The notes under the pieces: generated by a model | The model's database searches: none | What the model was told of the DNA's origin: nothing | Seen by the model: only the letters and a program-made list of their open reading frames with translations | Program-made: the position numbers and the translations under genes | Shown: piece after piece, positions 1 to 64,000 of the stretch | How the letters are laid out: each line of letters starts with the position of its first letter | Numbering within the stretch: the stretch's first letter is position 1 | Assembly (NCBI RefSeq): GCF_026616205.1 | Contig: NZ_JANHGR010000003.1 | Location: forward strand, 62,001-126,000 | Length of the DNA: 64,000 bases | Source: Halolamina litorea | GTDB lineage: Archaea; Halobacteriota; Halobacteria; Halobacteriales; Haloferacaceae | Direction of reading: 5' to 3'

Positions 1-113
1 ACGCCGCCGGGGTCGGACTCGCGGCCCGTGTCGCGCTCGTCCCACTCGGGATCGCGCCGTTCGTCTCGGCGTCCTACGCAGTCGGGCGGTTCGACCGGGT
101 CACGGTGAACTGA
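1..113 (+). CDS. C-terminal end of a membrane protein (partial)
   Basis: An open frame enters from the left edge and stops at TGA 111-113. The 36 visible residues begin AAGVGLAARVALVPLG and include a hydrophobic stretch followed by SYAVGRFDRVTVN. This fits the last transmembrane helix and short tail of an integral membrane protein. The family cannot be named because the start lies outside the window. Confidence 0.5.
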   Translation, partial: AAGVGLAARVALVPLGIAPFVSASYAVGRFDRVTVN

Positions 114-168
114 GCGGGCCGACTGCGCCGCGTTCGGTCGCTCGCCGAAACTCTCCGCGGGGCGTACG

Positions 169-174
169 CTTATG
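169..174 (+). promoter_or_regulatory. TATA-like box of the DUF885 gene
   Basis: CTTATG is centred about 27 bases before the ATG at 199. That spacing is normal for a leaderless haloarchaeal transcript and favours the start at 199 over the in-frame ATG at 172, which lies inside the box. Confidence 0.5.
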
Positions 175-198
175 CCCCGACTGCCACACCTGCCCGTA

Positions 199-1866
199 AT
201 GGCTTCGAGCGTCCCCGCGAGCGAACAGTTCCGGATCATCCTCGAAGAGGTCGAGGAGTACGAGGAGAGCCTCGACGAGGCGTTCCCCGACACGGGGATC
301 GAGTGGGAGGCCGAGAAGGTCGAACGCTGGCGGGGGTTCGCAGCCCGACTCGACGCCGTGGACCGCGGCGATCTCGGGGACGACGCTCGCGCGGACTACG
401 ACGTGCTCGACCGGGAACTCACCCACCGGATCACACGCTACGAACACGAGATCCACCTGATGCCGGTCAACCACGAGGGCGGTCCCCACTCGAAGTTCGT
501 CCGGCACCCGACCCGACAGTCCTTCGAGAACGGCGAGGACTACGAGCGCTACCTCCACCGCCTCGAGAACGCCGACGAGTACTTCGACGCCGCCCGGGAG
601 CTACTGGAAGCGGGCGTGGAGCGCGGCTTCACCCCGCCGCGGTCGGTGCTCGACGGCCACGGCGAGATGATCGACTCGTACCTCGTCGAGGACCCGACCG
701 AAAGCGCCCTCTACGAGCCCTTCGAGTCGATCCCGGAGCGCATCGACCCCGCGGAACGCGAGCGGTTACGGGAGGCCGGTGCCGACGCAATCCTCGACGC
801 CGTCGTCCCCGCACTCCGGGAGTTCCGGGAGTACCTCCTCGAAGAGTACCTCCCGGCGGCACGTGAGACGACCGGCTACGCCGACCTCGACGGCGGCGAG
901 GCCTACTACGAGCACCTCGTCCGGTACTACACCACCCTCGACGTGACACCCCAGGAGGTCCACGAGATCGGTCTCGACGAGGTCGACCGCATCCGGGAGG
1001 AGATGCTGTCGGTCATCGACGACGCCGGCTTCGACGGCGACTTCGGTGAGTTCGTCGAGTTCCTCCGGACGGACCCGCAGTTCTACCCCGATTCGGCCGA
1101 GCAACTGCTCAGCGAAGCCAAATCGATCGCGAAGGAGATCGACGGGCGACTGCCCTCGCTGTTCACCCTCGACGCGATGCCGACACGGCCCTACGCCGTC
1201 GAGCCGGTTCCCGAGGACATCGCCCCGGACTACACGAGCGGCCGGTACGTCTCCAACGGCACCGACACCGATCCGGGAACGTTCTGGGTCAACACCTACG
1301 ACCTCGACAGCCGCCCGCTGTACGGCCTCCCGGCGCTGTTCCTCCACGAGGCGGTCCCCGGCCACCACCACCAGATCGCTCACGCACAGGAACAGGAGGG
1401 CATCTCCGAGTTCCGCCGGGAGAACTTCGTGAACGCCTATATCGAGGGGTGGGCGCTGTACGCCGAGCGACTGGGCCTCGAACTGGACGCCTTCGAGACC
1501 CCCTACGAGCAGTTCGGTCGGCTCAGCAACGAGATGTGGCGGGCGTGTCGGCTCGTCGTCGACACGGGGCTCCATACGATGGGGTGGACCCCCGAGGAGG
1601 CCCGGTCGTTCATGGCCGAACACACCGCGATGTCGATGCACAACGTCCGGACGGAGGTGGATCGCTACGTCGCGTGGCCGGGACAGTCGCTGGCTTACAA
1701 GATGGGCGAGATCCGCATCCGAGAGCTCAGAGCCGAGGCCGAGGACCGCCTCGGGCCGGCGTTCGACGTGCGGGCGTTCCACGAACAACTGCTCGCCGAC
1801 GGCCCAGTGGTGCTACCGTACCTCGAGGAGTCCGTTCGGGAGTGGATCGCCGACGAAACCGCGTAG
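199..1866 (+). CDS. DUF885 family metallohydrolase
   Basis: This 555-residue protein belongs to the DUF885 family of large, mostly helical proteins related to zinc peptidases. The metal-site motif is visible as LHEAVPGHHHQ near residue 383 (His-Glu-x-x-x-Gly-His-His). A downstream segment, AYIEGWALYAERLG, carries the conserved Glu-Gly-Trp region. No signal peptide is visible, so it is probably cytoplasmic. Family members are annotated as putative peptidases, but the substrate is unknown and cannot be inferred from the neighbours. The start at 199 is chosen from the TATA spacing; 172 would add nine residues. The length is normal for the family. The family call is firm; the peptidase activity is inferred. 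Confidence 0.85.
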   Translation: MASSVPASEQFRIILEEVEEYEESLDEAFPDTGIEWEAEKVERWRGFAARLDAVDRGDLGDDARADYDVLDRELTHRITRYEHEIHLMPVNHEGGPHSKFVRHPTRQSFENGEDYERYLHRLENADEYFDAARELLEAGVERGFTPPRSVLDGHGEMIDSYLVEDPTESALYEPFESIPERIDPAERERLREAGADAILDAVVPALREFREYLLEEYLPAARETTGYADLDGGEAYYEHLVRYYTTLDVTPQEVHEIGLDEVDRIREEMLSVIDDAGFDGDFGEFVEFLRTDPQFYPDSAEQLLSEAKSIAKEIDGRLPSLFTLDAMPTRPYAVEPVPEDIAPDYTSGRYVSNGTDTDPGTFWVNTYDLDSRPLYGLPALFLHEAVPGHHHQIAHAQEQEGISEFRRENFVNAYIEGWALYAERLGLELDAFETPYEQFGRLSNEMWRACRLVVDTGLHTMGWTPEEARSFMAEHTAMSMHNVRTEVDRYVAWPGQSLAYKMGEIRIRELRAEAEDRLGPAFDVRAFHEQLLADGPVVLPYLEESVREWIADETA

Positions 1867-1970
1867 CGCCGGGCCGCCAAACGCCCCAGCAACGGTCCAC
1901 AGACAGCAACGAGCCGGGAACTAACTGGTCGCTGATAGGTATTTACGATAGATTCATGCGCTCAAACAGG

Positions 1971-1977
1971 TAATATC
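1971..1977 (+). promoter_or_regulatory. TATA-like box for the anchored surface protein
   Basis: TAATATC is centred 27 bases before the GTG at 2001 and supports that codon as a leaderless start. A second AT-rich patch at 1941-1950 could be an alternative. Confidence 0.4.
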
Positions 1978-2000
1978 TCCTATCGGCTCGCTACCACACC

Positions 2001-3857
2001 GTGGATCGGCCCACTGCGGGGCGGCCGGAGCATCACTATGGCAGGGAACACGGGATACAGTTCGGGTTCGATACGTCCCCACCTCCCGACTGCCGCGGGC
2101 GGTTTCGCTGCTGGACGCCTGTCTGCCGACGGACCCTCGGGGTCGTCGACGCGAGGGCGGTCCAGTACGCGCTCCGCCGGAGGCCGCCGGTGAGTGACGG
2201 GCGAGGGGCGGGAACGCAGGAAACCACGGTGCGCCGAGTCGGCGACGACGGCGTCACTCGAGTCGGCAGCGACGAACTACACCGCGGTGACCGAGTGCTT
2301 GTCTACCCCGGAGAGGCCATCGGCGTCAGCGGCGAGATCGTCGAGATCGATCCCTCCGGCGACGCCAGTGGCGCCGAGGTCGTAGCCTCAGCCGGCGAGC
2401 GGCGGCCCGCAGCGCTCGGCACGACCGTCCGGGCCGACGATCGACTGCTCGGCGCCACGGCCGTCGTCGAAGTCGACGGGGCGTTCCTCGTCCCGCTACT
2501 GGCCAGCTCGCTTCGGGGAGTGGCGAACTCTCGGGTCGCCGTCGCCGCACTCGTCGTCCTCGTCGCGCTCCTCGGGAGCGGACTCGGGGTCTACGCCCCG
2601 ATCGGGGCGTTCCTCGGGCTCACGGAGAACGGGACCGAAGCGGCCCCCACCGTACCGCCGGCACCACCAGTCGAGGTGGCCCCTCCGCGACCGGTCGGTT
2701 CCCTCGACAGAACTGAGACGCCGTCCTCGACCGACGGCACCCCAACCGGGACCGTCGTACCGACGCCGTCCGGCGAGACCCAACCCTCGGACGGGGTGAC
2801 GACGACCGACTCAGTCGAGACACCCGGTGACGCGACGTCGACGCCACGTGCGACCCCTGTGCAGATCACACTGAGCTTCCCGGACCGCACCGAGACGAGC
2901 GAGCGCACACCCCCCGTCCCGGTCGACGTGAGCCTGCGAATCGACGAAGCTGACCCGGCACCGATCCGGACCACCGACGGGACGCTGGGAACCGTCAGCG
3001 GAACGGTCGAGGGTGAACTCACGTGGACCGGGAGCGCGACGGACGCCGTGCTCGTCGTCCAGACCTGGACGCGCGACGACGGCTGGACGGAGGTCCGTCG
3101 GGTCACGGTAGACGCTACAAGCCCCGTCTCGCTCGCCGACGCGCTCGGAGAGACCGTCTACGCGAGCGGCAGTCGAGCGCGGGCGTTCGAGAACCCAGCG
3201 GCCGGGACGACCCGACTGACCGAAGGGCGGGTCGCGGTCACGGCCGTGCTGTTCGACGGTGCCGACGAGGTCGGACGGACCACCGCAGAACGGGCGTTCA
3301 CCGCCGCCGTCACGAACACCGGCGCCGGGAGCGGGCCGCTGGACCTGACCCTCGGCAGCAGCGGGACGGCGACCGTCGTTGACTTCGGCGGCGACGGCAG
3401 CCTCGGGACGGCGGCTGACGCCGCCGCGCTGCCCGGAAGCAACGGCTCGGCCACCGTCTCACTACGGAACGACGGCACCCGGTCCGGGTTCGTCCGGGTC
3501 GAAGGTATCGTCTCCGACTCGGCGGAGAACGGGCAGACGGGGGCCGAATCGGTCGTCGACGCGACCGGCGGCGACCCCGGCTTCGGCGCCGGGGAACTCG
3601 ACGGTGCCGTCGAGGTCCGGATCAGCGCGACGTTCGAGAACGGCTCCACCCACTACGTCGTCGGCGACGCGAGCGGCTTCAGGCCGCTCTCCTCGCTCGA
3701 AGCCGACCTCCCGGTCGGGCCCCTCGATGCCGGGGAAAGCCTCGACGTGCTCGTGGAGTTCCGACTGCCGGCGTCGGTCGGCAACGAAGTCCAGACCGAC
3801 AGCGTGGTCGTGGACTTCACCTTCACGCTCACCGAGGCCCCACAGAGCACGGACTAA
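2001..3857 (+). CDS. Membrane-anchored protein with Thr/Pro-rich stalk and an N-terminal beta domain
   Basis: I do not recognise a named family for this 618-residue protein. Residues about 85-165 contain ELHRGDRVLVYPGEAIGVSG, which resembles the beta-rich actuator domain of P-type ATPases but lacks the catalytic TGE loop. A single hydrophobic helix follows at about 176-198 (VAVAALVVLVALLGSGLGV). Next comes a Pro/Thr/Ser-rich stalk to about residue 300, then an Ig-like beta-sandwich region with no Cys. The topology suggests an inner N-terminal domain and a long outer domain. A GTG at 2190 is an alternative start. Neighbours give no function. Real coding is likely from length and codon pattern; the actuator resemblance is my inference. 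Confidence 0.7.
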   Translation: MDRPTAGRPEHHYGREHGIQFGFDTSPPPDCRGRFRCWTPVCRRTLGVVDARAVQYALRRRPPVSDGRGAGTQETTVRRVGDDGVTRVGSDELHRGDRVLVYPGEAIGVSGEIVEIDPSGDASGAEVVASAGERRPAALGTTVRADDRLLGATAVVEVDGAFLVPLLASSLRGVANSRVAVAALVVLVALLGSGLGVYAPIGAFLGLTENGTEAAPTVPPAPPVEVAPPRPVGSLDRTETPSSTDGTPTGTVVPTPSGETQPSDGVTTTDSVETPGDATSTPRATPVQITLSFPDRTETSERTPPVPVDVSLRIDEADPAPIRTTDGTLGTVSGTVEGELTWTGSATDAVLVVQTWTRDDGWTEVRRVTVDATSPVSLADALGETVYASGSRARAFENPAAGTTRLTEGRVAVTAVLFDGADEVGRTTAERAFTAAVTNTGAGSGPLDLTLGSSGTATVVDFGGDGSLGTAADAAALPGSNGSATVSLRNDGTRSGFVRVEGIVSDSAENGQTGAESVVDATGGDPGFGAGELDGAVEVRISATFENGSTHYVVGDASGFRPLSSLEADLPVGPLDAGESLDVLVEFRLPASVGNEVQTDSVVVDFTFTLTEAPQSTD

Positions 3858-3917
3858 CCCTCTCGGGACTGGCTGGGGCGACAGAAGTTAGTCGGTCCCG
3901 CCGCAGCTATCGGGTCC

Positions 3918-4883
3918 GTGTTCACTCACACTGCCATCCGGGACGCCCTCCAAGCAGTCAACGAGCACGAATCGGCAGTCGCCACGATACTCGCCGTCGA
4001 CGCCGGGACGAACCACAGCTACCGGATCACGTTCGAAGACGGCTCCCGACGGCTTCTGAAGGTGGGGACGCGCTTCCCCGACGCGTTCCCGGCGGAGCCG
4101 AAGACGATGGCAGTTCTCGGCGAGCGAACCGATATCCCCGTCCCGCAGGTCTACGGAATGGGGGAATCGCCACTCGGCTACCCCTTCGCTGTCTACGAGT
4201 TCGTCCCGAGTGCGGACGCTGATGACGGGCGGGTGAGTGACCTCCCGCCTGCGGCGGCCGAGCAACTCTGTCGAGAGGCCGGAGAGAACCTCGGTGCGCT
4301 CCACCGGGAGACGCTTCCGGCGTTCGGCCCGGTCGGCGTCGACGGTGACGGTTTCGTGGTCACCGACGAGATGCCGTTCCGAGAGATGCTCCGCGGGTCA
4401 CTGGACCGCCAACTCTCGCTGCTCCGTGAGACCCCCTTCTCGGGTCGGTGCGAGGCACTCGGCGAACTCAGCGAGGAACTGATCGAACGTATCGACAGCG
4501 AGGCCCTACGGCCGGCGCTCGCCCACGGGGACTACCGCCTCGAAAACCTCGCCGTCGACCCGACGGCCGAGCAGGTGACGAGCGCGGTGCTCGACTGGGA
4601 GCGACCGACGGCGACCGACCCGCTCTGGGACGCGGTGATGGCGAAAGCGCTGCTCACGGCCGGCTACGGGCTCGACGAGGAGTTCCGCCGGTCGCTCGAA
4701 GCGACGTTCTGGGATGCCTACGGGGACGGAGCGAGCGGCACCGCCAGACGGGCGTGCTACGAACTGCTCGCTCGAGTCCGGCTTGCCCGGCACCTCGACG
4801 AGGAGGTGGGTGGTGAGTCAGCAACGGCGGTCAGTGCCCGGGTCCGGGAACACGAGCGCGCGTTCGACCGCTTGCTGGCGTGA
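3918..4883 (+). CDS. Aminoglycoside phosphotransferase-fold kinase (APH family)
   Basis: The protein has 321 residues and shows the APH kinase signature. The catalytic loop is LAHGDYRLENL, with His203 and Asp205, and the metal-binding segment is VLDWERPTATDP, with Asp226. The N-terminal half carries a nucleotide-binding lobe with SYRITFEDGSRRLLKVGTR. Members phosphorylate small molecules such as choline, homoserine, sugars or antibiotics. Nothing nearby indicates the substrate, so a resistance role should not be assumed. The start is GTG at 3918; an AAGTTAG patch about 27 bases upstream may be its promoter. It lies 60 bases after the preceding gene on the same strand. Confidence 0.85.
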   Translation: MFTHTAIRDALQAVNEHESAVATILAVDAGTNHSYRITFEDGSRRLLKVGTRFPDAFPAEPKTMAVLGERTDIPVPQVYGMGESPLGYPFAVYEFVPSADADDGRVSDLPPAAAEQLCREAGENLGALHRETLPAFGPVGVDGDGFVVTDEMPFREMLRGSLDRQLSLLRETPFSGRCEALGELSEELIERIDSEALRPALAHGDYRLENLAVDPTAEQVTSAVLDWERPTATDPLWDAVMAKALLTAGYGLDEEFRRSLEATFWDAYGDGASGTARRACYELLARVRLARHLDEEVGGESATAVSARVREHERAFDRLLA

Positions 4884-4919
4884 GGTCGGTTGGCCGGGGG
4901 GCCCGGGGGATTGCGGCTC

Positions 4920-4970
4920 ACAACGTACACACGCAAACGCCTAAGTGAACGCACTTACAACGTACACACG
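4920..4970 (+). promoter_or_regulatory. Paired GTACACAC operator of the first RHH-PIN module
   Basis: The 14-base sequence ACAACGTACACACG occurs twice, at 4920-4933 and 4957-4970, 37 bases apart. The second copy abuts the ATG at 4971. A CTAAGTG patch (4941-4947) lies between them, 27 bases from the start. The layout fits autorepression by the antitoxin. A related GTGTACA site precedes the paralogous antitoxin at 25225. Confidence 0.5.
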
Positions 4971-5273
4971 ATGAGCAGCGACAAGAAGCGCGTCCAGTTC
5001 CGCGCGCCGAACCGGCTGATCGACCGGGCCGACGCGCTCGCGTCGGTGCTCGGCGAGGACCGCACCGACGTGCTCGTGACGGCGCTCCGGGAACACCTGC
5101 AGGAGGCCGCCCACGACGACGCGCTGGTCCAAGAGATCGCCGCCGCCTACTACGACGACGAGATCGGCTACGATCAGCTCAAGTCCCTCGTCGGCGCCGA
5201 GGAGGCGGCCAACCTCCGGGTGTTGAAACAGCAACTCGACGAGGGCTTCGTCGACGAGGTCGCTGAACAGTAG
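4971..5273 (+). CDS. Ribbon-helix-helix antitoxin of a PIN toxin pair
   Basis: The protein has 100 residues. The N-terminus, KKRVQFRAPNRLIDRADALA, fits a CopG-type ribbon-helix-helix domain: a short beta strand, two helices and the later segment EDRTDVLVTALREHL. The acidic C-terminal half would wrap the partner toxin. Its stop TAG directly abuts the ATG of the PIN gene, the usual antitoxin-first order. The copy at 24923-25225 has exactly the same length and the same arrangement. Expected role: neutralise the PIN RNase and repress the operon through the paired GTACACAC sites upstream. Confidence 0.8.
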   Translation: MSSDKKRVQFRAPNRLIDRADALASVLGEDRTDVLVTALREHLQEAAHDDALVQEIAAAYYDDEIGYDQLKSLVGAEEAANLRVLKQQLDEGFVDEVAEQ

Positions 5274-5780
5274 ATGGCGGTCCTTATCGCCGACACCTCC
5301 GGCGTGGTCAGTCTCGCCGTCGCCGCGGAAACGGACCCTGACCCGCTCTCGCTCACGCTCGATCGGTACGACGTGTTCCTCCCGGAGACCGTCGTCGGCG
5401 AACTCCGAGATATCGCCTCCTACGACGACGGCCACGGGGCCGCCGCGCGGGCGGTGCTCGACCGGGCGAACTACACCGTTCGGGCCGTCGACTTGGACGC
5501 CGAGTTCCCCCTCGACGACGGCGAGAACGCGGCCGTCACGCTGGCCAACGAAACCGACGCCGAACTGCTCCTCTGTGACGAGTTCAACAGCCTCGGCTTG
5601 GTTCACGCCTCGCTCGCGGACACGCGGCTCGTCACGACCCCGACGCTCCTGTCGGTTCTCTCCCGGACCGGGGGGCTATCGGCCGGCGACGCCGAGGGGG
5701 TCCTCGACGAGATCAGCGCCGCGCGAAGCTGGGAAGCCAACAGCTACGTGGCGCGAGCTCGGTCGCTGCTGGAACGGTAG
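5274..5780 (+). CDS. PIN-domain ribonuclease toxin
   Basis: The protein has 168 residues. It starts VLIADTSGVVSLAV, the first PIN strand with acidic Asp7. The other expected acidic residues are Glu43 (VVGELRD), Asp82/Glu84 (DDGENAAV) and Asp102 (LLLCDEFN). PIN toxins are Mg-dependent endoribonucleases that cut tRNA, rRNA or mRNA; the target cannot be read from sequence. The gene follows its antitoxin without a gap, so the two are surely co-transcribed. All catalytic acids appear intact, so it is probably functional. It is paralogous to 24434-24922, which has the same HGxxAAxVL segment after the Glu. Confidence 0.8.
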   Translation: MAVLIADTSGVVSLAVAAETDPDPLSLTLDRYDVFLPETVVGELRDIASYDDGHGAAARAVLDRANYTVRAVDLDAEFPLDDGENAAVTLANETDAELLLCDEFNSLGLVHASLADTRLVTTPTLLSVLSRTGGLSAGDAEGVLDEISAARSWEANSYVARARSLLER

Positions 5781-5840
5781 CGCAGGGGCCGTTCTCGTTC
5801 CGCACGCGAACGATCCAAAACCCGGCCGAGAGCGTCCTTG

Positions 5841-6515
5841 TTACCGGAACGCTCGCTTGATCCGGCCGTGGGGAAACGCGTAGGTTCGCACAGCGACGCC
5901 CCATTCCCGGCAGTAGGCGTCGAGTCGGGCCGGCAAGTCGGCGGGCGCCCACTGACGCCAACCGGCGACGTGTCGGTCGAGGTCGCCCTCGAACACGACC
6001 TCGACCACGCGCTCTGCCGGGTCGTTGTCGGGGTTGTAGTCCGCCACGGTCCGCCCGGCGTTGATCTCGTACTCGTCGGCGTGCTCGTCGAGGACACGGA
6101 TGACCCGCATCAGCCCGCCTCGATCGGTGTGTCGGTCACGGACAGCGGCGCCGGGCGGGAACTCCGCTTCGGGGTCGCCCCAGCCGGGACCGCCCACGTG
6201 ACGGCCGAGGTCGGGGTCGACGCCCTCGACCCACGGAGGGATCGGCCGTTCGCCGGTCGCGAACTCGACCCGCCGGATGTGCTTGCAGCGACCGCCGCGG
6301 TAGCGGTAGTCCGGGCAGGTGCAGGTGCTCGCTCCGAGGTCGACGACGTACGCCGCGCCGGACTCGGAGACGACGACGTAGCGGTCGTCGTCGCCGGCGA
6401 CCGCGGGCAAGTCGTCGATCACGGTCAAATACTGGGTCAGCGCCAGTTCGTCGCGCCGATCCAGCTCACGCTGGCCCGACTCGGTGGCGCCGTTCGTGGT
6501 GTCTGTCGCGATCAT
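5841..6515 (-). CDS. SWIM zinc-finger domain protein
   Basis: The protein has 224 residues. The SWIM signature CxCx(9)CxH is clear: Cys65, Cys67, Cys77 and His79 in STCTCPDYRYRGGRCKH. SWIM domains bind DNA or proteins and accompany ATPases, transposases and recombination factors. Here the finger sits in the middle of a small stand-alone protein. The C-terminal 100 residues (DLDRHVAGWRQWAPADLP) are not familiar to me. The gene is convergent with the PIN toxin and divergent from TFB. Function beyond nucleic-acid or zinc binding is unknown. Confidence 0.75.
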   Translation of the reverse strand: MIATDTTNGATESGQRELDRRDELALTQYLTVIDDLPAVAGDDDRYVVVSESGAAYVVDLGASTCTCPDYRYRGGRCKHIRRVEFATGERPIPPWVEGVDPDLGRHVGGPGWGDPEAEFPPGAAVRDRHTDRGGLMRVIRVLDEHADEYEINAGRTVADYNPDNDPAERVVEVVFEGDLDRHVAGWRQWAPADLPARLDAYCREWGVAVRTYAFPHGRIKRAFR

Positions 6516-6889
6516 CGTGACCGAAGCGGGGCCGGTGTGTCAGTTCCGTACCGACCGCAATCCGGAGATAGCCCGCTTCTCGTCGTAATGGAGGGTCTAC
6601 GGACGGTTCCGCTTGATGGACCGGATGGCGACGAGATACGACACGGATACTGACAGACTGGATTACGGTTCGCCACCGTGTCGGCGATCAGGCCGGAGCG
6701 AGAGCGCATCGATCCCGGTTGGTACTTGAACCGCTTCCACGAGCGCCACGCATCCCAGATCGGAACCGACCGAGGGAACGGACTGCGGATTCCCGGATTG
6801 TGGGAATCCGCCACGAACTCATAGATGTGCCACCGCCTACCTTGGAAGAAGGCACCACGCAACTGTCCGGTGCACGCCCGCGCAAGCCC
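6516..6889. other. Divergent intergenic region between SWIM protein and TFB
   Basis: These 374 bases separate two divergent starts. They hold a 10-base perfect inverted repeat (6785-6811) and an AT-containing patch, CTCATAGATG, near 6820. No TATA box at the canonical distance from either start is obvious, so the TFB message may carry a leader of about 40-60 bases. No convincing small gene was seen. Confidence 0.4.
6785..6811. repeat. Inverted repeat upstream of TFB
   Basis: GCGGATTCCC at 6785-6794 and GGGAATCCGC at 6802-6811 are perfect reverse complements with a 7-base spacer. It lies about 80 bases before the TFB start and is a candidate operator. Confidence 0.45.
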
Positions 6890-7861
6890 ATGACTCCACC
6901 ACTCACCTCCACGGCCGACCAGCACGAGACAGCCCGGGAACGCGCCGACGCCGAACGCGAAACGGCCGACGAGTGCCCGGAGTGCAGCGGCAACGTCACG
7001 CGGGAAGCGGCCCGCGGCGAGCGACTCTGTTCGGACTGCGGGCTCGTCGTCGAGGAAGACGAGATCGATCACGGTCCCGACTGGCGGTCGTTCAGCGGCG
7101 ACGAGAGCGACGACCGACGCCGGATCGGCGCGCCGGTGACTGAACTCCTCCACGACAAGGGCCTCAGCACGACGATCGGCTGGCAGGACAAGGACGCCTA
7201 CGGCAACCATCTCTCGGCGAAGAAACGCGAGCGCATCCATAGGCTGCGGACGTGGGACGAGCGGTTCCGCACGAAGGACGCCGGCGAGCGCAACGTCAAG
7301 CAAGCCCTCGGGGAGATCGAACGCATGGGTTCGGCGCTCGGCATCGCCGAACCGCCGCGGGAGACGGCCGCAGTGCTCTATCGCCGCGCTGTCGACGAGG
7401 GGCTCCTCCCGGGTCGCTCGATCGAGTCGATGGCCACCGCGAGCCTCTACGCGGCGGCGCGCCAGCACGGCACGCCGCGGACGCTGGTCACGTTCGCCGG
7501 GGTGAGTCGGGTCGAGCGACTCGAGATCCAGCGGGCCTACCGCTACATCTCGCGGGAACTCGGGCTGTCGATCGAACCGGCCGACCCGCTCCAGTATCTC
7601 CGGCAGTACGCCTCGGCCGTCGGCGCCAGCAGCGAGGTCGAGCGACTGGCCCGGGAGCTACTGGAGACGACCAAGGGCCAGGGCGCACACAGCGGGAAGA
7701 GTCCGGCAGGGCTCGCGGGGGCCGCCGTCTACGCCGCGGCGACGCTGGCCAACGAGAAGCTCACCCAGGAGGCCGTCAGCGAGGTCGCCGGCGTGAGTCA
7801 GGTCACGATCCGGAACCGCTACCAGGAGCTACTGGAGGTGTACGGTGAGCACGGCAACTGA
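6890..7861 (+). CDS. tfb: Transcription initiation factor B (TFB)
   Basis: TFB bridges TBP-bound promoters and archaeal RNA polymerase. The 323-residue length is standard. The N-terminal zinc ribbon is visible (Cys29, Cys32, Cys47, Cys50), followed by the B-finger/linker region with DWRSFSG and RIGAPVTELLHDKG. Two cyclin folds follow; the repeated core reads SIESMATASLYAAARQHG in the first and SPAGLAGAAVYAAA in the second. The ATG at 6890 is chosen because it gives the usual TFB length; upstream in-frame codons lack homologous sequence. Haloarchaea carry several TFB paralogues and this cannot be assigned to one. Its last 17 bases overlap the next gene, implying translational coupling. Confidence 0.93.
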   Translation: MTPPLTSTADQHETARERADAERETADECPECSGNVTREAARGERLCSDCGLVVEEDEIDHGPDWRSFSGDESDDRRRIGAPVTELLHDKGLSTTIGWQDKDAYGNHLSAKKRERIHRLRTWDERFRTKDAGERNVKQALGEIERMGSALGIAEPPRETAAVLYRRAVDEGLLPGRSIESMATASLYAAARQHGTPRTLVTFAGVSRVERLEIQRAYRYISRELGLSIEPADPLQYLRQYASAVGASSEVERLARELLETTKGQGAHSGKSPAGLAGAAVYAAATLANEKLTQEAVSEVAGVSQVTIRNRYQELLEVYGEHGN

Positions 7862-8081
7862 CCGCGAAGACGACGGTCTCGAACTGGCCGTGCTCGGGGC
7901 CATCGACGCCCGGCCACCGGTCCACATGATTGACCTCGCCGACGCCGTCGGCGAACACCCCGTCGCCGTCGAGCGTGTCTGTAGCCGACTCCACGAAGAC
8001 GGCTATATCCGTCCGGACACCCACGGTCTCTACACGCCCACCGAGGCGGGCCGGCAGAGACTGACGGACCGGACCCGATAG
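7845..8081 (+). CDS. Small winged-helix DNA-binding protein
   Basis: This 78-residue protein starts at GTG 7845 inside the end of TFB. It reads as one winged helix: GAIDARPPVHMIDLADAVG, recognition segment VAVERVCSRLHEDGYI, and wing HGLYTPTEAGRQRL. The overlap suggests co-expression with TFB. It has no sensor domain. Such haloarchaeal mini-regulators are common; the target is unknown. Confidence 0.7.
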   Translation: MSTATDREDDGLELAVLGAIDARPPVHMIDLADAVGEHPVAVERVCSRLHEDGYIRPDTHGLYTPTEAGRQRLTDRTR

Positions 8082-8153
8082 CTGTCGGCCAGCGAAGCCT
8101 CCCCGGACCCCGGGTGAGCGAACCGACCCCGCGGCGACCACCACCATCACCCG

Positions 8154-8534
8154 ATGACGGACAGGAACCCAGCGTACGGCGACACCGGCCCCGCGGTAGG
8201 GGATGTGCTCAAGGCGCTGGACGACGACGCGTGCCGGACCATACTGGCCGACCTCTCAGAACCAATGACAGCAAACGACCTGAGCGACAGTTGTGACATC
8301 CCGAAATCAACCCTCTACCGGAAACTGGACCTGCTGAGCGAGGCGGCGCTCGTCCACGAGCGGATCGAGGTCGGCACCGACGGCGGCCGGACGACGCGCT
8401 ACGAGCGCGACTTCAGCGCCGTCACAATCTCCATCGAGGACGACGACACGTTCTCGGTGTCGGTGGACCGGGAGGGGCGCAGCGCCGACGAACGCCTTGC
8501 GGAACTCTGGTCGGACATGGGTGAGGAGCTATGA
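8154..8534 (+). CDS. Winged-helix regulator of a wHTH/small membrane protein pair
   Basis: The protein has 126 residues. The ArsR-like helix-turn-helix is seen in TANDLSDSCDIPKSTLYRKL, followed by LLSEAALVHERIEVG and a beta wing, then a small C-terminal strand/helix ending LAELWSDMGEEL. Its stop overlaps the start of the three-helix membrane protein by four bases (ATGA). The same two-gene unit occurs at 54826-55469 in this window, with the same overlap and the same C-terminal ELWxxM/EEF pattern. The regulator probably acts with its membrane partner, perhaps by membrane sequestration, but this is inference. Confidence 0.75.
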   Translation: MTDRNPAYGDTGPAVGDVLKALDDDACRTILADLSEPMTANDLSDSCDIPKSTLYRKLDLLSEAALVHERIEVGTDGGRTTRYERDFSAVTISIEDDDTFSVSVDREGRSADERLAELWSDMGEEL

Positions 8535-8809
8535 TGATGGTCGACTCGGTGATCATCGTGCTGAAGACGATCATCCTCCTGCTCGGCAGCGGGATCACCC
8601 TGATCGCGCTCAGGGCCTACCGCCGCACGGGCGAGCCGGCGCTGCGTGCACTCGCGGTTGGCTTCGGGACGATCACCCTCGGGGCCCTCCTCGCGGGCGT
8701 CGCCAACCAGATCGTCGGCCTCACCCTCAAACAGGGTATCGTGATCAACAGCCTGCTCGCCGCGACCGGGCTCGCGATCATCCTGTACTCGCTCTACGCC
8801 CAGCGGTGA
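8531..8809 (+). CDS. Small three-helix membrane protein, partner of the wHTH
   Basis: The protein has 92 residues with three predicted membrane helices: about 4-24 (SVIIVLKTIILLLGSGITLI), 38-62 and 66-88. A basic loop, RAYRRTGEPALRAL, follows the first helix. It overlaps the regulator by four bases. The homologue at 54826-55113 has the same layout, with FYAYRRSEQAPMIYVS at the matching place. I believe this is a haloarchaeal domain of unknown function; no catalytic residues are seen. Confidence 0.7.
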   Translation: MMMVDSVIIVLKTIILLLGSGITLIALRAYRRTGEPALRALAVGFGTITLGALLAGVANQIVGLTLKQGIVINSLLAATGLAIILYSLYAQR

Positions 8810-8834
8810 GGTCGAACCTGACGTCGTCCCCCGG

Positions 8835-9941
8835 TCAGAGAACCCGGAGGTCACGCGAACTCGTCGTGAGCACGTCGGCACCGTTCTCGTCGACGACCAC
8901 GTCGTCCTCGATCCGAACGCCGCCGAGTCCGCCGACGTAGACACCCGGTTCGACGGTGACCGCGTGACCGACTTCGAGCGTCGCGTCGTTGCCCTCCACG
9001 AGGTACGGTGGTTCGTGCCCCTCGAGGCCGAGACCGTGGCCGACACGGTGGGGGAAGTAGTCGCCGTAGCCCGCGTCCTCGATCACCTCGCGGGCGGCGC
9101 GGTCGATCTCCTGTAGCTCGACGCCGGGGGCGACGCGGTCGCGTGCGGCCGCCGCGGCCGCTTGTACCACGTCGTAAATCTCGCGGAGTTCCTCGTCGGG
9201 GTCGCCGACGGCGACGGTTCGGGTGATGTCGGAGTAGTAGCCCTCGTAGATCACGCCGGCGTCGATCATCACGAGGTCACCCGACTCGACGGCCCGTTCA
9301 CCCGTGTTGGCGTGGGCGTGGGCCGTCCGCTCGCCGCTGGTGACGATCCCGACGGAGAAGCCGTCGGCCTCGCTCTCCATGACGCGCTTGCGGATCTCCG
9401 TCTCGATCCCGGTTTCGGTCATCCCCGGTTCGATCAGGTCGAAGACCTCCCCGAGGACGTCCTCGATGATCCCCGCAGCGGTCCGCATCCGCTCGACCTC
9501 CTCGGGGTCCTTTCTCGCCCGCAGGGTCGAGACGGCGTCCTCGATGTCCACGGCGCCCTCGCCCGACGGCGCGAACACCTCCTGTTCGAGGAGTCGCGTC
9601 GAGCGGAACTCGACGCCGATGGGGTCCGTGACCGTCCGCTCGGCCCGGAGTCGGTCGAACGCCTCCCGCCCCACTTCGACGGGGTCGGTCGCGTCGCCGT
9701 AGGTGAAGCGCTCGGCGTCCGGCAGCGCCTCCTCGATCCGGTCGCCTTCGAGGACCGGGTGGACGACGGCAGGCGGACCGTCGCGGAACAGCACCACGAG
9801 CGTCGGCCGCTCGCTCTTGTGCATGTCCAATCCCGTGAAGTACCGCATCGTCTCCCCCGGGGAGAGCGCGACCGTATCGACGCCGACCGGCAGCTCCTCG
9901 AAGAGGCGGTCGGTGCGACGGGTAGTGATAGCGTTTGCCAT
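8835..9941 (-). CDS. M24 family metallopeptidase (Xaa-Pro aminopeptidase type)
   Basis: The protein has 368 residues with an N-terminal creatinase-like domain (about 1-125) and a C-terminal pita-bread catalytic domain. Metal ligands are visible: Asp residues in VMIDAGVIYEGYYSDITRT, His in HRVGHGLGLEGHE, Glu in VTVEPGVYV, and Glu in VRIEDDVVV. It should remove N-terminal residues next to proline from peptides in the cytoplasm. The start at 9941 is supported by a TTTAAG box (minus strand) at 9965-9970, 27 bases upstream. It stands alone. Confidence 0.88.
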   Translation of the reverse strand: MANAITTRRTDRLFEELPVGVDTVALSPGETMRYFTGLDMHKSERPTLVVLFRDGPPAVVHPVLEGDRIEEALPDAERFTYGDATDPVEVGREAFDRLRAERTVTDPIGVEFRSTRLLEQEVFAPSGEGAVDIEDAVSTLRARKDPEEVERMRTAAGIIEDVLGEVFDLIEPGMTETGIETEIRKRVMESEADGFSVGIVTSGERTAHAHANTGERAVESGDLVMIDAGVIYEGYYSDITRTVAVGDPDEELREIYDVVQAAAAAARDRVAPGVELQEIDRAAREVIEDAGYGDYFPHRVGHGLGLEGHEPPYLVEGNDATLEVGHAVTVEPGVYVGGLGGVRIEDDVVVDENGADVLTTSSRDLRVL

Positions 9942-9964
9942 GGTTCTCGTGACGGGAATATCCG

Positions 9965-9970
9965 CTTAAA
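9965..9970 (-). promoter_or_regulatory. TATA-like box of the M24 peptidase gene
   Basis: TTTAAG on the minus strand is centred 27 bases from the ATG at 9941, as for a leaderless transcript. Confidence 0.5.
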
Positions 9971-10059
9971 GGCCCCGGAAGAGGTGAATCCTGACACCTC
10001 ATCGCCGGACCGGTCCACGCGAACCCGGGTCCACGCCCCGTCGTGACCAGCGTCCGTCC

Positions 10060-10080
10060 GTCGACGACGGCGTCGTCGAC
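10060..10080. repeat. Perfect hairpin before the cupin gene
   Basis: GTCGACGAC (10060-10068) and GTCGTCGAC (10072-10080) form a 9-base stem with a GGC loop. It lies between divergent genes, 57 bases before the cupin start. No T-run follows, so an operator or RNA hairpin is as likely as a terminator. Confidence 0.35.
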
Positions 10081-10136
10081 ACCCTCCGGGCAGCGTCGGA
10101 ATCAAGGTGGCCCACGTGTAACTGGGACTCGAACCC

Positions 10137-10544
10137 ATGGAGATCACTCGAGGCTGTGAAGAACCCACCGTCGACGCCCCGGAGGAAAACTTCACGGGGA
10201 GCGTCCGGTTCGACCCCCTGTTTGACGCCCGGGACGAGGCGCGGGCGATAGGGGCGAGCGTGACCTTCGAACCGGGCGCCCGAACCGCGTGGCACACCCA
10301 CCCGCTCGGCCAGCGACTCGTGGTGACGAGCGGCTGTGGCCTCGTCCAGCGCGAGGGCGGCGAGATCGAGCGCATCCGGCCGGGTGACGTTGTCTGGTTC
10401 CCGCCGGGCGAGAAACACTGGCACGGAGCGACGCCGGACAAGGCGATGACCCACATCGCCATCCAGGAAGAGCAGGACGGTGAGGCCATCACGTGGCTGG
10501 AACACGTCACCGACGAGGAGTACGGCCGGGAGTCCGATCGCTGA
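10137..10544 (+). CDS. Single-domain cupin protein
   Basis: The 135-residue protein is one cupin barrel. Motif 1 is [18 protein letters not shown] (two His plus the Gln/Arg position); motif 2 contains [18 protein letters not shown]. It resembles small cupins often annotated as quercetin-dioxygenase-like or carboxymuconolactone-associated proteins. The metal site looks complete. Substrate is unknown and the flanking genes give no pathway. Confidence 0.8.
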
Positions 10545-10603
10545 CTCGCTCCCGAAAACCGGGGCGGGAGCGAGCCGGGTCGGGGCTCGGGGACCAGAAC
10601 CGC

Positions 10604-10608
10604 TATAT
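10604..10608 (+). promoter_or_regulatory. TATA box of the 50-residue zinc-ribbon gene
   Basis: TATAT is centred 26 bases before the ATG at 10632. It is good support that this very small gene is real. Confidence 0.55.
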
Positions 10609-10631
10609 CCGAACTCCGCTTCCTCCCGAGA

Positions 10632-10784
10632 ATGGAGTGTGAGGAGTGTGGCGTCAGCGACGCCCGCGACACTATCGTGCGGTACGAGACCGGTGACGAG
10701 GAGAAGATCGCCCTCTGTGAGGACTGTCAGGACGCGTACGCCGAAGGTGGACTCGTCGACGTGGTCGAGCCCCTCAACGACTGA
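10632..10784 (+). CDS. 50-residue zinc-ribbon protein
   Basis: This small gene encodes MECEECGVSDARDTIVRYET and continues to a second pair in LCEDCQDAY. Two CxxC knuckles about 30 residues apart make a compact zinc ribbon with an acidic tail (VDVVEPLND). A TATA box at the leaderless distance supports expression. Haloarchaea encode many such small zinc proteins, some with regulatory roles. The partner and target are unknown. Confidence 0.65.
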   Translation: MECEECGVSDARDTIVRYETGDEEKIALCEDCQDAYAEGGLVDVVEPLND

Positions 10785-10932
10785 CCGATACCCGATCCCT
10801 ACTTCCCTCCCCTCTGTTGATTCACCGCGCCAACGGAGCGGCCGCGCCGGGAGGCAGGTAGGCCACCCCGAGAGCGCCACCCCGCCGTAGTCGCCGTCGA
10901 ACAAAGGTCCCGCGTGGCCACCACTGACGGGA

Positions 10933-13503
10933 ATGGACTGGTTCGAGCGCCCGGTGGAGGCGGTCCTCGATGAGCTCGGGACGACCCCAGCCGGGTTGGA
11001 CGCCGAGACGGCCCGGGAGCGTCGCCGCGAGTTCGGGCCGAACGAGATCACGGGCGAGGAGGCCCGAAGCCCGGTTCGCATCCTCCTGAGCCAGTTCACC
11101 AGCGCGCTGATCTGGGTGTTGATCGCCGCCGCGGCGCTGTCGGTCGTCGTCGGCCACGTCGTCGACGCCGCCCTCATCGGGACGATCCTGCTCGTGAACG
11201 GCGTCTTCGGCTTTCTGCAGGAGTACCGGGCCGAGCGCAGCCTCGACGCCCTCCGCGACATGGCGACCCCGACGGTCACCGTTCGCCGGGACGGGGCCGA
11301 ACGGGAGATCGAGGCGACTGCGCTCGTCCCGGGGGACGTGATCCGGCTCGAGCAGGGTGCGGTCGTTCCGGCCGACGCCCGACTGATCGAGGCGGGGAGC
11401 CTCGAAGTGGACGAGTCGGCGCTCACCGGCGAGAGCGCCCCCGTCGGGAAAACGGTCGAGCCGGTATCTCCGGGGACACCGCTGGCGGAACGCTCGAACA
11501 TGGTCTACAAGGGGACGAACGTGAGTCGCGGGAGCGGCCTCGCGGCCGTCGTGGCGACCGGGATGGGGACGGAGGTCGGCTCGATCGCAACCGCGCTCCT
11601 CGGCGCCGAGGACCGACGGACACCGCTGCAACGCGATCTGGACCGGCTCGGCCGGCGACTGGGCGTCGCCGTCGTCGTCCTCTCGGCGATGGTCGTGCCG
11701 CTTCTGTGGCTCGGCGGCGAGGGGCCGGTACTCGCGGCCCTGACGGCGGTCTCGCTGGCCGTCGCCGCCGTCCCGGAGGGGCTGCCGGCGGTCGTCACGC
11801 TGACGCTGGCCCTCGGGGTCAGGCGAATGGCGGCCGAGAACGCCCTCGTCAGGACGCTCCCGGCCGTCGAGGCGCTCGGCGCCGTCGACGTGGTCTGTAC
11901 CGACAAGACCGGCACGCTGACCGAGGGCGAGATGCGCGTCCAGCGGCTGTGGGTCGACGACGAGACCGTCGCCGTGGACGGCGACGCAGGTGACGACGCC
12001 ACCGACGAGCGCGTCGATCGGCTCCTCGAGATCGGTGCACTCTGTAACGACGCCACCGCCGACGACGGGGACCCGACCGAACGGGCACTCGTGGCGGCCG
12101 CCGAACACCGACACGACGTCGAGAAACTTCGGGAGCGACGCCCGCGACGGGACGCGGTCGCGTTCTCCGCCGAACGAAAGCGGATGGCGACGATCCACGA
12201 CGACGTGATCTACGTCAAGGGCGCCCCTGAGGAGGTCCTCTCGCGCTCGACGCGGCTCCTCGGTCCGGATGGAGCCGTTCCTCTCGACCACGACGCGCGA
12301 GAGCGCGTCCACCGGCAGGTGTCGTCGTTCGCCGAGGACGCGCTCCGAGTGCTGGCGTTCGCGTTCAAACGCCCGTCCGACGACAGCGACCCCGAGGAGA
12401 ACCTCGTCTTCGTCGGCCTCCAGGGGCTGATCGACCCGCCACGCGCGGAGGTCGAGGAGGCGATCGCGGAGACCCGACGTGCGGGAATCGGCGTGAAGGT
12501 CATCACCGGCGACAACGCAACGACGGGTCGGGCCGTCGCCGCGCAGGTCGGCGTCGACTCGGCCGTGCTGACCGGCGCGGAGATCGACGCGATGGACGAC
12601 GAAACCCTCCGGGAGCGGGTCGAGTCGGTCGACGTGTACGCCCGCGCGGAGCCGGCCCACAAGGTCCGCATCCTCACCGCCCTGCAGGCGAACGGCCACA
12701 CGGTCGCGATGACCGGCGACGGCGTCAACGACGCGCCGGCGCTCAAGAACGCCGACGTGGGGATCGCCATGGGGGTTCGCGGGACGGACGTCGCCAAGCA
12801 GGCGAGCGACATCGTACTCCTCGACGACAACTACGCGACGATCCGGACGGCGATCAAGCGCGGGCGGACCGTCTTCGACAACGTCTGGAAGTTCGTCGCC
12901 TACCTCCTCAGCGCGAACGTCGCCGAGGTCGCCGTCGTCTTCGTGGCATCGCTGTTCGGCTACCTCGTGCTCCCGGCGGTGCAACTGCTCTGGATCAACC
13001 TCCTGACCGACGGACTCCCGGCGCTGGCGCTCGGGACCGACCCCTCGGGGGACGTGATGGATCGTCGTCCCCGTGAACGGGTCCGGGGGATCGTCGACCG
13101 GCCGATGGGCACCCTGATCGCCGGTGCCGGCCTGACCGCGACGGTGCTGATGCTCGGACTGCTGTTCGGCCTGCTCGATGGGGCGCCGGCGGTCACGCCC
13201 TACGTCATGACGATGGTGTTCACCGGCTTCGTCGGGCTGGAGTTCGTCAAACTGTACGTCGTCAGATGGACCCGAGGCACGCCGATGGCCTCGAACCGCT
13301 GGCTCGCGGTGGCGGTGGCGACGTCGTCGCTCCTCCACCTCGCGGTGCTGTACACGCCGATCGGGGCGTACTTCGGGACGGTCCCGCTGACCGCCGCCGA
13401 TTGGACGGTCCTCGCAGGGGTGCTGCTCGCCGGCGCCCCGGCGCTGTTCCTCGTCGGCTGGCTCGTCCGACGCCGGACGGTCAGCCCGGCAGGAAGACGT
13501 TGA
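10933..13503 (+). CDS. Cation-translocating P-type ATPase (P2, calcium type)
   Basis: This 856-residue membrane pump has the P2 layout. An N-terminal cation-ATPase domain comes first, then two helices, then the actuator with the TGES loop ([11 protein letters not shown]). Helix M4 reads [17 protein letters not shown], and the phosphorylation site is [11 protein letters not shown] with Asp324. The hinge motif is [20 protein letters not shown], followed by the C-terminal helices. PEGLP in M4 is typical of Ca or Mn pumps of the PMR1/SERCA class. It would export the ion at the cost of ATP. The ion is inferred from the family. Its 3' end overlaps the convergent VIT1 gene by 23 bases. Confidence 0.92.
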
Positions 13504-14062
13504 TGAGCGCGACGACGAGCCCCGCGAGGGCCATCCGCGCTGCCGAGACGTACCACCGCTGGCCCGACACTGACGCCATGTAGGCGCCGAAAACCGCGAG
13601 CACCCCGATACCCAGCGAGACGCCGAGAACGCCGGCCTCGGTCATCGAGAGCGCGGACCCCTCGAAGGCGAAGGGCACGAGCGGGACGGTCACACCGATG
13701 AGTGGACCGAGCCCGCTCGCGGCCGCGTGGACCACCCGAGCCCCCTGCTGGGCGCGCTCAATCCGGGTGTCGTCGAGGTCGGTAAGCATGGCGCGTTCGA
13801 GCCGCCTGATCTCGGCTTTCGTCTCGGCGCGCTCGATCTCCCAGACGCTCCAGACCGCGGAGGTTCCCAACCCGACAGCGGCGCCGAGCCCGATCTTGAT
13901 GACGGTCATGCCGTCCGGGATCCCCGAGAGGACGGCGCCGACGACGACGCCGACGCTGGTGAGGGTCCCGTCGAAGCCGTTGGAGATGAAGTAGCGTCTG
14001 GCGATCGAAAGCGTCTCCTCGTCGTCGAGGACGGCTCGGAGGAGTCGCTGTGCCGAGGCCAT
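13481..14062 (-). CDS. VIT1/CCC1 family membrane transporter
   Basis: The protein has 193 residues. ARRYFISNGFDGTLTSVGV is the typical start of helix 1 in the VIT1/CCC1 family of Fe/Mn transporters. Four to five hydrophobic helices are visible, with the charged cytoplasmic segment EIERAETKAEIRRLERAM between helices 2 and 3. It follows DUF211 directly (TAGATG, no gap), so the two form an operon. It overlaps the 3' end of the P-type ATPase on the other strand. A role in metal export is likely; the metal is not determined. Confidence 0.78.
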   Translation of the reverse strand: MASAQRLLRAVLDDEETLSIARRYFISNGFDGTLTSVGVVVGAVLSGIPDGMTVIKIGLGAAVGLGTSAVWSVWEIERAETKAEIRRLERAMLTDLDDTRIERAQQGARVVHAAASGLGPLIGVTVPLVPFAFEGSALSMTEAGVLGVSLGIGVLAVFGAYMASVSGQRWYVSAARMALAGLVVALINVFLPG

Positions 14063-14353
14063 CTAGCGGTCCTGTGGGGTCCGCCGGTCCTCGGCAACGT
14101 ACTCGCCGCAGGCGACGTGGTCGATCGAGTGGACGGTTCCCCCGAGATCGTCGACGGCCGACTCGACGGCGTTGTAGTCCAGCGCGTCCCCTTCGACGGT
14201 CAACTTGACGTTCTGGACCTCCTTGTCGAGTTCGATGAGCGACGCCGTCGCCGCCGCCACGCTCTCGGCGCCGGAGACGTGGTCGGTGAACTCCAACAGC
14301 GAGGGGTCGTGGGGTTTCAACACGTCGAGGACGATCCGGCGCAGGTCGTTCAT
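14063..14353 (-). CDS. DUF211 family protein
   Basis: The protein has 96 residues and starts MNDLRRIVLDVLKPHDPSLL, a recognisable DUF211 beginning. The family forms small ferredoxin-like oligomers in archaea and is often next to VIT-type transporters, as here. ATG 14353 is chosen because a TATTAAG box lies 30 bases upstream and a GTGTACAC palindrome sits between box and start. Binding of metal or a small ligand is plausible but not shown. Confidence 0.8.
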   Translation of the reverse strand: MNDLRRIVLDVLKPHDPSLLEFTDHVSGAESVAAATASLIELDKEVQNVKLTVEGDALDYNAVESAVDDLGGTVHSIDHVACGEYVAEDRRTPQDR

Positions 14354-14357
14354 GGCT

Positions 14358-14371
14358 ACGTGTGTACACGT
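14358..14371. promoter_or_regulatory. GTGTACAC palindromic operator before DUF211
   Basis: ACGTGTGTACACGT contains the palindrome GTGTACAC and lies between the TATA box (14380-14386) and the ATG at 14353, where a repressor would block initiation. The same GTGTAC core precedes both RHH antitoxin genes. Confidence 0.45.
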
Positions 14372-14538
14372 CAGCGGGCTTAATACTGCGGACGGGGGTG
14401 ACGCTCCTGCCGTCGCGCCTCGCTGGGAGGGATTTCGCCGGGTTACTGATCGGTGAGAGCTTTGACCAGGCATAGATATTAACTCGGCACTCTGAGATCA
14501 CAGATATTATTAGGATTGGTTCCAGTTTTGTTAACAGC

Positions 14539-15567
14539 ATGGTCGATATCTCACGTCGGAGACTACTCCAGAAAGCGGGCGCGACGACCGTTGCTACGGC
14601 AGGGGTCGCCGGCTGTCTCGGTCAAGGGGACGGGTCGCTCGATTCCGTCTCGGTCGCGTACGTCCCGATCTATCCGAACATGCAACACTACGTGATGGAA
14701 CAGGAGGGGTTGTACGAGGACGTCCCGGCGGAGGTCTCGGTGGAACGGTTCAGCTCAGGCCCCAGCGTCGTCAAGGCGTTTGCCAGCGGTGACGTCGACG
14801 TTGCGCTGGTCGGGATCACGCCGGCGATGGTGCTCGCGGACAAAGGCACCGACGCCGGCGTTCTCGCCGCAAACTCGAGGAACGGATTCAAGGTTATGGG
14901 GACGACCGAACTCGTCGAGCGCTACGAAGCGGAAGGGCCAGCCGCGTTCGAGCGCTTCGAGGAGGAGCATGGTCGCAAAGTACGGTTCGGGGCTCCGCCG
15001 GACGGCAGCGTTCCGGACATCCTCCTCCGGTATTGGATCCAAGAGGACCTCGGCGCCGGGGAAATGGAGTCCGTCATCGACAAGTCCAAAGTCCCGCCAG
15101 CGAAGGCAGTTCAAACGATTCAGTCGGGAGACATCGACGCGACGGTCATCCAGGAGCCGTTCGCGACGATTATCGGTCAGGAGGACGGTTTCGGCGAACT
15201 CGCGTGGTCCGGTAACGTCCTCAAGAACCACCCGGTCACGGTCCTGTTCGCCAACCATCGGGTGCTCGATGACAGCGAGGTCGCACAGTCGTTGGTCGAA
15301 CAGCACGTCGCGGCGACCGAGTTCACGGCGGGCTCGCCGGACGCGGCCGCGACCCACGCCGCGTCCGTTATCGGCTCCGGCGTGAGCGAGGAGCTGGCGG
15401 CGGCCGCCATGGAGTCGAAGGCCTCCGACTTCATCTCGGACCCACACGCCATCACCGATCAGGCAGCGAAGATGGGCGAGTTCGTCGCCAACGTCGGCAA
15501 CATCGGCGAACCGATCGCGACGGAGGACCTGTTCGCGTTCGAACCCTACGATGCCAGCAACCGATGA
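14539..15567 (+). CDS. NitT/TauT-type ABC transporter substrate-binding lipoprotein
   Basis: The protein has 342 residues. The N-terminus SRRRLLQKAGATTVATAGVA, followed by GCLG, is a Tat signal with a lipobox, so it is exported folded and lipid-anchored. The mature part (VSVAYVPIYPNMQHYVM, then FASGDVDVALVGITPA) is the periplasmic-binding fold used for nitrate, taurine, sulfonates or thiamine precursors. The start of the next gene overlaps its stop, giving an operon of binding protein, permease and ATPase. The ligand cannot be told from sequence. The AT-rich patches AGATATTA and AGATATTATTAG upstream (near 14474 and 14503) are the likely promoter. Confidence 0.88.
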   Translation: MVDISRRRLLQKAGATTVATAGVAGCLGQGDGSLDSVSVAYVPIYPNMQHYVMEQEGLYEDVPAEVSVERFSSGPSVVKAFASGDVDVALVGITPAMVLADKGTDAGVLAANSRNGFKVMGTTELVERYEAEGPAAFERFEEEHGRKVRFGAPPDGSVPDILLRYWIQEDLGAGEMESVIDKSKVPPAKAVQTIQSGDIDATVIQEPFATIIGQEDGFGELAWSGNVLKNHPVTVLFANHRVLDDSEVAQSLVEQHVAATEFTAGSPDAAATHAASVIGSGVSEELAAAAMESKASDFISDPHAITDQAAKMGEFVANVGNIGEPIATEDLFAFEPYDASNR

Positions 15568-16406
15568 GCACGCAGACCGACACCAGCTCCGACACGGTCG
15601 TCGCCGGCAGCTTCGAGGGAGACCTGCGTCGGTACCTACGCGGGTTGGGCGGGCTCCTCGCCTTCCTCGCCGTCTGGTGGGTCGGCGCGATAACGACACA
15701 GCCGTCGTATCTGGTCCCGAGCCCCCTCGATTCGGCACGGGCGTTCGCCGACTTGTTCACGACTTCGGCCGAGATCGTTGTCCCGGTTCTCGGGTCGAAC
15801 CTAGTGCTGCCGACCGGGCTCGCGCACTTGGCACAGACGTTGTTCCACTACGTGCCCGGACTGCTTCTCGGTGCGGCCTGTGGGATGGGTCTCGGACTGG
15901 CGATGGGCTGGAACGGCGCGCTCGACGACTGGCTGCGACCGCTCGTCCGGGTACTGCGGCTGATCCCGCCACTGGCGTGGGTCGTCTTCGCGATCGTCTG
16001 GTTCGGCATCCATCATACCGGGGCAGCATTCATCGTGTTCGTCGGCGCGTTCTGGATCAACTTCTACGGGGCCTACGGTGGCGTGGAAGGCGTCTCGAGC
16101 GACCTGACCGACGCGGCGTCGACGCTCGGCGTGGAGCGTGACCTCTCGATGCTAAAGCTCGTCGCGCTCCCGAGTGCCGCTCCCCAACTACTGACCGGGT
16201 TCCGGACGAGTATCGGTCGCTGCTGGATGATCGTCGTCGGCGCCGAACTGTTCGGCGCACCCGGCGTCGGCTACGAGATCATCAACGCCTCGAACAACCT
16301 CGCGATGGCGACGAGCGTGGCGTACATGATCCTGATCAGCGTGGCGTTCCTCTGTATGGACGTCGGGTTCCGGCTGCTCGAACGGAGGGTCCTCGCATGG
16401 CGTTGA
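15564..16406 (+). CDS. ABC transporter permease (SsuC/TauC type)
   Basis: The 280-residue integral membrane protein has about six helices. The cytoplasmic EAA loop that docks the ATPase is seen as [20 protein letters not shown]. The region [20 protein letters not shown] is typical of SsuC/TauC/NrtB permeases. It overlaps the genes on both sides by 4 and 10 bases. It forms the transmembrane channel of the importer. Confidence 0.88.
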
Positions 16407-17182
16407 GGTCGGACGGACCCGATCGGGACCGACCCGAGAAGATCAGTATCGAGAACGTCAGCCGGTCCTACGAGTCGACCCGAGCGCTCGCCGACGTGTC
16501 GTTCTCGATCGAGGAGGGTGAGTTCTGCTGTGTCGTCGGCCCGTCCGGGTGTGGGAAGACCACGCTGTTGCGGGCGGTCGCCGGGCTCGACGATCCGGAC
16601 GACGGGTCAATACGCGTCGGCGGGGAGCCGGTCACCGGGCCCGGACTGGACAGAGGGATGGTGTTTCAGGAGTACGCGCTGTTCCCTTGGCGGTCGGTCC
16701 GTGGGAACATCCGGTTCGGCCTCGACCGTCCGGCGTGTGACTGTGCGGACTGTGAGGCGCGGGTCCGAGAGTTGATCGACCTCGTCGGCCTCGACGGCTT
16801 CGAGTACGCGTATCCGAAGGAGTTGTCCGGCGGCATGAAACAGCGCGTCGGGATCGCCCGCGCGCTCGCCGTAGATCCCGAGATCCTTCTGATGGACGAA
16901 CCGTTCGGCAGTCTCGACGCCCGGACGCGCGACAGGCTCCACGCCGAACTGCTCGACATCTGGGCCCGAACCGGACAGACCGTGATGTTCGTCACGCACG
17001 ACATCGACGAGGCGGTGATGCTCGCTGATCGGGTGGTCGTCATGGGTACAGACCCGGGAACGGTGCAGGCGACGTTCTCGGTCGACCTGGAGCGTCCCCG
17101 TGAACGGACGACCCGTGAGTTCGTGGACCACGTCGCGCGTATCAGGGCCGAACTCGGCGGTTCGAGCGACAGTACCCAATAG
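16397..17182 (+). CDS. ABC transporter ATP-binding protein (SsuB/TauB type)
   Basis: The protein has 261 residues with all nucleotide-binding motifs: Walker [11 protein letters not shown]-loop [11 protein letters not shown], signature LSGGMKQR, Walker B ILLMDEP, D-loop GSLD and H-loop VTHD. It powers the importer made with the two preceding genes. An oddity is the Cys cluster [10 protein letters not shown] between Q-loop and signature, where family members usually have charged helical residues; together with CC before Walker A this is unusual and might bind metal. Confidence 0.9.
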
Positions 17183-17402
17183 TGTCGCTCGCGACGCGGG
17201 GAAAATCAACGGAAAACGAATCGACCCTCCGAAGCGACGGGTCGACCCGTGTGGTAGTTGAGACTCACCCTATCAATGCATACGCTTCCGAGATACAGTA
17301 TCCTAATTTTCAACTGGGTGACTTACTTGTGGGAGAATTTATAAAATACGGCCCCCCCACATCTCGAAGAAATCTACAAAATACAGCGTACTGGACGACG
17401 GG
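17183..17402. other. AT-rich boundary between the ABC operon and the thioesterase
   Basis: The sequence becomes clearly more AT-rich here. It includes an orphan TATA-like ATTTATAAAATA near 17336-17347 and a C7 run. No gene was seen on either strand. It marks the left edge of the low-GC block that runs to about 22.7 kb. Confidence 0.4.
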
Positions 17403-17852
17403 TTACTCCTCGACGTGGTCTGAAAGTTGGCCACCCGTTCCTTGGAGCCATGGCGTGTCCTGTTCCACGTCTCCAGTCTTGTAGACGCCGCGGGCGGTGG
17501 CGACGTGGTTGTCGTCCGCGTCGTTGATATCGATGTTCACGACAGCAACGTTCCCGCCCTCACGGATGACCTCAGCTTTGGCGTAAAGGTCGTCAGTCGC
17601 CGGCGAAAGGTAATCAATCCGTAAATCGACAGTCGGCGTAGGCTGGTGGAACAGCGACATGACAGCTGCCCCACCAACGGTATCGGCTAACGAGCTGGTG
17701 ACGCCGCCGTGTGCGATCTCCCTACCCGGAACTGAAGAAAGCTCGTTGCGCATCTCGACGTTCCCCTCGGCGAGCCCTTGTTCGGCTGTTGTGATGTCGA
17801 TACCGACCAGATTCGCGAATGGCATGTGCGCCAGAATTTCGGTGAGTTCCAT
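17403..17852 (-). CDS. PaaI-type hotdog-fold thioesterase
   Basis: The protein has 149 residues in a hotdog fold. The helix and following glycines read REIAHGGVTSSLADTVGG, the PaaI/YdiI active-site region with the conserved His-Gly-Gly and Asp; LRIDYLSPATDDLYAKAEV is the second strand pair. It should hydrolyse acyl-CoA thioesters in the cytoplasm. ATG 17852 gives MELTEILAHMPFANLVGI, a normal family start. It stands alone inside the AT-rich block. Confidence 0.82.
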   Translation of the reverse strand: MELTEILAHMPFANLVGIDITTAEQGLAEGNVEMRNELSSVPGREIAHGGVTSSLADTVGGAAVMSLFHQPTPTVDLRIDYLSPATDDLYAKAEVIREGGNVAVVNIDINDADDNHVATARGVYKTGDVEQDTPWLQGTGGQLSDHVEE

Positions 17853-18335
17853 ACTGAATCTAAGCGCTGTAACTAGAGAACACGTTGCGTGCGTCGACGG
17901 CACTTGCGGAGTGCGGCGTCGATATCAGGGTACCGGGACAACCCAGTCGATTCGACGTGTCTCGGGTCTCTGCTGCGTTCGATGGGAGAGACCGATAAGC
18001 TGGGTTCGGACGCCCGAGTCCGCGTCCGTACGCGGAACCCGCCACTGCGGGCGTTGTATGCCGCGACCGTAATCGGAATGTCGTCATGAAGAAGCCACGC
18101 CAATTTCTATCACATCGAACCATTCTCGGCGCCGGGTTCGTCCGGAAAGTCGATGACACCGCCGTGTTTTCGTTATTTATCACGGCGTTGAGTACCACTC
18201 GACCGGATATAATTCTCTATTCGGCAAATGCCAACAACAAGGTGTCTGAGGAGATAGTGGGAATCCTCGTCTGCTATCATTTAAGTTTCGATACGACGTT
18301 CCAGCGACGCTTGGAGTCGGATCCGACCCTCAAAA
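17853..18335. other. Intergenic region with a possible gene remnant
   Basis: These 483 bases separate the thioesterase start from the end of the HTH_10 gene. They contain AT-rich patches (TTATTTATC near 18174; ATATAATTC near 18208) and, on the minus strand, a 76-codon open frame described separately. No intact gene is convincing. Confidence 0.4.
17873..18103 (-). pseudogene. Possible degraded reading frame
   Basis: This frame reads HDDIPITVAAYNARSGGFRV and later SRDPRHVESTGLSRYPDIDA, with protein-like composition. It has no ATG, and in-frame stops lie directly upstream. It may be the remainder of a frameshifted gene or simply chance. No family is recognised. Confidence 0.22.
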
Positions 18336-19118
18336 TCAGCTTGGGAGTTTGTCACACTGAAGCGACCAGTTACCATCAGCCGACATTGACTTAGAGACGA
18401 AACATCCGATAATCCAAGATTCGGCCTCCTGTAAGCGATACTGGAGTGTCGAGTGCGGAATAGACAGTTCGTCTGCGATGTCGGCCATCGAAGCGTCACG
18501 CGGCGTCTTGTAATAGCCCATTCGAACCGCCGTTTCGACTGCCTCTCGCTGTTCGTTGGGAAGTTCTGCAAGTGAAACTCCCTCGTCAGCCCAGTGTGTG
18601 GGTTGTTGTATCTGCTGGAACGAGACCGAGAGCCCGTCACGCAACTCGTCTTGAATCGCCTCGTAGAGCCCGCTCGGATCGCCACCCTCGCGCATCAGGA
18701 ATCGCCAGTGATACTGGTTTGATCGACGCTCGACAGCACAGACAAAGCCCTCTCTGAGGAATATACAGGCCAACTGCGGGATCGAACAGCAGTCACCTAT
18801 AGTCGGTCGATACGTGTAGAACGTTCGCCGAGAATGGTGACTTTCGATGAGTTCGTGCTCCCAATCTGTGTGACAATGACGCGATCCAACACACTCGTTG
18901 CAGTGTTGTGTACTGAGATACACGTCCTCAATGCGTTCGAGTGCCGTTTCGGGTCCAGCGATACGATCGACTCGCCACATACTGTCGCCCGACACATGAC
19001 AGTTCGTCGTCCGAGAATGCATCTCTGGATGGTCGATGAACACGTCCATCAAGGGGTCTACCCCCTCTTCGTACTCGATTGTGATCGCAAACTCCCGCAT
19101 ACGCATCGATTCGTACAT
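18336..19118 (-). CDS. HTH_10 (bacterio-opsin activator type) regulator
   Basis: The C-terminal 60 residues carry the HTH_10 domain: LPNEQREAVETAVRMGYYKT, then DASMADIADELSIPHSTLQY. This domain is typical of haloarchaeal Bat-like regulators. The N-terminal 180 residues form the usual sensor-like domain, here rich in Cys (ECVGSRHCHTDW; GDCCSIPQLACIF), which hints at redox or metal sensing. ATG 19118 is chosen; 19106 and 19100 are alternatives. A TATACC box lies about 23 bases upstream. It is divergent from the Old Yellow Enzyme gene, which it probably controls. Confidence 0.82.
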   Translation of the reverse strand: MYESMRMREFAITIEYEEGVDPLMDVFIDHPEMHSRTTNCHVSGDSMWRVDRIAGPETALERIEDVYLSTQHCNECVGSRHCHTDWEHELIESHHSRRTFYTYRPTIGDCCSIPQLACIFLREGFVCAVERRSNQYHWRFLMREGGDPSGLYEAIQDELRDGLSVSFQQIQQPTHWADEGVSLAELPNEQREAVETAVRMGYYKTPRDASMADIADELSIPHSTLQYRLQEAESWIIGCFVSKSMSADGNWSLQCDKLPS

Positions 19119-19351
19119 ATCCAAGAAAATGTGCCGGTATAGGGCCGGGGTGGATGTGAATTTGACTCATCAGGCATCTCATTCTATAGCGATTAGTGTT
19201 CCTAGTCCGCTATTCGACGAGACCAATCCGCCGTCTGTCTCTCGATCTTCAAGCCAGATTGGTATGAATAACGACGCTAATTACGATCTCAGGTTTGATC
19301 TCCGAGTACTCTCGTCCACTTCCGGTGAATTCGGTATATACTGAACTACTC

Positions 19352-19358
19352 GTTAATG
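19352..19358 (+). promoter_or_regulatory. TATA-like box of the Old Yellow Enzyme gene
   Basis: GTTAATG is centred 27 bases before GTG 19382 and supports that codon as a leaderless start. A stronger TATATAC patch at 19334-19340 may be an upstream promoter. Confidence 0.45.
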
Positions 19359-19381
19359 ACGACACCCCCATAGCGGACACC

Positions 19382-20500
19382 GTGACGTTGTTCGACACAA
19401 CTACGCTGAACGAGTTGTCCCTGGAGAACCGAATCGGTCTCGCACCAATGACACGTGTGAGCGCCACCGACGACGGCCGTGCAACCGAGTTGATGGCACA
19501 GTACTACCGGCGGTTCGCCGAGGGAGGGTTTTCGTTCCTCGTCACCGAGGGTGCGTACCCCGACGAGGTGTACAGTCAAGGGTATCTAAATCAACCGGGT
19601 CTAGCGACCGACGAGCATGTCGAGTCTTGGCGACAGGTAACCGAAGCGGTCCATGACGCCGGTATACCTATTCTCGCGCAACTGATGCACGCCGGCGCAC
19701 AAACCCAAGGGAACCCTCACGTAGACGGGGAGCAAGCGATCGCACCGTCGTCGGTCCAGCCGAATGGGAAGAAAGCTGAATCGTTCGGTGGGAGCGGCGA
19801 GTTCCCTACGCCGAAAGCAGCCACGGTCGACGAGCTTACCGAAATCCGGGAATCATTCGTCAGTTCGGCAAAGAATGCCCGGAGCGCCGGATTCGACGGA
19901 GCCGAAGTACACGCCGCGAACGGCTACCTCCTCCACGAGTTCCTCTCGGCTGATTTCAACCAGCGTGACGACGAGTACGGTGGCACACCTGCGAACCGCG
20001 TGCGTTTTCCGCGTGAAGTGGTCGCCGCAGTCGAGGAGGCAACGCCCGATGATTTCGTCGTCGGCGTCCGTGTCTCACAGACGGCAGTCTCTGACGAGGA
20101 GTACCGGTGGCCGGAAGGCGAAGAAGCTGCAGCGGTGTTCTTCGAGCAATTCTCCGCAGCCGGCGTGGATTACATTCACGTCACCGAACCGGACGCTACC
20201 ACTCCAGCGTTCGGCGACAAGGGACCAACGCTGGCCGAAGCTGCGGCCGAGTATTCAACTGACGACACAGTCATCATTGACAACGGCGGGCTCGGTACGC
20301 CTGACGCGGCACGGGAGAAGATTGAGGCCGGTGCCGACCTCGTGACACTGGCGACAAGTGCACTTGCCAACCCAGACTGGCCCAACCGTGTCGCCGATGG
20401 CGATGAGTTGACCGCGTTCGACCCCGCCGATTACCTTGTCCCGTCGGCAGAACTTTCTGATCACGAGGTCTCAAAAGACAGCGCTCCAGCGGACGACTAA
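19382..20500 (+). CDS. Old Yellow Enzyme family NADH:flavin oxidoreductase
   Basis: The protein has 372 residues as an FMN-binding TIM barrel. Family motifs: NRIGLAPMTRVSATDDGR near the N-terminus, AQLMHAGAQTQ, FDGAEVHAANGYLLHEFLS with the catalytic His/Asn region, DEYGGTPANRVRFPREVV, and IDNGGLGTPDAA. It reduces activated alkenes such as enals or quinones with NAD(P)H. The GTG start gives the normal family length. The divergent HTH_10 regulator with a Cys-rich sensor suggests induction by electrophiles or oxidants. Codon use is less GC-biased than in the genes before 17 kb. Confidence 0.88.
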   Translation: MTLFDTTTLNELSLENRIGLAPMTRVSATDDGRATELMAQYYRRFAEGGFSFLVTEGAYPDEVYSQGYLNQPGLATDEHVESWRQVTEAVHDAGIPILAQLMHAGAQTQGNPHVDGEQAIAPSSVQPNGKKAESFGGSGEFPTPKAATVDELTEIRESFVSSAKNARSAGFDGAEVHAANGYLLHEFLSADFNQRDDEYGGTPANRVRFPREVVAAVEEATPDDFVVGVRVSQTAVSDEEYRWPEGEEAAAVFFEQFSAAGVDYIHVTEPDATTPAFGDKGPTLAEAAAEYSTDDTVIIDNGGLGTPDAAREKIEAGADLVTLATSALANPDWPNRVADGDELTAFDPADYLVPSAELSDHEVSKDSAPADD

Positions 20501-20682
20501 CCTCACGAGTTTAAACCACTGCTTGAACCAGTCGAACCACACGACGATCTTTTAGGATATCTTTCTGATAGAAAAGGGCTTCCAAGCAATACAGCATTCT
20601 CATCAAACGACTATCAACTCGATGAGTGGCTCGGAACTCTCGTACCGCTTCTCTTCGAGGCACATGAACAGACAAAGTCAGT
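20501..20682 (+). pseudogene. Gene remnant between OYE and transposase
   Basis: Directly after the TAA of the previous gene, in the same frame, an open stretch without a start codon reads KPLLEPVEPHDDLLGYLSDR and later YQLDEWLGTLVPLLFEAHEQ. The composition is protein-like. It looks like the 3' part of a gene whose front was lost when the insertion sequence arrived. The family is not recognised. It stays open into the transposase start by chance. Confidence 0.35.
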
Positions 20683-22359
20683 ATGTCAAAAATTGAAGAC
20701 TCACGGCGGTCTGTTTTTCGAGAAATCGCACAGCACTCACACGTAGAGTGGCCAATTTACGAGTCGAGTCCGCTGTATGATCAAACGTCGCTTGCAGGAC
20801 TGGAATCGGACGTTCAGGTTGTCTCGCAAAGATGGTTCAGACACAATAACCACACTTCGGTTGAGAAGTTCATCTGCTCACTTCCGTTGGCGTATTTCAA
20901 ATTCAACGCCCACAATCACTACGCCTCCTCGACCCGTTACGAGATGGCCACCCTCTTTCGGGTGTTCGTGCTGAAAGAATGCTATGGATGGGATCACGAA
21001 ACAGCGCTCGTTGAACACCTCAGCTGTCATCCTTCGCTCTGCGATCAACTAGGGTTCGAGGCGATTCCGGACCAGTCGACAGTATGGCGGAGTTGGAACC
21101 AGCGGTTTACAGCTGACCTCCGTGATACTGTTGAGACAGCGGCTCGCACGATTCTTATCAAAGCCAAGAACGCGGGTGTCGACGTTCCGCGTGAACCGGA
21201 GCGAAAGCTTCGATATCACGACGACGGCTCAGACGACTCAGAACCAGACGATAAGACAGTTCTAGAACAGGCGGAGAAGCTCAGTGACCACGTCAGCCGC
21301 GTCGTCTTCCCCGCGTTCTCACTGAATCGCGGCGAGGGCTGTGAGATACATGAGAACGCGTACTGGGGCCTACAGACGTATCTCGGTCTACGGGAGGGCT
21401 TAGCCGCTAATGAAGGCGCTCGCAGCTTCACCTACGAATCGACCTGGGAACAGACACCGTTAGGCCATGCTCATCGCGAGCATATTCGAGACCTCTCCAT
21501 CGAGCAGATCCGAGAAATGTATCGACAGTCTATCCGTCGACTGCTAGGCGAGGTCGCAGAGACAGAGGAGTTCTTCCGCGCCGGTATCGTCGCCATCGAC
21601 ATCACCGAAGCCGATCCGTTCACGGGCGACCGAACCGGCCACGAAGACGAGATTATCGGTACGAAAGAGCAGACCGACGAGTACGCCTATCAGTGGGCAA
21701 CGGTCCAGTTGGTCGGGAACACCGTCCCAATCGTGCTGGACGCGCGACCCGTCCGAAAGGGGGAGACACGACTGGAAATCGTCGAAGACTTGCTCGATTC
21801 GGCTGAGGACCTCGTTCACGTCGATAACGTGCTGATGGACCGGGAGTTCGATAGCCAGCACGTCTTGGAGATGATCAGTCAACGCGGGCTCTCCTACGTC
21901 GTTCCGAAGCGGATGCAGACCAGCGAAAAGGCTCAGGCTAAGCGGTTGCTCCAGCGCGACCAGGATCGGTATGAAACCGACCGCAAGCTCCATCTGGGCA
22001 AAAACGAATGGCACGAGACGACGCTGATCTACCGTCGGAAAGAGAACTCCGAACACGACGATCACCGGCAGTACTCGGTGTTCATGACGAATAGAGGGAG
22101 TGGACATCTCACTGAGTACGGCTATCGGTGGGAAATCGAAAGCGGCTACAAGTCGATCAAACGGTTCATGGCTGCCACCACGTCGAAGGATTTCGGGCTT
22201 CGCTTCTTCTACTTCGCGTTTGCGTGTCTGCTGTACTCAATCTGGCGGGCTGTCGATCTCCTCGTCCAAGCCGAGTTGACTGGCGAGTATGAGCACTCAC
22301 CGGTGATTACAGCGGACAACACGCTGACGCTGCTGAAGAAGGAAACTGGGATCGGGTAG
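20683..22359 (+). mobile_element. IS4-type DDE transposase (insertion sequence)
   Basis: This 558-residue protein cuts and joins DNA ends of its own insertion sequence. The DDE triad is visible: Asp306 in AIDITEADPF, Asp386 in NVLMDREFD and Glu486. The last lies in YGYRWEIESGYKSIK, which fits the Y(2)R(3)E(6)K signature of the IS4 superfamily exactly (Tyr, Arg, Glu, Lys493). It is longer than common haloarchaeal IS4 proteins because of an N-terminal part and an insertion around 165-250. The frame is intact, so the element may be active. I could not find convincing terminal inverted repeats or a target duplication on either side. Confidence 0.85.
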
Positions 22360-22602
22360 TGAGGAACTCTGTTCGGGTTAGCGTGCCGGCTGAGTGGCTA
22401 CGCTGCTGGAAGTCTAGAAAAATTTGCCCATATAGTTGAGTTTGTGACAAGAATGGCCGCTTGGGGAGCCATCTGGGGCAGTTTCCGCTGACCGAATCGG
22501 TCAAATTCACGCATCACAGCCATGCTAAACCCACTGTAGTCTCAACTTCCAGACCCGTGTACTAGCTATCGCAGTATATGGTTTATCGAGAGTGGTGGTG
22601 GC

Positions 22603-22680
22603 GCAGTTGGCCGCTGAGAAGCCTCGAGGAGGCAGATTTCGGTCGGTGATCACGGGGTTCTCGGTTGACAGCGGCCGAGC
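22603..22680 (+). ncRNA. Candidate small structured RNA
   Basis: A TATA-like GTATATGG (22573-22580) is about 27 bases before 22603. The following sequence can fold: GGCCGCTG (22609-22616) pairs with CAGCGGCC (22669-22676), AGAA pairs with TTCT just inside, and GCCTC-GAG-GAGGC (22621-22633) makes an inner hairpin. No protein is encoded. This is inference from pairing only. Confidence 0.25.
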
Positions 22681-22683
22681 TAT

Positions 22684-22715
22684 TTACGCACGCTTAACTC
22701 ACTAAGCGTGCGTAA
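22684..22715. promoter_or_regulatory. 13-base perfect inverted repeat before the recombinase
   Basis: TTACGCACGCTTA (22684-22696) and TAAGCGTGCGTAA (22703-22715) are exact reverse complements with spacer ACTCAC. The left arm overlaps the TATTTACG promoter-like patch. It is the most symmetric site in the accessory region and a strong operator candidate, or part of an attachment or accessory recombination site. Confidence 0.55.
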
Positions 22716-22765
22716 GTTATTCCTCGGTTCCCCCCGTCCCCCGAAACGACCCCACCCAGCCCCCC

Positions 22766-22828
22766 ATGGACGACCCATACACCCACGCTCGACCGGAGAC
22801 AGCGCCGACCCCGGAGCAACGACGATGA
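22766..22828 (+). CDS. Possible 20-codon upstream frame coupled to the recombinase
   Basis: ATG 22766 opens MDDPYTHARPETAPTPEQRR, and its TGA overlaps the recombinase ATG as ATGA. The overlap is typical of translational coupling, but the short length means it may be chance. Confidence 0.2.
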   Translation: MDDPYTHARPETAPTPEQRR

Positions 22829-24123
22829 GTGCCCGCCGCGACGCCGAGACGCCGATCGCCCGGACCTTCCAGACGTTCCTCACCGACAAGGGCAAAGGTG
22901 AGGGCGGCAGCGACGGCGCCTACCGGCGAGACGCCGAACGCGAACTGGATCGGTTCCGTCGCTGGTGTCGCGGCGAGACTCCCGACCCGGCAAACGCCTC
23001 CCCACCCGACTCGTGGGGTGGGATCGTCCGTGGCGAGAGCCGGAACGTTCAGTTTACTGACCTCGACTCGACCGTTTTCGGCGACTACGCCCGCTACCTC
23101 GTCGTCTCGGGGTTCTCGAACGGCACCGTGCTGACCTACTACGCCTACGTCGCCTCGTGGTGCGGGTGGGCCGACGCACAGGGGTACATTCCCCGCCACT
23201 ACGCCCGGGAGTCGGACGCCGAAGACCCCCTTCCGGAGGGCGCGGGCCGCCGACCCGGCGACCAACAGGCGTGGTCGCCCGCACAGCGCGACGACCTCAC
23301 GCGCTATGTCGACGAGCGGGCGTCGGCGGCCATCGACGCCCTCGGCGCCGTCGAGGTTCCCGCCGAGGAACGGGGCGACCCCCAAAGCGAGGCCGTTCGG
23401 GAGAAGGCGTCGGCCCGCTTTCGTGCGTACAAGCGCTGCCGCGAGCGGGCGCTCGCGTACGTCCTCTGTTACACCGGCCTCCGGGCGTCGGAGTTCCTGA
23501 ACGCGCCCGACGACGATCGACCCGGTCGGAACGGGGTACGCTGGGCGGACGTCTCCTTTTCGGACAACAACGTCACCGTCTACCGGAAGAAACAGCAGTG
23601 GGACGAAGCGTCGCTGCCCGATCCCGTTCTCGGGCCGTTGGAACGATACGGCCGCCTGCTGGACGTTCCAGAGGACTGGCCGGTGTTCACCACGCTCCAT
23701 CGACCGACACTCGCCCGCCACGTCACCGCCGGGCTGGAAGCCCGAGGGCTCTCGGAGTCGGAGATCGAGCGCCAGCGCGATGGACGGCCGGACCTATTGG
23801 TCGCCGCCGAGTTCGACCTCAACGCGCCGCCGGCGCTGAAGCCCAACGGCGCGCGGCGGGTGCTGGAGCGACTCTGTGCGGACGCCGGGATCGCCGTCGA
23901 CGACGAGCGCCACAGCTACCTCGCGCCCCACGGCGGGCGCCGCGGCATGGGTGAGGTGATGGTCCGGGAGTTCGGCTACGCCGCCGCCGCCCGCTATCTG
24001 GACAACTCCGAGGAACAGGTCCGCCAGGCCTACCAGCACATCGAGGCCGCCGAGCGCGCGGACATGGCGACCGAGGCGCTCTCGAAAACCGACGGGCGAG
24101 TGCGTGATGGGCCGAGCGAGTGA
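22825..24123 (+). CDS. Tyrosine recombinase/integrase
   Basis: The protein has 432 residues: an N-terminal SAM-like core-binding domain (about 10-110, with GFSNGTVLTYYAYVASWCGW) and a catalytic domain. Catalytic residues: Arg220 in CYTGLRASEFL, Lys255 or 256 in VYRKKQQW, His369 and Arg372 in APHGGRRGMG, and Tyr403 in QAYQHIE. The position that is usually His or Trp in LGH reads Asn (YLDNSEEQ). It would integrate or excise an element, but no tRNA or attachment repeat was found. GTG 22708 is in frame, but the extra residues look non-coding. The AbrB-type gene overlaps its end. Confidence 0.85.
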   Translation: MSARRDAETPIARTFQTFLTDKGKGEGGSDGAYRRDAERELDRFRRWCRGETPDPANASPPDSWGGIVRGESRNVQFTDLDSTVFGDYARYLVVSGFSNGTVLTYYAYVASWCGWADAQGYIPRHYARESDAEDPLPEGAGRRPGDQQAWSPAQRDDLTRYVDERASAAIDALGAVEVPAEERGDPQSEAVREKASARFRAYKRCRERALAYVLCYTGLRASEFLNAPDDDRPGRNGVRWADVSFSDNNVTVYRKKQQWDEASLPDPVLGPLERYGRLLDVPEDWPVFTTLHRPTLARHVTAGLEARGLSESEIERQRDGRPDLLVAAEFDLNAPPALKPNGARRVLERLCADAGIAVDDERHSYLAPHGGRRGMGEVMVREFGYAAAARYLDNSEEQVRQAYQHIEAAERADMATEALSKTDGRVRDGPSE

Positions 24124-24361
24124 GCGAGTCGGCGCCGAAAGCAAGGTCTCGGGGAACCAAGCGAACATCCCCGCCCGGATCCGGCGGGAACTCGACATCG
24201 ACGACGGTGACCACCTACGGTGGCACGTGGAAGACGGGACGATCCGCGTCAAGGTCGTCCGACAGCAAACGGGGACGTTCGCCGGCTTCGACGGCTACGA
24301 TGGGGCGGAAGAAACCGACGTGACCGAAGACCACGACGCGTGGGGCGTCGACATCGAGTAG
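24107..24361 (+). CDS. AbrB/SpoVT-type DNA-binding protein
   Basis: The protein has 84 residues. The swapped-hairpin AbrB fold is visible in KVSGNQANIPARIRRELDID, then DGDHLRWHVEDGTIRVKVV. An acidic tail (EETDVTEDHDAWGVDIE) is typical of MazE/VapB-type antitoxins. It overlaps the recombinase end by 17 bases, so it is co-translated with it. No toxin follows on the same strand; the next gene is a PIN toxin on the opposite strand that has its own RHH antitoxin. It may regulate the recombinase or be a solitary antitoxin. Confidence 0.75.
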   Translation: MGRASERVGAESKVSGNQANIPARIRRELDIDDGDHLRWHVEDGTIRVKVVRQQTGTFAGFDGYDGAEETDVTEDHDAWGVDIE

Positions 24362-24433
24362 GTCTCGCGAGCGCTACTCGATACGGCAACGAACCCTTAC
24401 AAGCCGAGCTGATCGGTGGACCATATACGTGAA

Positions 24434-24922
24434 TCAGTCGAACAGCCGGCGAGCGTACCGGTGGATCGGCCCGCCGAGCCAGTCCCGGCCGTCGGCGATG
24501 GCGTCGAAGGCCCCCTCTGCCTCGGCTTCCGAAAGGGCGCCACGCGTGACCAGCGCGCGAAGGACGATCGGCGAGAGCGCAACGTCGGTGTCGAGCAGGC
24601 GCTCCAGTTCGGGGAGCGCGCGGTAGTCGTCTGTGATCAGGAACGCTGCATCGAGTTCCTGCACCGCCGCCGCACAGCTGGCCTCGCCGGCGTCGATGCG
24701 GCTCGTCTCGAACTCTGCACCGTCGTGGTCGACGACGGTGATTGCGTCTTCAGCGGCGAGCACAGCTGCTGCCCCGTTTCCGTGCCGGTCGTCGTACTCG
24801 GCAGTCGCTTCGAGCTCGTCGAACACCGATAGTGTCGTCACCACGTCGAACGCCGCCAGCGTCTCCTTGAGGGCGCCACCGACGGCGAGGGAGACGAACG
24901 CGCTCGTGTCGACGACGATCAT
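24434..24922 (-). CDS. PIN-domain ribonuclease toxin (second copy)
   Basis: The protein has 162 residues and starts MIVVDTSAFVSLAVGG. Acidic residues fit a PIN active site: Asp5, Glu36 (SVFDELEAT), Asp77/Glu80 (DAGEASCAA) and Asp98/Asp99 (FLITDDYRAL). It is collinear with the toxin at 5274-5780, sharing the DELxxxAxYDDxHG region. The gene starts immediately after the antitoxin stop. It is expected to act as an Mg-dependent RNase held inactive by the RHH partner. Confidence 0.8.
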   Translation of the reverse strand: MIVVDTSAFVSLAVGGALKETLAAFDVVTTLSVFDELEATAEYDDRHGNGAAAVLAAEDAITVVDHDGAEFETSRIDAGEASCAAAVQELDAAFLITDDYRALPELERLLDTDVALSPIVLRALVTRGALSEAEAEGAFDAIADGRDWLGGPIHRYARRLFD

Positions 24923-25225
24923 TCACCGGTCAGCCAGCTTCTCGGCGAGGTCCTCGCCACGGTCGAGCACGTTCTTCGAGGAACGGACCGCCTCGGCGTC
25001 CTGCCGGCCGATGACCTCCGCGAGCTTCTCGAACTCGATCCGGTCGTCAAGGTAGAGTTCGACGACCGCCTCCCGGAAGCTCTCGTCGGACTCCTTCTCC
25101 GCGAGGTACTGACGGAGTGCCTCGATGAGCACCTCCGTCCGGTTCTTGTGGGTGACCTCAGCGGCGACGTCCGCCTGCGTGATCAGCTCCTCGGGGAGTC
25201 TGAAGTTCACGCGCTTCGTGCTCAT
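24923..25225 (-). CDS. Ribbon-helix-helix antitoxin (second copy)
   Basis: The protein has 100 residues, the same length as the paralogue at 4971-5273. KRVNFRLPEELITQADVAAE is the RHH strand and first helix; NRTEVLIEALRQYLAEKE is the second helix. The C-terminal part (LYLDDRIEFEKLAEVIGRQD) matches the toxin-binding region of the first copy (AYYDDEIGYDQLKSLVGAEE). ATG 25225 is chosen from homology and from the TATA box about 30 bases upstream (25253-25258). An inverted GTGTACA/TGTACAC site lies between them. Confidence 0.82.
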   Translation of the reverse strand: MSTKRVNFRLPEELITQADVAAEVTHKNRTEVLIEALRQYLAEKESDESFREAVVELYLDDRIEFEKLAEVIGRQDAEAVRSSKNVLDRGEDLAEKLADR

Positions 25226-25230
25226 GTCGT

Positions 25231-25249
25231 GTGTACATTGTCTGTACAC
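25231..25249. promoter_or_regulatory. GTGTACA inverted-repeat operator of the second RHH-PIN module
   Basis: GTGTACA (25231-25237) and TGTACAC (25243-25249) are perfect reverse complements with a 5-base spacer, placed between the TATA box and the antitoxin ATG. The minus-strand sequence ACAATGTACACACG nearly matches the ACAACGTACACACG repeats before the first module. Confidence 0.55.
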
Positions 25250-25288
25250 CCGTATAGATGTGTCGCCGGCGCCAACTGCCTCGTCGCC

Positions 25289-25933
25289 CTACCCCTCCGA
25301 CAGCTCCGCGGCGAGCAACCGGGCAACCCCCCGCCGAATCCGCTGGGAGATCGCCGTGTCGGACACGTCGAACTCCGTGGCGAGGTCCTGGAGCGTCGTC
25401 GACCGCGGGACCGAGAAGTAGCCGCGTTCGAGCGCAGTCGTCAGTGTCTCGCGCTGTACGTCGGTCAGCACCGTATCGTGGCCCCCCTCGGCCGACCACG
25501 AAGTCGCATGGATCCGGTCGACGGTGAGGTCGACACCGTCCTCACTGCACTCCCGGTAGCAGGTCGCCAGACAGTCACGGGTCGGGAACCGGAGCGAGAA
25601 CTGCCAGCCCTCCGGGCCGCCGACGCCCCGGAGGCAGGTAGCGCCGGCCCCCGAGAGCGCGTCGAGCAGGGGGTGACTATCGTGCCAGTCGATGCCGGCC
25701 AGCAGCCCGTCCCGGCCCTCGGCGAGCGCCCGGCTCTCGACCACGTCGGGGTCGGCCCTGAGCCGCCGGAGCCCCTCGTCGGTATCGACGCCGGTGACCC
25801 AGAGGTACGGCATCACCCGCCCGTTCAGCGGGACGACCCGCTCGAGCTCCACCCGGATCGGCGGCGACCCGCGTAGAGTGTCTGCCAGGCGAAACTGTTC
25901 GACCCCCACGGAGATCGTCGCACACGGGCACAT
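25289..25933 (-). CDS. HTH_10 (bacterio-opsin activator type) regulator
   Basis: The protein has 214 residues. The C-terminal HTH_10 domain reads LTDVQRETLTTALERGYFSV, then LQDLATEFDVSDTAISQRIR. The N-terminal domain starts MCPCATISVGVEQFRLAD and contains a further Cys pair (RDCLATCYRECSEDG). The organisation matches haloarchaeal Bat-like regulators. It is the second HTH_10 protein in the window after 18336-19118, with little similarity in the sensor part. Its target may be the divergent PRC-like gene or a distant gene. Confidence 0.8.
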   Translation of the reverse strand: MCPCATISVGVEQFRLADTLRGSPPIRVELERVVPLNGRVMPYLWVTGVDTDEGLRRLRADPDVVESRALAEGRDGLLAGIDWHDSHPLLDALSGAGATCLRGVGGPEGWQFSLRFPTRDCLATCYRECSEDGVDLTVDRIHATSWSAEGGHDTVLTDVQRETLTTALERGYFSVPRSTTLQDLATEFDVSDTAISQRIRRGVARLLAAELSEG

Positions 25934-26135
25934 GGGTGAACATCGTGGGGGCCCCGGTTAGTTTGGCGGCGATTTCTGGAGGACAGGCACGTCGTACTCG
26001 CCGACGTATAGTCCGGTTTACAGTCGATGGTGAACCGTCATACGCGATATCGACGAATGGGTCACTGCAGGTCGGGGTGTTCATCGGCCGTCGAGCGATG
26101 GCCGACGCACCTATCGACTGCAGACGGTGACCACA

Positions 26136-26375
26136 ATGGTACGAAACTTCAACGATAGCGACCAAGGGAAACGTGTAGTAACCGCAGACGGCGACGAGGT
26201 GGGAATGGTGAGCCGTGCGGAGGGAACGCGCCTCCACATCACCCCATCCGAGAACCTCTCACGGAGCGTCCGGCGGCGCCTCGGCTGGTCCGAGGACGAC
26301 GAGGACGTAGTACTCCGGAAGTCGAAAGTGGACTCCATCGCCGGCGACGAGATCCACCTGAAGAAGAACCTCTAG
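26136..26375 (+). CDS. Small PRC-barrel-like protein
   Basis: The protein has 79 residues. QGKRVVTADGDEVGMVSRAE is a typical PRC-barrel opening, with a small beta barrel continuing to VDSIAGDEIHLKKNL. PRC-barrel proteins bind RNA, photosynthetic or division proteins; in archaea, CdpB proteins of this fold take part in cell division. This one is short and carries a basic SLSRSVRRRLGW-like segment after the first strands. It is convergent with a paralogue at 26416-26742. Its own role is unknown. Confidence 0.65.
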   Translation: MVRNFNDSDQGKRVVTADGDEVGMVSRAEGTRLHITPSENLSRSVRRRLGWSEDDEDVVLRKSKVDSIAGDEIHLKKNL

Positions 26376-26415
26376 ATCGGATGCGGTGGGGTAGGATCGG
26401 TTCGGATTCTCCCCG

Positions 26416-26742
26416 TTAGCGTGATTGTTGGCCCAGCACGTTACCTGGTGCCCCTGCCTGAATACGGACGGCGTCCTCCTCCACAGCAGTCACCGCCGAC
26501 TCGTCGAGTCGGAAAGATCCCATTCGCTCCCAGCAACTGTTGAGCAGCGAGCCGTAGCCAGCGATCAACTCCGCACGGGGGCGGACGAACACGCCGTCGG
26601 CCTCGGTCCGGTCGATATGCCCGACGACCTCGCCGTCGGTGGTGACGACACGTTTGCCCTCGTCGGCCCGCGTGAGCGCCGGAGCGGCCGAGTCGCCGCC
26701 ACGGCCGCCGCCGTCGACCCGCGGTGTGCCACTCGACGACAT
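26416..26742 (-). CDS. PRC-barrel-like protein, paralogue of its convergent neighbour
   Basis: The protein has 108 residues. After a Gly/Ser-rich 25-residue tail it reads DEGKRVVTTDGEVVGHIDRT, closely matching the neighbour at 26136-26375, and ends with DESAVTAVEEDAVRIQAG. The linker between the half barrels differs (ELIAGYGSLLNSCWERMG). The two genes are tail to tail, 40 bases apart. Probably a small interaction domain; function unknown. Confidence 0.65.
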   Translation of the reverse strand: MSSSGTPRVDGGGRGGDSAAPALTRADEGKRVVTTDGEVVGHIDRTEADGVFVRPRAELIAGYGSLLNSCWERMGSFRLDESAVTAVEEDAVRIQAGAPGNVLGQQSR

Positions 26743-26823
26743 ACCGTACAGTCTCTCGTCGGTGCCCGTAGTTCGGGAGCTTCATGACCGAAGCCGTACT
26801 TCCGGCCGGGGATGGGTCGGCCC

Positions 26824-27606
26824 CTAATCGCCGCCGCTCGACCTCGACCCGCCCCTCGACAGGCGTCGCAGTTCCGCCGCGACGGGGTCGAGGTGCTCCA
26901 TCCCGAGGACGGCGACGACCGTGCCGTCGGCCCGGGACCGGTGGACGAGCGCCGCGATCGCATCGTCACGGGCACCGTCGATGAGGCGGGTCGATTCGGG
27001 GGGGTGGATCGCGCCGAACAGCGCGGCCCGCTGGGAGAGGTAGGACCGTTCGTGGTCGGCCTGTTCCTTCTCGGAGTCGAGTAGCGAGCAGTCGTGTTCG
27101 ATCGGCTCGTACACCCGGAGTCGGGCCGGGGTCCTGTCGGCGACGACGCTGGCGATACGGGTCGAGACTGCGTGAGCGGCCATCGAACCGAAGTCCTTGA
27201 CGAGACGGCCCACCACGTCTCGGGGCGGCTGTTCCCGGCGAATAGTTTCGACCAGCCGCGAGAGGTACGTCAACGTCGGGGCGTCGACGCCGACCGTCGG
27301 GGCGTCGCTGGCCTGGATCGCCGCGCTCATCTCCCCACCCAAGCGCGGGGGACGGTGGCTGTCGCGCGCGTAGCCACGGAACAGCGGCATCGCCAGCGGC
27401 GGGAGTTCGAGGGCGAGCGTGTCGGGGGTGAACCACTCCAACAGCGTGGTCACACGGGCGATGCTGGCGGGGTGGTCGTGGACGACGCCGATCAGCAACA
27501 CCGGCCGTCTGCCGTCGGTGGCGGGAAGGCATCGCCAGTACTGCTCGTCGAGTCGCGGGTCGTCGGACGCGGCGATCTCGCCGACGACGCGGGCACAGTC
27601 GAACAT
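26824..27606 (-). CDS. TraB/GumN-like family protein
   Basis: The protein has 260 residues. LLIGVVHDHPASIARVTTLL is the first strand with the conserved His, and FTPDTLALELPPLAMPLF carries the Glu of the TraB fold. The C-terminus (GTVVAVLGMEHLDPVAAEL) has the second His. This family is related to erythromycin-esterase-like and Tiki metalloproteases. It lacks the C-terminal membrane helices of TraB pheromone-shutdown proteins, so it is likely cytoplasmic. ATG 27606 is chosen; longer versions would run into low-complexity sequence. Activity is unproven. Confidence 0.65.
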   Translation of the reverse strand: MFDCARVVGEIAASDDPRLDEQYWRCLPATDGRRPVLLIGVVHDHPASIARVTTLLEWFTPDTLALELPPLAMPLFRGYARDSHRPPRLGGEMSAAIQASDAPTVGVDAPTLTYLSRLVETIRREQPPRDVVGRLVKDFGSMAAHAVSTRIASVVADRTPARLRVYEPIEHDCSLLDSEKEQADHERSYLSQRAALFGAIHPPESTRLIDGARDDAIAALVHRSRADGTVVAVLGMEHLDPVAAELRRLSRGGSRSSGGD

Positions 27607-27973
27607 GAGGCTCGCCCGCCACGTGGTGACGCCGTCCCGTCGCGGGGGTCGCCGCCCGGGAGTCGCACGCTCGGGTCTACCAGACCCCAGTCGGGTTCGG
27701 GCTATAGCCGCCCGGCTTCGACAGTGAAGGCGTTTAGGACCGGCCTGTGTCGGTCGGCCGACGACGGCCGTCGCCGCCCCGGCGAGGTAGGTTGTGTTCG
27801 AGTGACACACCCTGGGAAAGTAGGTCGCTGTTTCACGAAACACACATCGGGCGATACAGCCGATATCACGGGTTAGAAGCGCCGAAAGACCTGAATCCAG
27901 ATTAACTATCGCGCGAGTTTTTCCGGTCCCGGCGAGTGGTCGCTCCTGTCCGGATCCCCGGACGTGACCACCA
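27607..27973. other. Divergent intergenic region before the Gln-rich protein
   Basis: These 367 bases hold a perfect palindrome, TGTTTCACGAAACA (27829-27842), and an AT-rich ATTAACTATC at 27901-27910 that could be the promoter of the Gln-rich gene with a leader of about 45 bases. No small gene was seen. Confidence 0.4.
27829..27842. repeat. TGTTTC-AC-GAAACA palindrome
   Basis: This perfect 14-base palindrome lies about 60 bases before the likely promoter of the Gln-rich gene. It could bind a dimeric regulator. Confidence 0.35.
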
Positions 27974-28963
27974 ATGAGCACTGACCGACGACGAAAGGCG
28001 GGACGAAGCGAGCGGCGATCACGCGAGAGCGAGCGAAGCGAACGGCGGCAGCGACAGCAGGCGGCGCGGCGCGAACGGCGGGCGAACCGGCGTCGCGCCC
28101 AGCGTGCGGCCGAGGCGCAGTCGACGAACAACCCGGGCAACCCGGGCGTACAGACACCCGAACAGCAGATTCCGACCCAACAGGAGATGACCGGACAACC
28201 CACCCAGCAGCCAGTGATCGAACAGCAGCCGATACCGAGCCAGCAGCCCGTGACCCAGCAGCAGCCCATCGCGGGTCAGCAGCAACCAATGCCGAGTCAG
28301 CAGCCCGTGGCCCAGCAGCAGCCCATCGCGGGTCAGCAGCAGCAGCCGGTCCCGAGCCAGCAGTCGACGATCCAGCAGCCGGTCACGGAACAGCAGCCGA
28401 TGACCGAACAGCAGCCAGTCACTGGCGAGCAGTGGTCGGTCCAGCAGCCGACGACGCCTCCGGCCGCGACGACGGCGGCGGGACAGCCGAGCCAGCAGCC
28501 GTACGGCGGCGCGTTCGCCGCGGGGATTCCCCAGGCCACGCCCGTACAGTCCCAACTCGGCGCCGCCCCGCAGGCGGGCGCCAGCCAGTTGGCGAGCCAG
28601 CCCAGCGAACTCTATCCGGAGGCGTTCGCGGACCACCTCACCGACGAGGCCCGCGAGTGCCTCGACGACTGTATCGACGTGAGTCAGGTGGCGGCGTGGA
28701 GCGCCGACCGCTGTCTGGAGCAGGGCCCGCAGTACGCCCAGTGTGCGCGGCTCTGTAACGACGTGTCCCACCTCGGCTCCGTCGCCGCCCAGTTCATGTC
28801 GAAGGACGCCATCACCCTCCCGACGGTGCTCGAAGCCTACATCGACACCGCCGAAGCCGCCGTGGACGAACTCTCGAAGTTCGACACGACCCACACCAAC
28901 GAGGCCGAGATGGTGATCCAGCGCTCGCTGGACTCCAGCTACGAGGCTCTCGACAACTTCTAA
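27974..28963 (+). CDS. Gln-rich repeat protein with degenerate copper-storage-like four-helix domain
   Basis: The protein has 329 residues in three parts. Residues 1-50 are strongly basic (RRKAGRSERRSRESERSERR), rare in an acidic proteome. Residues about 55-165 are Gln/Pro-rich imperfect repeats such as QQPIAGQQQ and PSQQPV. Residues about 215-329 are helical and begin ARECLDDCIDVSQVAAWSAD, with CARLCNDVSHLG after it. That spacing resembles the DUF326/Csp four-helix copper-storage family, but only five Cys remain and the second half has none. It may be a structural derivative of Csp. A basic head plus low-complexity linker suggests nucleic-acid or membrane-surface binding, which is inference. 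Confidence 0.7.
   Translation: MSTDRRRKAGRSERRSRESERSERRQRQQAARRERRANRRRAQRAAEAQSTNNPGNPGVQTPEQQIPTQQEMTGQPTQQPVIEQQPIPSQQPVTQQQPIAGQQQPMPSQQPVAQQQPIAGQQQQPVPSQQSTIQQPVTEQQPMTEQQPVTGEQWSVQQPTTPPAATTAAGQPSQQPYGGAFAAGIPQATPVQSQLGAAPQAGASQLASQPSELYPEAFADHLTDEARECLDDCIDVSQVAAWSADRCLEQGPQYAQCARLCNDVSHLGSVAAQFMSKDAITLPTVLEAYIDTAEAAVDELSKFDTTHTNEAEMVIQRSLDSSYEALDNF
28236..28350 (+). repeat. In-gene tandem repeat encoding Gln-rich units
   Basis: The stretch encoding QQPVTQQQPIAGQQQPMPS is followed at once by a near copy encoding QQPVAQQQPIAGQQQQPVPS. The period is about 57-60 bases with few mismatches, so it is a recent tandem duplication likely to vary in copy number between strains. Confidence 0.6.
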
Positions 28964-29073
28964 CCCGGCCCGGGTTCCGACCCGATCCCTCGGCTCACTC
29001 GCCGAGTGAAACAGCCGATAAGGCCACCCTTCAGGGCCGTAGCACCCGATTTACGCGTTAACGGTCGCTCGGG

Positions 29074-29079
29074 TTTATG
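29074..29079 (+). promoter_or_regulatory. TATA box of the 130-residue gene
   Basis: TTTATG is centred 28 bases before ATG 29105 and decides that start over in-frame codons further upstream. Confidence 0.5.
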
Positions 29080-29104
29080 GTGGCTCCCGCGCACTGGCGG
29101 GGTG

Positions 29105-29497
29105 ATGGCCCCAGACGACTCAGACATCGACGCAACCCCCGGCGACGGGAGCACGGAGACACCGGCCGACAGTGAGGACGACACCTGGACCGACCCCCAG
29201 ACGGTCGATAGCCCGCTTCGGGACCTGCCTGAACGCCTCTCCTCGACCGTGTCGGCCCGGCGGTCATACGGTCTGGAGCGCGTGACCACCGGCGACTCGG
29301 GCGCGCTGCTCTCCCCGCGAGAGCGACAGTACGTCAAACACGCCGAGCGACTCGATCCCCCGGAGCAGACCGCCGTCGAGGAGGTCGTCGCCGACCGCGT
29401 CGGCGAGTTCATGGACGTGGACTGGCCAGTAATCCAGGAGGCCTACCCCGACGTGGCCGCGGCGGTCCGCGAGGACATCTGCCCGGACGAGTCCTGA
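29105..29497 (+). CDS. Hypothetical acidic haloarchaeal protein
   Basis: The protein has 130 residues. The first 35 are acidic and probably disordered (DSDIDATPGDGSTETPADSE). The rest is helical: GALLSPRERQYVKHAERLD, then VEEVVADRVGEFMDVDWPVI. No Cys, membrane helix or known motif is visible. The TATA-supported start and codon pattern make it a likely real gene. It is convergent with tspO. Confidence 0.6.
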   Translation: MAPDDSDIDATPGDGSTETPADSEDDTWTDPQTVDSPLRDLPERLSSTVSARRSYGLERVTTGDSGALLSPRERQYVKHAERLDPPEQTAVEEVVADRVGEFMDVDWPVIQEAYPDVAAAVREDICPDES

Positions 29498-29539
29498 GAA
29501 CGGCCGAGGACGCCGGGTATCGGCACCCGAGCGTCAGCG

Positions 29540-30040
29540 TCAGTTCAGCGTCCAAAAGGCGTAGTTGAGGTACGTCGCGAACGAGACCCAGAGCAGGTAC
29601 GGGATCAGGAGCGCGCCGGCCCGGCGGTCGACGCGGGCGAACGTCACGATAGTCGCCACGATCAGTACCCACAGCACCGCGATGACGACGAGGCCGGCGC
29701 CGATAGCCTGCTGTCCGAAGAACACCGCCGACCACGCGAGGTTGAAGACGAACTGTGCGGCGAACGTCAGCGCCGCGATTCGGGCACCACGCGGCGAGGA
29801 GCGCGCGCGGCGCCAGACGAGCCACGCGGCGACACCCATCAGCGCGAACAGCGTCGTCCAGACGGGCGCGAACACCCAGTTGGGCGGCGCCAACGCCGGG
29901 CGCACGAGGGTGTCGTACCACGTGTCCAGCCCCTGTACGGTGAACAGCGAGCCCGAGGCGCCGACGACCTCGACGACCAGCACCGAGAGCGCGAGCGTGA
30001 GCCACGGCCGGTCGTGCGGGAGATCACGGAAACGGGACAT
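29540..30040 (-). CDS. tspO: TspO/MBR family membrane protein
   Basis: The protein has 166 residues and five membrane helices. Family signatures are clear: the PALAPPNWVFAPVWTTLF loop, FNLAWSAVFFGQQAIGAG and the final LPYLLW-like segment IPYLLWVSFATYLNYAFWTLN region (about 145-166). TspO binds tetrapyrroles and affects light, oxygen or stress responses; in haloarchaea its role is undefined. ATG 30040 is chosen because a TATA box lies 28 bases upstream (30066-30070); the longer start at 30067 overlaps that box. Confidence 0.9.
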   Translation of the reverse strand: MSRFRDLPHDRPWLTLALSVLVVEVVGASGSLFTVQGLDTWYDTLVRPALAPPNWVFAPVWTTLFALMGVAAWLVWRRARSSPRGARIAALTFAAQFVFNLAWSAVFFGQQAIGAGLVVIAVLWVLIVATIVTFARVDRRAGALLIPYLLWVSFATYLNYAFWTLN

Positions 30041-30065
30041 AGCCGACAGTTCTCGGCCATCGAAC

Positions 30066-30070
30066 ATATA
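30066..30070 (-). promoter_or_regulatory. TATA box of tspO
   Basis: TATAT on the minus strand is 28 bases from ATG 30040, the standard leaderless distance. Confidence 0.5.
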
Positions 30071-30135
30071 CGTACTGCCGGGGACGCGCGTTTAGCCGGT
30101 GTGTTACTTTCCACCCGTAGCGACGGTACGTGGCC

Positions 30136-31386
30136 ATGCAGACTGTCGTTCTCGCCGCCGGCGAGGGAAGCCGAATGGGCGCACTGACCGAGGAAACCCC
30201 CAAACCCTGCCTCCCGGTCGCTGGGCGGCCGTTGGTGGCTCACACGCTCGACGCCGCCGTCGCGGCCGGTGCCTCGCGCTTCGTCGTCGTCGTCGGCTGC
30301 GGCGCCGAGCAGGTCCGCACGGCGCTCGGTGACCGCCACGCGGGGGTCCCCATCGAGTACTGCCGCCAGGACGAGCAGCGGGGGACTGCCGACGCCGTAC
30401 TGGCCGCGCGCTCGCAGTTGGTCGACGCCCCTTTCGTCGTGCTCAACGGCGACGCGCTCTACGACACGCCGTCGCTGTCGCGGGTGTACGACGCGGTCCC
30501 GTCGGTCGGCTCGTACGTCGCCGAGGACCCGACTCAATACGGCGTGCTCACGCTCGAGGACGGCGCCCCCGCGGACGCCGGGAACTACGAACAGGCGCTC
30601 TCGTGGGACGGCGGCAGCGGCGCCGGGCGGGTCGTCGGCGTGACCGAGAAACCCGCCGACCCCGAGAGCAATCTCGTCAACGCGGGCGCGTACACCTTCC
30701 CGAGCCGAGCGCGGGACGCACTGGACGGGATCGACGAGAGCGAGCGCGGGGAGTTCGAACTCACGGACCTGCTGGAGGACCTCTGTCGGAGCGGCCACGT
30801 CGAGGCCGTCCCGTTCGCGCGCTGGATCGACGTCGGGCGGCCGTGGGAGCTGCTTGCGGCCAACGAGTGGAAACTCGATGAACTCACCACGCGCGTCGAC
30901 GGCGACGTGGCCGCGGGGGCGACCCTCGACGGTCCGGTCGTCGTCGAGTCAGGGGCCACGGTCCACGACGGCGTCACGATCGAGGGGCCGGCGTTGATCG
31001 GCGCTGGTGCGAGCGTCGGCCCGAACGCGTTCATCCGAGGGGCGACGCTCGTTGGGCCGGACGCCCACATCGGACACGCCGTCGAGATCAAAAACAGCGT
31101 CATCGGCGAGGGGACGAACGTCGCGCACCTCTCCTACGTGGGTGACAGCCTGCTCGCCGACGACGTGAACCTCGGCGCCGGCACCGTCGTCGCGAACCTC
31201 AGACACGACGACGCGCCTGTGAAGCTGACAGTGAAAGGACAGCGGCGCTCGACCGGGCGCCGGAAGTTCGGCGCGGTGATCGGCCGTGGGGTCAAAACGG
31301 GCATCAACACCAGCATCGACGCCGGCGTGACGCTGTCACCCAGCAGTCAGACGGGGCTCGGCGAAGCAGTTACTCGCGACCGCTGA
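30136..31386 (+). CDS. glmU: Bifunctional sugar-1-phosphate nucleotidylyltransferase/acetyltransferase (GlmU type)
   Basis: The protein has 416 residues. The N-terminal Rossmann-like nucleotidyltransferase begins MQTVVLAAGEGSRMGALTEE, the GxGxRM signature plus the catalytic Lys in TPKPCLPVAG. The C-terminal part (about 255-410) is a left-handed beta helix with hexapeptide repeats (GATVHDGVTIEGPALIGAGA), ending with the acetyl-CoA site region. It should convert glucosamine-1-phosphate to GlcNAc-1-phosphate and then UDP-GlcNAc. With glmS (33701-35521) and glmM (36846-38189) it completes the pathway within 8 kb. ATG 30136 is preferred over GTG 30130. Confidence 0.88.
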   Translation: MQTVVLAAGEGSRMGALTEETPKPCLPVAGRPLVAHTLDAAVAAGASRFVVVVGCGAEQVRTALGDRHAGVPIEYCRQDEQRGTADAVLAARSQLVDAPFVVLNGDALYDTPSLSRVYDAVPSVGSYVAEDPTQYGVLTLEDGAPADAGNYEQALSWDGGSGAGRVVGVTEKPADPESNLVNAGAYTFPSRARDALDGIDESERGEFELTDLLEDLCRSGHVEAVPFARWIDVGRPWELLAANEWKLDELTTRVDGDVAAGATLDGPVVVESGATVHDGVTIEGPALIGAGASVGPNAFIRGATLVGPDAHIGHAVEIKNSVIGEGTNVAHLSYVGDSLLADDVNLGAGTVVANLRHDDAPVKLTVKGQRRSTGRRKFGAVIGRGVKTGINTSIDAGVTLSPSSQTGLGEAVTRDR

Positions 31387-31406
31387 GGGAGGGCTGGGGT
31401 CAGTCG

Positions 31407-31694
31407 CTACGCGAGCGGGGTGACGTCGACGACGACCTCCTCGTCCGAAACGACGGTGACGCGGTAGCCCGCGTAGTTGAAGCTGATCGTGAGTTGTGTC
31501 TCCGGGGCGCTTTGGACCAGCGTTGCCAAGGCGTCCGGGTCGACCGCTTCGTAAAGCGGCGTGTCAAGCGACTGGGGCTCGACGCCCTCGCGATCCGCGA
31601 CCATAGTTACGATGCTGATAGCCACACTGGCGCCGTCATCGACGACACCACCGAACTCGCGTTCGCTGCGTGCGGCCCTCCTCTGACAAGTCAT
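31407..31694 (-). CDS. HalOD1 domain protein
   Basis: The 95-residue protein is a single HalOD1 output domain. The core reads SIVTMVADREGVEPQSLDTP, then LYEAVDPDALATLV, then TISFNYAGYRVTVVSDEEVV. This small alpha/beta domain is a haloarchaeal signalling output module, often at the end of response regulators; here it stands alone. A TATAAAAAA box (31716-31724) sits 26 bases from ATG 31694. It is convergent with glmU. Confidence 0.82.
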   Translation of the reverse strand: MTCQRRAARSEREFGGVVDDGASVAISIVTMVADREGVEPQSLDTPLYEAVDPDALATLVQSAPETQLTISFNYAGYRVTVVSDEEVVVDVTPLA

Positions 31695-31715
31695 CACCCC
31701 CCGCTTCGAAACTCG

Positions 31716-31724
31716 TATAAAAAA
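31716..31724 (-). promoter_or_regulatory. TATA box of the HalOD1 gene
   Basis: TTTTTTATA on the minus strand is centred 26 bases from ATG 31694. It is the strongest TATA match in this part of the window. Confidence 0.6.
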
Positions 31725-31938
31725 GCGTTACGACCCCTGAGAGACACCCACACGAAATCGGATATTCGCGCTGACTAGTCCGAACCGGTGAGCGTCAGGG
31801 GGTCGTTCGTGAGACCGCCACGGGCGAAATCGGGGGACTGCGGCAGATACCGACTGTTCCGGCAGCGAGACGTTATACCTGTCTTACCTGTGTCTATGAG
31901 TCGCATTACTATGCCCTCTCCTGTGGAGTGTACGAGTC

Positions 31939-32076
31939 ATGCCGGGGATAACCGAAGCCGACATGAACCGCATCAATGAGTTCATCAAACGGTCGAAGTT
32001 CGAGCGCAGCCCGGAGTTACTCTGTCCGGGGGAGGAGAGTGGGGACGACGACCGGGAGTACGAGGACGGTTCCTAA
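31939..32076 (+). CDS. 45-residue hypothetical protein
   Basis: A short frame encodes MPGITEADMNRINEFIKRSK, then FERSPELLCPGEES and an acidic tail. The helical front and acidic end look like a genuine haloarchaeal small protein. A TTACTATG patch about 29 bases upstream could be its promoter. Function unknown. Confidence 0.45.
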   Translation: MPGITEADMNRINEFIKRSKFERSPELLCPGEESGDDDREYEDGS

Positions 32077-32230
32077 CGCGACTCGCGGGGTGGTAGGTTC
32101 CGATGTATGGAATCGCAGCCCACCACTTCGAACCCCCGCGATTCCGTCGCTCGTCGACGGCCGCGGCCGCACCGTCGACGCCGCAGGCCGGAAAAGCCGA
32201 CTGACAAACAGCGCGGCCGTTGTCAAAGAC

Positions 32231-32238
32231 TAACAATA
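32231..32238 (+). promoter_or_regulatory. TAACAA-type box of the PadR gene
   Basis: TAACAATA is centred 28 bases before ATG 32263. It matches the TAACAA(A/T) box found before surface-glycan genes in this window. Confidence 0.5.
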
Positions 32239-32262
32239 CCCGAGCCGCGGCTCATCCGGGAC

Positions 32263-32565
32263 ATGGTCGTTTCCGTCCACGAGCTAACCGGCTTCCAGCG
32301 TGATCTGCTCTACGTCATCGCCGGGTTCGATCACCCGTCAGGGCAACGGATCGCCAACGAGCTCGAAGCCACGTTGGATACGGAGATCACCCACGGCCGG
32401 CTCTACCCCAACCTCGATACGCTGGTCGAGAAGGGGCTGGTCGAGAAGGGCCAGATCAGCCGCCGCACCAACTACTACGCGCTCACAGACGACGGCGCAG
32501 CGTCGCTACGGGCGCGGCGAGCCTGGGAAGACGATCTCTACGTCCCCTCCTCAAAAGCACCGTGA
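32263..32565 (+). CDS. PadR family transcriptional regulator
   Basis: The protein has 100 residues. The PadR winged helix is clear: ELTGFQRDLLYVIAGFDHPS, then EATLDTEITHGRLYPNLDTL, then the wing RRTNYYALTDDGAASL. It lacks a large C-terminal dimer domain, as is usual for the short archaeal PadR proteins. ATG 32263 is supported by the TAACAATA box. It lies between glmU and glmS among other small regulators, so control of cell-envelope genes is possible. Confidence 0.85.
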   Translation: MVVSVHELTGFQRDLLYVIAGFDHPSGQRIANELEATLDTEITHGRLYPNLDTLVEKGLVEKGQISRRTNYYALTDDGAASLRARRAWEDDLYVPSSKAP

Positions 32566-32571
32566 AGGGAC

Positions 32572-32673
32572 TCAGGCGGCGGTGTCGGCGAACTCGGGGC
32601 GGGTGCGGCGTTCGATGAACAGTGCAACGATCGCGATCAGGAACAGGACGGCGCCGAGTAGTTTCGCTCGCAT
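32572..32673 (-). CDS. 33-residue single-helix membrane protein
   Basis: The short minus-strand frame encodes MRAKLLGAVLFLIAIVALFI followed by ERRTRPEFADTAA. One membrane helix with a positive N-terminus and charged tail is a standard small membrane protein layout. It follows the MarR-like gene by 60 bases on the same strand, so it may be in its operon. Real status is likely but unproven. Confidence 0.45.
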   Translation of the reverse strand: MRAKLLGAVLFLIAIVALFIERRTRPEFADTAA

Positions 32674-32733
32674 GCGACCGTTCGTAGTACGCTTTCTCGC
32701 TTCGTTATGGGCCGGCTTCCGTGGGGTCCTCAC

Positions 32734-33012
32734 TCACTTGGTCAGCCCCTTCGACTGGATCAACTCCCACGTCTCGGCACCCTCCGAGGTGATCCCGTAG
32801 ACGCGCCCCTTCCGGCGGTCCTCGGGGACGAGTAGTTCGACGAGACCGTGTTCACGCAGCGAGTTCAGTGCCCGCGAGACGTGCGTCGACGCGAGGTCGA
32901 CGTCCGCGGCGATCTGGGTCGGGGTCGCCGGGCTGTCGGCTAGCCGGCCGAGTACCTTCGTTCGGTGGTTCGAGCTGATGACGTGTCCGATAGTGTTCCA
33001 GTCAGGGTCCAT
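32734..33012 (-). CDS. MarR/ArsR-like winged-helix regulator
   Basis: The protein has 92 residues. SSNHRTKVLGRLADSPATPT, then IAADVDLASTHVSRALNSLR, is a winged-helix DNA-binding unit, and GRVYGITSEGAETWELI is the wing and last helix. No ligand domain is present. It precedes the 33-residue membrane protein on the same strand. Confidence 0.8.
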   Translation of the reverse strand: MDPDWNTIGHVISSNHRTKVLGRLADSPATPTQIAADVDLASTHVSRALNSLREHGLVELLVPEDRRKGRVYGITSEGAETWELIQSKGLTK

Positions 33013-33106
33013 GATTAACCACCTCCGGCGCCCCCGGCCGTCGCCGGGTGGGCAGGACCGCATAGTTCGCCCACACAGCTCGGAGCAGCCGGTGTGGGGG
33101 GTGGAC

Positions 33107-33631
33107 TCAGCGCCATTGTTCGAGTAGGTAATGCGTCGCCGTCGTGATCACGATCACGCTGAACAGGGCGATGTTGAGCGCCGTCACGGAGATCCACCCG
33201 AACGTGTCCGGGAACAGCAACACGCCGCCGTACAGGCTGAGCGAGACGAACGCGATCGCCGTATAGAGGAGCAGCCACCGTCGTGGTCGGTCCTCGTCGG
33301 ATTCCTGTTCGGGAAGGTAGCTGTCGAGTTCCGAGACAGCGGGAGTTAGCTCGACCAAGCCGCTGTCCTTGTCGTAGTCCACCAGCCCCGCCTCGTCGAG
33401 TTTGGGGATGTGTATCTGGTAGAGCGAGACGTAGACGCGTTTGATCTGTTTGTCCGTGAGTTCCGATTCGGGAACGTCGTTCTCCCACGCGGCGACCGCC
33501 TCGGAGAGGTCGTTGACCGAGACGGGTCCCTCGGCGCGCCGGAGCCGCGAGATGACGAACCGTCGCCGCCCGTTGCTCAGTAGGTCGTAAACCGTGTCCT
33601 GTGTCAGGGTGTTCTGTTCCTTCGTGGACAT
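33107..33631 (-). CDS. DUF7344 helix-turn-helix protein with two membrane helices
   Basis: The protein has 174 residues. The N-terminal DUF7344-type domain reads YDLLSNGRRRFVISRLRRAE, then KQIKRVYVSLYQIHIPKLDE, then AGLVDYDKDSGLVELTP. Two membrane helices follow at about 123-142 and 148-168. This makes a membrane-tethered DNA-binding protein. A paralogue with the same order lies at 36043-36654, so glmS is flanked by two of them. Confidence 0.8.
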   Translation of the reverse strand: MSTKEQNTLTQDTVYDLLSNGRRRFVISRLRRAEGPVSVNDLSEAVAAWENDVPESELTDKQIKRVYVSLYQIHIPKLDEAGLVDYDKDSGLVELTPAVSELDSYLPEQESDEDRPRRWLLLYTAIAFVSLSLYGGVLLFPDTFGWISVTALNIALFSVIVITTATHYLLEQWR

Positions 33632-33700
33632 TGTGTGGGGCGAATCTCGTTTCAAGCCCCCCAAGCCACCGCGGCCGGGGAGAACCGACCGCGTGGCAAA

Positions 33701-35521
33701 TCACTCGACGGTGACACTTTTCGCGAGGTTCCGTGGTTTGTCGATCGAACGGCCGAGCAGGTCCGCGACGCGGTAGGAGACGAGTTGGAGCTGCACGTTC
33801 GCGAGCAGCCCCGCCGCGACCGGGTGAGTGTCCGGGATCGGTAGGAACTCGTCGGCGGCCTCCGCGACCTCGTGGTCGGATTCGGCGGCGATGGCCACCA
33901 CCGGCGCGCCACGGGCGCGGACCTCCTCGACGTTCTTCAGGGTCTTCTCGTCGTGGCGTCCGGTGAAGACGGCGAACACCGACGTGTCGGAGGTCACCAG
34001 CGCGAGCGGGCCGTGTTTGAGTTCGCCCGCAGCGAACCCCTCGGCGTGCTCGTAGGTGATCTCCTTGAACTTCAGCGCGCTCTCGAGCGCCACCGGGTAG
34101 CCGTACCCACGACCGATGAAGAACTGCTCTTCGCGGCCGCGAAGCTCCGTCGCCAGCGACTCCACGGGCGACCGTTGCAGGGTGTCCTGAACGTCCGCCG
34201 GCAGCCGCTCGAGCGCCGCGAGCAGCGCCTCGCGGTCGGAGTGGACGGTTCCGGACACGTCCTCGGCGATGCGCTCGGCCAGCAGCGCGAGCACCGCCAC
34301 CTGTGAGGAGAACGTCTTCGTCGCGGCGACGCCGATCTCCGGGCCGGCCCGGATGAACAGCGCGTCGTCGGCGGTCCGCGCCGCCGTCGAGCCGATCACG
34401 TTCGTCACCGCGAGCGTGCGCGCGCCGCGCTCGGCGGCGATATCGAGCGAGGACAGCGTGTCGGCTGTCTCCCCGCTCTGGGTCACGGCGACGACGAGCG
34501 TGTCGTCCCTGACGGGCGCGGGGGTCGTCGTGTACTCGCCCGCGCTGAACACCTGCGCCGGGATGTCCCGGTTCGCCAGTAGCTGCTGGGCGTAGAGCGC
34601 AGCGTGATACGACGTCCCACAGGCGATCAGGTGGACCGCCCCCACATCAGCGAACTCGCCCGCCGGAAACCCTTCGAGTCGCACGTCGTTGTCGTCGGTA
34701 ATGCGGCCCTGGATCGCACGGTCGAGCGCGGCCGGCTGCTCGTGGATCTCCTTGAGCATGTAGTGGTCGAACCCGTCGCGCTGGGCGTCCTCGGCCTGCC
34801 AGTCGACGGTCTGGACCGGGCGGTCGACGGGGTGCCCGCCGAGGTCGGTGACCTCGTGATCGCCCGGGGAGAGCTTTACCACGTCGCCGTCCTCCAGGAA
34901 CGCCACGCGGTTGGTATGTTCGAGGAACGACGGCACGTCGCTGGCGAGGAACCGTCGGTCCTCGCCGACGCCGACGACGAGCGGCGACCCGTCGCGCGCG
35001 GCGAACACCGTCTCGTGGTCGTCAACGAGCATCGCGACAGCGAACCGGCCCTCCAGACGCTCGATAGTGGCTCGGAAGGCGTCCTCGGGGGAGAGCCCCT
35101 CACCACGGTACATCTCGATGAGGTGGGGGATGACCTCGGTATCGGTCTCGCTGGTAAAGGTGTGACCGCGCGCGAGCAGGTCCTCGCGCAGGCTGGCGTA
35201 GTTCTCCACGATACCGTTGTGGACGACCGACACGTCGTCCGTACAGCCGGTGTGGGGGTGGGCGTTGGCGTCGGTCGGCGGCCCGTGCGTGCTCCAGCGG
35301 GTGTGACCGATGCCGACAGCACCGGCCGGTGCGGTGTCAGCGAGCGCGTCGGCGAGCACGTCGATCTCGCCCTCACGCTTAACGACCGTCAGCCCGTCGT
35401 CGTTTCGTACCGCGACGCCGCTCGAGTCGTAGCCGCGATACTCCAGGTTCCGCAGCCCGTCGACCAGCGTCTCGAGTACGTCCGTGCCGCGCGGTGCGGC
35501 ACAGGCCGTTATTCCACACAT
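33701..35521 (-). CDS. glmS: Glutamine-fructose-6-phosphate aminotransferase (isomerizing)
   Basis: The protein has 606 residues. The N-terminal glutaminase starts MCGITACAAP with nucleophile Cys2 and continues with LRNLEYRGYDSSG. Two SIS domains follow: VTQSGETADTLSSLDIA in the first and GRGYGYPVALESALKFKEI in the second. The C-terminus SIDKPRNLAKSVTVE is diagnostic. It makes glucosamine-6-phosphate from fructose-6-phosphate and glutamine, the first step to UDP-GlcNAc. A GGAGG ribosome site lies just before the ATG, and a 20-base palindrome is directly upstream, so it is not leaderless and may be specifically controlled. Confidence 0.95.
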   Translation of the reverse strand: MCGITACAAPRGTDVLETLVDGLRNLEYRGYDSSGVAVRNDDGLTVVKREGEIDVLADALADTAPAGAVGIGHTRWSTHGPPTDANAHPHTGCTDDVSVVHNGIVENYASLREDLLARGHTFTSETDTEVIPHLIEMYRGEGLSPEDAFRATIERLEGRFAVAMLVDDHETVFAARDGSPLVVGVGEDRRFLASDVPSFLEHTNRVAFLEDGDVVKLSPGDHEVTDLGGHPVDRPVQTVDWQAEDAQRDGFDHYMLKEIHEQPAALDRAIQGRITDDNDVRLEGFPAGEFADVGAVHLIACGTSYHAALYAQQLLANRDIPAQVFSAGEYTTTPAPVRDDTLVVAVTQSGETADTLSSLDIAAERGARTLAVTNVIGSTAARTADDALFIRAGPEIGVAATKTFSSQVAVLALLAERIAEDVSGTVHSDREALLAALERLPADVQDTLQRSPVESLATELRGREEQFFIGRGYGYPVALESALKFKEITYEHAEGFAAGELKHGPLALVTSDTSVFAVFTGRHDEKTLKNVEEVRARGAPVVAIAAESDHEVAEAADEFLPIPDTHPVAAGLLANVQLQLVSYRVADLLGRSIDKPRNLAKSVTVE

Positions 35522-36042
35522 GGTTCCCTCCGGTGATCGGCGCGCGCGCGCCGATGATTGATGGCCCCCACCCCGCCGGACGGTGTGGTCGACGAGGGGG
35601 TGCAGGCGGACGGTCTATCGGTCAGTAGGTTCGACGTGTGTCGGGTCATCGTTGTCGTGTGCCCCGAGGTTCGGGCAACGTCCCGTAGATACACCGTCCC
35701 TGAATTGTTATTCGGCGCTTGCAGCGGCTATGCACCTGTTATTCACCGCGTTCCGGGGGTCGGTCGCCGACCGTCAAAAACATACTTCGTGTGACGAATA
35801 ACCGTGGTCGAGGGCCCCACATATTCGGAGTATGACGGCCATTTCAGCCCGGTATGCGATGGATAACTAACTGTATTGGTCAGTAGGGAATGAAACGTCG
35901 GTGACACGCGTTGGGATTCGCACATCGGTACACCCGAGATCCCACGTGTCCGGCAAAGATCCCATGTTGCCCACAAACACTCCCGACGGATTGGAGAATA
36001 GCACAAGAATAATGGTAGTAGATACCAATACCCATTTTGATC
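35522..36042. other. Long divergent intergenic region between glmS and a DUF7344 gene
   Basis: These 521 bases contain no convincing gene. They hold the glmS palindrome (35536-35555), the direct repeat GGTCAGTAGG at 35620-35629 and 35878-35887, TGTTATTC at 35706-35713 and 35737-35744 (31 bases apart), and an inverted copy of its core, GAATAA, at 35796. An AATAATGG patch near 36010 is the likely promoter of the DUF7344 gene. Confidence 0.5.
35536..35555. promoter_or_regulatory. 20-base CG palindrome before glmS
   Basis: ATCGGCGCGC followed by GCGCGCCGAT is a perfect palindrome containing an alternating CG tract. It spans about 15-34 bases upstream of the glmS ATG, where the TATA box would normally be. 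It may be an operator or a Z-DNA-prone site. Confidence 0.5.
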
Positions 36043-36654
36043 ATGTCTGATAACATGGGAGACACACGGGCGGGCCAGGTCGATACGGGGATCGACTCGG
36101 GTCTCACACCGTCAGGTCCTGGGAGCGACGAAATGAATGTCGAAGCGCCGGCGGCGGAGGAGTCCACCGAACCCTCGTTGGACATCATCTTCGAGATGCT
36201 GCGGAACCGGCGGCGCCAGCTCGTTCTCGAGTTCCTGCGCGACCGCGAGGAGACGGTCACCATCGGCGAACTGGCCGAGCACATCGCCGCCATCGAGAAC
36301 GACACTACCGTCCGGCAGCTGAACGCCCAACAGCGCAAGCGGGTGTACATCGGACTCTACCAGTGTCACCTCCCGAAGATGGACGACGTGGACGTGATCG
36401 ACTTCAACCAGTCCCGAGGACGGATCGAGCCTGGTGAGCACATCGAGCCCCTGTACGAGTACCTGGACGTAGCGAACGGCGAGAACGAGGAGGAAGCGGA
36501 GGAGGCGAAGGAGCAACCGTTCGACCGACGGTATGGAGCCGGCTATCTGGCGTTCACGTCGGTGTTTTTCGCGGCACAGCTGTCGGGTGCCCACGTGATC
36601 GCGAGCGCCGCTGTGGTGCTGCTCCTAGCCATCACGGTTGCGACGACGTACTAA
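36043..36654 (+). CDS. DUF7344 helix-turn-helix protein with two membrane helices
   Basis: The protein has 203 residues. After an acidic 45-residue lead comes the DUF7344-type domain: FEMLRNRRRQLVLEFLRDRE, then TIGELAEHIAAIENDTTVRQ, then KRVYIGLYQCHLPKMDDVDV. Two membrane helices close the protein (about 164-200). It parallels the protein at 33107-33631. ATG 36043 is chosen; an AT-rich patch lies about 30 bases before. The most likely role is a membrane-bound transcription regulator. Confidence 0.78.
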   Translation: MSDNMGDTRAGQVDTGIDSGLTPSGPGSDEMNVEAPAAEESTEPSLDIIFEMLRNRRRQLVLEFLRDREETVTIGELAEHIAAIENDTTVRQLNAQQRKRVYIGLYQCHLPKMDDVDVIDFNQSRGRIEPGEHIEPLYEYLDVANGENEEEAEEAKEQPFDRRYGAGYLAFTSVFFAAQLSGAHVIASAAVVLLLAITVATTY

Positions 36655-36845
36655 CCCTCCCTACGCTTCCGAACGCAAACGCCCGGTAGCGGACCCGCTC
36701 GCTCCCCAGTCGGTCCGCCGCGTCACGGGTCGCCGCCCGGATCCCGCCCTCCAACATCCGTCTGCCCGCGTTTCACCGTCTTTCCTGCCGTAGTCGCCCC
36801 GCTGGCGGCGTGATCGCCCCCGATCCCGCCTCACCCCGACCCGCC

Positions 36846-38189
36846 TCAATCGACCGTCCGCTGCTCCAGCCGGTCGGACTCGATGGCCTCGTGGACGAGT
36901 TCCTCGGCCGTCGAGAGCAGCGATGCCATGCGCTCCTCGTCGCGCGCCTCCGCGGTGATCCTGACGAGCGGCTGGGTCCCGCTGGCGCGGACGAGGAACC
37001 ACCCGTCGTCGAGGTCCACCCGGACGCCGTCGACGGTCGTGACGCGGCCGTCGTCGGGGAGCGCCTCGGCGACCGTCTCGACGACCGAGTCCTTTCGCTC
37101 GGTGCGAACGTTGCGGCGCTGGATCGGGACCGCGGGCACGTCGTCGACGAGCGCGTCCAGCGAGCCGTCGGTGGCGACGATGGACGTGAGCTTCGCCGCC
37201 GCGAGGGGGCCATCGGGACAGCGAGTGATCTCCGGCCAGATCCACGCCCCGCTGGGCTCGCCGCCGAACACCACGTCCGGCTCGGTCGTCCGCTCGGCGA
37301 CGTAGCCGTCGCCGACGCGGGTGTAGGTCACGTCGGCGCCGACCGAGGCGAGTTCGTCGGCCACGGTCATGCTGGCGTCGATGGGGGCCGCCACGCGGGA
37401 ACCGGCGGTCGCCTCGCGGCGGGCGAACAGTGCCAACAGCACGTCGCCGGGAACGAACCGGCCGGACTCGGTGACCGCGAGCATCCGGTCGGCGTCGCCG
37501 TCGTGGGCGATCCCGAGGTCGGCGTCGCTGCCGGCGACGGTCTGTCGAAGCATCTTGCAGTTCTCGGCGGTGGGCTCGCTCTGTCGGGCGGGGAACGACC
37601 CCTCCGGGGTGCCGTCGAGTGTCGTCACCGTGCAGCCGAGCCGTCGGAGCGCGGTCGCCGTCAGCCGGCCGCTCCCGTGACCCACGTCGAGCACGACGCG
37701 GAGCGGCGGGTCGATCTCGACGGCGTCGACGATGGCGTCCACGTGGCGGCCACGCGCGCCGTTGAACCGATGGCGGGTGCCGATCTCGTCCCAGCCGACG
37801 GTCGAGTACTCCCCCCGCCGGATCCGGTCCTCGACCGCGGCCAGTTCGGTCCCGACGGTCGCGGAGCCGTCGGCGCTCCAGAGCTTCAGGCCGTTGTCCT
37901 CGGGCGGGTTGTGCGAGGCGGTCACGGCGACGCCCATGTCGGCGCCGTACCACTCCACCGCACGCGCGATCGTCGGAGTCGGGAGTTCGCCGAGGTGGCC
38001 CACGTCGGCGCCGCACTCGCGGAGCCCCGCCGAGACCACGTCGACGAGGATGCGGCCCGTCGACCGTGGGTCGCGTCCGACGACGACCCGGCCGTTCCCC
38101 TCGGAAGCGATCGCTCGACCGACGGAGAGCGCAGTCCCAGCCGTCACGTCGTCGCCGAACCGTCCACGGATACCGCTCGTTCCGAACAT
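36846..38189 (-). CDS. glmM: Phosphoglucosamine mutase
   Basis: The 447-residue alpha-D-phosphohexomutase starts MFGTSGIRGRFGDDVT. The phosphoserine loop is VTASHNPPEDNG with Ser92, the metal loop is DGDADRML, the sugar loop is GGEPSGAW and the phosphate site is VRASGTQPLVRI. GlmM-like sequence and the presence of glmS and glmU nearby point to glucosamine-6-P to glucosamine-1-P conversion; phosphomannomutase is the alternative. A CTAACAAA box lies 29 bases before ATG 38189. Confidence 0.85.
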   Translation of the reverse strand: MFGTSGIRGRFGDDVTAGTALSVGRAIASEGNGRVVVGRDPRSTGRILVDVVSAGLRECGADVGHLGELPTPTIARAVEWYGADMGVAVTASHNPPEDNGLKLWSADGSATVGTELAAVEDRIRRGEYSTVGWDEIGTRHRFNGARGRHVDAIVDAVEIDPPLRVVLDVGHGSGRLTATALRRLGCTVTTLDGTPEGSFPARQSEPTAENCKMLRQTVAGSDADLGIAHDGDADRMLAVTESGRFVPGDVLLALFARREATAGSRVAAPIDASMTVADELASVGADVTYTRVGDGYVAERTTEPDVVFGGEPSGAWIWPEITRCPDGPLAAAKLTSIVATDGSLDALVDDVPAVPIQRRNVRTERKDSVVETVAEALPDDGRVTTVDGVRVDLDDGWFLVRASGTQPLVRITAEARDEERMASLLSTAEELVHEAIESDRLEQRTVD

Positions 38190-38214
38190 GGCCCATACAG
38201 GCAAGTGGTGGCTG

Positions 38215-38222
38215 TTTGTTAG
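38215..38222 (-). promoter_or_regulatory. TAACAA-type box of glmM
   Basis: CTAACAAA on the minus strand is centred 29 bases from ATG 38189. It is one of the set shared by the envelope genes. Confidence 0.5.
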
Positions 38223-38370
38223 CTGGCGTATATCCGGAGTAGGGACGGTGAACGTCCCAGTCACGGATCAAGAGTGAAACCGGGAGCGGCTGGCCTGGTC
38301 GAGGGCGGCGGCGGGCCGGCGCGGTCGGACGGAAGGGTAGCTGCTCAGTCGAGGGCGACTTGCAGTCGGC

Positions 38371-39546
38371 TCAGTCTGAGGCGGTGTTCGGTCCCGTCGC
38401 CCCCTCCTCGTCGGCCGCCGGCCGGTCCGGGAACCGCTCCGGAACGACGTACCCGGGGCCGTGGCCGTCGGCATCCGCCGTCGACGCCGACGACTGCTCG
38501 GCGTCAGAGGGGCTCTCGCCGTTGCGGGCGACCGGGAGGTCGGCGGTCGCCTCGGCGCGGTCGTCAGCCGGCGAGATGGCGTCGTCCAGATGCGCGTTGG
38601 CGTCCCGGTCCATCGCCATCGCCCACGTGAACGCGAGCAGCGCAACGAGTCCGAACCCCAGTGCGGCCGCGCCTCGGGCGAGGGGCGTCGCGGCCGTTCC
38701 CACACCCGGGAGCGCCCAGATTCCGGCACCGACCGCTGCGACCGAGGCGACGACGCCGGCGACGTAAGCGCCGACGAGCGGGTGGAAGTCGAAGACGAGG
38801 TAGTTCGTCCGCAGCCGCCAGAGGAAGTTCCGGAACAGCATCAGCGAGACCCGCGGGACGTACGTGCGGTAGCGAATGTGGCTCTCCTCGTCGCCGTAGG
38901 TGACGGGTCGGGGGACGTCGACGACCCGGAGGCCGGCGACGTTGAGCTTCACCAGGATGTCGTTGCAGTAGCCGTAGAACTCGTACATCGAGTCGATGTC
39001 GGCTGTCTCGAGGGCGTGCAGCGAGATGGCGGTGTAGCCGCTCTGGGGGTCGCCGGCGGTCCAGTAGCCGCTGGCGATCTTCGTGAGCGCGCCCAGGATG
39101 GCGTTCCCGACGAACCGGTGGCTCGGCATCGAGCTGTGGCCCGCCCGGGCGAGAAAACGGTTCCCCTTGGTGTAGTCGGCGTCGCCGTCGACGATGGGGT
39201 CGAACAGGTCGCCGAGCATCTCCGGCTCCATCTGCCCGTCGCCGCCCATCACCGCGGTGAGCTGGATATCGTCGGCGCGGGCGCGCTGGTAGCCGGTCTT
39301 GATCGCGCCGCCGACGCCACGGTTCCGTTCGTGACGGATAGCGACGACACGGTCGCCGTCGTCGTCGCCCCGCCCGGCGGCGCGGTCGACGGCCGTTCTG
39401 ATCTCCGCCCACGTGCCGTCGTTCGAGCCGTCGTCGACGACGTAGATCCGGTCGACGAACGCCGGTACGGACTCGATCGTGTCAGCAACGAACCCTTCCT
39501 CGTTGTACGCCGGGATGACGACCGCCGTAGTGTGTCCTCGGTACAT
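38371..39546 (-). CDS. GT2 glycosyltransferase with C-terminal membrane helices
   Basis: The protein has 391 residues. The GT-A domain starts AVVIPAYNEEGFVADTIESV, with the DxD-type DDGSNDGT, acceptor region AVMGGDGQMEPEML and KGNRFLARAG. Two membrane helices follow at about 255-310, then a long acidic tail that looks disordered. The layout matches dolichyl-phosphate mannose/glucose synthases (DPM1/AglD-like), which load a sugar onto the lipid carrier used for S-layer glycosylation. It lies upstream of glmM on the same strand with 181 bases between them, and is divergent from the PKD surface protein. Confidence 0.88.
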   Translation of the reverse strand: MYRGHTTAVVIPAYNEEGFVADTIESVPAFVDRIYVVDDGSNDGTWAEIRTAVDRAAGRGDDDGDRVVAIRHERNRGVGGAIKTGYQRARADDIQLTAVMGGDGQMEPEMLGDLFDPIVDGDADYTKGNRFLARAGHSSMPSHRFVGNAILGALTKIASGYWTAGDPQSGYTAISLHALETADIDSMYEFYGYCNDILVKLNVAGLRVVDVPRPVTYGDEESHIRYRTYVPRVSLMLFRNFLWRLRTNYLVFDFHPLVGAYVAGVVASVAAVGAGIWALPGVGTAATPLARGAAALGFGLVALLAFTWAMAMDRDANAHLDDAISPADDRAEATADLPVARNGESPSDAEQSSASTADADGHGPGYVVPERFPDRPAADEEGATGPNTASD

Positions 39547-39598
39547 TGTGTGCTCGCCGGGGTGTCGGCGATTCGCCCGGCGGTACGACGACCCAACC

Positions 39599-39606
39599 GA
39601 TTGTTA
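39599..39606 (-). promoter_or_regulatory. TAACAA-type box upstream of the GT2 gene
   Basis: TAACAATC on the minus strand lies about 57 bases before ATG 39546. If used, the message has a leader of about 30 bases. Confidence 0.4.
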
Positions 39607-39725
39607 CTCGTTGCCTGCCATCTCGTGGTGACGCGGTCCTGCCACCGTATGTCGGTTCCCGGCTGGGCTGCCGGCACCGCGTGACGGCGACGAGGTTGCG
39701 GCCGGGGGTCCGCGAAATAGACTTA

Positions 39726-39733
39726 TAACAAAG
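39726..39733 (+). promoter_or_regulatory. TAACAA-type box of the PKD surface protein
   Basis: TAACAAAG, within ACTTATAACAAAG, is centred 30 bases before ATG 39760. Confidence 0.5.
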
Positions 39734-39759
39734 CCGGCGAGGCCACCAGTCGCGTCCTA

Positions 39760-42700
39760 ATGAGAGACCGTTTCCCGGTCACAGCCGTGCTACTGCTCGT
39801 CATCGCGCTCGTCATCGCTCCGATCGCCGGCACGACGGTCGTGACTGGCCAACAAGCCGAAACCGGAGCCTACGCCGTCGCCCAGGGGACGACCTGTACC
39901 GTAGTCGACCCTGTCGACGGCGACGAGGACGCCGCGACGTTCTACGACTACCGCAACCCCAACCCCGAGATCACGGGCAACCCTGCAGCGCCGACGTTCA
40001 GCTCCTACGGGACCCTCGAGTACCAGGAGACACACGTGAGCACGATGCTGTTCTACCAGAGCCCAGACCGAACGAGCCTCGTCGTCGTCCACGACCGACT
40101 GGGCGACGAGGCGGGCGGCAGCACGCTCACGATGGACTTCGCGGGGCTGCCCGCCGACGGGGAGTGGATCGTCGAGGACGACGAGTACCCCGGCCGGGAC
40201 GACGAGTGGGACATCGGCGAGACGACCACGTCCGTCGACTGGAAGTGGGCCGACAACCGAACCGACGGCGGCGTCTACGGCGGCATCGGCGGCGCCGACA
40301 CCATCACGATCACGCCGGGGTTCAACGGCAACGCCGACCGCTGGGGGTTCTGGACCTACTCCGGGACTGACGAGTACCGGATGGAGAGCTGGCGCGTGGT
40401 CGGTGCCGACGGGTCGGTTCGCCAACTCGACCTCGACCGCCGCGTGTTCATCCACCCCGGCGGCTGCGAGGAGGGTGAGCCGTCCGCGGCGGTGACCGGC
40501 CCGTCCGCCCTCGAACCGGGCGAGACGTTCACGCTCGACGCGAGCGGGACCACCGACGACGGGGCCATCGGCGGGTACGAGTGGGACTTCGACGGCGACG
40601 GCACGGTCGATCGGGTCACCACCTCGCCCACCACGGCTTACGCCTACGCCGATCGGGGGAACTACACGGTCAGCGTGACGGCGTTCGACACCTACGGCAA
40701 CGGCGACTCGGCTGAGCTGGCGGTGAACGTGACGCCGCCGGCGACCCCGCCCGAGGCCGCGCTGACGGCGCCCGAGCGGGCGACGACCGGCGAGCCGGTC
40801 ACCCTCGACGCGAGCAATTCGACCGACGAAGGGCCGATCGATCGCTACGAGTGGGACGTGGATGGCGACGGCACGGTCGACGCCACCACCACCGACTCCA
40901 CGCTCGAACACACCTACAGCGAGGCCGGGTCAGTCGAGGCGACGGTGACGGTCGTCGATACTGACGGCGAGCGCGACAGCGCCACACGAACGATCGAGGT
41001 ACGAGCACCCAACCGACCACCGAACGCGAGCCTCGACGCTCCGGCGGCCGTCGACGAGGATACGCCGGTCGTGCTGGACGCCAGCGACTCGACGGACGAC
41101 CGCGGGATCACGGAGTACCGCTGGGACGTTGACGGCGATGGCGAAGCCGAGAGCACGACGGCGGAGCCCACGTTCGAACACATCTACGAGACGCCCGGGA
41201 ACGTGACCGCCGCGGTGGTCGCCGTAGACACCGACGGCGAGGAGGCGCGCGCGACCGCCGAGGTCCGAGTCCGGGCGGTTAACGACGTACCGACCGCGGC
41301 GCTCGACGGTCCCGACCAGGCGACCGTCGGTGAACCGGTCACCTTCGACGCGAGTAACTCGACCGACGAAGAGGGTATCGACCGCTACGAGTGGGACGTC
41401 GACGGCGACGGCACGGTCGACGCCAACACCACCGACCCCACGCTCGAACACACCTACGGGGCCACCGGAACGGACGTTGAAGCGACTGTCACCGTCGTCG
41501 ACACCGGCGGCCAGCGGGACACAGCCGCCGTCACGCTCGACGTGCTCGCGCCCGACCAGCCGCCGAACGCCAGCCTCGTCGCGCCGGCGAACGCCACCGT
41601 CGGGACGCAAGTGACGTTCGACGCGAGCGGGTCGAGCGACGACCGCGGGATCACGGAGTACCGCTGGGACGTGAACGGCGACGGCGAGGCCGAGAGCACG
41701 ACCGACGCGCCCACGCTTGCGTACACCTACGACGCCCCCGGGACGTACGAGGTGACGGTCACCGTCGTCGACACCGGCGGCCAGATGGCGACGAACACCT
41801 CCACCACGGTCGCGAGGCTGCCCGCGACCCCGCCGGATGCCGTGCTGACGGCCCCCGAGCAGGTGACGGTCAATCGGTCTGTTGCCCTCGACGCGAGCAA
41901 TTCGACCGACGAAGGTCGGATCGTTCGCTACGAGTGGGACTTCGACGGCGACGGCACGGTCGACGCCAACACCACCGGCCCCACGGTCGAACACCGCTAC
42001 CGGGGCGTCAGTAGCGTCGAAACGTCGGTGACCGTCATCGACGATGATGGCGAGCGCGACACCGCGACACGAGCGGTCGAGGTGTTGCCGCCGAACCAAC
42101 CGCCGAACGTCAGCCTCAACGCGTCCGCAGTAGTCGACGAGGACACGCCGGTCGTACTGGACGCAAGCGACTCGAGCGACGACCGCGGGATCGCGGAGTA
42201 CCGCTGGGACGTGGACGGCGACGGCACCGCCGAGGCCAACACGACCGACGCCACGTTCGAACACGTCTACGAGACGCCCGGGAACGTGACCGCCGCGGTG
42301 GTCGTCGTGGACAGCAACGGCGAGAGCGCCCGGGCGACGGCCGAGATCGAGGTCCGGCCGGTCGACGACGCCCCGACGGCGGCCGTCGTCGGGCCGGCGG
42401 AGGTCCCCCGAAACCGGACGAACACCTTCGACGCCGGCGGCTCGGCCGACGAGGAGGGGATCGACCACTACGAGTGGGACTTCGACGGCGACGGGACGGT
42501 CGAGGCCAACACCACCGCGTCCACGGTCGAGCACGCGTTTGCGGCGCTCGGCACGTACGACGTGACGGTCACCGTCGTCGACACTGGCGGTCAGACGGCG
42601 ACGAACACCACCACCACGACCGTCGTCGAACCACCGACGCCGCCGACGGCCGTCCTGACGGTCCCCGACGGAGCAACGGTCAACGAGACCGTCGTGATGA

Positions 42701-44241
42701 ATGCGAACGGCTCGACCGACGGTGAGCCGAACGACGGCGGCGATGACGGAGAGGGCGGCGAGGATGGTGACGACGGAGAGGACAGTGATGACGGAGACGA
42801 CGAAGGCGGGGAGGACGCTGACGACGGTGATGACGGAGACGACGAAGGCGGGGAGGACGCTGACGCGGTCGGCATTCAGCGCTACGAGTGGGACTTCGAC
42901 GGCGACGGGACCATCGACAGGAGGACCGACGGGCCGACAACGGAGTACACGTTCCAGACGGCCGGGCGGAAGACGATCCGGCTGACCGTCGTCGGCGCGG
43001 ACGGCGAGACGAACACGACGAGTGCGACGCTTGCCGTGGGCGATCCGGACGCCGCGGTTGCTTCGATCGACGTGAACACCGGCGACCCGACCGCCGGGGA
43101 CTCGGTCACGTTCGGGGCCGGCGAGTCGACGGCCGCAAGCCCGATCGTGGAGTACACGTGGCAGTTCGGCGACGGCGCCACCGCGGGCGTCGGGGGAACG
43201 TCGGTCCAGCACAGCTACGACTCGGCCGGCAACTACGACGTGACCCTCCAGATCACGACCGAGGGCGGGGTGACCGCCACGACGACCACGACGGTCACCG
43301 TCGGCCAGGCTGGCGGGAACAACGGTGGTGGCGGCAACAACGGTGGTGGCGGCAACACTGGCGGCGGTGGCAACGACGCTGGCGGCGGTGATAACGACGC
43401 CGGAGGGAACACTGGCGGCGGTGGCAACGACGCTGGCGGTGGCGGCCAGCAGGGCGGCAACGCCGCGCCGGATCCACAGCCGGACCCCGAGCCGACAGCA
43501 ACGCCCGAGCCTGAACCAGAGCCCGAACCCGACCCGACGCCGACGCCCGAGCCCGAACCGGAGCCGGAGCCGGAGCCGGATATCGGGCAAGCGAACGTCA
43601 CGTTCCTCAACGACAGCCTGCTGACCGGGGAGACGCTGGTCGTCGAGGCGACCGTGGTGAACAACGGGAACGCGACCGGCAACAAGACCGTCGAGTTCGA
43701 GGTCGAGGGGACCGTCATCGAGAGCCGATCGCTCTCGCTCGTGCCCGGCGAGCGCCGGACGCTGACGTTCAGCCGACAGTTCGACTCGGCCGGCCGGAAA
43801 GCCGTCGAGGTCGATCAGGGACGGACACGGATCATCGTCGTCGAACCGCGCGTGCCGAACATCAGCGTCTCCTCGCTCCGGGTCGAGGAGGGCGCGGTCG
43901 GCGCCGGCGAGCGCTTCACCGTCACGGCGACGGTCAGGAACAACGGGACCGCCAACGGCAACCGGACAGTGACCCTGCACCTGTTCGGCGAGGAGTTGGA
44001 GACGCGAACGGTCTCGGTCCCAGCGGGCGAGGAACGTGAGGTCTCGTTCTCCCGCTCGGTGATGGCCGCGGGGAACTACGACGCGACGGTCGGCAACCAG
44101 TCGGTCACGGTCGAGGTCCTCGCCGACACGGACACCGACGGGGCCACGGCGACGACGACGACCGAGATCCCGGGCTTCGGCGCGGTGCTGGCGACCGTCG
44201 CGCTGGCGGTCGCGCTACTCGTGCGCCGTCGACGGGTGTGA
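39760..44241 (+). CDS. Giant PKD/CARDB repeat surface protein with PGF-CTERM anchor
   Basis: The 1493-residue protein is secreted: a Sec signal (VTAVLLLVIALVIAPIAG) is followed by a 200-residue N-terminal domain with two Cys. Ten PKD domains run from about 241 to 1180, each with a YEWDFDGDGT-type motif. The ninth has an acidic Asp/Glu/Gly insertion. A Gly/Asn linker (about 1183-1235), a Pro/Glu linker and two CARDB domains (about 1275-1455) follow. The C-terminus TTEIPGFGAVLATVALAVAL followed by Arg residues is a PGF-CTERM signal, cut and lipid-linked by archaeosortase. Expected role: cell-surface adhesion or scaffold. Many NxS/T sites are visible. The promoter has the TAACAAAG box. Confidence 0.9.
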   Translation: MRDRFPVTAVLLLVIALVIAPIAGTTVVTGQQAETGAYAVAQGTTCTVVDPVDGDEDAATFYDYRNPNPEITGNPAAPTFSSYGTLEYQETHVSTMLFYQSPDRTSLVVVHDRLGDEAGGSTLTMDFAGLPADGEWIVEDDEYPGRDDEWDIGETTTSVDWKWADNRTDGGVYGGIGGADTITITPGFNGNADRWGFWTYSGTDEYRMESWRVVGADGSVRQLDLDRRVFIHPGGCEEGEPSAAVTGPSALEPGETFTLDASGTTDDGAIGGYEWDFDGDGTVDRVTTSPTTAYAYADRGNYTVSVTAFDTYGNGDSAELAVNVTPPATPPEAALTAPERATTGEPVTLDASNSTDEGPIDRYEWDVDGDGTVDATTTDSTLEHTYSEAGSVEATVTVVDTDGERDSATRTIEVRAPNRPPNASLDAPAAVDEDTPVVLDASDSTDDRGITEYRWDVDGDGEAESTTAEPTFEHIYETPGNVTAAVVAVDTDGEEARATAEVRVRAVNDVPTAALDGPDQATVGEPVTFDASNSTDEEGIDRYEWDVDGDGTVDANTTDPTLEHTYGATGTDVEATVTVVDTGGQRDTAAVTLDVLAPDQPPNASLVAPANATVGTQVTFDASGSSDDRGITEYRWDVNGDGEAESTTDAPTLAYTYDAPGTYEVTVTVVDTGGQMATNTSTTVARLPATPPDAVLTAPEQVTVNRSVALDASNSTDEGRIVRYEWDFDGDGTVDANTTGPTVEHRYRGVSSVETSVTVIDDDGERDTATRAVEVLPPNQPPNVSLNASAVVDEDTPVVLDASDSSDDRGIAEYRWDVDGDGTAEANTTDATFEHVYETPGNVTAAVVVVDSNGESARATAEIEVRPVDDAPTAAVVGPAEVPRNRTNTFDAGGSADEEGIDHYEWDFDGDGTVEANTTASTVEHAFAALGTYDVTVTVVDTGGQTATNTTTTTVVEPPTPPTAVLTVPDGATVNETVVMNANGSTDGEPNDGGDDGEGGEDGDDGEDSDDGDDEGGEDADDGDDGDDEGGEDADAVGIQRYEWDFDGDGTIDRRTDGPTTEYTFQTAGRKTIRLTVVGADGETNTTSATLAVGDPDAAVASIDVNTGDPTAGDSVTFGAGESTAASPIVEYTWQFGDGATAGVGGTSVQHSYDSAGNYDVTLQITTEGGVTATTTTTVTVGQAGGNNGGGGNNGGGGNTGGGGNDAGGGDNDAGGNTGGGGNDAGGGGQQGGNAAPDPQPDPEPTATPEPEPEPEPDPTPTPEPEPEPEPEPDIGQANVTFLNDSLLTGETLVVEATVVNNGNATGNKTVEFEVEGTVIESRSLSLVPGERRTLTFSRQFDSAGRKAVEVDQGRTRIIVVEPRVPNISVSSLRVEEGAVGAGERFTVTATVRNNGTANGNRTVTLHLFGEELETRTVSVPAGEEREVSFSRSVMAAGNYDATVGNQSVTVEVLADTDTDGATATTTTEIPGFGAVLATVALAVALLVRRRRV
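40484..43310 (+). repeat. Ten-unit PKD repeat array
   Basis: Repeat units of about 270 bases encode domains of about 90 residues. Units 2-4 and 6-8 match each other in order (for example VDEDTPVVLDASDS in units 3 and 7), a higher-order period near 1085 bases. Confidence 0.75.
42781..42864 (+). repeat. 42-base tandem repeat encoding an acidic tract
   Basis: Positions 42781-42822 and 42823-42864 are identical except for one base (GACAGT versus GACGGT). They encode DSDDGDDEGGEDAD and DGDDGDDEGGEDAD within the ninth PKD domain. Confidence 0.75.
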
Positions 44242-44297
44242 GAAGGGTGATGGATCGGGAGTTGGGGGGGGGGGAGGACCGCCCAACGTGAGTTAGC

Positions 44298-45677
44298 TCA
44301 ACAGCCGTTGTTCCGGACGACCGTTCCTCGGGTTCCGGTACGCGAGATGAGGTTGTTGTCGCCGCTCCCGCAGACGGTGTTGTTGACGACGCGCACCCCG
44401 ACGGTGCCACGGAGGTCGACACCGTCATCGTCGTTGCGAACGACCTCGTTGTCCTCGATCACGCCGTCGACGATTCCCCGGAAGAACACGCCGTCGTTCC
44501 GGTTGTCGAGGAACCGGTTCCCCCGGACGACGACGCCGGTACTGTTCTGAGCGTCGAGCCCGTCGTCGCCGTTTTCGGCCGCGAGGTTCGCGGTCACCGT
44601 CGCGTCGTCGCCGACGACGTAGAAGCCGTCGTCGGCGTTGGCGCGGGCCGTGTTGTTGTCGATGAGACCCCAGGCCGAGCCGGCGAGGGAGATGCCGTCG
44701 TCGCGGTTCGCGACCGCGGTGTTGTTGACGATGCTGACCTGTTTCGTGCCGCCGACACGGATGCCGTCCCGACTCCGAACCACGCGGTTCTGCCTGACGG
44801 TCACGTCGGAGGCGTCCTGAACGAGGATCCCGTTCCCGTCGCCGTCGGCGACGGTGTTACCGACGATCTCCGTCGGCCCGATGGGCTCGGGCGGCGAGAG
44901 GATCACCGCGATGAACAGCGGCGCGTTCCCGCGGTAGTCGTCCCGCCAGTCGCCGCCCTCCCCGGCGAGGTGGATGCTGGTACCGTTGACCGAGCGCAGT
45001 TCGTTCCCGCTGATGGCTACGCCGGCCGAGTCGGTCACCTCGATCCCGCCACGGGTGGCGTTGATCCGGTTGTCGGAAACCTGCACACCGTCGCCGGCAG
45101 CGACGTCGACCGCGAAGCCGCCGGTGGCCTCGATCTCGTTCCCGACGATGTGGCCGTCGTCGGCCCGGAGGTGGATACCGGTGCCCGCGAGGTCGTGGAT
45201 GTGCGTGTCGGTGACGACGAGGTTCGTGCTCCCGCCGAAGGCGGCGACGCCGAGCGCGCCGTTCGTGATCGTGCTGTTCCGGACCGTCACGTTCTCCGCG
45301 CCTCCGGTAGCGGAGACGGCGGTCGACCAGCCAGTCAACGTCACGTTCGTGACAGTGAGGCCGGTGACGCCGTCGGTGGCGACACCGATGCCGCTCTCGT
45401 TGCCGACGATGGCGTAGCCGTTGCCGTCGATGGTCACGCCGTCGGCCCGGACCGTGAGGCAGTCGCCGGCCGAGGGCGCGGTGACGTTGCCCCGGAGTTC
45501 GTACGTTCCCGGTTCGTCGATCGGGCCACACTCCGTCAGGGCGGTCGATGAGTCAGCCGCCTGCAGGGCCGCGGGCGCGCCGGCGACGACGCCCGGGATC
45601 CCTGCGGTCACGACGAGCGCGGCGGCGAAGGCAGCGAGTACCATCCGTCCGGTTCGATCAGTCAACACCTGTTGCAT
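44298..45677 (-). CDS. Secreted right-handed parallel beta-helix protein (NosD-like)
   Basis: The protein has 459 residues. A signal peptide (LAAFAAALVVTAGIPGVVAG) is followed by repeated beta-helix coils such as GVTIDGNGYAIVG, NRVVRSRDGIRVGG and NTARANADDGFYVVG. The coil pattern NxxxxNxDDGIxL is typical of NosD/PbH1 carbohydrate-binding or -cleaving proteins. The two Cys in the N-terminal part and two near the C-terminus may form disulfides. There is no anchor, so it may be released or bound to the surface. It is convergent with the PKD protein. Substrate unknown. Confidence 0.82.
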   Translation of the reverse strand: MQQVLTDRTGRMVLAAFAAALVVTAGIPGVVAGAPAALQAADSSTALTECGPIDEPGTYELRGNVTAPSAGDCLTVRADGVTIDGNGYAIVGNESGIGVATDGVTGLTVTNVTLTGWSTAVSATGGAENVTVRNSTITNGALGVAAFGGSTNLVVTDTHIHDLAGTGIHLRADDGHIVGNEIEATGGFAVDVAAGDGVQVSDNRINATRGGIEVTDSAGVAISGNELRSVNGTSIHLAGEGGDWRDDYRGNAPLFIAVILSPPEPIGPTEIVGNTVADGDGNGILVQDASDVTVRQNRVVRSRDGIRVGGTKQVSIVNNTAVANRDDGISLAGSAWGLIDNNTARANADDGFYVVGDDATVTANLAAENGDDGLDAQNSTGVVVRGNRFLDNRNDGVFFRGIVDGVIEDNEVVRNDDDGVDLRGTVGVRVVNNTVCGSGDNNLISRTGTRGTVVRNNGC

Positions 45678-45851
45678 AGTCGTCGCAACCCATGCGAGAC
45701 GTACGTAATGTAAGCAACACCTTTCTTCCCCCGAGAGCCCGTCGCTGTGGGGATTTCGCGCCATCCGAGGATCGACGGTTTGCAGTCGAAATCAGACACT
45801 ACGCAGGCGTCAAAGAGCGCCTTCCCGGGGCGAGCGCAGTGAAGCAGTGCC

Positions 45852-45859
45852 TAACAAAG
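45852..45859 (+). promoter_or_regulatory. TAACAA-type box before the DUF1616 region
   Basis: TAACAAAG is centred 28 bases before ATG 45884. It may drive the small frame and the DUF1616-YdjM genes together. Confidence 0.45.
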
Positions 45860-45883
45860 TAGCGAAGCGAGGAGGTGGCGACC

Positions 45884-46048
45884 ATGCGAGACAGGGAGCT
45901 GAACCCGGAATCAGCCGCAGTCGAGCGAGGGGGCGACGACCGGCGATGGACCGGACGGCGGGGCGTCAACAACGACCTACTCCGGCAGGACCGTCACGAC
46001 ACGGGCGAACGAACGCGGTGCGGAACATCGAGCAGCCGAGGAACGTGA
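45884..46048 (+). CDS. 54-residue candidate protein
   Basis: ATG 45884 is preceded by GGAGGTG seven bases away and by the TAACAAAG box 28 bases away. The product reads MRDRELNPESAAVERGGDDR, continuing with basic, Gly-rich sequence. Both signals favour translation, but the composition is not clearly protein-like, so it could be a leader. Confidence 0.3.
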   Translation: MRDRELNPESAAVERGGDDRRWTGRRGVNNDLLRQDRHDTGERTRCGTSSSRGT

Positions 46049-46136
46049 TCCGAACTCGTTTCGGTGCCGTCACTGGCCCGGCACCCCACGGACAGACGAC
46101 GAGGAGCCCAGGGGAATCGAAATCGCGGGGTGAGCG

Positions 46137-47156
46137 ATGAGCACGGTGCGTTCGACCCGGGAACGGTCGAGTTCACTCACGGACGTGACGGACCTGCTCG
46201 TCGTCGCCGGCTACACGGGAGTCGCAGTCGCGCTGCTGGCCGGCGGCGTCGTCGAGGGGCCTACCCGCGTGTTGCTCGCGGGGGCACTCCTGGGGTTCTG
46301 TCCCGGCTACGCGGTCGTCTCGGCGCTGTACCCGGTCAGGGCCGCACAGCGGCGGAACCAGCCCCAGCCGGGATGGGCCGAACGGGGTGCCATCGCCGTG
46401 GGTACGTCGCTGGTGTTGCTCGTGCTCGGGGTGCTCCCGTTCTCGGTGCTCGGGTTCGGAACCGGAGCCGTACTCGGGGTGGTGCTGACGGTCACGCTGG
46501 CGGGGATCGCCGTCGCCGCGGTGCGTCGCCTCCGAGTGCCCGCCGACGAACGGATCAGGCTCCCGGTTCGGCGCCTGTACCGGGACGCCCGCGAGGCGAC
46601 CGTCGACGCCCCGTCGGTCGACGCGGCGTTGAACGTCGCGCTCGCCGTCGTCGTGGTCGTCGGCGTGGTCACGCTCGCGGTCGGACTCGCGGCCCCGGAC
46701 CGCGGGGTGCACTACTCGGAGGTCGCGCTGGCGGACGGCGCCGACGGCGAGTGGACCGATACCGACACGTTCCAACAGGGGGCGGCGGCGTCGCTCCCGC
46801 TGTTCGTCGAAAACGACGACGACGAGGACCACAACTACACGGCGGTCGTCGTGCTCGAACGGTTGGGCGACGCGCGGAACAACGGGACTGCCGGCCCGGC
46901 CGTGTTGGAGCGGGCGGCGCTCTCGCGGGCGACAGTGACGGTTCCGGCGGGCGAGGGGACGACCAGACGGATCGAGTTCACCCCGCCGCTGCGTGGCTCG
47001 GAGCTACGCCTGAGCGTCTACGTCTACGTCGAGTCGGAACCGGAAACGCCCGGGGCGGAGAGCGCGGACTACCACCTCTACCGCTGGGTCGACGTGAACG
47101 AGGGGGCCGGCTCGCTCGCGGGGAGTGAGACGGTCGGAGCGGCCGCGGGGAACTGA
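46137..47156 (+). CDS. DUF1616 family membrane protein
   Basis: The protein has 339 residues. Helices lie at about 18-38, 42-62, 84-104, 106-128 and 160-185; LLAGALLGFCPGYAVVSALY is the family core after helix 2. The C-terminal half is an extracellular beta-sandwich (YTAVVVLERLGDARNNGT, then RGSELRLSVYVYVESEP) with NxT sites. DUF1616 proteins are common in archaeal surface-protein and glycan neighbourhoods, but their role is unknown. The YdjM-type gene starts two bases after its stop. Confidence 0.82.
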   Translation: MSTVRSTRERSSSLTDVTDLLVVAGYTGVAVALLAGGVVEGPTRVLLAGALLGFCPGYAVVSALYPVRAAQRRNQPQPGWAERGAIAVGTSLVLLVLGVLPFSVLGFGTGAVLGVVLTVTLAGIAVAAVRRLRVPADERIRLPVRRLYRDAREATVDAPSVDAALNVALAVVVVVGVVTLAVGLAAPDRGVHYSEVALADGADGEWTDTDTFQQGAAASLPLFVENDDDEDHNYTAVVVLERLGDARNNGTAGPAVLERAALSRATVTVPAGEGTTRRIEFTPPLRGSELRLSVYVYVESEPETPGAESADYHLYRWVDVNEGAGSLAGSETVGAAAGN

Positions 47157-47158
47157 CC

Positions 47159-47728
47159 GTGTGGCCGTGGGACCACGTCGCCGCGGGCTACCTGCTGCTC
47201 TCGGCCCTCCACCGACTGGGGTGGCGACGGCCGCCGTCGCGCCGGGCCGCCGTCGTCGTCGCCGGCGCGGCGGTGCTACCGGACCTGATCGACAAGCCGC
47301 TCTCGTGGTGGCTGGCCGTACTGCCCTCGGGGCGCTCGCTGGGCCACTCGCTGCTGGTCGCGCTCCCCTTGGTGGCGGTCGTGGCGGCCGTGGGGCTCTC
47401 GACCGAGCGGCGGTCGGTCGCACTCGCGTTCGGGGCTGGCTATCTCAGTCACCTCGCCGGCGACGTCGCCTACCCGCTGCTCGTCAAGGGCGAACTCCGC
47501 GTCGGGTTCCTCCTGTGGCCGCTGGTGCCGGCCGACTCGAGCGGCGCCGGCGGCGGCCTGCCGTACCTGACCGACCTGGTCGACGACTTCATCGGCTTCC
47601 TCTCGACACCGGCCGGCGCGCTCTACGCCGCCGCCGACCTGACGCTGCTCGGGCTCGCACTCCTCGCCTGGGTGGTGGACGGCCGAACGGCGAAACCACA
47701 CGCGGGCAGTACGGTCGAGGACGGCTGA
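47159..47728 (+). CDS. YdjM/DUF457-type metal-dependent hydrolase, membrane-bound
   Basis: The protein has 189 residues and four to five membrane helices. The family His/Asp motifs are seen as MWPWDHVAAGY, AVLPDLIDKPLSWW, RSLGHSLLVAL and YLSHLAGDVAY. The GTG start at 47159 follows the DUF1616 stop by two bases, so they form an operon. Family members are called LexA-binding, inner-membrane-associated putative hydrolases; the reaction is unknown. A metal site near the membrane face fits lipid or glycolipid substrates, but that is inference. Confidence 0.78.
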   Translation: MWPWDHVAAGYLLLSALHRLGWRRPPSRRAAVVVAGAAVLPDLIDKPLSWWLAVLPSGRSLGHSLLVALPLVAVVAAVGLSTERRSVALAFGAGYLSHLAGDVAYPLLVKGELRVGFLLWPLVPADSSGAGGGLPYLTDLVDDFIGFLSTPAGALYAAADLTLLGLALLAWVVDGRTAKPHAGSTVEDG

Positions 47729-47769
47729 ACCGGTCGCGCTAACGGGGGTCGGCGCGGGTACCGGCCCCA

Positions 47770-47777
47770 TAACAAAC
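47770..47777 (+). promoter_or_regulatory. TAACAA-type box of the Gfo/Idh gene
   Basis: TAACAAAC, within CCCATAACAAACCCCC, is centred 28 bases before ATG 47802. The same CATAACAAACCCC string precedes the epimerase gene on the other strand. Confidence 0.55.
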
Positions 47778-47801
47778 CCCCGCGGTGGCGACGAGCCGGT
47801 G

Positions 47802-48920
47802 ATGACGCTCCGAACAGCGGTCGTCGGCGGCGGTACCGTCTCCGGCGTCCACCTCAACGGCCTGCGACAGAACCCGCGAACCGAACTCGTCGCCATCTGT
47901 GACACCGACGAGACGGTCGCCCGCGAAATCGCCGACACGTACGACATCACCCCCTTCTTCGACGTGGAGGCGATGCTCTCGGAGATCGACCTCGACTGGC
48001 TCCACATCTGTACGCCGGTCCAGACCCACCTCCCGATCGCCAAGCTGGCCATCGACGCCGGCGTGCCGATCCAGATCGAGAAGCCGATCACCGAGACCTA
48101 CGCCGAGTTCGAGGAGCTGGCGGCCTACGCCGCCGACGCCGGCGTCACCGTCTCGGAGAAACACAACCACAACTTCGACCCGGCGGTCCGGGCAGCGATG
48201 GCCCGGCGCCGCCGCGGCGACCTCGGCGAGGTTCGCGGCGTCGACGTTATTTACACCGGCTCCAGCCGCCCGGACGACCCCAACCGCGGCCCGTGGAACT
48301 TCGAACTCGCCGGCGGGGAGTTCGAGGAGGGGATCCCTCACCCGGTGTATCTGACCCTGCGAGCCGGGGGGTACCCCCGCAGCGAGGAAGCCGTGAACGC
48401 CACAACCGCGCTGTTCGACGACTACGACAAACCGTTCGACTACGACGGCGCCCAGATCCAGTACGTCACCGACGACGAGGTGCTCTGTACGACGAAGATC
48501 CTCGGCGGCACCCGCCCGGTCCGGCAGATCCTGATCCACGGCGAGAAGTGCTCGCTCACCGTCGACCTGCTCTCCCAGACCGTGATCGAACACGACCGGG
48601 ACTACAAGCGCTCGGCGGCGACGCGGGCGCTGAACAACATCGACGAGGCGGGCGACCGACTCGCAGGGACGGTGGCGAACGCCCGCGCGGTGGCCCGGCG
48701 TGCCCTGGCCGACGATGACGATTGGGACACCCAGCGGATGCTCAACGCCCACTTCTACCAGAACGACGCCGAGTCGAAGGCGCTGCTGGCCGACGACCCC
48801 GACGCGATGCCGGTCCCGCTGTCTGAGTCCCGGTGGACGAGCTACCTGATGGAGGCCGTCCGCGAGGCGGCCGCCAACCCGCCGGGACACCCGATGGAAC
48901 AGCCGATAGACGCCGAGTGA
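47802..48920 (+). CDS. Gfo/Idh/MocA family sugar dehydrogenase
   Basis: The protein has 372 residues. The NAD(P)-binding Rossmann fold starts TAVVGGGTVSGVHLNGLRQN. The conserved EKP motif is VPIQIEKPIT, and the segment after it, VSEKHNHNFDPAVRAAMARR, lines the active site. The C-terminal alpha/beta domain contains FEEGIPHPVYLTLRAGG, with the His expected for catalysis. Family members oxidise or reduce sugar nucleotides or inositol-type substrates. Its position at the start of the glycan locus suggests UDP-sugar oxidation. The next gene starts five bases after its stop. Confidence 0.88.
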   Translation: MTLRTAVVGGGTVSGVHLNGLRQNPRTELVAICDTDETVAREIADTYDITPFFDVEAMLSEIDLDWLHICTPVQTHLPIAKLAIDAGVPIQIEKPITETYAEFEELAAYAADAGVTVSEKHNHNFDPAVRAAMARRRRGDLGEVRGVDVIYTGSSRPDDPNRGPWNFELAGGEFEEGIPHPVYLTLRAGGYPRSEEAVNATTALFDDYDKPFDYDGAQIQYVTDDEVLCTTKILGGTRPVRQILIHGEKCSLTVDLLSQTVIEHDRDYKRSAATRALNNIDEAGDRLAGTVANARAVARRALADDDDWDTQRMLNAHFYQNDAESKALLADDPDAMPVPLSESRWTSYLMEAVREAAANPPGHPMEQPIDAE

Positions 48921-48924
48921 GGCG

Positions 48925-49734
48925 ATGTCCGGAACGAACGTCGGCGAGACGCTCGACGACCTCTTCCGGGGGGTGGGCCGGCGACTACTCGCCGAACGGC
49001 CCGGCCTCGAACCGTATCTCCGCCGCGCCCGCGACGGCTACGCTCGGGCCTACGTCGGCCTCAGAGGGTTGCGCAACCGCGCCTGTTACGCCGCACCGGC
49101 GGACCCCTACCGCCTGATCCGGATCGACCCGTCGAACGTCGAACGGGTCGTATGGCTGCGGGAGTCGAAGTTCCGCGAGGCCGGGCTGGTCGTCGGCGGC
49201 GACTGGGACCGGCCGACGACGCGGTTCACCGACCTCGACGTGTTCCAGGCGTACGAGCGCCACTTCGAGGACGGCGTGCCGTGGGAGGAAACGGCGTTTT
49301 TCGACCGCGTCGTCGACGAGATCAACGACGGCGCCGCGCCGTGGGGTTGTGAGAGCGAGGCCGCGTTCCGCGAGCGGTGTGACCGGCTCGACGACCTCTA
49401 CGAGCGCATCGCGGAAGTCGGCTACCGGACACAGGCGGAACTGGCCGCCAGCGGCGAGGAGGACCCGATAAAACGCCAGGACAGTCTCCGCACCGAGCGG
49501 CTGAAAGACGAGATCGCGGTCCACGTCGGCCGGGACGGGGAACTCCTGTTCGCGGACGGCCGCAACCGGCTCTCGATGGTGAAGCTGCTGGGTCTGGAGT
49601 CGGTCCCGGTTCGGGTGTTGCGCCGACACACCGACTGGCAGGGCGTGCGTGACGCGTACTGCCTGGGCGAGCCGACGGTCGAGCGGTTCGCCGGCCACCC
49701 CGACCTGGCGGACCTGACGTTCGGGGGCCGGTGA
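48925..49734 (+). CDS. ParB/Srx-fold-like protein of a surface-glycan locus
   Basis: The protein has 269 residues. RLIRIDPSNVERVVWLRESK, then FREAGLVVGGDWDRP, then LFADGRNRLSMVKLLGLESV, resembles the ParB N-terminal (ParB/sulfiredoxin) fold. The last segment matches the GxxRxxA/S box, which binds nucleotide in ParB. There is no HTH or partition partner. It is co-transcribed with the Gfo/Idh enzyme and appears dedicated to the glycan locus. It could be a nucleotide-dependent kinase or switch as in other ParB/Srx enzymes; this is speculative. Confidence 0.6.
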   Translation: MSGTNVGETLDDLFRGVGRRLLAERPGLEPYLRRARDGYARAYVGLRGLRNRACYAAPADPYRLIRIDPSNVERVVWLRESKFREAGLVVGGDWDRPTTRFTDLDVFQAYERHFEDGVPWEETAFFDRVVDEINDGAAPWGCESEAAFRERCDRLDDLYERIAEVGYRTQAELAASGEEDPIKRQDSLRTERLKDEIAVHVGRDGELLFADGRNRLSMVKLLGLESVPVRVLRRHTDWQGVRDAYCLGEPTVERFAGHPDLADLTFGGR

Positions 49735-49743
49735 CGACGTAGC

Positions 49744-49902
49744 TCAGCTGAACTCGGAGGTGATGAGTTCGGTGATCGTCACGGCGTATCGTGCGCCACA
49801 GTCACACCGTACCGTAGCCACGGACGACGAGACCTCGTGTGTTTCCCCACAGCGGCAGGTGATGGTCGAGGACGTGGACTCCTCGCCCTCACGGCAATCC
49901 AT
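49744..49902 (-). CDS. 52-residue zinc-finger protein
   Basis: A short minus-strand gene encodes MDCREGEESTSSTITCRCGE and then VRCDCGARYAV. Two Cys-x-Cys/CxCG knuckles form a zinc site. A CTTTACAA promoter element (minus strand, 49925-49932) is 27 bases before ATG 49902, which supports the gene. It is convergent with the ParB-like gene, ten bases away. Function unknown. Confidence 0.6.
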   Translation of the reverse strand: MDCREGEESTSSTITCRCGETHEVSSSVATVRCDCGARYAVTITELITSEFS

Positions 49903-49924
49903 GGTGGTCTGTCGCTTGGTGGGG

Positions 49925-49932
49925 TTGTAAAG
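49925..49932 (-). promoter_or_regulatory. TATA-like box of the 52-residue zinc-finger gene
   Basis: CTTTACAA on the minus strand is centred 27 bases from ATG 49902. Confidence 0.45.
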
Positions 49933-49972
49933 TTATTGTTGAGAAACACAACGGAGGTGGCTGGTACGAACC

Positions 49973-50005
49973 CCCGGCCTCGGTGGGCGGCCGATCGAGG
50001 CCGGG
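49973..50005. repeat. 10-base GC-rich inverted repeat
   Basis: CCCGGCCTCG (49973-49982) and CGAGGCCGGG (49996-50005) are perfect reverse complements with a 13-base loop. It lies between two divergent small zinc-protein genes; no T-run follows. Confidence 0.45.
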
Positions 50006-50170
50006 ATGGCACTCCCTCACGCCACACCCGACCGGCGGCGAAGTGTGAATGGCCGAGTGACCGACAAGCGTTACCCGTGTGGGGATCGTTGCCCCGGTAC
50101 GGAAAGCGAGCGCGGCGTTCGGTCAGCCCGTCGTCGGCAGGAGGGGGGGTTCGTCGGTCAGGGCTACTAC

Positions 50171-50308
50171 ATGACTCATAACGAATACGTCGAATGCGAA
50201 GAGTGCTCGTTCGTCCTTCTCGCGTCGCCGGGCACCGAGCCGACGCCGGAGCGACAGGACCAGTGTCCCGACTGTGGGGGGACGGAGTTCAGGTTCCCGG
50301 GGAGCTGA
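50171..50308 (+). CDS. 45-residue zinc-ribbon protein
   Basis: The frame encodes MTHNEYVECEECSFVLLASP, then a second knuckle DQCPDCGGTEFRF. Two CxxC pairs 25 residues apart make a rubredoxin-like zinc ribbon. No clear TATA box precedes ATG 50171; the reading frame is open further upstream, so the start is uncertain. It ends 12 bases from the convergent epimerase gene. Confidence 0.6.
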   Translation: MTHNEYVECEECSFVLLASPGTEPTPERQDQCPDCGGTEFRFPGS

Positions 50309-50320
50309 CCCGGGCGGGGC

Positions 50321-51295
50321 TCAGTGGTGAACGGGGTTGGCCACCAGCAGGTCTTCGAGCCCCGCCTCCAGCGAGACGGCTGCCTCGAAGCCGAGCCGTT
50401 CGCGGGACCGGGTGGGGTCGGCACGACTGTTGCGGATCTCGCCGGGCCGGGGTTCGGTGTGTTCGATCGGCACGTCGGTGCCGGTCAGCTCCCGCACCAT
50501 CGCCGCGAGGTCCTCGATCCGGATGCTGTCGCCGGTCCCGATGTTGAACGCCTCGCCGACGGCGTCGGTCGTCGCCGCCGCGAGGTTCGCCCGGACCACG
50601 TCCTCGACGTGGACGAAGTCCCGCCGCTGTTTGCCGTCGCCGTCGACGACCAGCGGCTGCCCGGCGCGTGCCTTGTCGCGGAACGCGTTGATCACCCCGG
50701 CGTCCTGCCCCGGCCCGTAGACGTTGAAGTAGCGCAGCGCGACGGTTTCGAGGTCGTAGCGGTCGTGATAGAGCCGGACGTAGTGATCGGCCGCGAGCTT
50801 GTCGACGCCGTAGGGGGAGGTCGGGTCAGTCGGTTCGTCCTCGGCGATCGGGACCGTCTCGGGGGCGCCGTAGATGGCGACGCTGGAGGCGAAGACGACG
50901 CGGGCGTCGTTTCGCCGGGCGGCTTCGAGCACGGCGAGGGTGCCGTCGACGTTGCGCTCGTGGCTCTCGATCGGGCGTTCGAGCGACTCGGGGACGCTGA
51001 CCAGCCCGGCCTGGTGGAAGATCGTGTCGACGCCGTCGGCGGCCGGAACCAGCGCGCCGGTCTCGCGCACGTCGCCGTGGACGAACGTGGCTTGCTCGGG
51101 GACGCGCTCGCGGCGGCCGTCCGAGAGGTCGTCGATCACCCGGAGGTCACACGCGTCGGCGAGCGCGCTGGCGAGGTGGCTCCCGACGAAGCCCGCCCCG
51201 CCGGTGACGAGGACGGTCTCGCCGCGGAGCTGTTCGGGTACCTGCACCGAGCCTGCAGCGGGGGGGCGGTCGTCCGTGGGTCGGTCGCGTGCCAT
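50321..51295 (-). CDS. NAD-dependent sugar nucleotide epimerase/dehydratase (GalE-like)
   Basis: The 324-residue SDR enzyme has the glycine motif VLVTGGAGFVGSHLASAL and catalytic SPYGVDKLAADHY (Tyr-x3-Lys). Other motifs are ALRYFNVYGPGQ and FVHVEDVV. The length and sequence fit UDP-glucose/UDP-GlcNAc 4-epimerases of the extended SDR type. It supplies an activated sugar for the glycan made by the locus. It has its own TAACAAAC box 28 bases upstream and lies 62 bases after the flippase gene. Confidence 0.88.
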   Translation of the reverse strand: MARDRPTDDRPPAAGSVQVPEQLRGETVLVTGGAGFVGSHLASALADACDLRVIDDLSDGRRERVPEQATFVHGDVRETGALVPAADGVDTIFHQAGLVSVPESLERPIESHERNVDGTLAVLEAARRNDARVVFASSVAIYGAPETVPIAEDEPTDPTSPYGVDKLAADHYVRLYHDRYDLETVALRYFNVYGPGQDAGVINAFRDKARAGQPLVVDGDGKQRRDFVHVEDVVRANLAAATTDAVGEAFNIGTGDSIRIEDLAAMVRELTGTDVPIEHTEPRPGEIRNSRADPTRSRERLGFEAAVSLEAGLEDLLVANPVHH

Positions 51296-51318
51296 ACCCC
51301 GGCCTCTCCACTCTCGGG

Positions 51319-51326
51319 GTTTGTTA
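51319..51326 (-). promoter_or_regulatory. TAACAA-type box of the epimerase gene
   Basis: TAACAAAC on the minus strand, in CCATAACAAACCCCG, is centred about 28 bases from ATG 51295. Confidence 0.55.
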
Positions 51327-51357
51327 TGGGGCGTGTACCGGGTCTGTGGCGGCCCAC

Positions 51358-52827
51358 TCAGGTGAGGAGTTTGGCCACCCGGCGGATGTTGAGCACGCCG
51401 CCGAGCACGGAGAGCGTCGCCCACATCGCCGCGCCGAGGAACACGACGGCGAGCAGCGAGGGGAGGTCCGAGACGTAGGGGAGCGCCCCCCAGACCACCG
51501 CGGCCATCCCGGTCGTGATGATGGCGGTGACGACCAGCCGGCGCGCCACCGCGTGCACGTCGACGGGGAGCTCTTGGGTGATGAAGTAGACGTTCGACCC
51601 CGTATAGATCGTGTAGGTGATGACGGTGGCGACGGCGGCGCCGACGACGCCCATCGCCGGGATCAACACGAGGTTCAGCCCGAAGTTGCTCACCGCCATC
51701 GCGGACTTGATGATCGCCCGCGACCGCGCCCGGCCGAGGTAGTCGAGGCCGTCGCTGGTGACCTTGTTGACAGCGTTGACGAGCATGAAGCCGCTGAACA
51801 CCTGCAGTGTCGTGACGGCGCCGAGGTAGTCGGGGCCGAACACGTACCGAACCATCGGCTGAGCGACGAGGATCAGGCCGACGACGGCTGGGACGTACGC
51901 CAGCAGGACGTACTGGAGCGAGCGCTCGTAGAGGGTCGCCGCACGCTGGGTCTCGTCCTTCGATGACTGCTCGCCCAGCGCCGGCGAGATGGTGTAGCCG
52001 AACGACGACGCCGGCGCGGCGACGAAGTCCGAGACCTGCTTGGCGACGGTGTAGTAGCCGACTGCGGTCATGTCGATCAGGACGCCGACCAGCAGCGTGT
52101 CGACTTTCTTGTCGAGTACGTTCGCCCCCCGGGTCGCCGTCAGCGGGACGCTGTACTCGAGGAGGCGACGGGTGAGCCGGTCGCTCGGCGCGTCGTCGGC
52201 GTCGTAGGAGCGGTAGAAGCGGGTGTAGACGACGTACGCGCCCATCGCTGAGGCCAGCGCGAACGCGAGCACGTAGCCCGCGACGGCCCCGACGACGCCG
52301 AAGCCGAGTGTCACCATCAGCACCACCAGCGGCAGGCGGGCGACGCTCGAGACGGTCGTGACCAGCGCGCTCCAGTCCACCCGGTTCAGCCCCTGGAACA
52401 CCGTCGCGAAGTAGCTCTGGTACGCCCGGCCGGCGACGTAGAGGCTGCCCACAGCCAGCAGGCCGCCGACGGCCGGCGAGCCGGTGAGTCGGAGCACGGT
52501 CGGCCCCAGTACCACCGTCCCGAGGACGACGGCGGCGATCATGATCGTCAGGTAGAACGCCGACTGCCGCAGGACGTGGGGGACCTGTCCCGGGTCGGTC
52601 TCGGTGAACTCCGTGACGTACCGCGCGGTGGACTTGGGTAGGCCGAGCGTGGCGAGGATCGTCACCACCCCCAGCGCCGAGAGCGCGAAGTTGAGTCGAC
52701 CGTACTCCGCCGGCGAGAACAGCACCCGGGTCAGCACCAGCACGAGCAGCCCGCTCGAGACGAGGTTCAGCATCGTGGCCGCGAAGCTGGCTTTGACCCC
52801 CCGGGCCAAGCGGTCGACGAGCGCCAT
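51358..52827 (-). CDS. Polysaccharide flippase (Wzx/MOP superfamily)
   Basis: The protein has 489 residues and about 14 membrane helices. The N-terminus GVKASFAATMLNLVSSGLLV, then LVLTRVLFSPAEYGRLNFAL, is typical of PST/Wzx flippases; GRARSRAIIKSAMAVSNFGL lies in the second half. It should move a lipid-linked oligosaccharide across the membrane. Its ATG abuts the stop of the preceding multi-helix gene (TAGATG), so both come from one message. Confidence 0.88.
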   Translation of the reverse strand: MALVDRLARGVKASFAATMLNLVSSGLLVLVLTRVLFSPAEYGRLNFALSALGVVTILATLGLPKSTARYVTEFTETDPGQVPHVLRQSAFYLTIMIAAVVLGTVVLGPTVLRLTGSPAVGGLLAVGSLYVAGRAYQSYFATVFQGLNRVDWSALVTTVSSVARLPLVVLMVTLGFGVVGAVAGYVLAFALASAMGAYVVYTRFYRSYDADDAPSDRLTRRLLEYSVPLTATRGANVLDKKVDTLLVGVLIDMTAVGYYTVAKQVSDFVAAPASSFGYTISPALGEQSSKDETQRAATLYERSLQYVLLAYVPAVVGLILVAQPMVRYVFGPDYLGAVTTLQVFSGFMLVNAVNKVTSDGLDYLGRARSRAIIKSAMAVSNFGLNLVLIPAMGVVGAAVATVITYTIYTGSNVYFITQELPVDVHAVARRLVVTAIITTGMAAVVWGALPYVSDLPSLLAVVFLGAAMWATLSVLGGVLNIRRVAKLLT

Positions 52828-54657
52828 CTAGGACTCCTCACCCCCCTCGACGCGGTAGAGGCGGAACCCGTCGTTCGCCCTGATCCGGTCGACCCCCGGG
52901 GTCGTCTTCAGCGCCCTGAACCCACGTCTCGGGTAGCGGAACCCCTCGTACAGCCCGGTCTCCTGTTCGTACGTCGCTTCGGTGATCGTCAGGTATCGCG
53001 GCCCGTCGAAGGCGTCCGAGTAGTTCGCGGCGGCGAAGACGGCGGGGCGTATCCCCCGTTCGTAGCCCGGGAACGCGAGGACGTCGCGGGCGTACTGGGT
53101 GCCGTAGTGGTAGTCGACGTAGCGTCGCGGCCCGCCCCTGAGGCCGGTGAAGGGGACGTCGGGATCGCGCGCCTCGAACGCCGCACCGTAGCCGTCGACC
53201 TGTTGGGCCGAGACGTGCCCGGAGGGTTGGTAGACGTACGGCGAGGAATGGACCACCGCCAGCCCGGCGGGCGCGATGACCAACACGATCACGAGGGCGA
53301 GTGCCGCTCCGGACCGACTCCAGCCCGAACTCGTCAGCCGTCCCCGGAGGCCGGCCACCCCGGCGGCGCCGGCGACGGCGATCGGGACCATCAGGAACCC
53401 CTGATAGCGGAAGTACATGTCGCCGTAGCTGGCCGCGAGCATAACGAAGAACAGCCCGACGACGGGGACGAGCCCGGCCGTCAGCAGGAGGGCGAGCGGC
53501 GAGCGCCGGTGGTGCCAGAGCCCGGCGAGCAGCGCGACGGCGGCGAACACCGAGAGCAGCGTCGCGCCGCCGAAGAGCTTGAGGTACACCTCGAGGAGGC
53601 TCCCGCCGACGGTGGTCAGTGAGGTCGATTTCGCGCCGACGACCGCCGCGCCGGTCTCCCCGCTGGTGAGCAGGCGCGTGAGAATGCCCTCGGCGGCGCC
53701 CTGGACGCGGCTGAACCGGGGGGTCCAGATCAGGAACGCACCGAGCAGCGCCGCCGTCGGCGGGAGCAGCGACGGCACGCTGACGATCGGGTGGTCCGAC
53801 CGGTAGCGACGGATACCCCACTGGAGCCCCAGCGCACCACAGAGGAACGCGGCGGCGTTGAGCGCCTGCTGAGGGTGGACGAACACGAACGCCGGCCCCG
53901 TCAGCAGGAGCATCGAGCCAGTCGCTGCCGTCATCGACCGGGTCGTCGCCACCGACGCCCGACTGTCGAGTCCGGTCGCCGCGTACGCGAACACGAGGTA
54001 GAGGACGAACGCGAACAGCAGGATCGCCTGACTGGCCGGGTGGGCCGTCGCGTGGACGGCGATGTTGTTCACCGGGACGAACGCCGCCGCCGCCAACAGC
54101 CCGATGGCGCCGGCTCGGGGAGCGCCGGTGAGGAGGCGAACCGACGCCGGGACGAACAGCAGGAACGTCAGCGGGAACGCGACGAGGACGACGTACAGGT
54201 TCGCCTGCATCGTGGCCACATCGGCGACCCGCGCGACGATCACCGTCGCCGTGTGGACGCCGGGGTAGAGCAGCTCCGTCGGGGCGAGCGAACCGGCGGC
54301 GATCTCGCGAGCCCAGCCGGCGTGGCTGAGTGAGTCGCCCGGGCCGTAGAAGGTGTAGCCACGGAGGATCGGCATCGAGAGGACCGACAGCGCGACGGCA
54401 CCGATGAGCACGAGGGCGGCACGATGAGTGTACCAGCCGGCCGCGTTGGGGTAGTCGCCGTCGTCGAGGAGCGCGACGGTCGTACCGGCGAGGAAGGCGG
54501 CAGCGAGGCCGAGCCAGACGACCGTCGGCGTCGCCCCGTACAGCGATAGCTCGTAGCCCGTCGCCGGGTTCTGCCTGGCGACGGCGACCGCGATAGTCAG
54601 CCCGACGTAGCCAACCACCAGCGAGACCTTTGGGTAGCGGGAAGGGGTTCGTGACAT
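52828..54657 (-). CDS. Large polytopic membrane protein of the glycan locus
   Basis: The protein has 609 residues: about 12-13 helices, then a soluble C-terminal domain of about 130 residues (from about 475) on the outer face. The first outer loop reads YGPGDSLSHAGWAREIAAGS, with acidic and polar residues, like GT-C glycosyltransferases or polymerases. I recognise no named family; it could be an oligosaccharide polymerase (Wzy role) or a GT-C transferase, given the flippase coupled behind it. The start at 54657 follows a TAACAATC box and a 16-base palindrome. Confidence 0.7.
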   Translation of the reverse strand: MSRTPSRYPKVSLVVGYVGLTIAVAVARQNPATGYELSLYGATPTVVWLGLAAAFLAGTTVALLDDGDYPNAAGWYTHRAALVLIGAVALSVLSMPILRGYTFYGPGDSLSHAGWAREIAAGSLAPTELLYPGVHTATVIVARVADVATMQANLYVVLVAFPLTFLLFVPASVRLLTGAPRAGAIGLLAAAAFVPVNNIAVHATAHPASQAILLFAFVLYLVFAYAATGLDSRASVATTRSMTAATGSMLLLTGPAFVFVHPQQALNAAAFLCGALGLQWGIRRYRSDHPIVSVPSLLPPTAALLGAFLIWTPRFSRVQGAAEGILTRLLTSGETGAAVVGAKSTSLTTVGGSLLEVYLKLFGGATLLSVFAAVALLAGLWHHRRSPLALLLTAGLVPVVGLFFVMLAASYGDMYFRYQGFLMVPIAVAGAAGVAGLRGRLTSSGWSRSGAALALVIVLVIAPAGLAVVHSSPYVYQPSGHVSAQQVDGYGAAFEARDPDVPFTGLRGGPRRYVDYHYGTQYARDVLAFPGYERGIRPAVFAAANYSDAFDGPRYLTITEATYEQETGLYEGFRYPRRGFRALKTTPGVDRIRANDGFRLYRVEGGEES

Positions 54658-54692
54658 GGGTCGGCGTTTGGTTCCGGTCGGCCCGATCGGGG

Positions 54693-54700
54693 GATTGTTA
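54693..54700 (-). promoter_or_regulatory. TAACAA-type box of the polytopic protein gene
   Basis: TAACAATC on the minus strand is centred 40 bases from ATG 54657, allowing a leader of about 13-17 bases. Confidence 0.45.
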
Positions 54701-54702
54701 TA

Positions 54703-54718
54703 CGCCGAGTACTCGGCG
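54703..54718. promoter_or_regulatory. 16-base palindrome beside the TAACAA box
   Basis: CGCCGAGTACTCGGCG is a perfect palindrome lying immediately upstream of the box in the direction of transcription, where an activator or repressor would touch TFB. Confidence 0.5.
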
Positions 54719-54825
54719 ATGCCGACGACGGCGGCTATCGGCGTGGCCGGCGACTGCCGGCCCGAAAAGGAGGTACCTACTCGTCGCGGTTCCGGGAGCG
54801 TCTCGGGAGCGTTCGGCGCCCGTCG

Positions 54826-55113
54826 CTACGCCTGATGCCGGTCGGGCCCGAGCGTGATCGAGCGCAGTATCAGCACCATGCCCGCCGAGACGAGCACCGC
54901 TTGCACGAGCGCCGCCGAGAACAGCGACGTTCCGAGGACGTCGAGGATCAGCCCCTCACAGATGGCGCCGACCCCGATGAAGACGAACCCGACCGAGACG
55001 TAGATCATCGGCGCCTGCTCGCTGCGCCGGTAGGCGTAGAACGCGAGGTACGCGACCGAGAGACTGAGCAGCAGCGCGATCAGCTTGACGGCAACGATCG
55101 GGATGCTGGTCAT
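54826..55113 (-). CDS. Small three-helix membrane protein, second copy of the wHTH partner
   Basis: The protein has 95 residues and three membrane helices (about 5-27, 37-57, 64-86). SVAYLAFYAYRRSEQAPMIY matches the loop after helix 1 in the copy at 8531-8809. Its start overlaps the regulator stop by four bases, exactly as in the first copy. Function unknown. Confidence 0.7.
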   Translation of the reverse strand: MTSIPIVAVKLIALLLSLSVAYLAFYAYRRSEQAPMIYVSVGFVFIGVGAICEGLILDVLGTSLFSAALVQAVLVSAGMVLILRSITLGPDRHQA

Positions 55114-55469
55114 ACGTTCTCTCTGAACTCCTCCCAGAGCGACGTGAAGTTATCGGCGAGTTCGTCGCGGGTCTCGACGGAGAGTTCGAGTTCGCCGTCG
55201 TCGACCCTGACGTGGAACGCCTCGATCGTCGTCTCGAACAGCCGTTTGTGTTCGCCGCCGGAGCCGACCGTCGAGTGGACGGCGATGAGCCCGCGCTCCT
55301 CCAGCGTGGAGATTCGTCGGTAGACCGTCGCGAGCGACGCGTCACAGATCCGGCTCAGGCTCTTGGCCGTGCGTGGTTCCTCGTCGGCCGCGAGGATGAT
55401 CTGCCGGGAGTACTCGTCCGCGAACACTCGCAGGAGGGCTTCGGAGTCCCCGGCTTCGCCCGTCGTCAT
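55110..55469 (-). CDS. Winged-helix regulator, second copy of the wHTH/membrane pair
   Basis: The protein has 119 residues. The HTH is seen in AKSLSRICDASLATVYRRIS, followed by TLEERGLIAVHSTVGSGGEH and the wing. The end, NFTSLWEEFRENV, parallels LAELWSDMGEEL of the protein at 8154-8534. It sits inside the glycan/redox region, next to a divergent thiol-related membrane protein gene. Confidence 0.78.
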   Translation of the reverse strand: MTTGEAGDSEALLRVFADEYSRQIILAADEEPRTAKSLSRICDASLATVYRRISTLEERGLIAVHSTVGSGGEHKRLFETTIEAFHVRVDDGELELSVETRDELADNFTSLWEEFRENV

Positions 55470-55618
55470 GGCTCCGAGTAGCGCGGACGGGCCGAAAGAA
55501 GCGACGGTTCGGCCGCGCGCCACCGCGGGCGTCGACAGCCGACGGGGGCGAGGCTTTTGAACGAGCGAGCAAACGGGCGGGCGACTTTATGCGTCGGACA
55601 CCGAAGCCCACGGTACAG

Positions 55619-56068
55619 ATGCGACCACCGTCACGGCGTCACCTCGAAGCGGCGGGCGTCACCGTCGGGGCGTTCGCCCTCTTCGGCGTCGTCACCGGCT
55701 TGCTCCCGAACGGACTCTACGTCAGGATGGTCCCGCGAACGCCGCTGGATTACCTCTTTCTCGTGCTCACCGCCGGGTTCCTCGGGCTGTACACCTTGCA
55801 GCGCACGGGCGAACGCCACGACGGGAAGACCGCGACGGCAAGCGCCGCGCTCGGCTTCCTGGCGTTCGGCTGCCCGATCTGTAACGCTGTCCTGCTGGCC
55901 CTGTTCAGCAGCTCCGCGCTGATGACGTACTTCGACCCGCTCAGGCCGCTGTTGGGCGTGGTGAGCGTGGTGCTGTTCGCCGGGCTGCTCTACGTTCGGT
56001 CACAGCGGCCCTGTGAGGACTGCGAGACGTCGAGGAACGACGAACGGGCCGAGGGGGTCGGTCGATGA
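55619..56068 (+). CDS. Four-helix membrane protein with Cys-Pro-x-x-Cys motif
   Basis: The protein has 149 residues with four helices. Helix 3 starts FLAFGCPICNAVLLALFSSS, with a CPIC motif, and the C-terminus has CEDCETS. The Cys pairs resemble membrane thiol or metal-transfer sites. A CTTTATG box at 55585-55591 lies about 30 bases before ATG 55619. It overlaps the next small Cys protein (ATGA) and precedes SCO1, TlpA and CcdA, so a role in copper or thiol handling for respiratory enzymes is likely. Confidence 0.68.
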   Translation: MRPPSRRHLEAAGVTVGAFALFGVVTGLLPNGLYVRMVPRTPLDYLFLVLTAGFLGLYTLQRTGERHDGKTATASAALGFLAFGCPICNAVLLALFSSSALMTYFDPLRPLLGVVSVVLFAGLLYVRSQRPCEDCETSRNDERAEGVGR

Positions 56069-56316
56069 GCGACGACGCTGAGTCAGGGGAACCGAAGTCG
56101 GGTCGGAGCGCGTTGCTGTGGGTCGGCGGCGCGGTGAGCCTCTGCTGTCTCTTCGCGACGCCGGCGGCGACCGGCGCCGTCGGGGCGACCGCGGCGGGCG
56201 GAGCGACGGCGGCACTCGGCGGCAGCGTCGTCAGGATCGTCGTCTCGGCCGTGGCCGTCGGCGCGCTCGGGGTGGCGCTCCGGATGCGGACCGGGTCGGA
56301 GTGCTGTGACGAATAG
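56065..56316 (+). CDS. Small two-helix membrane protein with CC motifs
   Basis: The protein has 83 residues and two helices. The first contains GAVSLCCLFATPAATGAVGA (a CC then Pro, as in MerT-like metal carriers); the protein ends with ECCDE. It overlaps the previous gene by four bases. The paired Cys at both ends suggest metal relay. I cannot name a family with confidence. Confidence 0.6.
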   Translation: MSDDAESGEPKSGRSALLWVGGAVSLCCLFATPAATGAVGATAAGGATAALGGSVVRIVVSAVAVGALGVALRMRTGSECCDE

Positions 56317-56427
56317 GGCGCGTGGGGCTGGAACCCCCCTCGACGGTTCCTTCCTCCAGCCGCCAGCTTGTTTTCGAGGTCGGAGAATCACCGGTCCCCA
56401 CTTGTACGCGTCCCCGCTACGGTCACT

Positions 56428-57120
56428 ATGGACCGCCGCAGCTACCTCCAGTCGATAGCCGCGACCGGGGCCGTCTCGGGGCTGACCGCCACCGCCGGCT
56501 GTCTCGGGATCGGTGACGCCGGCGCCGAGGGGACGGTACTCGATCCGCCGGAACAGGACCTGAGTGCGGCAGCACACCCGAGCTACGGCGACGAGATGCC
56601 GGCGTTGACGGTTCCGGACCCGATCACCGGCGAGTCCGTGTCGACCGCGTCCTTTGAGGGTGAGCGGACGTACCTATGGACCTCGTTCTACACGAACTGT
56701 CCGGACGGCGTCTGTCCGGCCCTGACGCTCCGGCTCCGGCGCGCCCAGGAGGTCGCCGCGGTGAACGGCTACGGCGACGACGCCGCCTTCCTCGCGCTCA
56801 CGTTCGACCCCGAACGCGACACGGAGCCGGTCCTCCGGGAGTACGCCGACCAGCAGGGCGTCGACTTGGACGCAGGCAACTGGCACTTCCTCCGGCCCGA
56901 GAGTTACGAGTCGGGCAAGGAACTGCTCGACGAGGAGTTCGGGCTGGTGATCGAGAAGGTCCCGGCCGACGACTACGAGAACCTCGAGTACCAATTCCCC
57001 CACTACGGGCTGATCCTCCTCGTCAACGACCGCGGGATCGTCGAACGGGCGTACCCGAACGGGCCGACCGTGGATATCGAGACCGTCGAAAACGACTTCG
57101 AGGCGGTGGTTACGGCGTGA
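56428..57120 (+). CDS. SCO1/SenC family copper chaperone lipoprotein
   Basis: The protein has 230 residues. The signal SYLQSIAATGAVSGLTATAG, then CLG, is a lipobox. The thioredoxin-like fold carries the SCO copper site: Cys91 and Cys96 in YTNCPDGVCPAL and His192 in FPHYGLIL. The spacing is CPDGVC (four residues between Cys), where SCO proteins usually have three, as in CPDVC. SCO delivers copper to the CuA centre of terminal oxidases. The following thioredoxin-like gene overlaps its stop (GTGA), consistent with a redox relay. Confidence 0.85.
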   Translation: MDRRSYLQSIAATGAVSGLTATAGCLGIGDAGAEGTVLDPPEQDLSAAAHPSYGDEMPALTVPDPITGESVSTASFEGERTYLWTSFYTNCPDGVCPALTLRLRRAQEVAAVNGYGDDAAFLALTFDPERDTEPVLREYADQQGVDLDAGNWHFLRPESYESGKELLDEEFGLVIEKVPADDYENLEYQFPHYGLILLVNDRGIVERAYPNGPTVDIETVENDFEAVVTA

Positions 57121-57653
57121 ACCGTCGACAGCTACTGGCCGGGGTCGCGAGTGCCGGCGCGATCGGGGCGGGCGCACTCGTCGCGACCGGGGGTATTCCC
57201 AGCGGAACCAGCGACGGACAGACACCGGTCGAACCGACGACGCTCGACACCATCGACGCCCCGGGGAGCCGTGACGGCGAGGTGACGCTCCCAGCGGCGG
57301 GCCAGCCCACGTTCGTCGACTTCTTCGGGACGTGGTGTGACCCCTGTGTCGAGCAGATGCCGGCGCTCGCCGAGGTCGAAGATCGGGTCGGCGACGACGT
57401 GCAGTTCGTTTCGGTAACGACCGAGGACGTGGGCGGGTCGGTGAGTACGGAGTCGGTCGTCGAGTGGTGGCGCGAGAACGACGGCGACTGGCTCGTCGCC
57501 GCCGACGTGACCGCCGAACTCGCGGCGAAGCTCAACGTGGGCGGCTACCCGACTGCGGTCGCACTCGACGCCGACGGGCGGATCCGGTGGTCCGAATCGG
57601 GCATCCACAGCGCCGACGAGCTCATCGCCGGGATCGAAACGGCCAGGGACTGA
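57117..57653 (+). CDS. TlpA-type thioredoxin-like protein
   Basis: The protein has 178 residues. An N-terminal signal/anchor with twin Arg (NRRQLLAGVASAGAIGAGAL) precedes a thioredoxin fold with active site GTWCDPCVEQMPAL (Cys74, Cys77) and cis-Pro in VGGYPTAVAL. It acts outside the membrane as a disulfide reductase for cytochrome or copper-site assembly. It is co-translated with SCO1 before it and CcdA after it (one-base overlap at TGATG). Confidence 0.86.
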   Translation: MNRRQLLAGVASAGAIGAGALVATGGIPSGTSDGQTPVEPTTLDTIDAPGSRDGEVTLPAAGQPTFVDFFGTWCDPCVEQMPALAEVEDRVGDDVQFVSVTTEDVGGSVSTESVVEWWRENDGDWLVAADVTAELAAKLNVGGYPTAVALDADGRIRWSESGIHSADELIAGIETARD

Positions 57654-58318
57654 TGGCGGGGGAACTGCTCGCGACCAACGTCCCGTTCGCGCTCGCGGCG
57701 GGCGTCGCGACGTTCTTCTCCCCCTGTGCGTATCCGCTCCTGCCGGGCTACGTCGGCTTCTACGTGAACTCCGTCGACGCCGAGAACGCCTCGGTCGCCG
57801 GTGCCGGCGTCAGGGGCGTCGCGGCCGCGATCGGCGTGCTGACGACGTTCGCGCTGCTCGGCGGCGCAACCGCGTGGGTCGGCCAGGAGACGCTCTCGGG
57901 GATCACCGTCTTCGAAACGCTCGTCGGCGGGCTGCTCGTCGTCTTCGGGGTGCTCGTGGCGCTGGGTCGCGCCCCCTCACTGTCGCTGTCGCTGCCGAAA
58001 CGCCGGACGGGGGTTCTGGGGTTCGGCCTGTTCGGCGCGGGCTACGCGCTGGCCGGCGCCGGCTGTGTCGCCCCGGTGTTCCTCGCGGTGGTCGCTCGTT
58101 CGATCACGCTGCCGACGGAGGCGGCGGGTGTCGTATTGGGCGTCTACGCCGGGACTGTCGCCGTGCTGATGACCGCCACGACGGTCGCGACCGGCGTCGG
58201 GGTCGTCAGTAACGCGAACCGAGTGATGACCCACGCGACGCTCCTGAAGCGGCTCGCCGGGGTGGCGATGGCGATAGCCGGGGTCGGGCAGCTGTACCTC
58301 TCGCTGGTCGTCTACTGA
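57653..58318 (+). CDS. ccdA: CcdA-type thiol-disulfide transporter
   Basis: The protein has 221 residues and six membrane helices. The two conserved Cys are Cys25 in FFSPCAYPLLPGY and Cys138 in AGAGCVAPVF, in the DsbD/CcdA pattern. It passes electrons from cytoplasmic thioredoxin to the outer TlpA partner encoded just before. The gene is last in the SCO-TlpA-CcdA operon and convergent with the GT4 gene. Confidence 0.9.
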   Translation: MAGELLATNVPFALAAGVATFFSPCAYPLLPGYVGFYVNSVDAENASVAGAGVRGVAAAIGVLTTFALLGGATAWVGQETLSGITVFETLVGGLLVVFGVLVALGRAPSLSLSLPKRRTGVLGFGLFGAGYALAGAGCVAPVFLAVVARSITLPTEAAGVVLGVYAGTVAVLMTATTVATGVGVVSNANRVMTHATLLKRLAGVAMAIAGVGQLYLSLVVY

Positions 58319-58394
58319 ACCGCCGGGACCGAGGAGGTCGGTACGCCGACAGCGCCGGCGTGGACTGGGGAGCGCCGACGGCGAGTCCCCCGGG

Positions 58395-59381
58395 TCAGCC
58401 GTCGACCACGTCGCGATAGATGTCGAGGAGCCGTTCGCCGGTCCGCTGGACGCTGATCTCCCGAACCGCAGCGCGGCCACGAGGACGGTCGTCGGTCGTG
58501 AGAGCGTCGATGAGGCCATCGACGAGTTCGGCGTCGCTCGCACAGACCCACGAGTGGTCGAGGCCCGCAAGCCGCGTGGCCACGTCGCCCACGTCCGTCG
58601 AGACGACCGGGACGTTACACGCGAGGGCCTCCTTCACCGCGTTCGGCGACCCTTCGTGAGTGGAGGTGAGCAGCAGCGCGTCGGCGGCGTTGAGGTAGGA
58701 TGGCATCCCGTCGTGGGGGACGCCGGTCACCGTGTGGAGTTCGATCGGATCGGACACGCGCTGGCTGGCCGCGTCGACGATCCGCTGGGCCCGCGGGTAG
58801 TTCTTCACGCCGCGCTCGGGGGGGTAGGGAAACAGCACGTGGTGGCCCTCGGCGTCCCAGCCGACGCGTTGGCGAGCGGGGCCCGTCGGCGCGGGCTTGA
58901 ACAGCGACAGATCGACGCCGTGGGGGAGGACGTGTGCCTCCCGGCCCAGGTCCTCGGCCATCGCCGGCGACATGACGACGACGGCGTCGGCGAAGCGGGC
59001 ACAGAACCGGCTCACCGGGCCGTACTTCCCGTAGAGGTCGGTCCCCCACAGCGAGAGCACGACGGGGAGGTTCGGCTGGCAGATGGCGTGGGGCGCGGTC
59101 AGCCCGTAGTTTGCGTGGATCAGGTCGTAGTCGTCGAAGGACGCCGAGAGCACGTTCGGGTAGAGCCGCGCGTAGTCGACCACCGATCGGCCGGAGGTGT
59201 CGCCGTCGTCGTACTCGCGGTGGCCCGGCACCGAGAGCGTCGTACAGTCGACCCCGAGACTTTCGAGGGTACGAACCTGCTGGTCGAAGAAGCGCGACTG
59301 CTCGCTGGGGACGAGGTTGAGCACGCGCATGTCGGTCGACGCCTCGGGCGGCGTCGCCGTCCCGCTGATCGGTTCGCTCAT
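58395..59381 (-). CDS. GT4 family glycosyltransferase
   Basis: The 328-residue GT-B fold enzyme has the start MRVLNLVPSEQSRFFDQQVR after a short acidic lead. The acceptor-side region is LWGTDLYGKYGPVSRF. The donor-site motif EGSPNAVKEALACNVPVVST contains the two Glu of the E-x7-E signature. It adds a sugar to the surface glycan. ATG 59381 overlaps the stop of the FemAB-like gene (ATGA), so both are translated from one message. Confidence 0.88.
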   Translation of the reverse strand: MSEPISGTATPPEASTDMRVLNLVPSEQSRFFDQQVRTLESLGVDCTTLSVPGHREYDDGDTSGRSVVDYARLYPNVLSASFDDYDLIHANYGLTAPHAICQPNLPVVLSLWGTDLYGKYGPVSRFCARFADAVVVMSPAMAEDLGREAHVLPHGVDLSLFKPAPTGPARQRVGWDAEGHHVLFPYPPERGVKNYPRAQRIVDAASQRVSDPIELHTVTGVPHDGMPSYLNAADALLLTSTHEGSPNAVKEALACNVPVVSTDVGDVATRLAGLDHSWVCASDAELVDGLIDALTTDDRPRGRAAVREISVQRTGERLLDIYRDVVDG

Positions 59382-60385
59382 CGACTCACCAGCCGGTAGG
59401 CCGTCTTCGCGGCGGCCATGCCGGCCCCGCCGGACTCCAGTGCGTAGTAGGGGACGAGCGAGGCGCCGAACTTGCTCTTGTACCGACAGAGTCGCTCGGT
59501 GTTCGCCCCCATCAGGTCGTAGGTGTCGACCGACTCCCGGGGGTCGCCGGCGGCGATATCCTCGATGATCCGCCAGTGGAGCAGGCCGTTGACGCTCGTG
59601 CCCTCGTAGACCGAGCGGTTGCCCCCGAGCCAGAAGTACGCCGCGTCGTTGCTGTACAGCACCACCATCCCCGAGAGGAACTCGTCGTCGGGGCCGCGAG
59701 CGACGTAGGTCCGGCAGCGGTCCGTTTCGGCCAGCGCCTCGGTGAGGTCCTCCACGTACGCGCGGTCGAGGGCAAACCCTCGGTCCTGTTCGGCGTAGCG
59801 GTCCCGGGTGCGGTCGTAGATGCGGCCGACAGGCTCGGTACCGCCGCGCTCGATTGTCACGTCCAACTCTTCGGCGTCTCGGATCTCCCGCCGCAGACTC
59901 TTGCTGAACGAAGAGCGCAGGGCGTCGGTGTCCTCGCCGACGGCGAGGTGGTAGGTGAACCGCGTGTCGAGCGAGAGGTCGGACCACACGTACGGCCGCG
60001 GGTCGGGGTAGCTCGTCGGGCAGGACAGGCGGAACAGCGTCAGGGAGTCGTCGACGCCTACGTCCTCCAGCACCGCCTCGGAGAAGGTCGCGTTCACCTT
60101 CTCGCGTTTCCGGCGTTTCGGGCTGGCGGGCATCACCAGCGGGCCGAGTCGCGGGATCGAGAACCCCGGCGGCGGCGAGAGCACGGCGCGACCGATCGCC
60201 CGTTCCTGCACCATCGCCGGGAGCAGGCCGACCGGTCGGTCACCCTTGAAGCCCCCGTAGAGCCGGAGTTCGCCGGCGGCGTGGTCATCGAGCACTTGCA
60301 GGGCTTCGGGGGTGTGGAACACCTCGAACCCGTCTGACGGCAGGGCGTCCCCCCACTCGTCGATCGTCAGCTGTCGGACCTCCAT
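59378..60385 (-). CDS. FemAB/GNAT-type transferase
   Basis: The protein has 335 residues with two GNAT-like halves. Key segments are SSFSKSLRREIRDAEELDVT, YDRTRDRYAEQDRGFALD and SGMVVLYSNDAAYFWLGGNR. The end, YDLMGANTERLCRYKSKFGA, is typical of the FemAB/BioF2-like family. In bacteria FemAB enzymes add amino acids to peptidoglycan amines using aminoacyl-tRNA; archaea lack that polymer, so the acceptor must differ. The gene has its own TAACAATC box and is coupled to the GT4 gene. Confidence 0.8.
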   Translation of the reverse strand: MEVRQLTIDEWGDALPSDGFEVFHTPEALQVLDDHAAGELRLYGGFKGDRPVGLLPAMVQERAIGRAVLSPPPGFSIPRLGPLVMPASPKRRKREKVNATFSEAVLEDVGVDDSLTLFRLSCPTSYPDPRPYVWSDLSLDTRFTYHLAVGEDTDALRSSFSKSLRREIRDAEELDVTIERGGTEPVGRIYDRTRDRYAEQDRGFALDRAYVEDLTEALAETDRCRTYVARGPDDEFLSGMVVLYSNDAAYFWLGGNRSVYEGTSVNGLLHWRIIEDIAAGDPRESVDTYDLMGANTERLCRYKSKFGASLVPYYALESGGAGMAAAKTAYRLVSR

Positions 60386-60410
60386 TAGCTGCGAGCAGTG
60401 GGGCCGACCC

Positions 60411-60418
60411 GATTGTTA
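60411..60418 (-). promoter_or_regulatory. TAACAA-type box of the FemAB-like gene
   Basis: TAACAATC on the minus strand is centred 30 bases from ATG 60385. Confidence 0.5.
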
Positions 60419-60508
60419 CCCCCTCCTTACCGAGGGCCGGCGGGGCGGGGGGATCGGCGCCGGCGGCGGCATCGGCGGCGACGGCGGCGCTCGATCGGCC
60501 GGGGGCGA

Positions 60509-61456
60509 TTAGTGGGTCTGGGCCTGCGGGCGGTCGAGCGCCGCGACCTCGTAGAACTCGGCCGGGGAGCCGACCCACGCCCCGAGGTCGAGGGCGGTCT
60601 GGACGAGCCGTCGGTAGAGTTGCCCGTAGCCCGGGAAGTCGGTCGCGCTGAACGTGCGGGGGTGCCAGAGCACCGTCATCACGGCGTCGTTCTCGGCGGC
60701 CTCGTGGAGCAGGTCCGCACAGATCCCCCATGCGTCATCGAAGCGCTCGCTCGGGTCGGGCAGGGCGTTCTCCATGATCGTCAGCGGGAACACGACGAAC
60801 TCGTCGTCGAACGGACGTTTCAGGCCGTAGCCGTGGTCGAACCCGGTCTCCTCGCTGGAGCCGAGGCTGGTGTCGTAGCGCAGGCCGAGATCGCGGTAGT
60901 GGCGCCACGTCTCCGGCACTTCGAGGTTGAGGTAGTGCTGTCGGCCGCCGGTCACGTCGTCGCCGAGCACGTCCTCGATGGCCGCGAGTTCGTCCCGGAG
61001 CCGCCCGCGGTCGTCGGGGGAGTCGTAGGAGCCGTGGAGCCCCACCTCCCAGCCGCCGTCGTCGAGAGTTTCGACGACGTGCTGGATCGCGGGGTCAGAG
61101 AGGGAGTAGCGTCCGGCGAACAGCTGCCACGTCCGCGGGCTGAGCCACTCTCGGGGCGGCCGTTCCCAGACGCGCTGTTCGGAGAGGAAGTAAAAGGCCG
61201 AACGCACGCCAAGCGAGCGTTCGAGTGCCATCACGGTCTCGAACTGCCAGTACGGTTCGCGGCCGGGCAGGAGCGACGCGAGGTGCTTGAGGCGGTTCCC
61301 CTGCCCCCGCAGCGCGTAGTAGGGCGCCTGAAACGTCTTGTACGGCCGGTCCACGTCGTGGGTGAGCAGGAGGACGAACTCGTGGCCGTCCGGGATCGGT
61401 CGCTCCTCGCCCTCGAGCCCGGGGAAGTCGGCGGCGTCCGGGGGGTTGCCGCTCAT
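60509..61456 (-). CDS. Polysaccharide deacetylase family protein
   Basis: The protein has 315 residues in an NodB-like barrel. The catalytic/metal start is LLLTHDVDRPYKTF (Asp pair), the metal His motif is VGLHGSYDSPDD, then RQHYLNLEVPETWRH and the late His in VLWHPRTFSA. It should remove acetyl groups from N-acetylated sugars in a glycan or its precursor. It overlaps the preceding DUF354 gene by four bases. A deacetylated amine would be a natural acceptor for the FemAB-like enzyme encoded next. Confidence 0.85.
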   Translation of the reverse strand: MSGNPPDAADFPGLEGEERPIPDGHEFVLLLTHDVDRPYKTFQAPYYALRGQGNRLKHLASLLPGREPYWQFETVMALERSLGVRSAFYFLSEQRVWERPPREWLSPRTWQLFAGRYSLSDPAIQHVVETLDDGGWEVGLHGSYDSPDDRGRLRDELAAIEDVLGDDVTGGRQHYLNLEVPETWRHYRDLGLRYDTSLGSSEETGFDHGYGLKRPFDDEFVVFPLTIMENALPDPSERFDDAWGICADLLHEAAENDAVMTVLWHPRTFSATDFPGYGQLYRRLVQTALDLGAWVGSPAEFYEVAALDRPQAQTH

Positions 61457-62481
61457 GCGCCCACCTCCTCGACCAGCGCGACAGTAAACGAGGTCAGATC
61501 GACGGTCTCCCCGAGCAGTCGGCGGCGGCGCCGACGCCAGCGTCGTTCGGTGTCGTCGTCGGCTGCGAGTTCGATGGCGGCGTCGACGGCCCGCTCGGGA
61601 TCGAGGTACGATTGGACGAGCCCCACATCGCCCAGTCGCTCGAAGTTGCCCATCTCGCGGTCGAGGGGGTTGTACCGGACAGATGGCGTGCCGAGGACCG
61701 CCGCCTCGGTCGCCATCGTCGAGGAGTCGCCGACGTAGCAGTCCGCGAAGGCGAGCAGGTCGTGCATCGCGTCGACGGGGATCGGCGGTTCGCGGCCGGC
61801 GAGTGAGTCTGGGAGCGGCGACTCGCTGGAGACGTACACGGGGCCCTGTTCGGCGAGGCCATCGACGAGTCGCTCGACGTGCTCCCGCGAGAAGCCCGCC
61901 CGCCCGCGGTCGTGGTGGGCGTCCATGGCGACCAGCCGGACAACGGAGTACGGCGAGTCTGGGTCGACGCCGTGGTCCCGGAGCACGTCGGGGTCTGGCT
62001 CGAAGCGCGCGGGGTGGAGGTACGCGAGTTCGTGGAAGCCGCGATAACGAACGTGCCGGGCCGGGAGTTCGCGGTCGAACGCCTCTGGGGTGGCGACGAC
62101 GGCCGCGGCCGGCAGCGTCACGCGGTCGAGCAGACCCGCGACCTCGGTGTCGTGGAACACGACGTTAGGCACGCCGAGTGCGGCGGCGACGTGGGCCGAG
62201 GCGGGGTTGAGACGGCTGAGCACCACGTCAGGGTCGTACGCGCGGGCGTAGCGGTACAGCTTCGCGCCGCGGCCGAGCCACTCTCTGAGGGTGCCGGCGG
62301 CGCCGGAGCGGGTCTGTGAGAGACAAACGTGGTCGATCCCGTAGGCCGACAGCACGTCAAGGGTCACGTCCTTGTCTCGGGCGACCACCCGAACCTCGTG
62401 ACCACGGTCCCGAAGCGTCTCCGCGGCGTTCCGGAACAGGTGGACGTGGGCCGGGTGGGTCACGTCGACGAGCAGCCGCAT
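61453..62481 (-). CDS. DUF354 family glycosyltransferase-like protein
   Basis: The protein has 342 residues. The start MRLLVDVTHPAHVHLFRNAA is diagnostic for DUF354, a GT-B family related to UDP-GlcNAc 2-epimerase and MurG. The second domain contains CYVGDSSTMATEAAVLGTPS, the expected donor-site loop. It is coupled on both sides by overlaps. It probably transfers or epimerises a GlcNAc-type sugar for the surface glycan. Confidence 0.86.
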   Translation of the reverse strand: MRLLVDVTHPAHVHLFRNAAETLRDRGHEVRVVARDKDVTLDVLSAYGIDHVCLSQTRSGAAGTLREWLGRGAKLYRYARAYDPDVVLSRLNPASAHVAAALGVPNVVFHDTEVAGLLDRVTLPAAAVVATPEAFDRELPARHVRYRGFHELAYLHPARFEPDPDVLRDHGVDPDSPYSVVRLVAMDAHHDRGRAGFSREHVERLVDGLAEQGPVYVSSESPLPDSLAGREPPIPVDAMHDLLAFADCYVGDSSTMATEAAVLGTPSVRYNPLDREMGNFERLGDVGLVQSYLDPERAVDAAIELAADDDTERRWRRRRRRLLGETVDLTSFTVALVEEVGA

Positions 62482-64000
62482 TACTCCAAGTAGCCGAGGT
62501 CGGCGAGTCGTTGCTCGACGGCGTCGCTGTCGCCTGCGGCCGACTCCCGGTCGCCCGAGATGGGCAGGCGAGTCTCGACGCCGCGCTCGGCCGGTTCGGA
62601 GCCGGGGGCGAACACGTCCAACACCTCGCCGTCCACGTCGGTGGGGACGGCCGCGCCCATCGCGTGCAGTAGCGTCGGCGTGAGGTCGGTGATCGACGCC
62701 CGTTCGGTGAGGCCGTCGGAGCGGAAGCGCGGGCCGCTGAACAGGAAGATCCCTTCGGGCATGTTGCCGCCGGCCCAGACACCCTCTGCGGCGATGGGTT
62801 CGTCGGGGCCGACGGCGTCGCTGACGTGGACGTTTTCGCCCTGATCGAGTAGGAGGTCCGGCGCGTTCTCGGCGTAGGGCCCCTCGTAGAACTCCTCACC
62901 GCGGTAGACGGCCTTCACGATCCGCTGGCCCGTCTCGGGGTGGGTGAGCGCTTCCAGCTTCCGGATGAGTTCGTCGCGGGTGGGCTCGTAGGCCGGGTCC
63001 GAGGGGTCGATCGCGAGGTAGATCGGTCCCTGGTTGCTGGCGACGGCGGTGGTGCGGTCCCAGTCGAGCACCGAGAGCACGCGGTCGCGCTTGACGCCTT
63101 CCTCCCACGGGACGAGGCGCTGCACGCGCTCAGGGACGACCTTGGCCAGCGTCTCGGTCATGCCCAGCGTCTTGGCCGCCGAGAGCGCCCGCTCCTTGGT
63201 GAACCCCACCCGCCCGAGCAGTTCGTCGACGCCGCGCTCGGTGGCGAGGTAGCCCTCCTGTTCGAGCCAGGAATTGATGTAGAACACCGTGTCGACGTGC
63301 CACGTCCCGTGATCGGACATGATCAGGATGTCGTGGCCGGCGTCGAGGAAGCGCCCGAGGTTCTCGTCGATGCGCTCCCACGCGCGGCGGACCGGCTCGT
63401 CGTCCCAGAAGTAGTGCTGGAGGGCCATGCTGTAGAACACGGTCAGATGGAGGAAGTCAGGGTCCTCACGCTCCAGCAGCCGGTCGGCAGCCTCGAAGCG
63501 CGTGTCGATGAGGTCGAGCACCGCCTCGACCTCGGCGTCGCCCTTCTCGGTGGGCGAGATCATGGGGTTGGGGTGGACTCGATAGTCCAGTTCCTCCCGC
63601 AGGAACGTCTCCACGTCGGCGGGGGTGGCGAAGCCGTGGTCAAGCGAGCGATAGGTCGTCTCGGAGGCGTCCGGCCCGCCGGCGACGACGAAGCCGTCGA
63701 TCTCCTTTGGTGGATAGGTGGAGGGTTTGTTGATGACGCCGGCGGTCAGCCCCTCGTCGTTGAGGTAGTCCCAGAGCTCGGCGCTGCGGAAGTCCGTCGC
63801 GTCGTGGAAGACGTGTTCGCGGCCGGCCGTGTCGATGCGGTCGAAGCGGAACACGTCGAGCTTGCCCGGGTTCTTCCCCGTCGCGTAGCACTTCCAGTTG
63901 GGGACGGTGATCGGTGGCAGACAACTCTCAGAGACGCCGCCGATGCCGTCGTCGATCAGTCGTTGCAGGTTCGGCAGCCGGCCCTCATCGAGCCAGTCGC
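62481..64000 (-). CDS. Alkaline phosphatase superfamily phosphodiesterase (partial)
   Basis: The frame continues past the right edge, so the N-terminus is missing; about 506 codons are visible. Visible motifs are VPNWKCYATGKNPGKLDVF near the catalytic Thr/Ser region, HDILIMSDHGTWHVDTVFYI (Asp-His metal ligands) and YEGPYAENAPDLLL. It matches haloarchaeal type I phosphodiesterase/nucleotide pyrophosphatase-like proteins, found beside glycan genes. It may cleave or transfer a phosphodiester on the glycan or lipid carrier. The DUF354 start overlaps its stop (TAATG). Confidence 0.82.
   Translation of the reverse strand, partial: DWLDEGRLPNLQRLIDDGIGGVSESCLPPITVPNWKCYATGKNPGKLDVFRFDRIDTAGREHVFHDATDFRSAELWDYLNDEGLTAGVINKPSTYPPKEIDGFVVAGGPDASETTYRSLDHGFATPADVETFLREELDYRVHPNPMISPTEKGDAEVEAVLDLIDTRFEAADRLLEREDPDFLHLTVFYSMALQHYFWDDEPVRRAWERIDENLGRFLDAGHDILIMSDHGTWHVDTVFYINSWLEQEGYLATERGVDELLGRVGFTKERALSAAKTLGMTETLAKVVPERVQRLVPWEEGVKRDRVLSVLDWDRTTAVASNQGPIYLAIDPSDPAYEPTRDELIRKLEALTHPETGQRIVKAVYRGEEFYEGPYAENAPDLLLDQGENVHVSDAVGPDEPIAAEGVWAGGNMPEGIFLFSGPRFRSDGLTERASITDLTPTLLHAMGAAVPTDVDGEVLDVFAPGSEPAERGVETRLPISGDRESAAGDSDAVEQRLADLGYLE

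Follow-up and report, generated by a model that had tools for sequence, protein, structure and literature searches.

We found that the heptamer TAACAAW probably, at a likelihood we put near 70%, forms the core of a haloarchaeal promoter class, in which it would stand in the place of the TATA box before envelope-glycan and surface-protein genes and rely on the general TBP, a common TFB, and an upstream activator. This reading draws on cis features that were observed directly: the sequence of the element, its position, conservation, and spacing, its absence from sampled ordinary promoters, and the functions of its target genes. The window referred to throughout is the whole stretch of DNA that was analysed, 64 kb in length (C3:62001-126000 of the 3.02-Mb Halolamina genome).

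Results

Box sites in the window

The window contains 11 copies of TAACAAW, where shuffled sequences give an expectation of 0.79 +/- 0.95, and none of 100 shuffles reached 11. The whole genome holds 37 sites, and the binomial probability that 11 of them fall in the window is 2e-10. All nine TAACAA(A/T) boxes named in a preliminary description of this DNA exist in the sequence and were given exact coordinates. Two further sites were found, both on the minus strand, of which the one before glmS is probably real and the one at 14527-14533 is probably a chance occurrence. Chance or base composition as the source of the box was ruled out by the shuffles, the reversed-pattern controls given below, and the genome-wide count.

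On the plus strand, TAACAAT at 32231-32237 ends 25 bases before the ATG of a PadR-type regulator (32263-32565, plus strand), a gene that also has the box upstream in the Halolamina genomes G002 and G003, in Haloterrigena, and in Halostagnicola. TAACAAA at 39726-39732 lies 27 bases ahead of a PKD-repeat protein with PGF-CTERM (39760-44241), and another TAACAAA, at 45852-45858, stands upstream of DUF1616 (46137-47156) and a YdjM-like gene (47159-47728). The full 20-bp element GGTACCGGCCCCA-TAACAAA at 47757-47776 (box 47770-47776) precedes Gfo/Idh (47802-48920) with a gap of 25. On the minus strand, TAACAAT at 35704-35710 is upstream of glmS (33701-35521; NCBIfam) and carries A at -10, CG at -7/-6, and A at -1; its position implies either a long leader or another start. 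TAACAAA at 38215-38221 has a gap of 25 to glmM (36846-38189; Arch_GlmM), and TAACAAT at 39600-39606 a gap of 53 to GT2 (38371-39546), a distance that is 50-53 in most relatives. The full elements GGTACACGCCCCA-TAACAAA at 51320-51339 (box 51320-51326) and GGTAAGGAGGGGG-TAACAAT at 60412-60431 (box 60412-60418) precede a sugar epimerase (50321-51295, gap 24) and a FemAB-like acyltransferase (59378-60385, gap 26), and between them TAACAAT at 54694-54700 lies upstream of a 609-aa polytopic protein (52828-54657) and a flippase (51358-52827). Two variant boxes were also recorded: TTACTTT at 30104-30110 (plus strand), with TA at -11/-10, CG at -7/-6, and a gap of 25 to a sugar nucleotidyltransferase (30136-31386), and TTACATT before a NosD/beta-helix gene (44298-45764), whose coordinates, 45707-45713 on the minus strand, were counted off the upstream sequence of that gene.

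Position relative to the start codon

The shared position that had been proposed for the boxes was borne out, with 24-27 bases from box end to ATG at seven sites (PadR, glmM, the PKD protein, a small frame before DUF1616, Gfo/Idh, the epimerase, and FemAB), which places the box at about -32 to -26 from the ATG. The gap is longer before GT2, at 53, and before the polytopic protein, at 36 to its nearest ATG. Genes were called with a codon model, and across some 1.0 Mb of DNA from related clusters the measured box-to-ATG gap peaked at 25 (41 cases), followed by 26 (29) and 27 (15). Genome-wide, 13 TAACAAW sites have an ATG 23-28 bases on, compared with 0 for the reversed control.

Ordinary genes, for which T/A-only boxes had been claimed, indeed have a T-rich box at -30 to -26 across 131 upstream regions. 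The motif is not equally frequent before unrelated genes, a possibility that had been raised against it: TAACAAW stood at the box place in 7/46 cluster genes and in 0/86 chromosomal genes, the latter being genes with room for a promoter drawn from sampled chromosomal stretches, and the looser TWACWWW gave 10/46 and 0/86. Therefore, as far as the sampled stretches go, TAACAAW stands where the TATA box would be and is peculiar to these genes.

Against the promoter reading, the annotated start is 33-80 bases away from some of the conserved boxes, those of GT2, DUF1616, and the polytopic protein, and these genes thus need leaders. The 54-aa small frame at 45884, previously taken for a gene, did not fare well, as its reading frame is not kept in relatives and it is probably not a gene. 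The box at 45852-45858 is more likely to act on the DUF1616 operon by way of a leader, because in several relatives it stands 67-77 bases ahead of DUF1616. The constant spacing from box to start codon at many genes would also agree with a role of the box in the mRNA leader, such as a signal for translation or stability. We consider such a role highly improbable, given that haloarchaeal mRNAs are mostly leaderless (PMC4983044), that the box occupies the TATA-box place, and that the upstream GWA described below is retained even where the box-to-ATG distance differs.

The extended element

Aligning 98 sites on the box extended the consensus to GGWA-n2-CG-n4-A-TAACAAW, about 20 bp with rigid internal spacing, in which the conserved bases are G at -13, G at -12, T/A at -11, A at -10, C at -7, G at -6, and A at -1. 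TA was observed at -11 in 44/98 sites and only 1-4 times at the offsets on either side (-14 to -12 and -10 to -8); it also occurs at -11 in intergenic boxes without a near ATG and is absent from boxes inside genes. The RTA and ATA steps are 11 bp apart, which is one helical turn. CG at -7/-6 was found in 42/98 sites, and the AAA of the BRE CGAAA is not conserved. Variants at the box place include TTACTTW before the nucleotidyltransferase, arranged alike in four Halolamina, TTACAWT ahead of the NosD gene in relatives, and TAACTAW elsewhere. Outside the glycan region the looser TWACWWW matches unrelated genes, identified by eye as a phosphate transporter, a CPBP protease, and a DUF2267-like gene, and for this reason we trusted variants only in the cluster or where conserved.

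Inspection of the profile showed that the element is polar and has no dyad. PadR operators are usually palindromic, which tells against the element being a repressor operator (for example of the cluster's PadR) laid over a hidden promoter. A PadR gene does lie in the cluster and bears the box in several genomes, consistent with feedback. Most of these promoters, however, have no other visible A/T-rich element, and a core element would better explain why the element is conserved at one distance from the start. PadR paralogs were present in 147/147 genomes searched, and their copy number does not track box number (rho 0.11), which rules out PadR as the reader on copy-number grounds. Taken together, we regard an operator as very unlikely, and PadR as a target of the box rather than its obvious reader. 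The PadR gene of G006 was also considered as a broken gene, and its apparent internal stop proved to be the natural gene end.

Conservation and breadth

The preliminary description had suggested a search of related haloarchaeal genomes, and there the promoters of orthologous genes carry the box in several genera and families. In other Halolamina, Halobaculum, Halorubrum, and Halobacterium it lies 25-27 bases before the start codon. It was kept at 10/10 epimerase, 9/9 PKD protein, 9/11 glmM, 9/12 GT2, and 13/19 polytopic protein orthologs, and at Gfo/Idh in 10 of the 14 genomes that have a relative, among them Halobacterium bonnevillei and Halorubrum aidingense. The element of the FemAB-like gene was kept in most relatives. 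These counts include partial loci from some genomes and some relatives that are paralogs. Besides those two species, the box is present in Halohasta salina, Haloarcula marismortui, Haloterrigena, Halostagnicola, Halobellus, Haloferax mediterranei, and H. lucentense.

For breadth, a sub-pattern with ATG spacing, WA-N8-ATAACAAW-N24-28-ATG, was counted against a reversed control. Across 155 Halobacteria genomes there were 556 matches compared with 42 controls, the matches falling in 9/10 families, whereas 50 genomes of other classes had 171 matches and 134 controls. The element is therefore a feature of the class Halobacteria. Within the class, 35/155 genomes had zero matches, among them the box-poor Halolamina G001 and G005.

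Target genes

In the window, the targets are glmS, glmM, glycosyltransferases, the flippase, the epimerase, Gfo/Idh, the FemAB-like acyltransferase, the PKD/PGF-CTERM surface protein, DUF1616, and PadR. Elsewhere in the Halolamina genome, the box precedes an FG-GAP surface protein (C2:41823) and CetZ tubulin (C3:45904). At 20 loci of other genera and families, which were hand-picked from the motif list and carry no formal enrichment statistic for target function, the element is followed by two epimerases, two FemAB-like genes, three GNAT acyltransferases, DUF354, a PKD protein, FG-GAP repeats, a GH26 hydrolase, PqqD, and DUF7344; the FemAB pair, the third GNAT, the second epimerase, and the PKD protein were recognised by eye. 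From these assignments the targets appear to be a coherent set, in which glycan genes and genes for acyltransferases and surface proteins predominate. The envelope regulon with a dedicated promoter element that had been proposed from this DNA is thus strongly supported by where the element lies, how it is conserved and enriched, and what its targets do, and the element probably switches on the envelope genes as one group.

Candidate readers

The earlier suggestion of a dedicated TFB/TBP pair or regulator held in part. The dedicated pair is not supported by the TBP count and the TFB tree. For a possible regulator, the DUF7344 proteins fit best so far. No extra TBP confined to box-bearing genomes was found: there are two TBPs in box-bearing G000, G002, and G003, and likewise in box-poor G004 and G005, and this equal repertoire led us to reject a dedicated TBP as the reader and weighs against a pair.

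A dedicated TFB could still act with the common TBP, the box being their TATA/BRE combination. A polar element at the TATA/BRE position is what would be expected of a core-promoter element, haloarchaea have many TFBs, and all four box-bearing Halolamina share one TFB group. In a tree of the TFBs of six genomes plus one TFB of G001, however, no group was exclusive to box-bearing Halolamina, and the role of TFB is weakened because the shared group also occurs in box-poor G001 and G005. The window's own TFB (6890-7861) has near relatives in this tree only in G006 and is absent from box-bearing G002 and G003, which rules it out as the reader. A rough proxy for TFB number, a first-look candidate count per genome, showed no correlation with box number (rho -0.003), and the GWA at about -43 would lie past the expected TFB contact region. 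On balance we think a dedicated TFB unlikely. A winged-helix protein with DUF7521 (55110-55469) was also rejected as a reader, as weak homologs were found in the loci of only 7/31 genomes.

The best candidate reader or activator so far, judging from genes in the cluster and from copy number, would be the DUF7344 proteins. Two of their genes flank glmS/glmM in the window, one at 33107-33631 on the minus strand (Pfam PF24035, E 7.8e-30) and the other, adjoining glmM, at 36055-36654 on the plus strand, and homologs occur in the loci of about 18-19/31 genomes. The structure model of the first (pLDDT 80) combines a winged-helix-like domain with two long helices at the C-terminus, which are probably membrane helices; its best Foldseek hit was weak (E 0.0096). 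Box number and DUF7344 number correlate over 58 genomes (rho 0.53; 0.47 after accounting for size; 0.58 within the largest genus) in an exploratory comparison, one of three tried, with phylogeny accounted for at genus level. Two DUF7344 genes elsewhere have the box upstream (L216 and L055). The link is a correlation, since this large family is also found in genomes free of the box, such as G022 with 22 copies. No paper on DUF7344 was found in the open-access literature.

Discussion

In the model we favour, a start that is mostly leaderless would follow the element by about 25 bases, and the general TBP together with a common TFB would position RNA polymerase there. With its CG at the BRE position and its off-consensus C, the site would be weak for TBP/TFB, and a sequence-specific activator contacting the GWA one helical turn upstream would make the promoter work and tie the envelope genes into one regulon. 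The identity of this factor, the start sites, and the effect on expression are parts of the model that we infer; the best candidate for the activator would be the DUF7344 winged-helix membrane protein. A bolder version is that DUF7344 proteins are membrane-anchored winged-helix activators that read GGWA-n2-CG-n4-A-TAACAAW, couple envelope state to transcription of the surface-glycan regulon, and displace the TATA box as the deciding signal class-wide. We offer this version only tentatively and hold it to be rather doubtful.

Little is understood of how haloarchaea coordinate their glycan, export, and surface-protein genes, which number dozens, are scattered, and in many cases lie on megaplasmids. 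A polar, class-wide element is a ready regulon marker for genomes without expression data. It also provides a concrete example of promoter specificity in archaea whose TFB paralogs are many, and it directs attention to DUF7344, an uncharacterised family of regulators. We found no prior description of the TAACAAW element or its regulon in the open-access literature, subscription papers lying outside the search.

The canonical haloarchaeal core promoter has a TATA box TTWT, a BRE CGAAA, and a -10 WW (PMC4983044). The element shares with it a place about 25-30 bases ahead of a start that is mostly leaderless, and its CG at -7/-6 from the box may correspond to the start of the BRE. It differs in having TAACAAW/TWACWWW, whose C is invariant within a strand rich in A, where the canonical box has TTWT, in the extra GWA about 11 bp upstream of the box, and in being confined to the envelope regulon. 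At the EarA-dependent archaellum (fla) promoter of Methanococcus maripaludis (PMC5512572; described in PMC13286277), an activator rescues a weak core promoter by aiding TFB recruitment. Both cases concern a surface-structure regulon in an archaeon and have a rigidly spaced, conserved site (here TA at -11) directly ahead of a weak core element, but the sites, class, and targets are different, and the haloarchaeal activator is only a candidate. The CsmR site of Haloferax volcanii is a semi-palindromic TATCA-N4-TGATA upstream of BRE/TATA (PMC13286277). It too belongs to a haloarchaeal surface and cell-shape regulon with a motif positioned relative to the core promoter, whereas the TAACAAW element is polar and occupies the TATA position itself.

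Box promoters and candidate regulators

Box promoters (TAACAAW) were found on the chromosome in Haloarcula genomes, where they are conserved across the genus upstream of PqqD-like, DUF7511, and FG-GAP proteins (for example, C8:543000, C8:2247594, and C8:1094146 in genome G244), so the box regulon is not confined to plasmids. In Halolamina litorea, an identical TAACAAT context was observed at both ends of contig C3 (267,810 bases), at C3:16087 and C3:266800. The spacing of 250,713 bases between the two suggests that C3 is a circular replicon of ~250.7 kb whose assembled ends overlap by 17 kb. The CetZ tubulin gene on this contig (C3:45939-47132; L011:5939-7132 in locus coordinates) has a TAACAAA box ending 28 bases before its ATG, possibly linking the glycan regulon to cell shape. 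The short frame between a box and DUF1616 (window 45884-46048) is probably no gene, given that no conservation of the frame was found in relatives; it is likely a leader.

Despite the 22 genes of DUF7344, a candidate reader of the box, in G022, a genome from the same family as H. litorea, we observed zero matches there to the extended motif (WA-N8-ATAACAAW-N24-28-ATG). Either the motif has changed in G022 or DUF7344 serves another role. Window positions 6890-7861 encode a TFB paralog that has near relatives only in G006, one of the box-bearing Halolamina. Within the glycan cluster, window positions 54826-55469 encode a winged-helix protein together with its partner, a DUF7521 membrane protein. 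The Haloferax mediterranei cluster (L165) contains an HTH gene and small hypothetical gene that resemble this pair.
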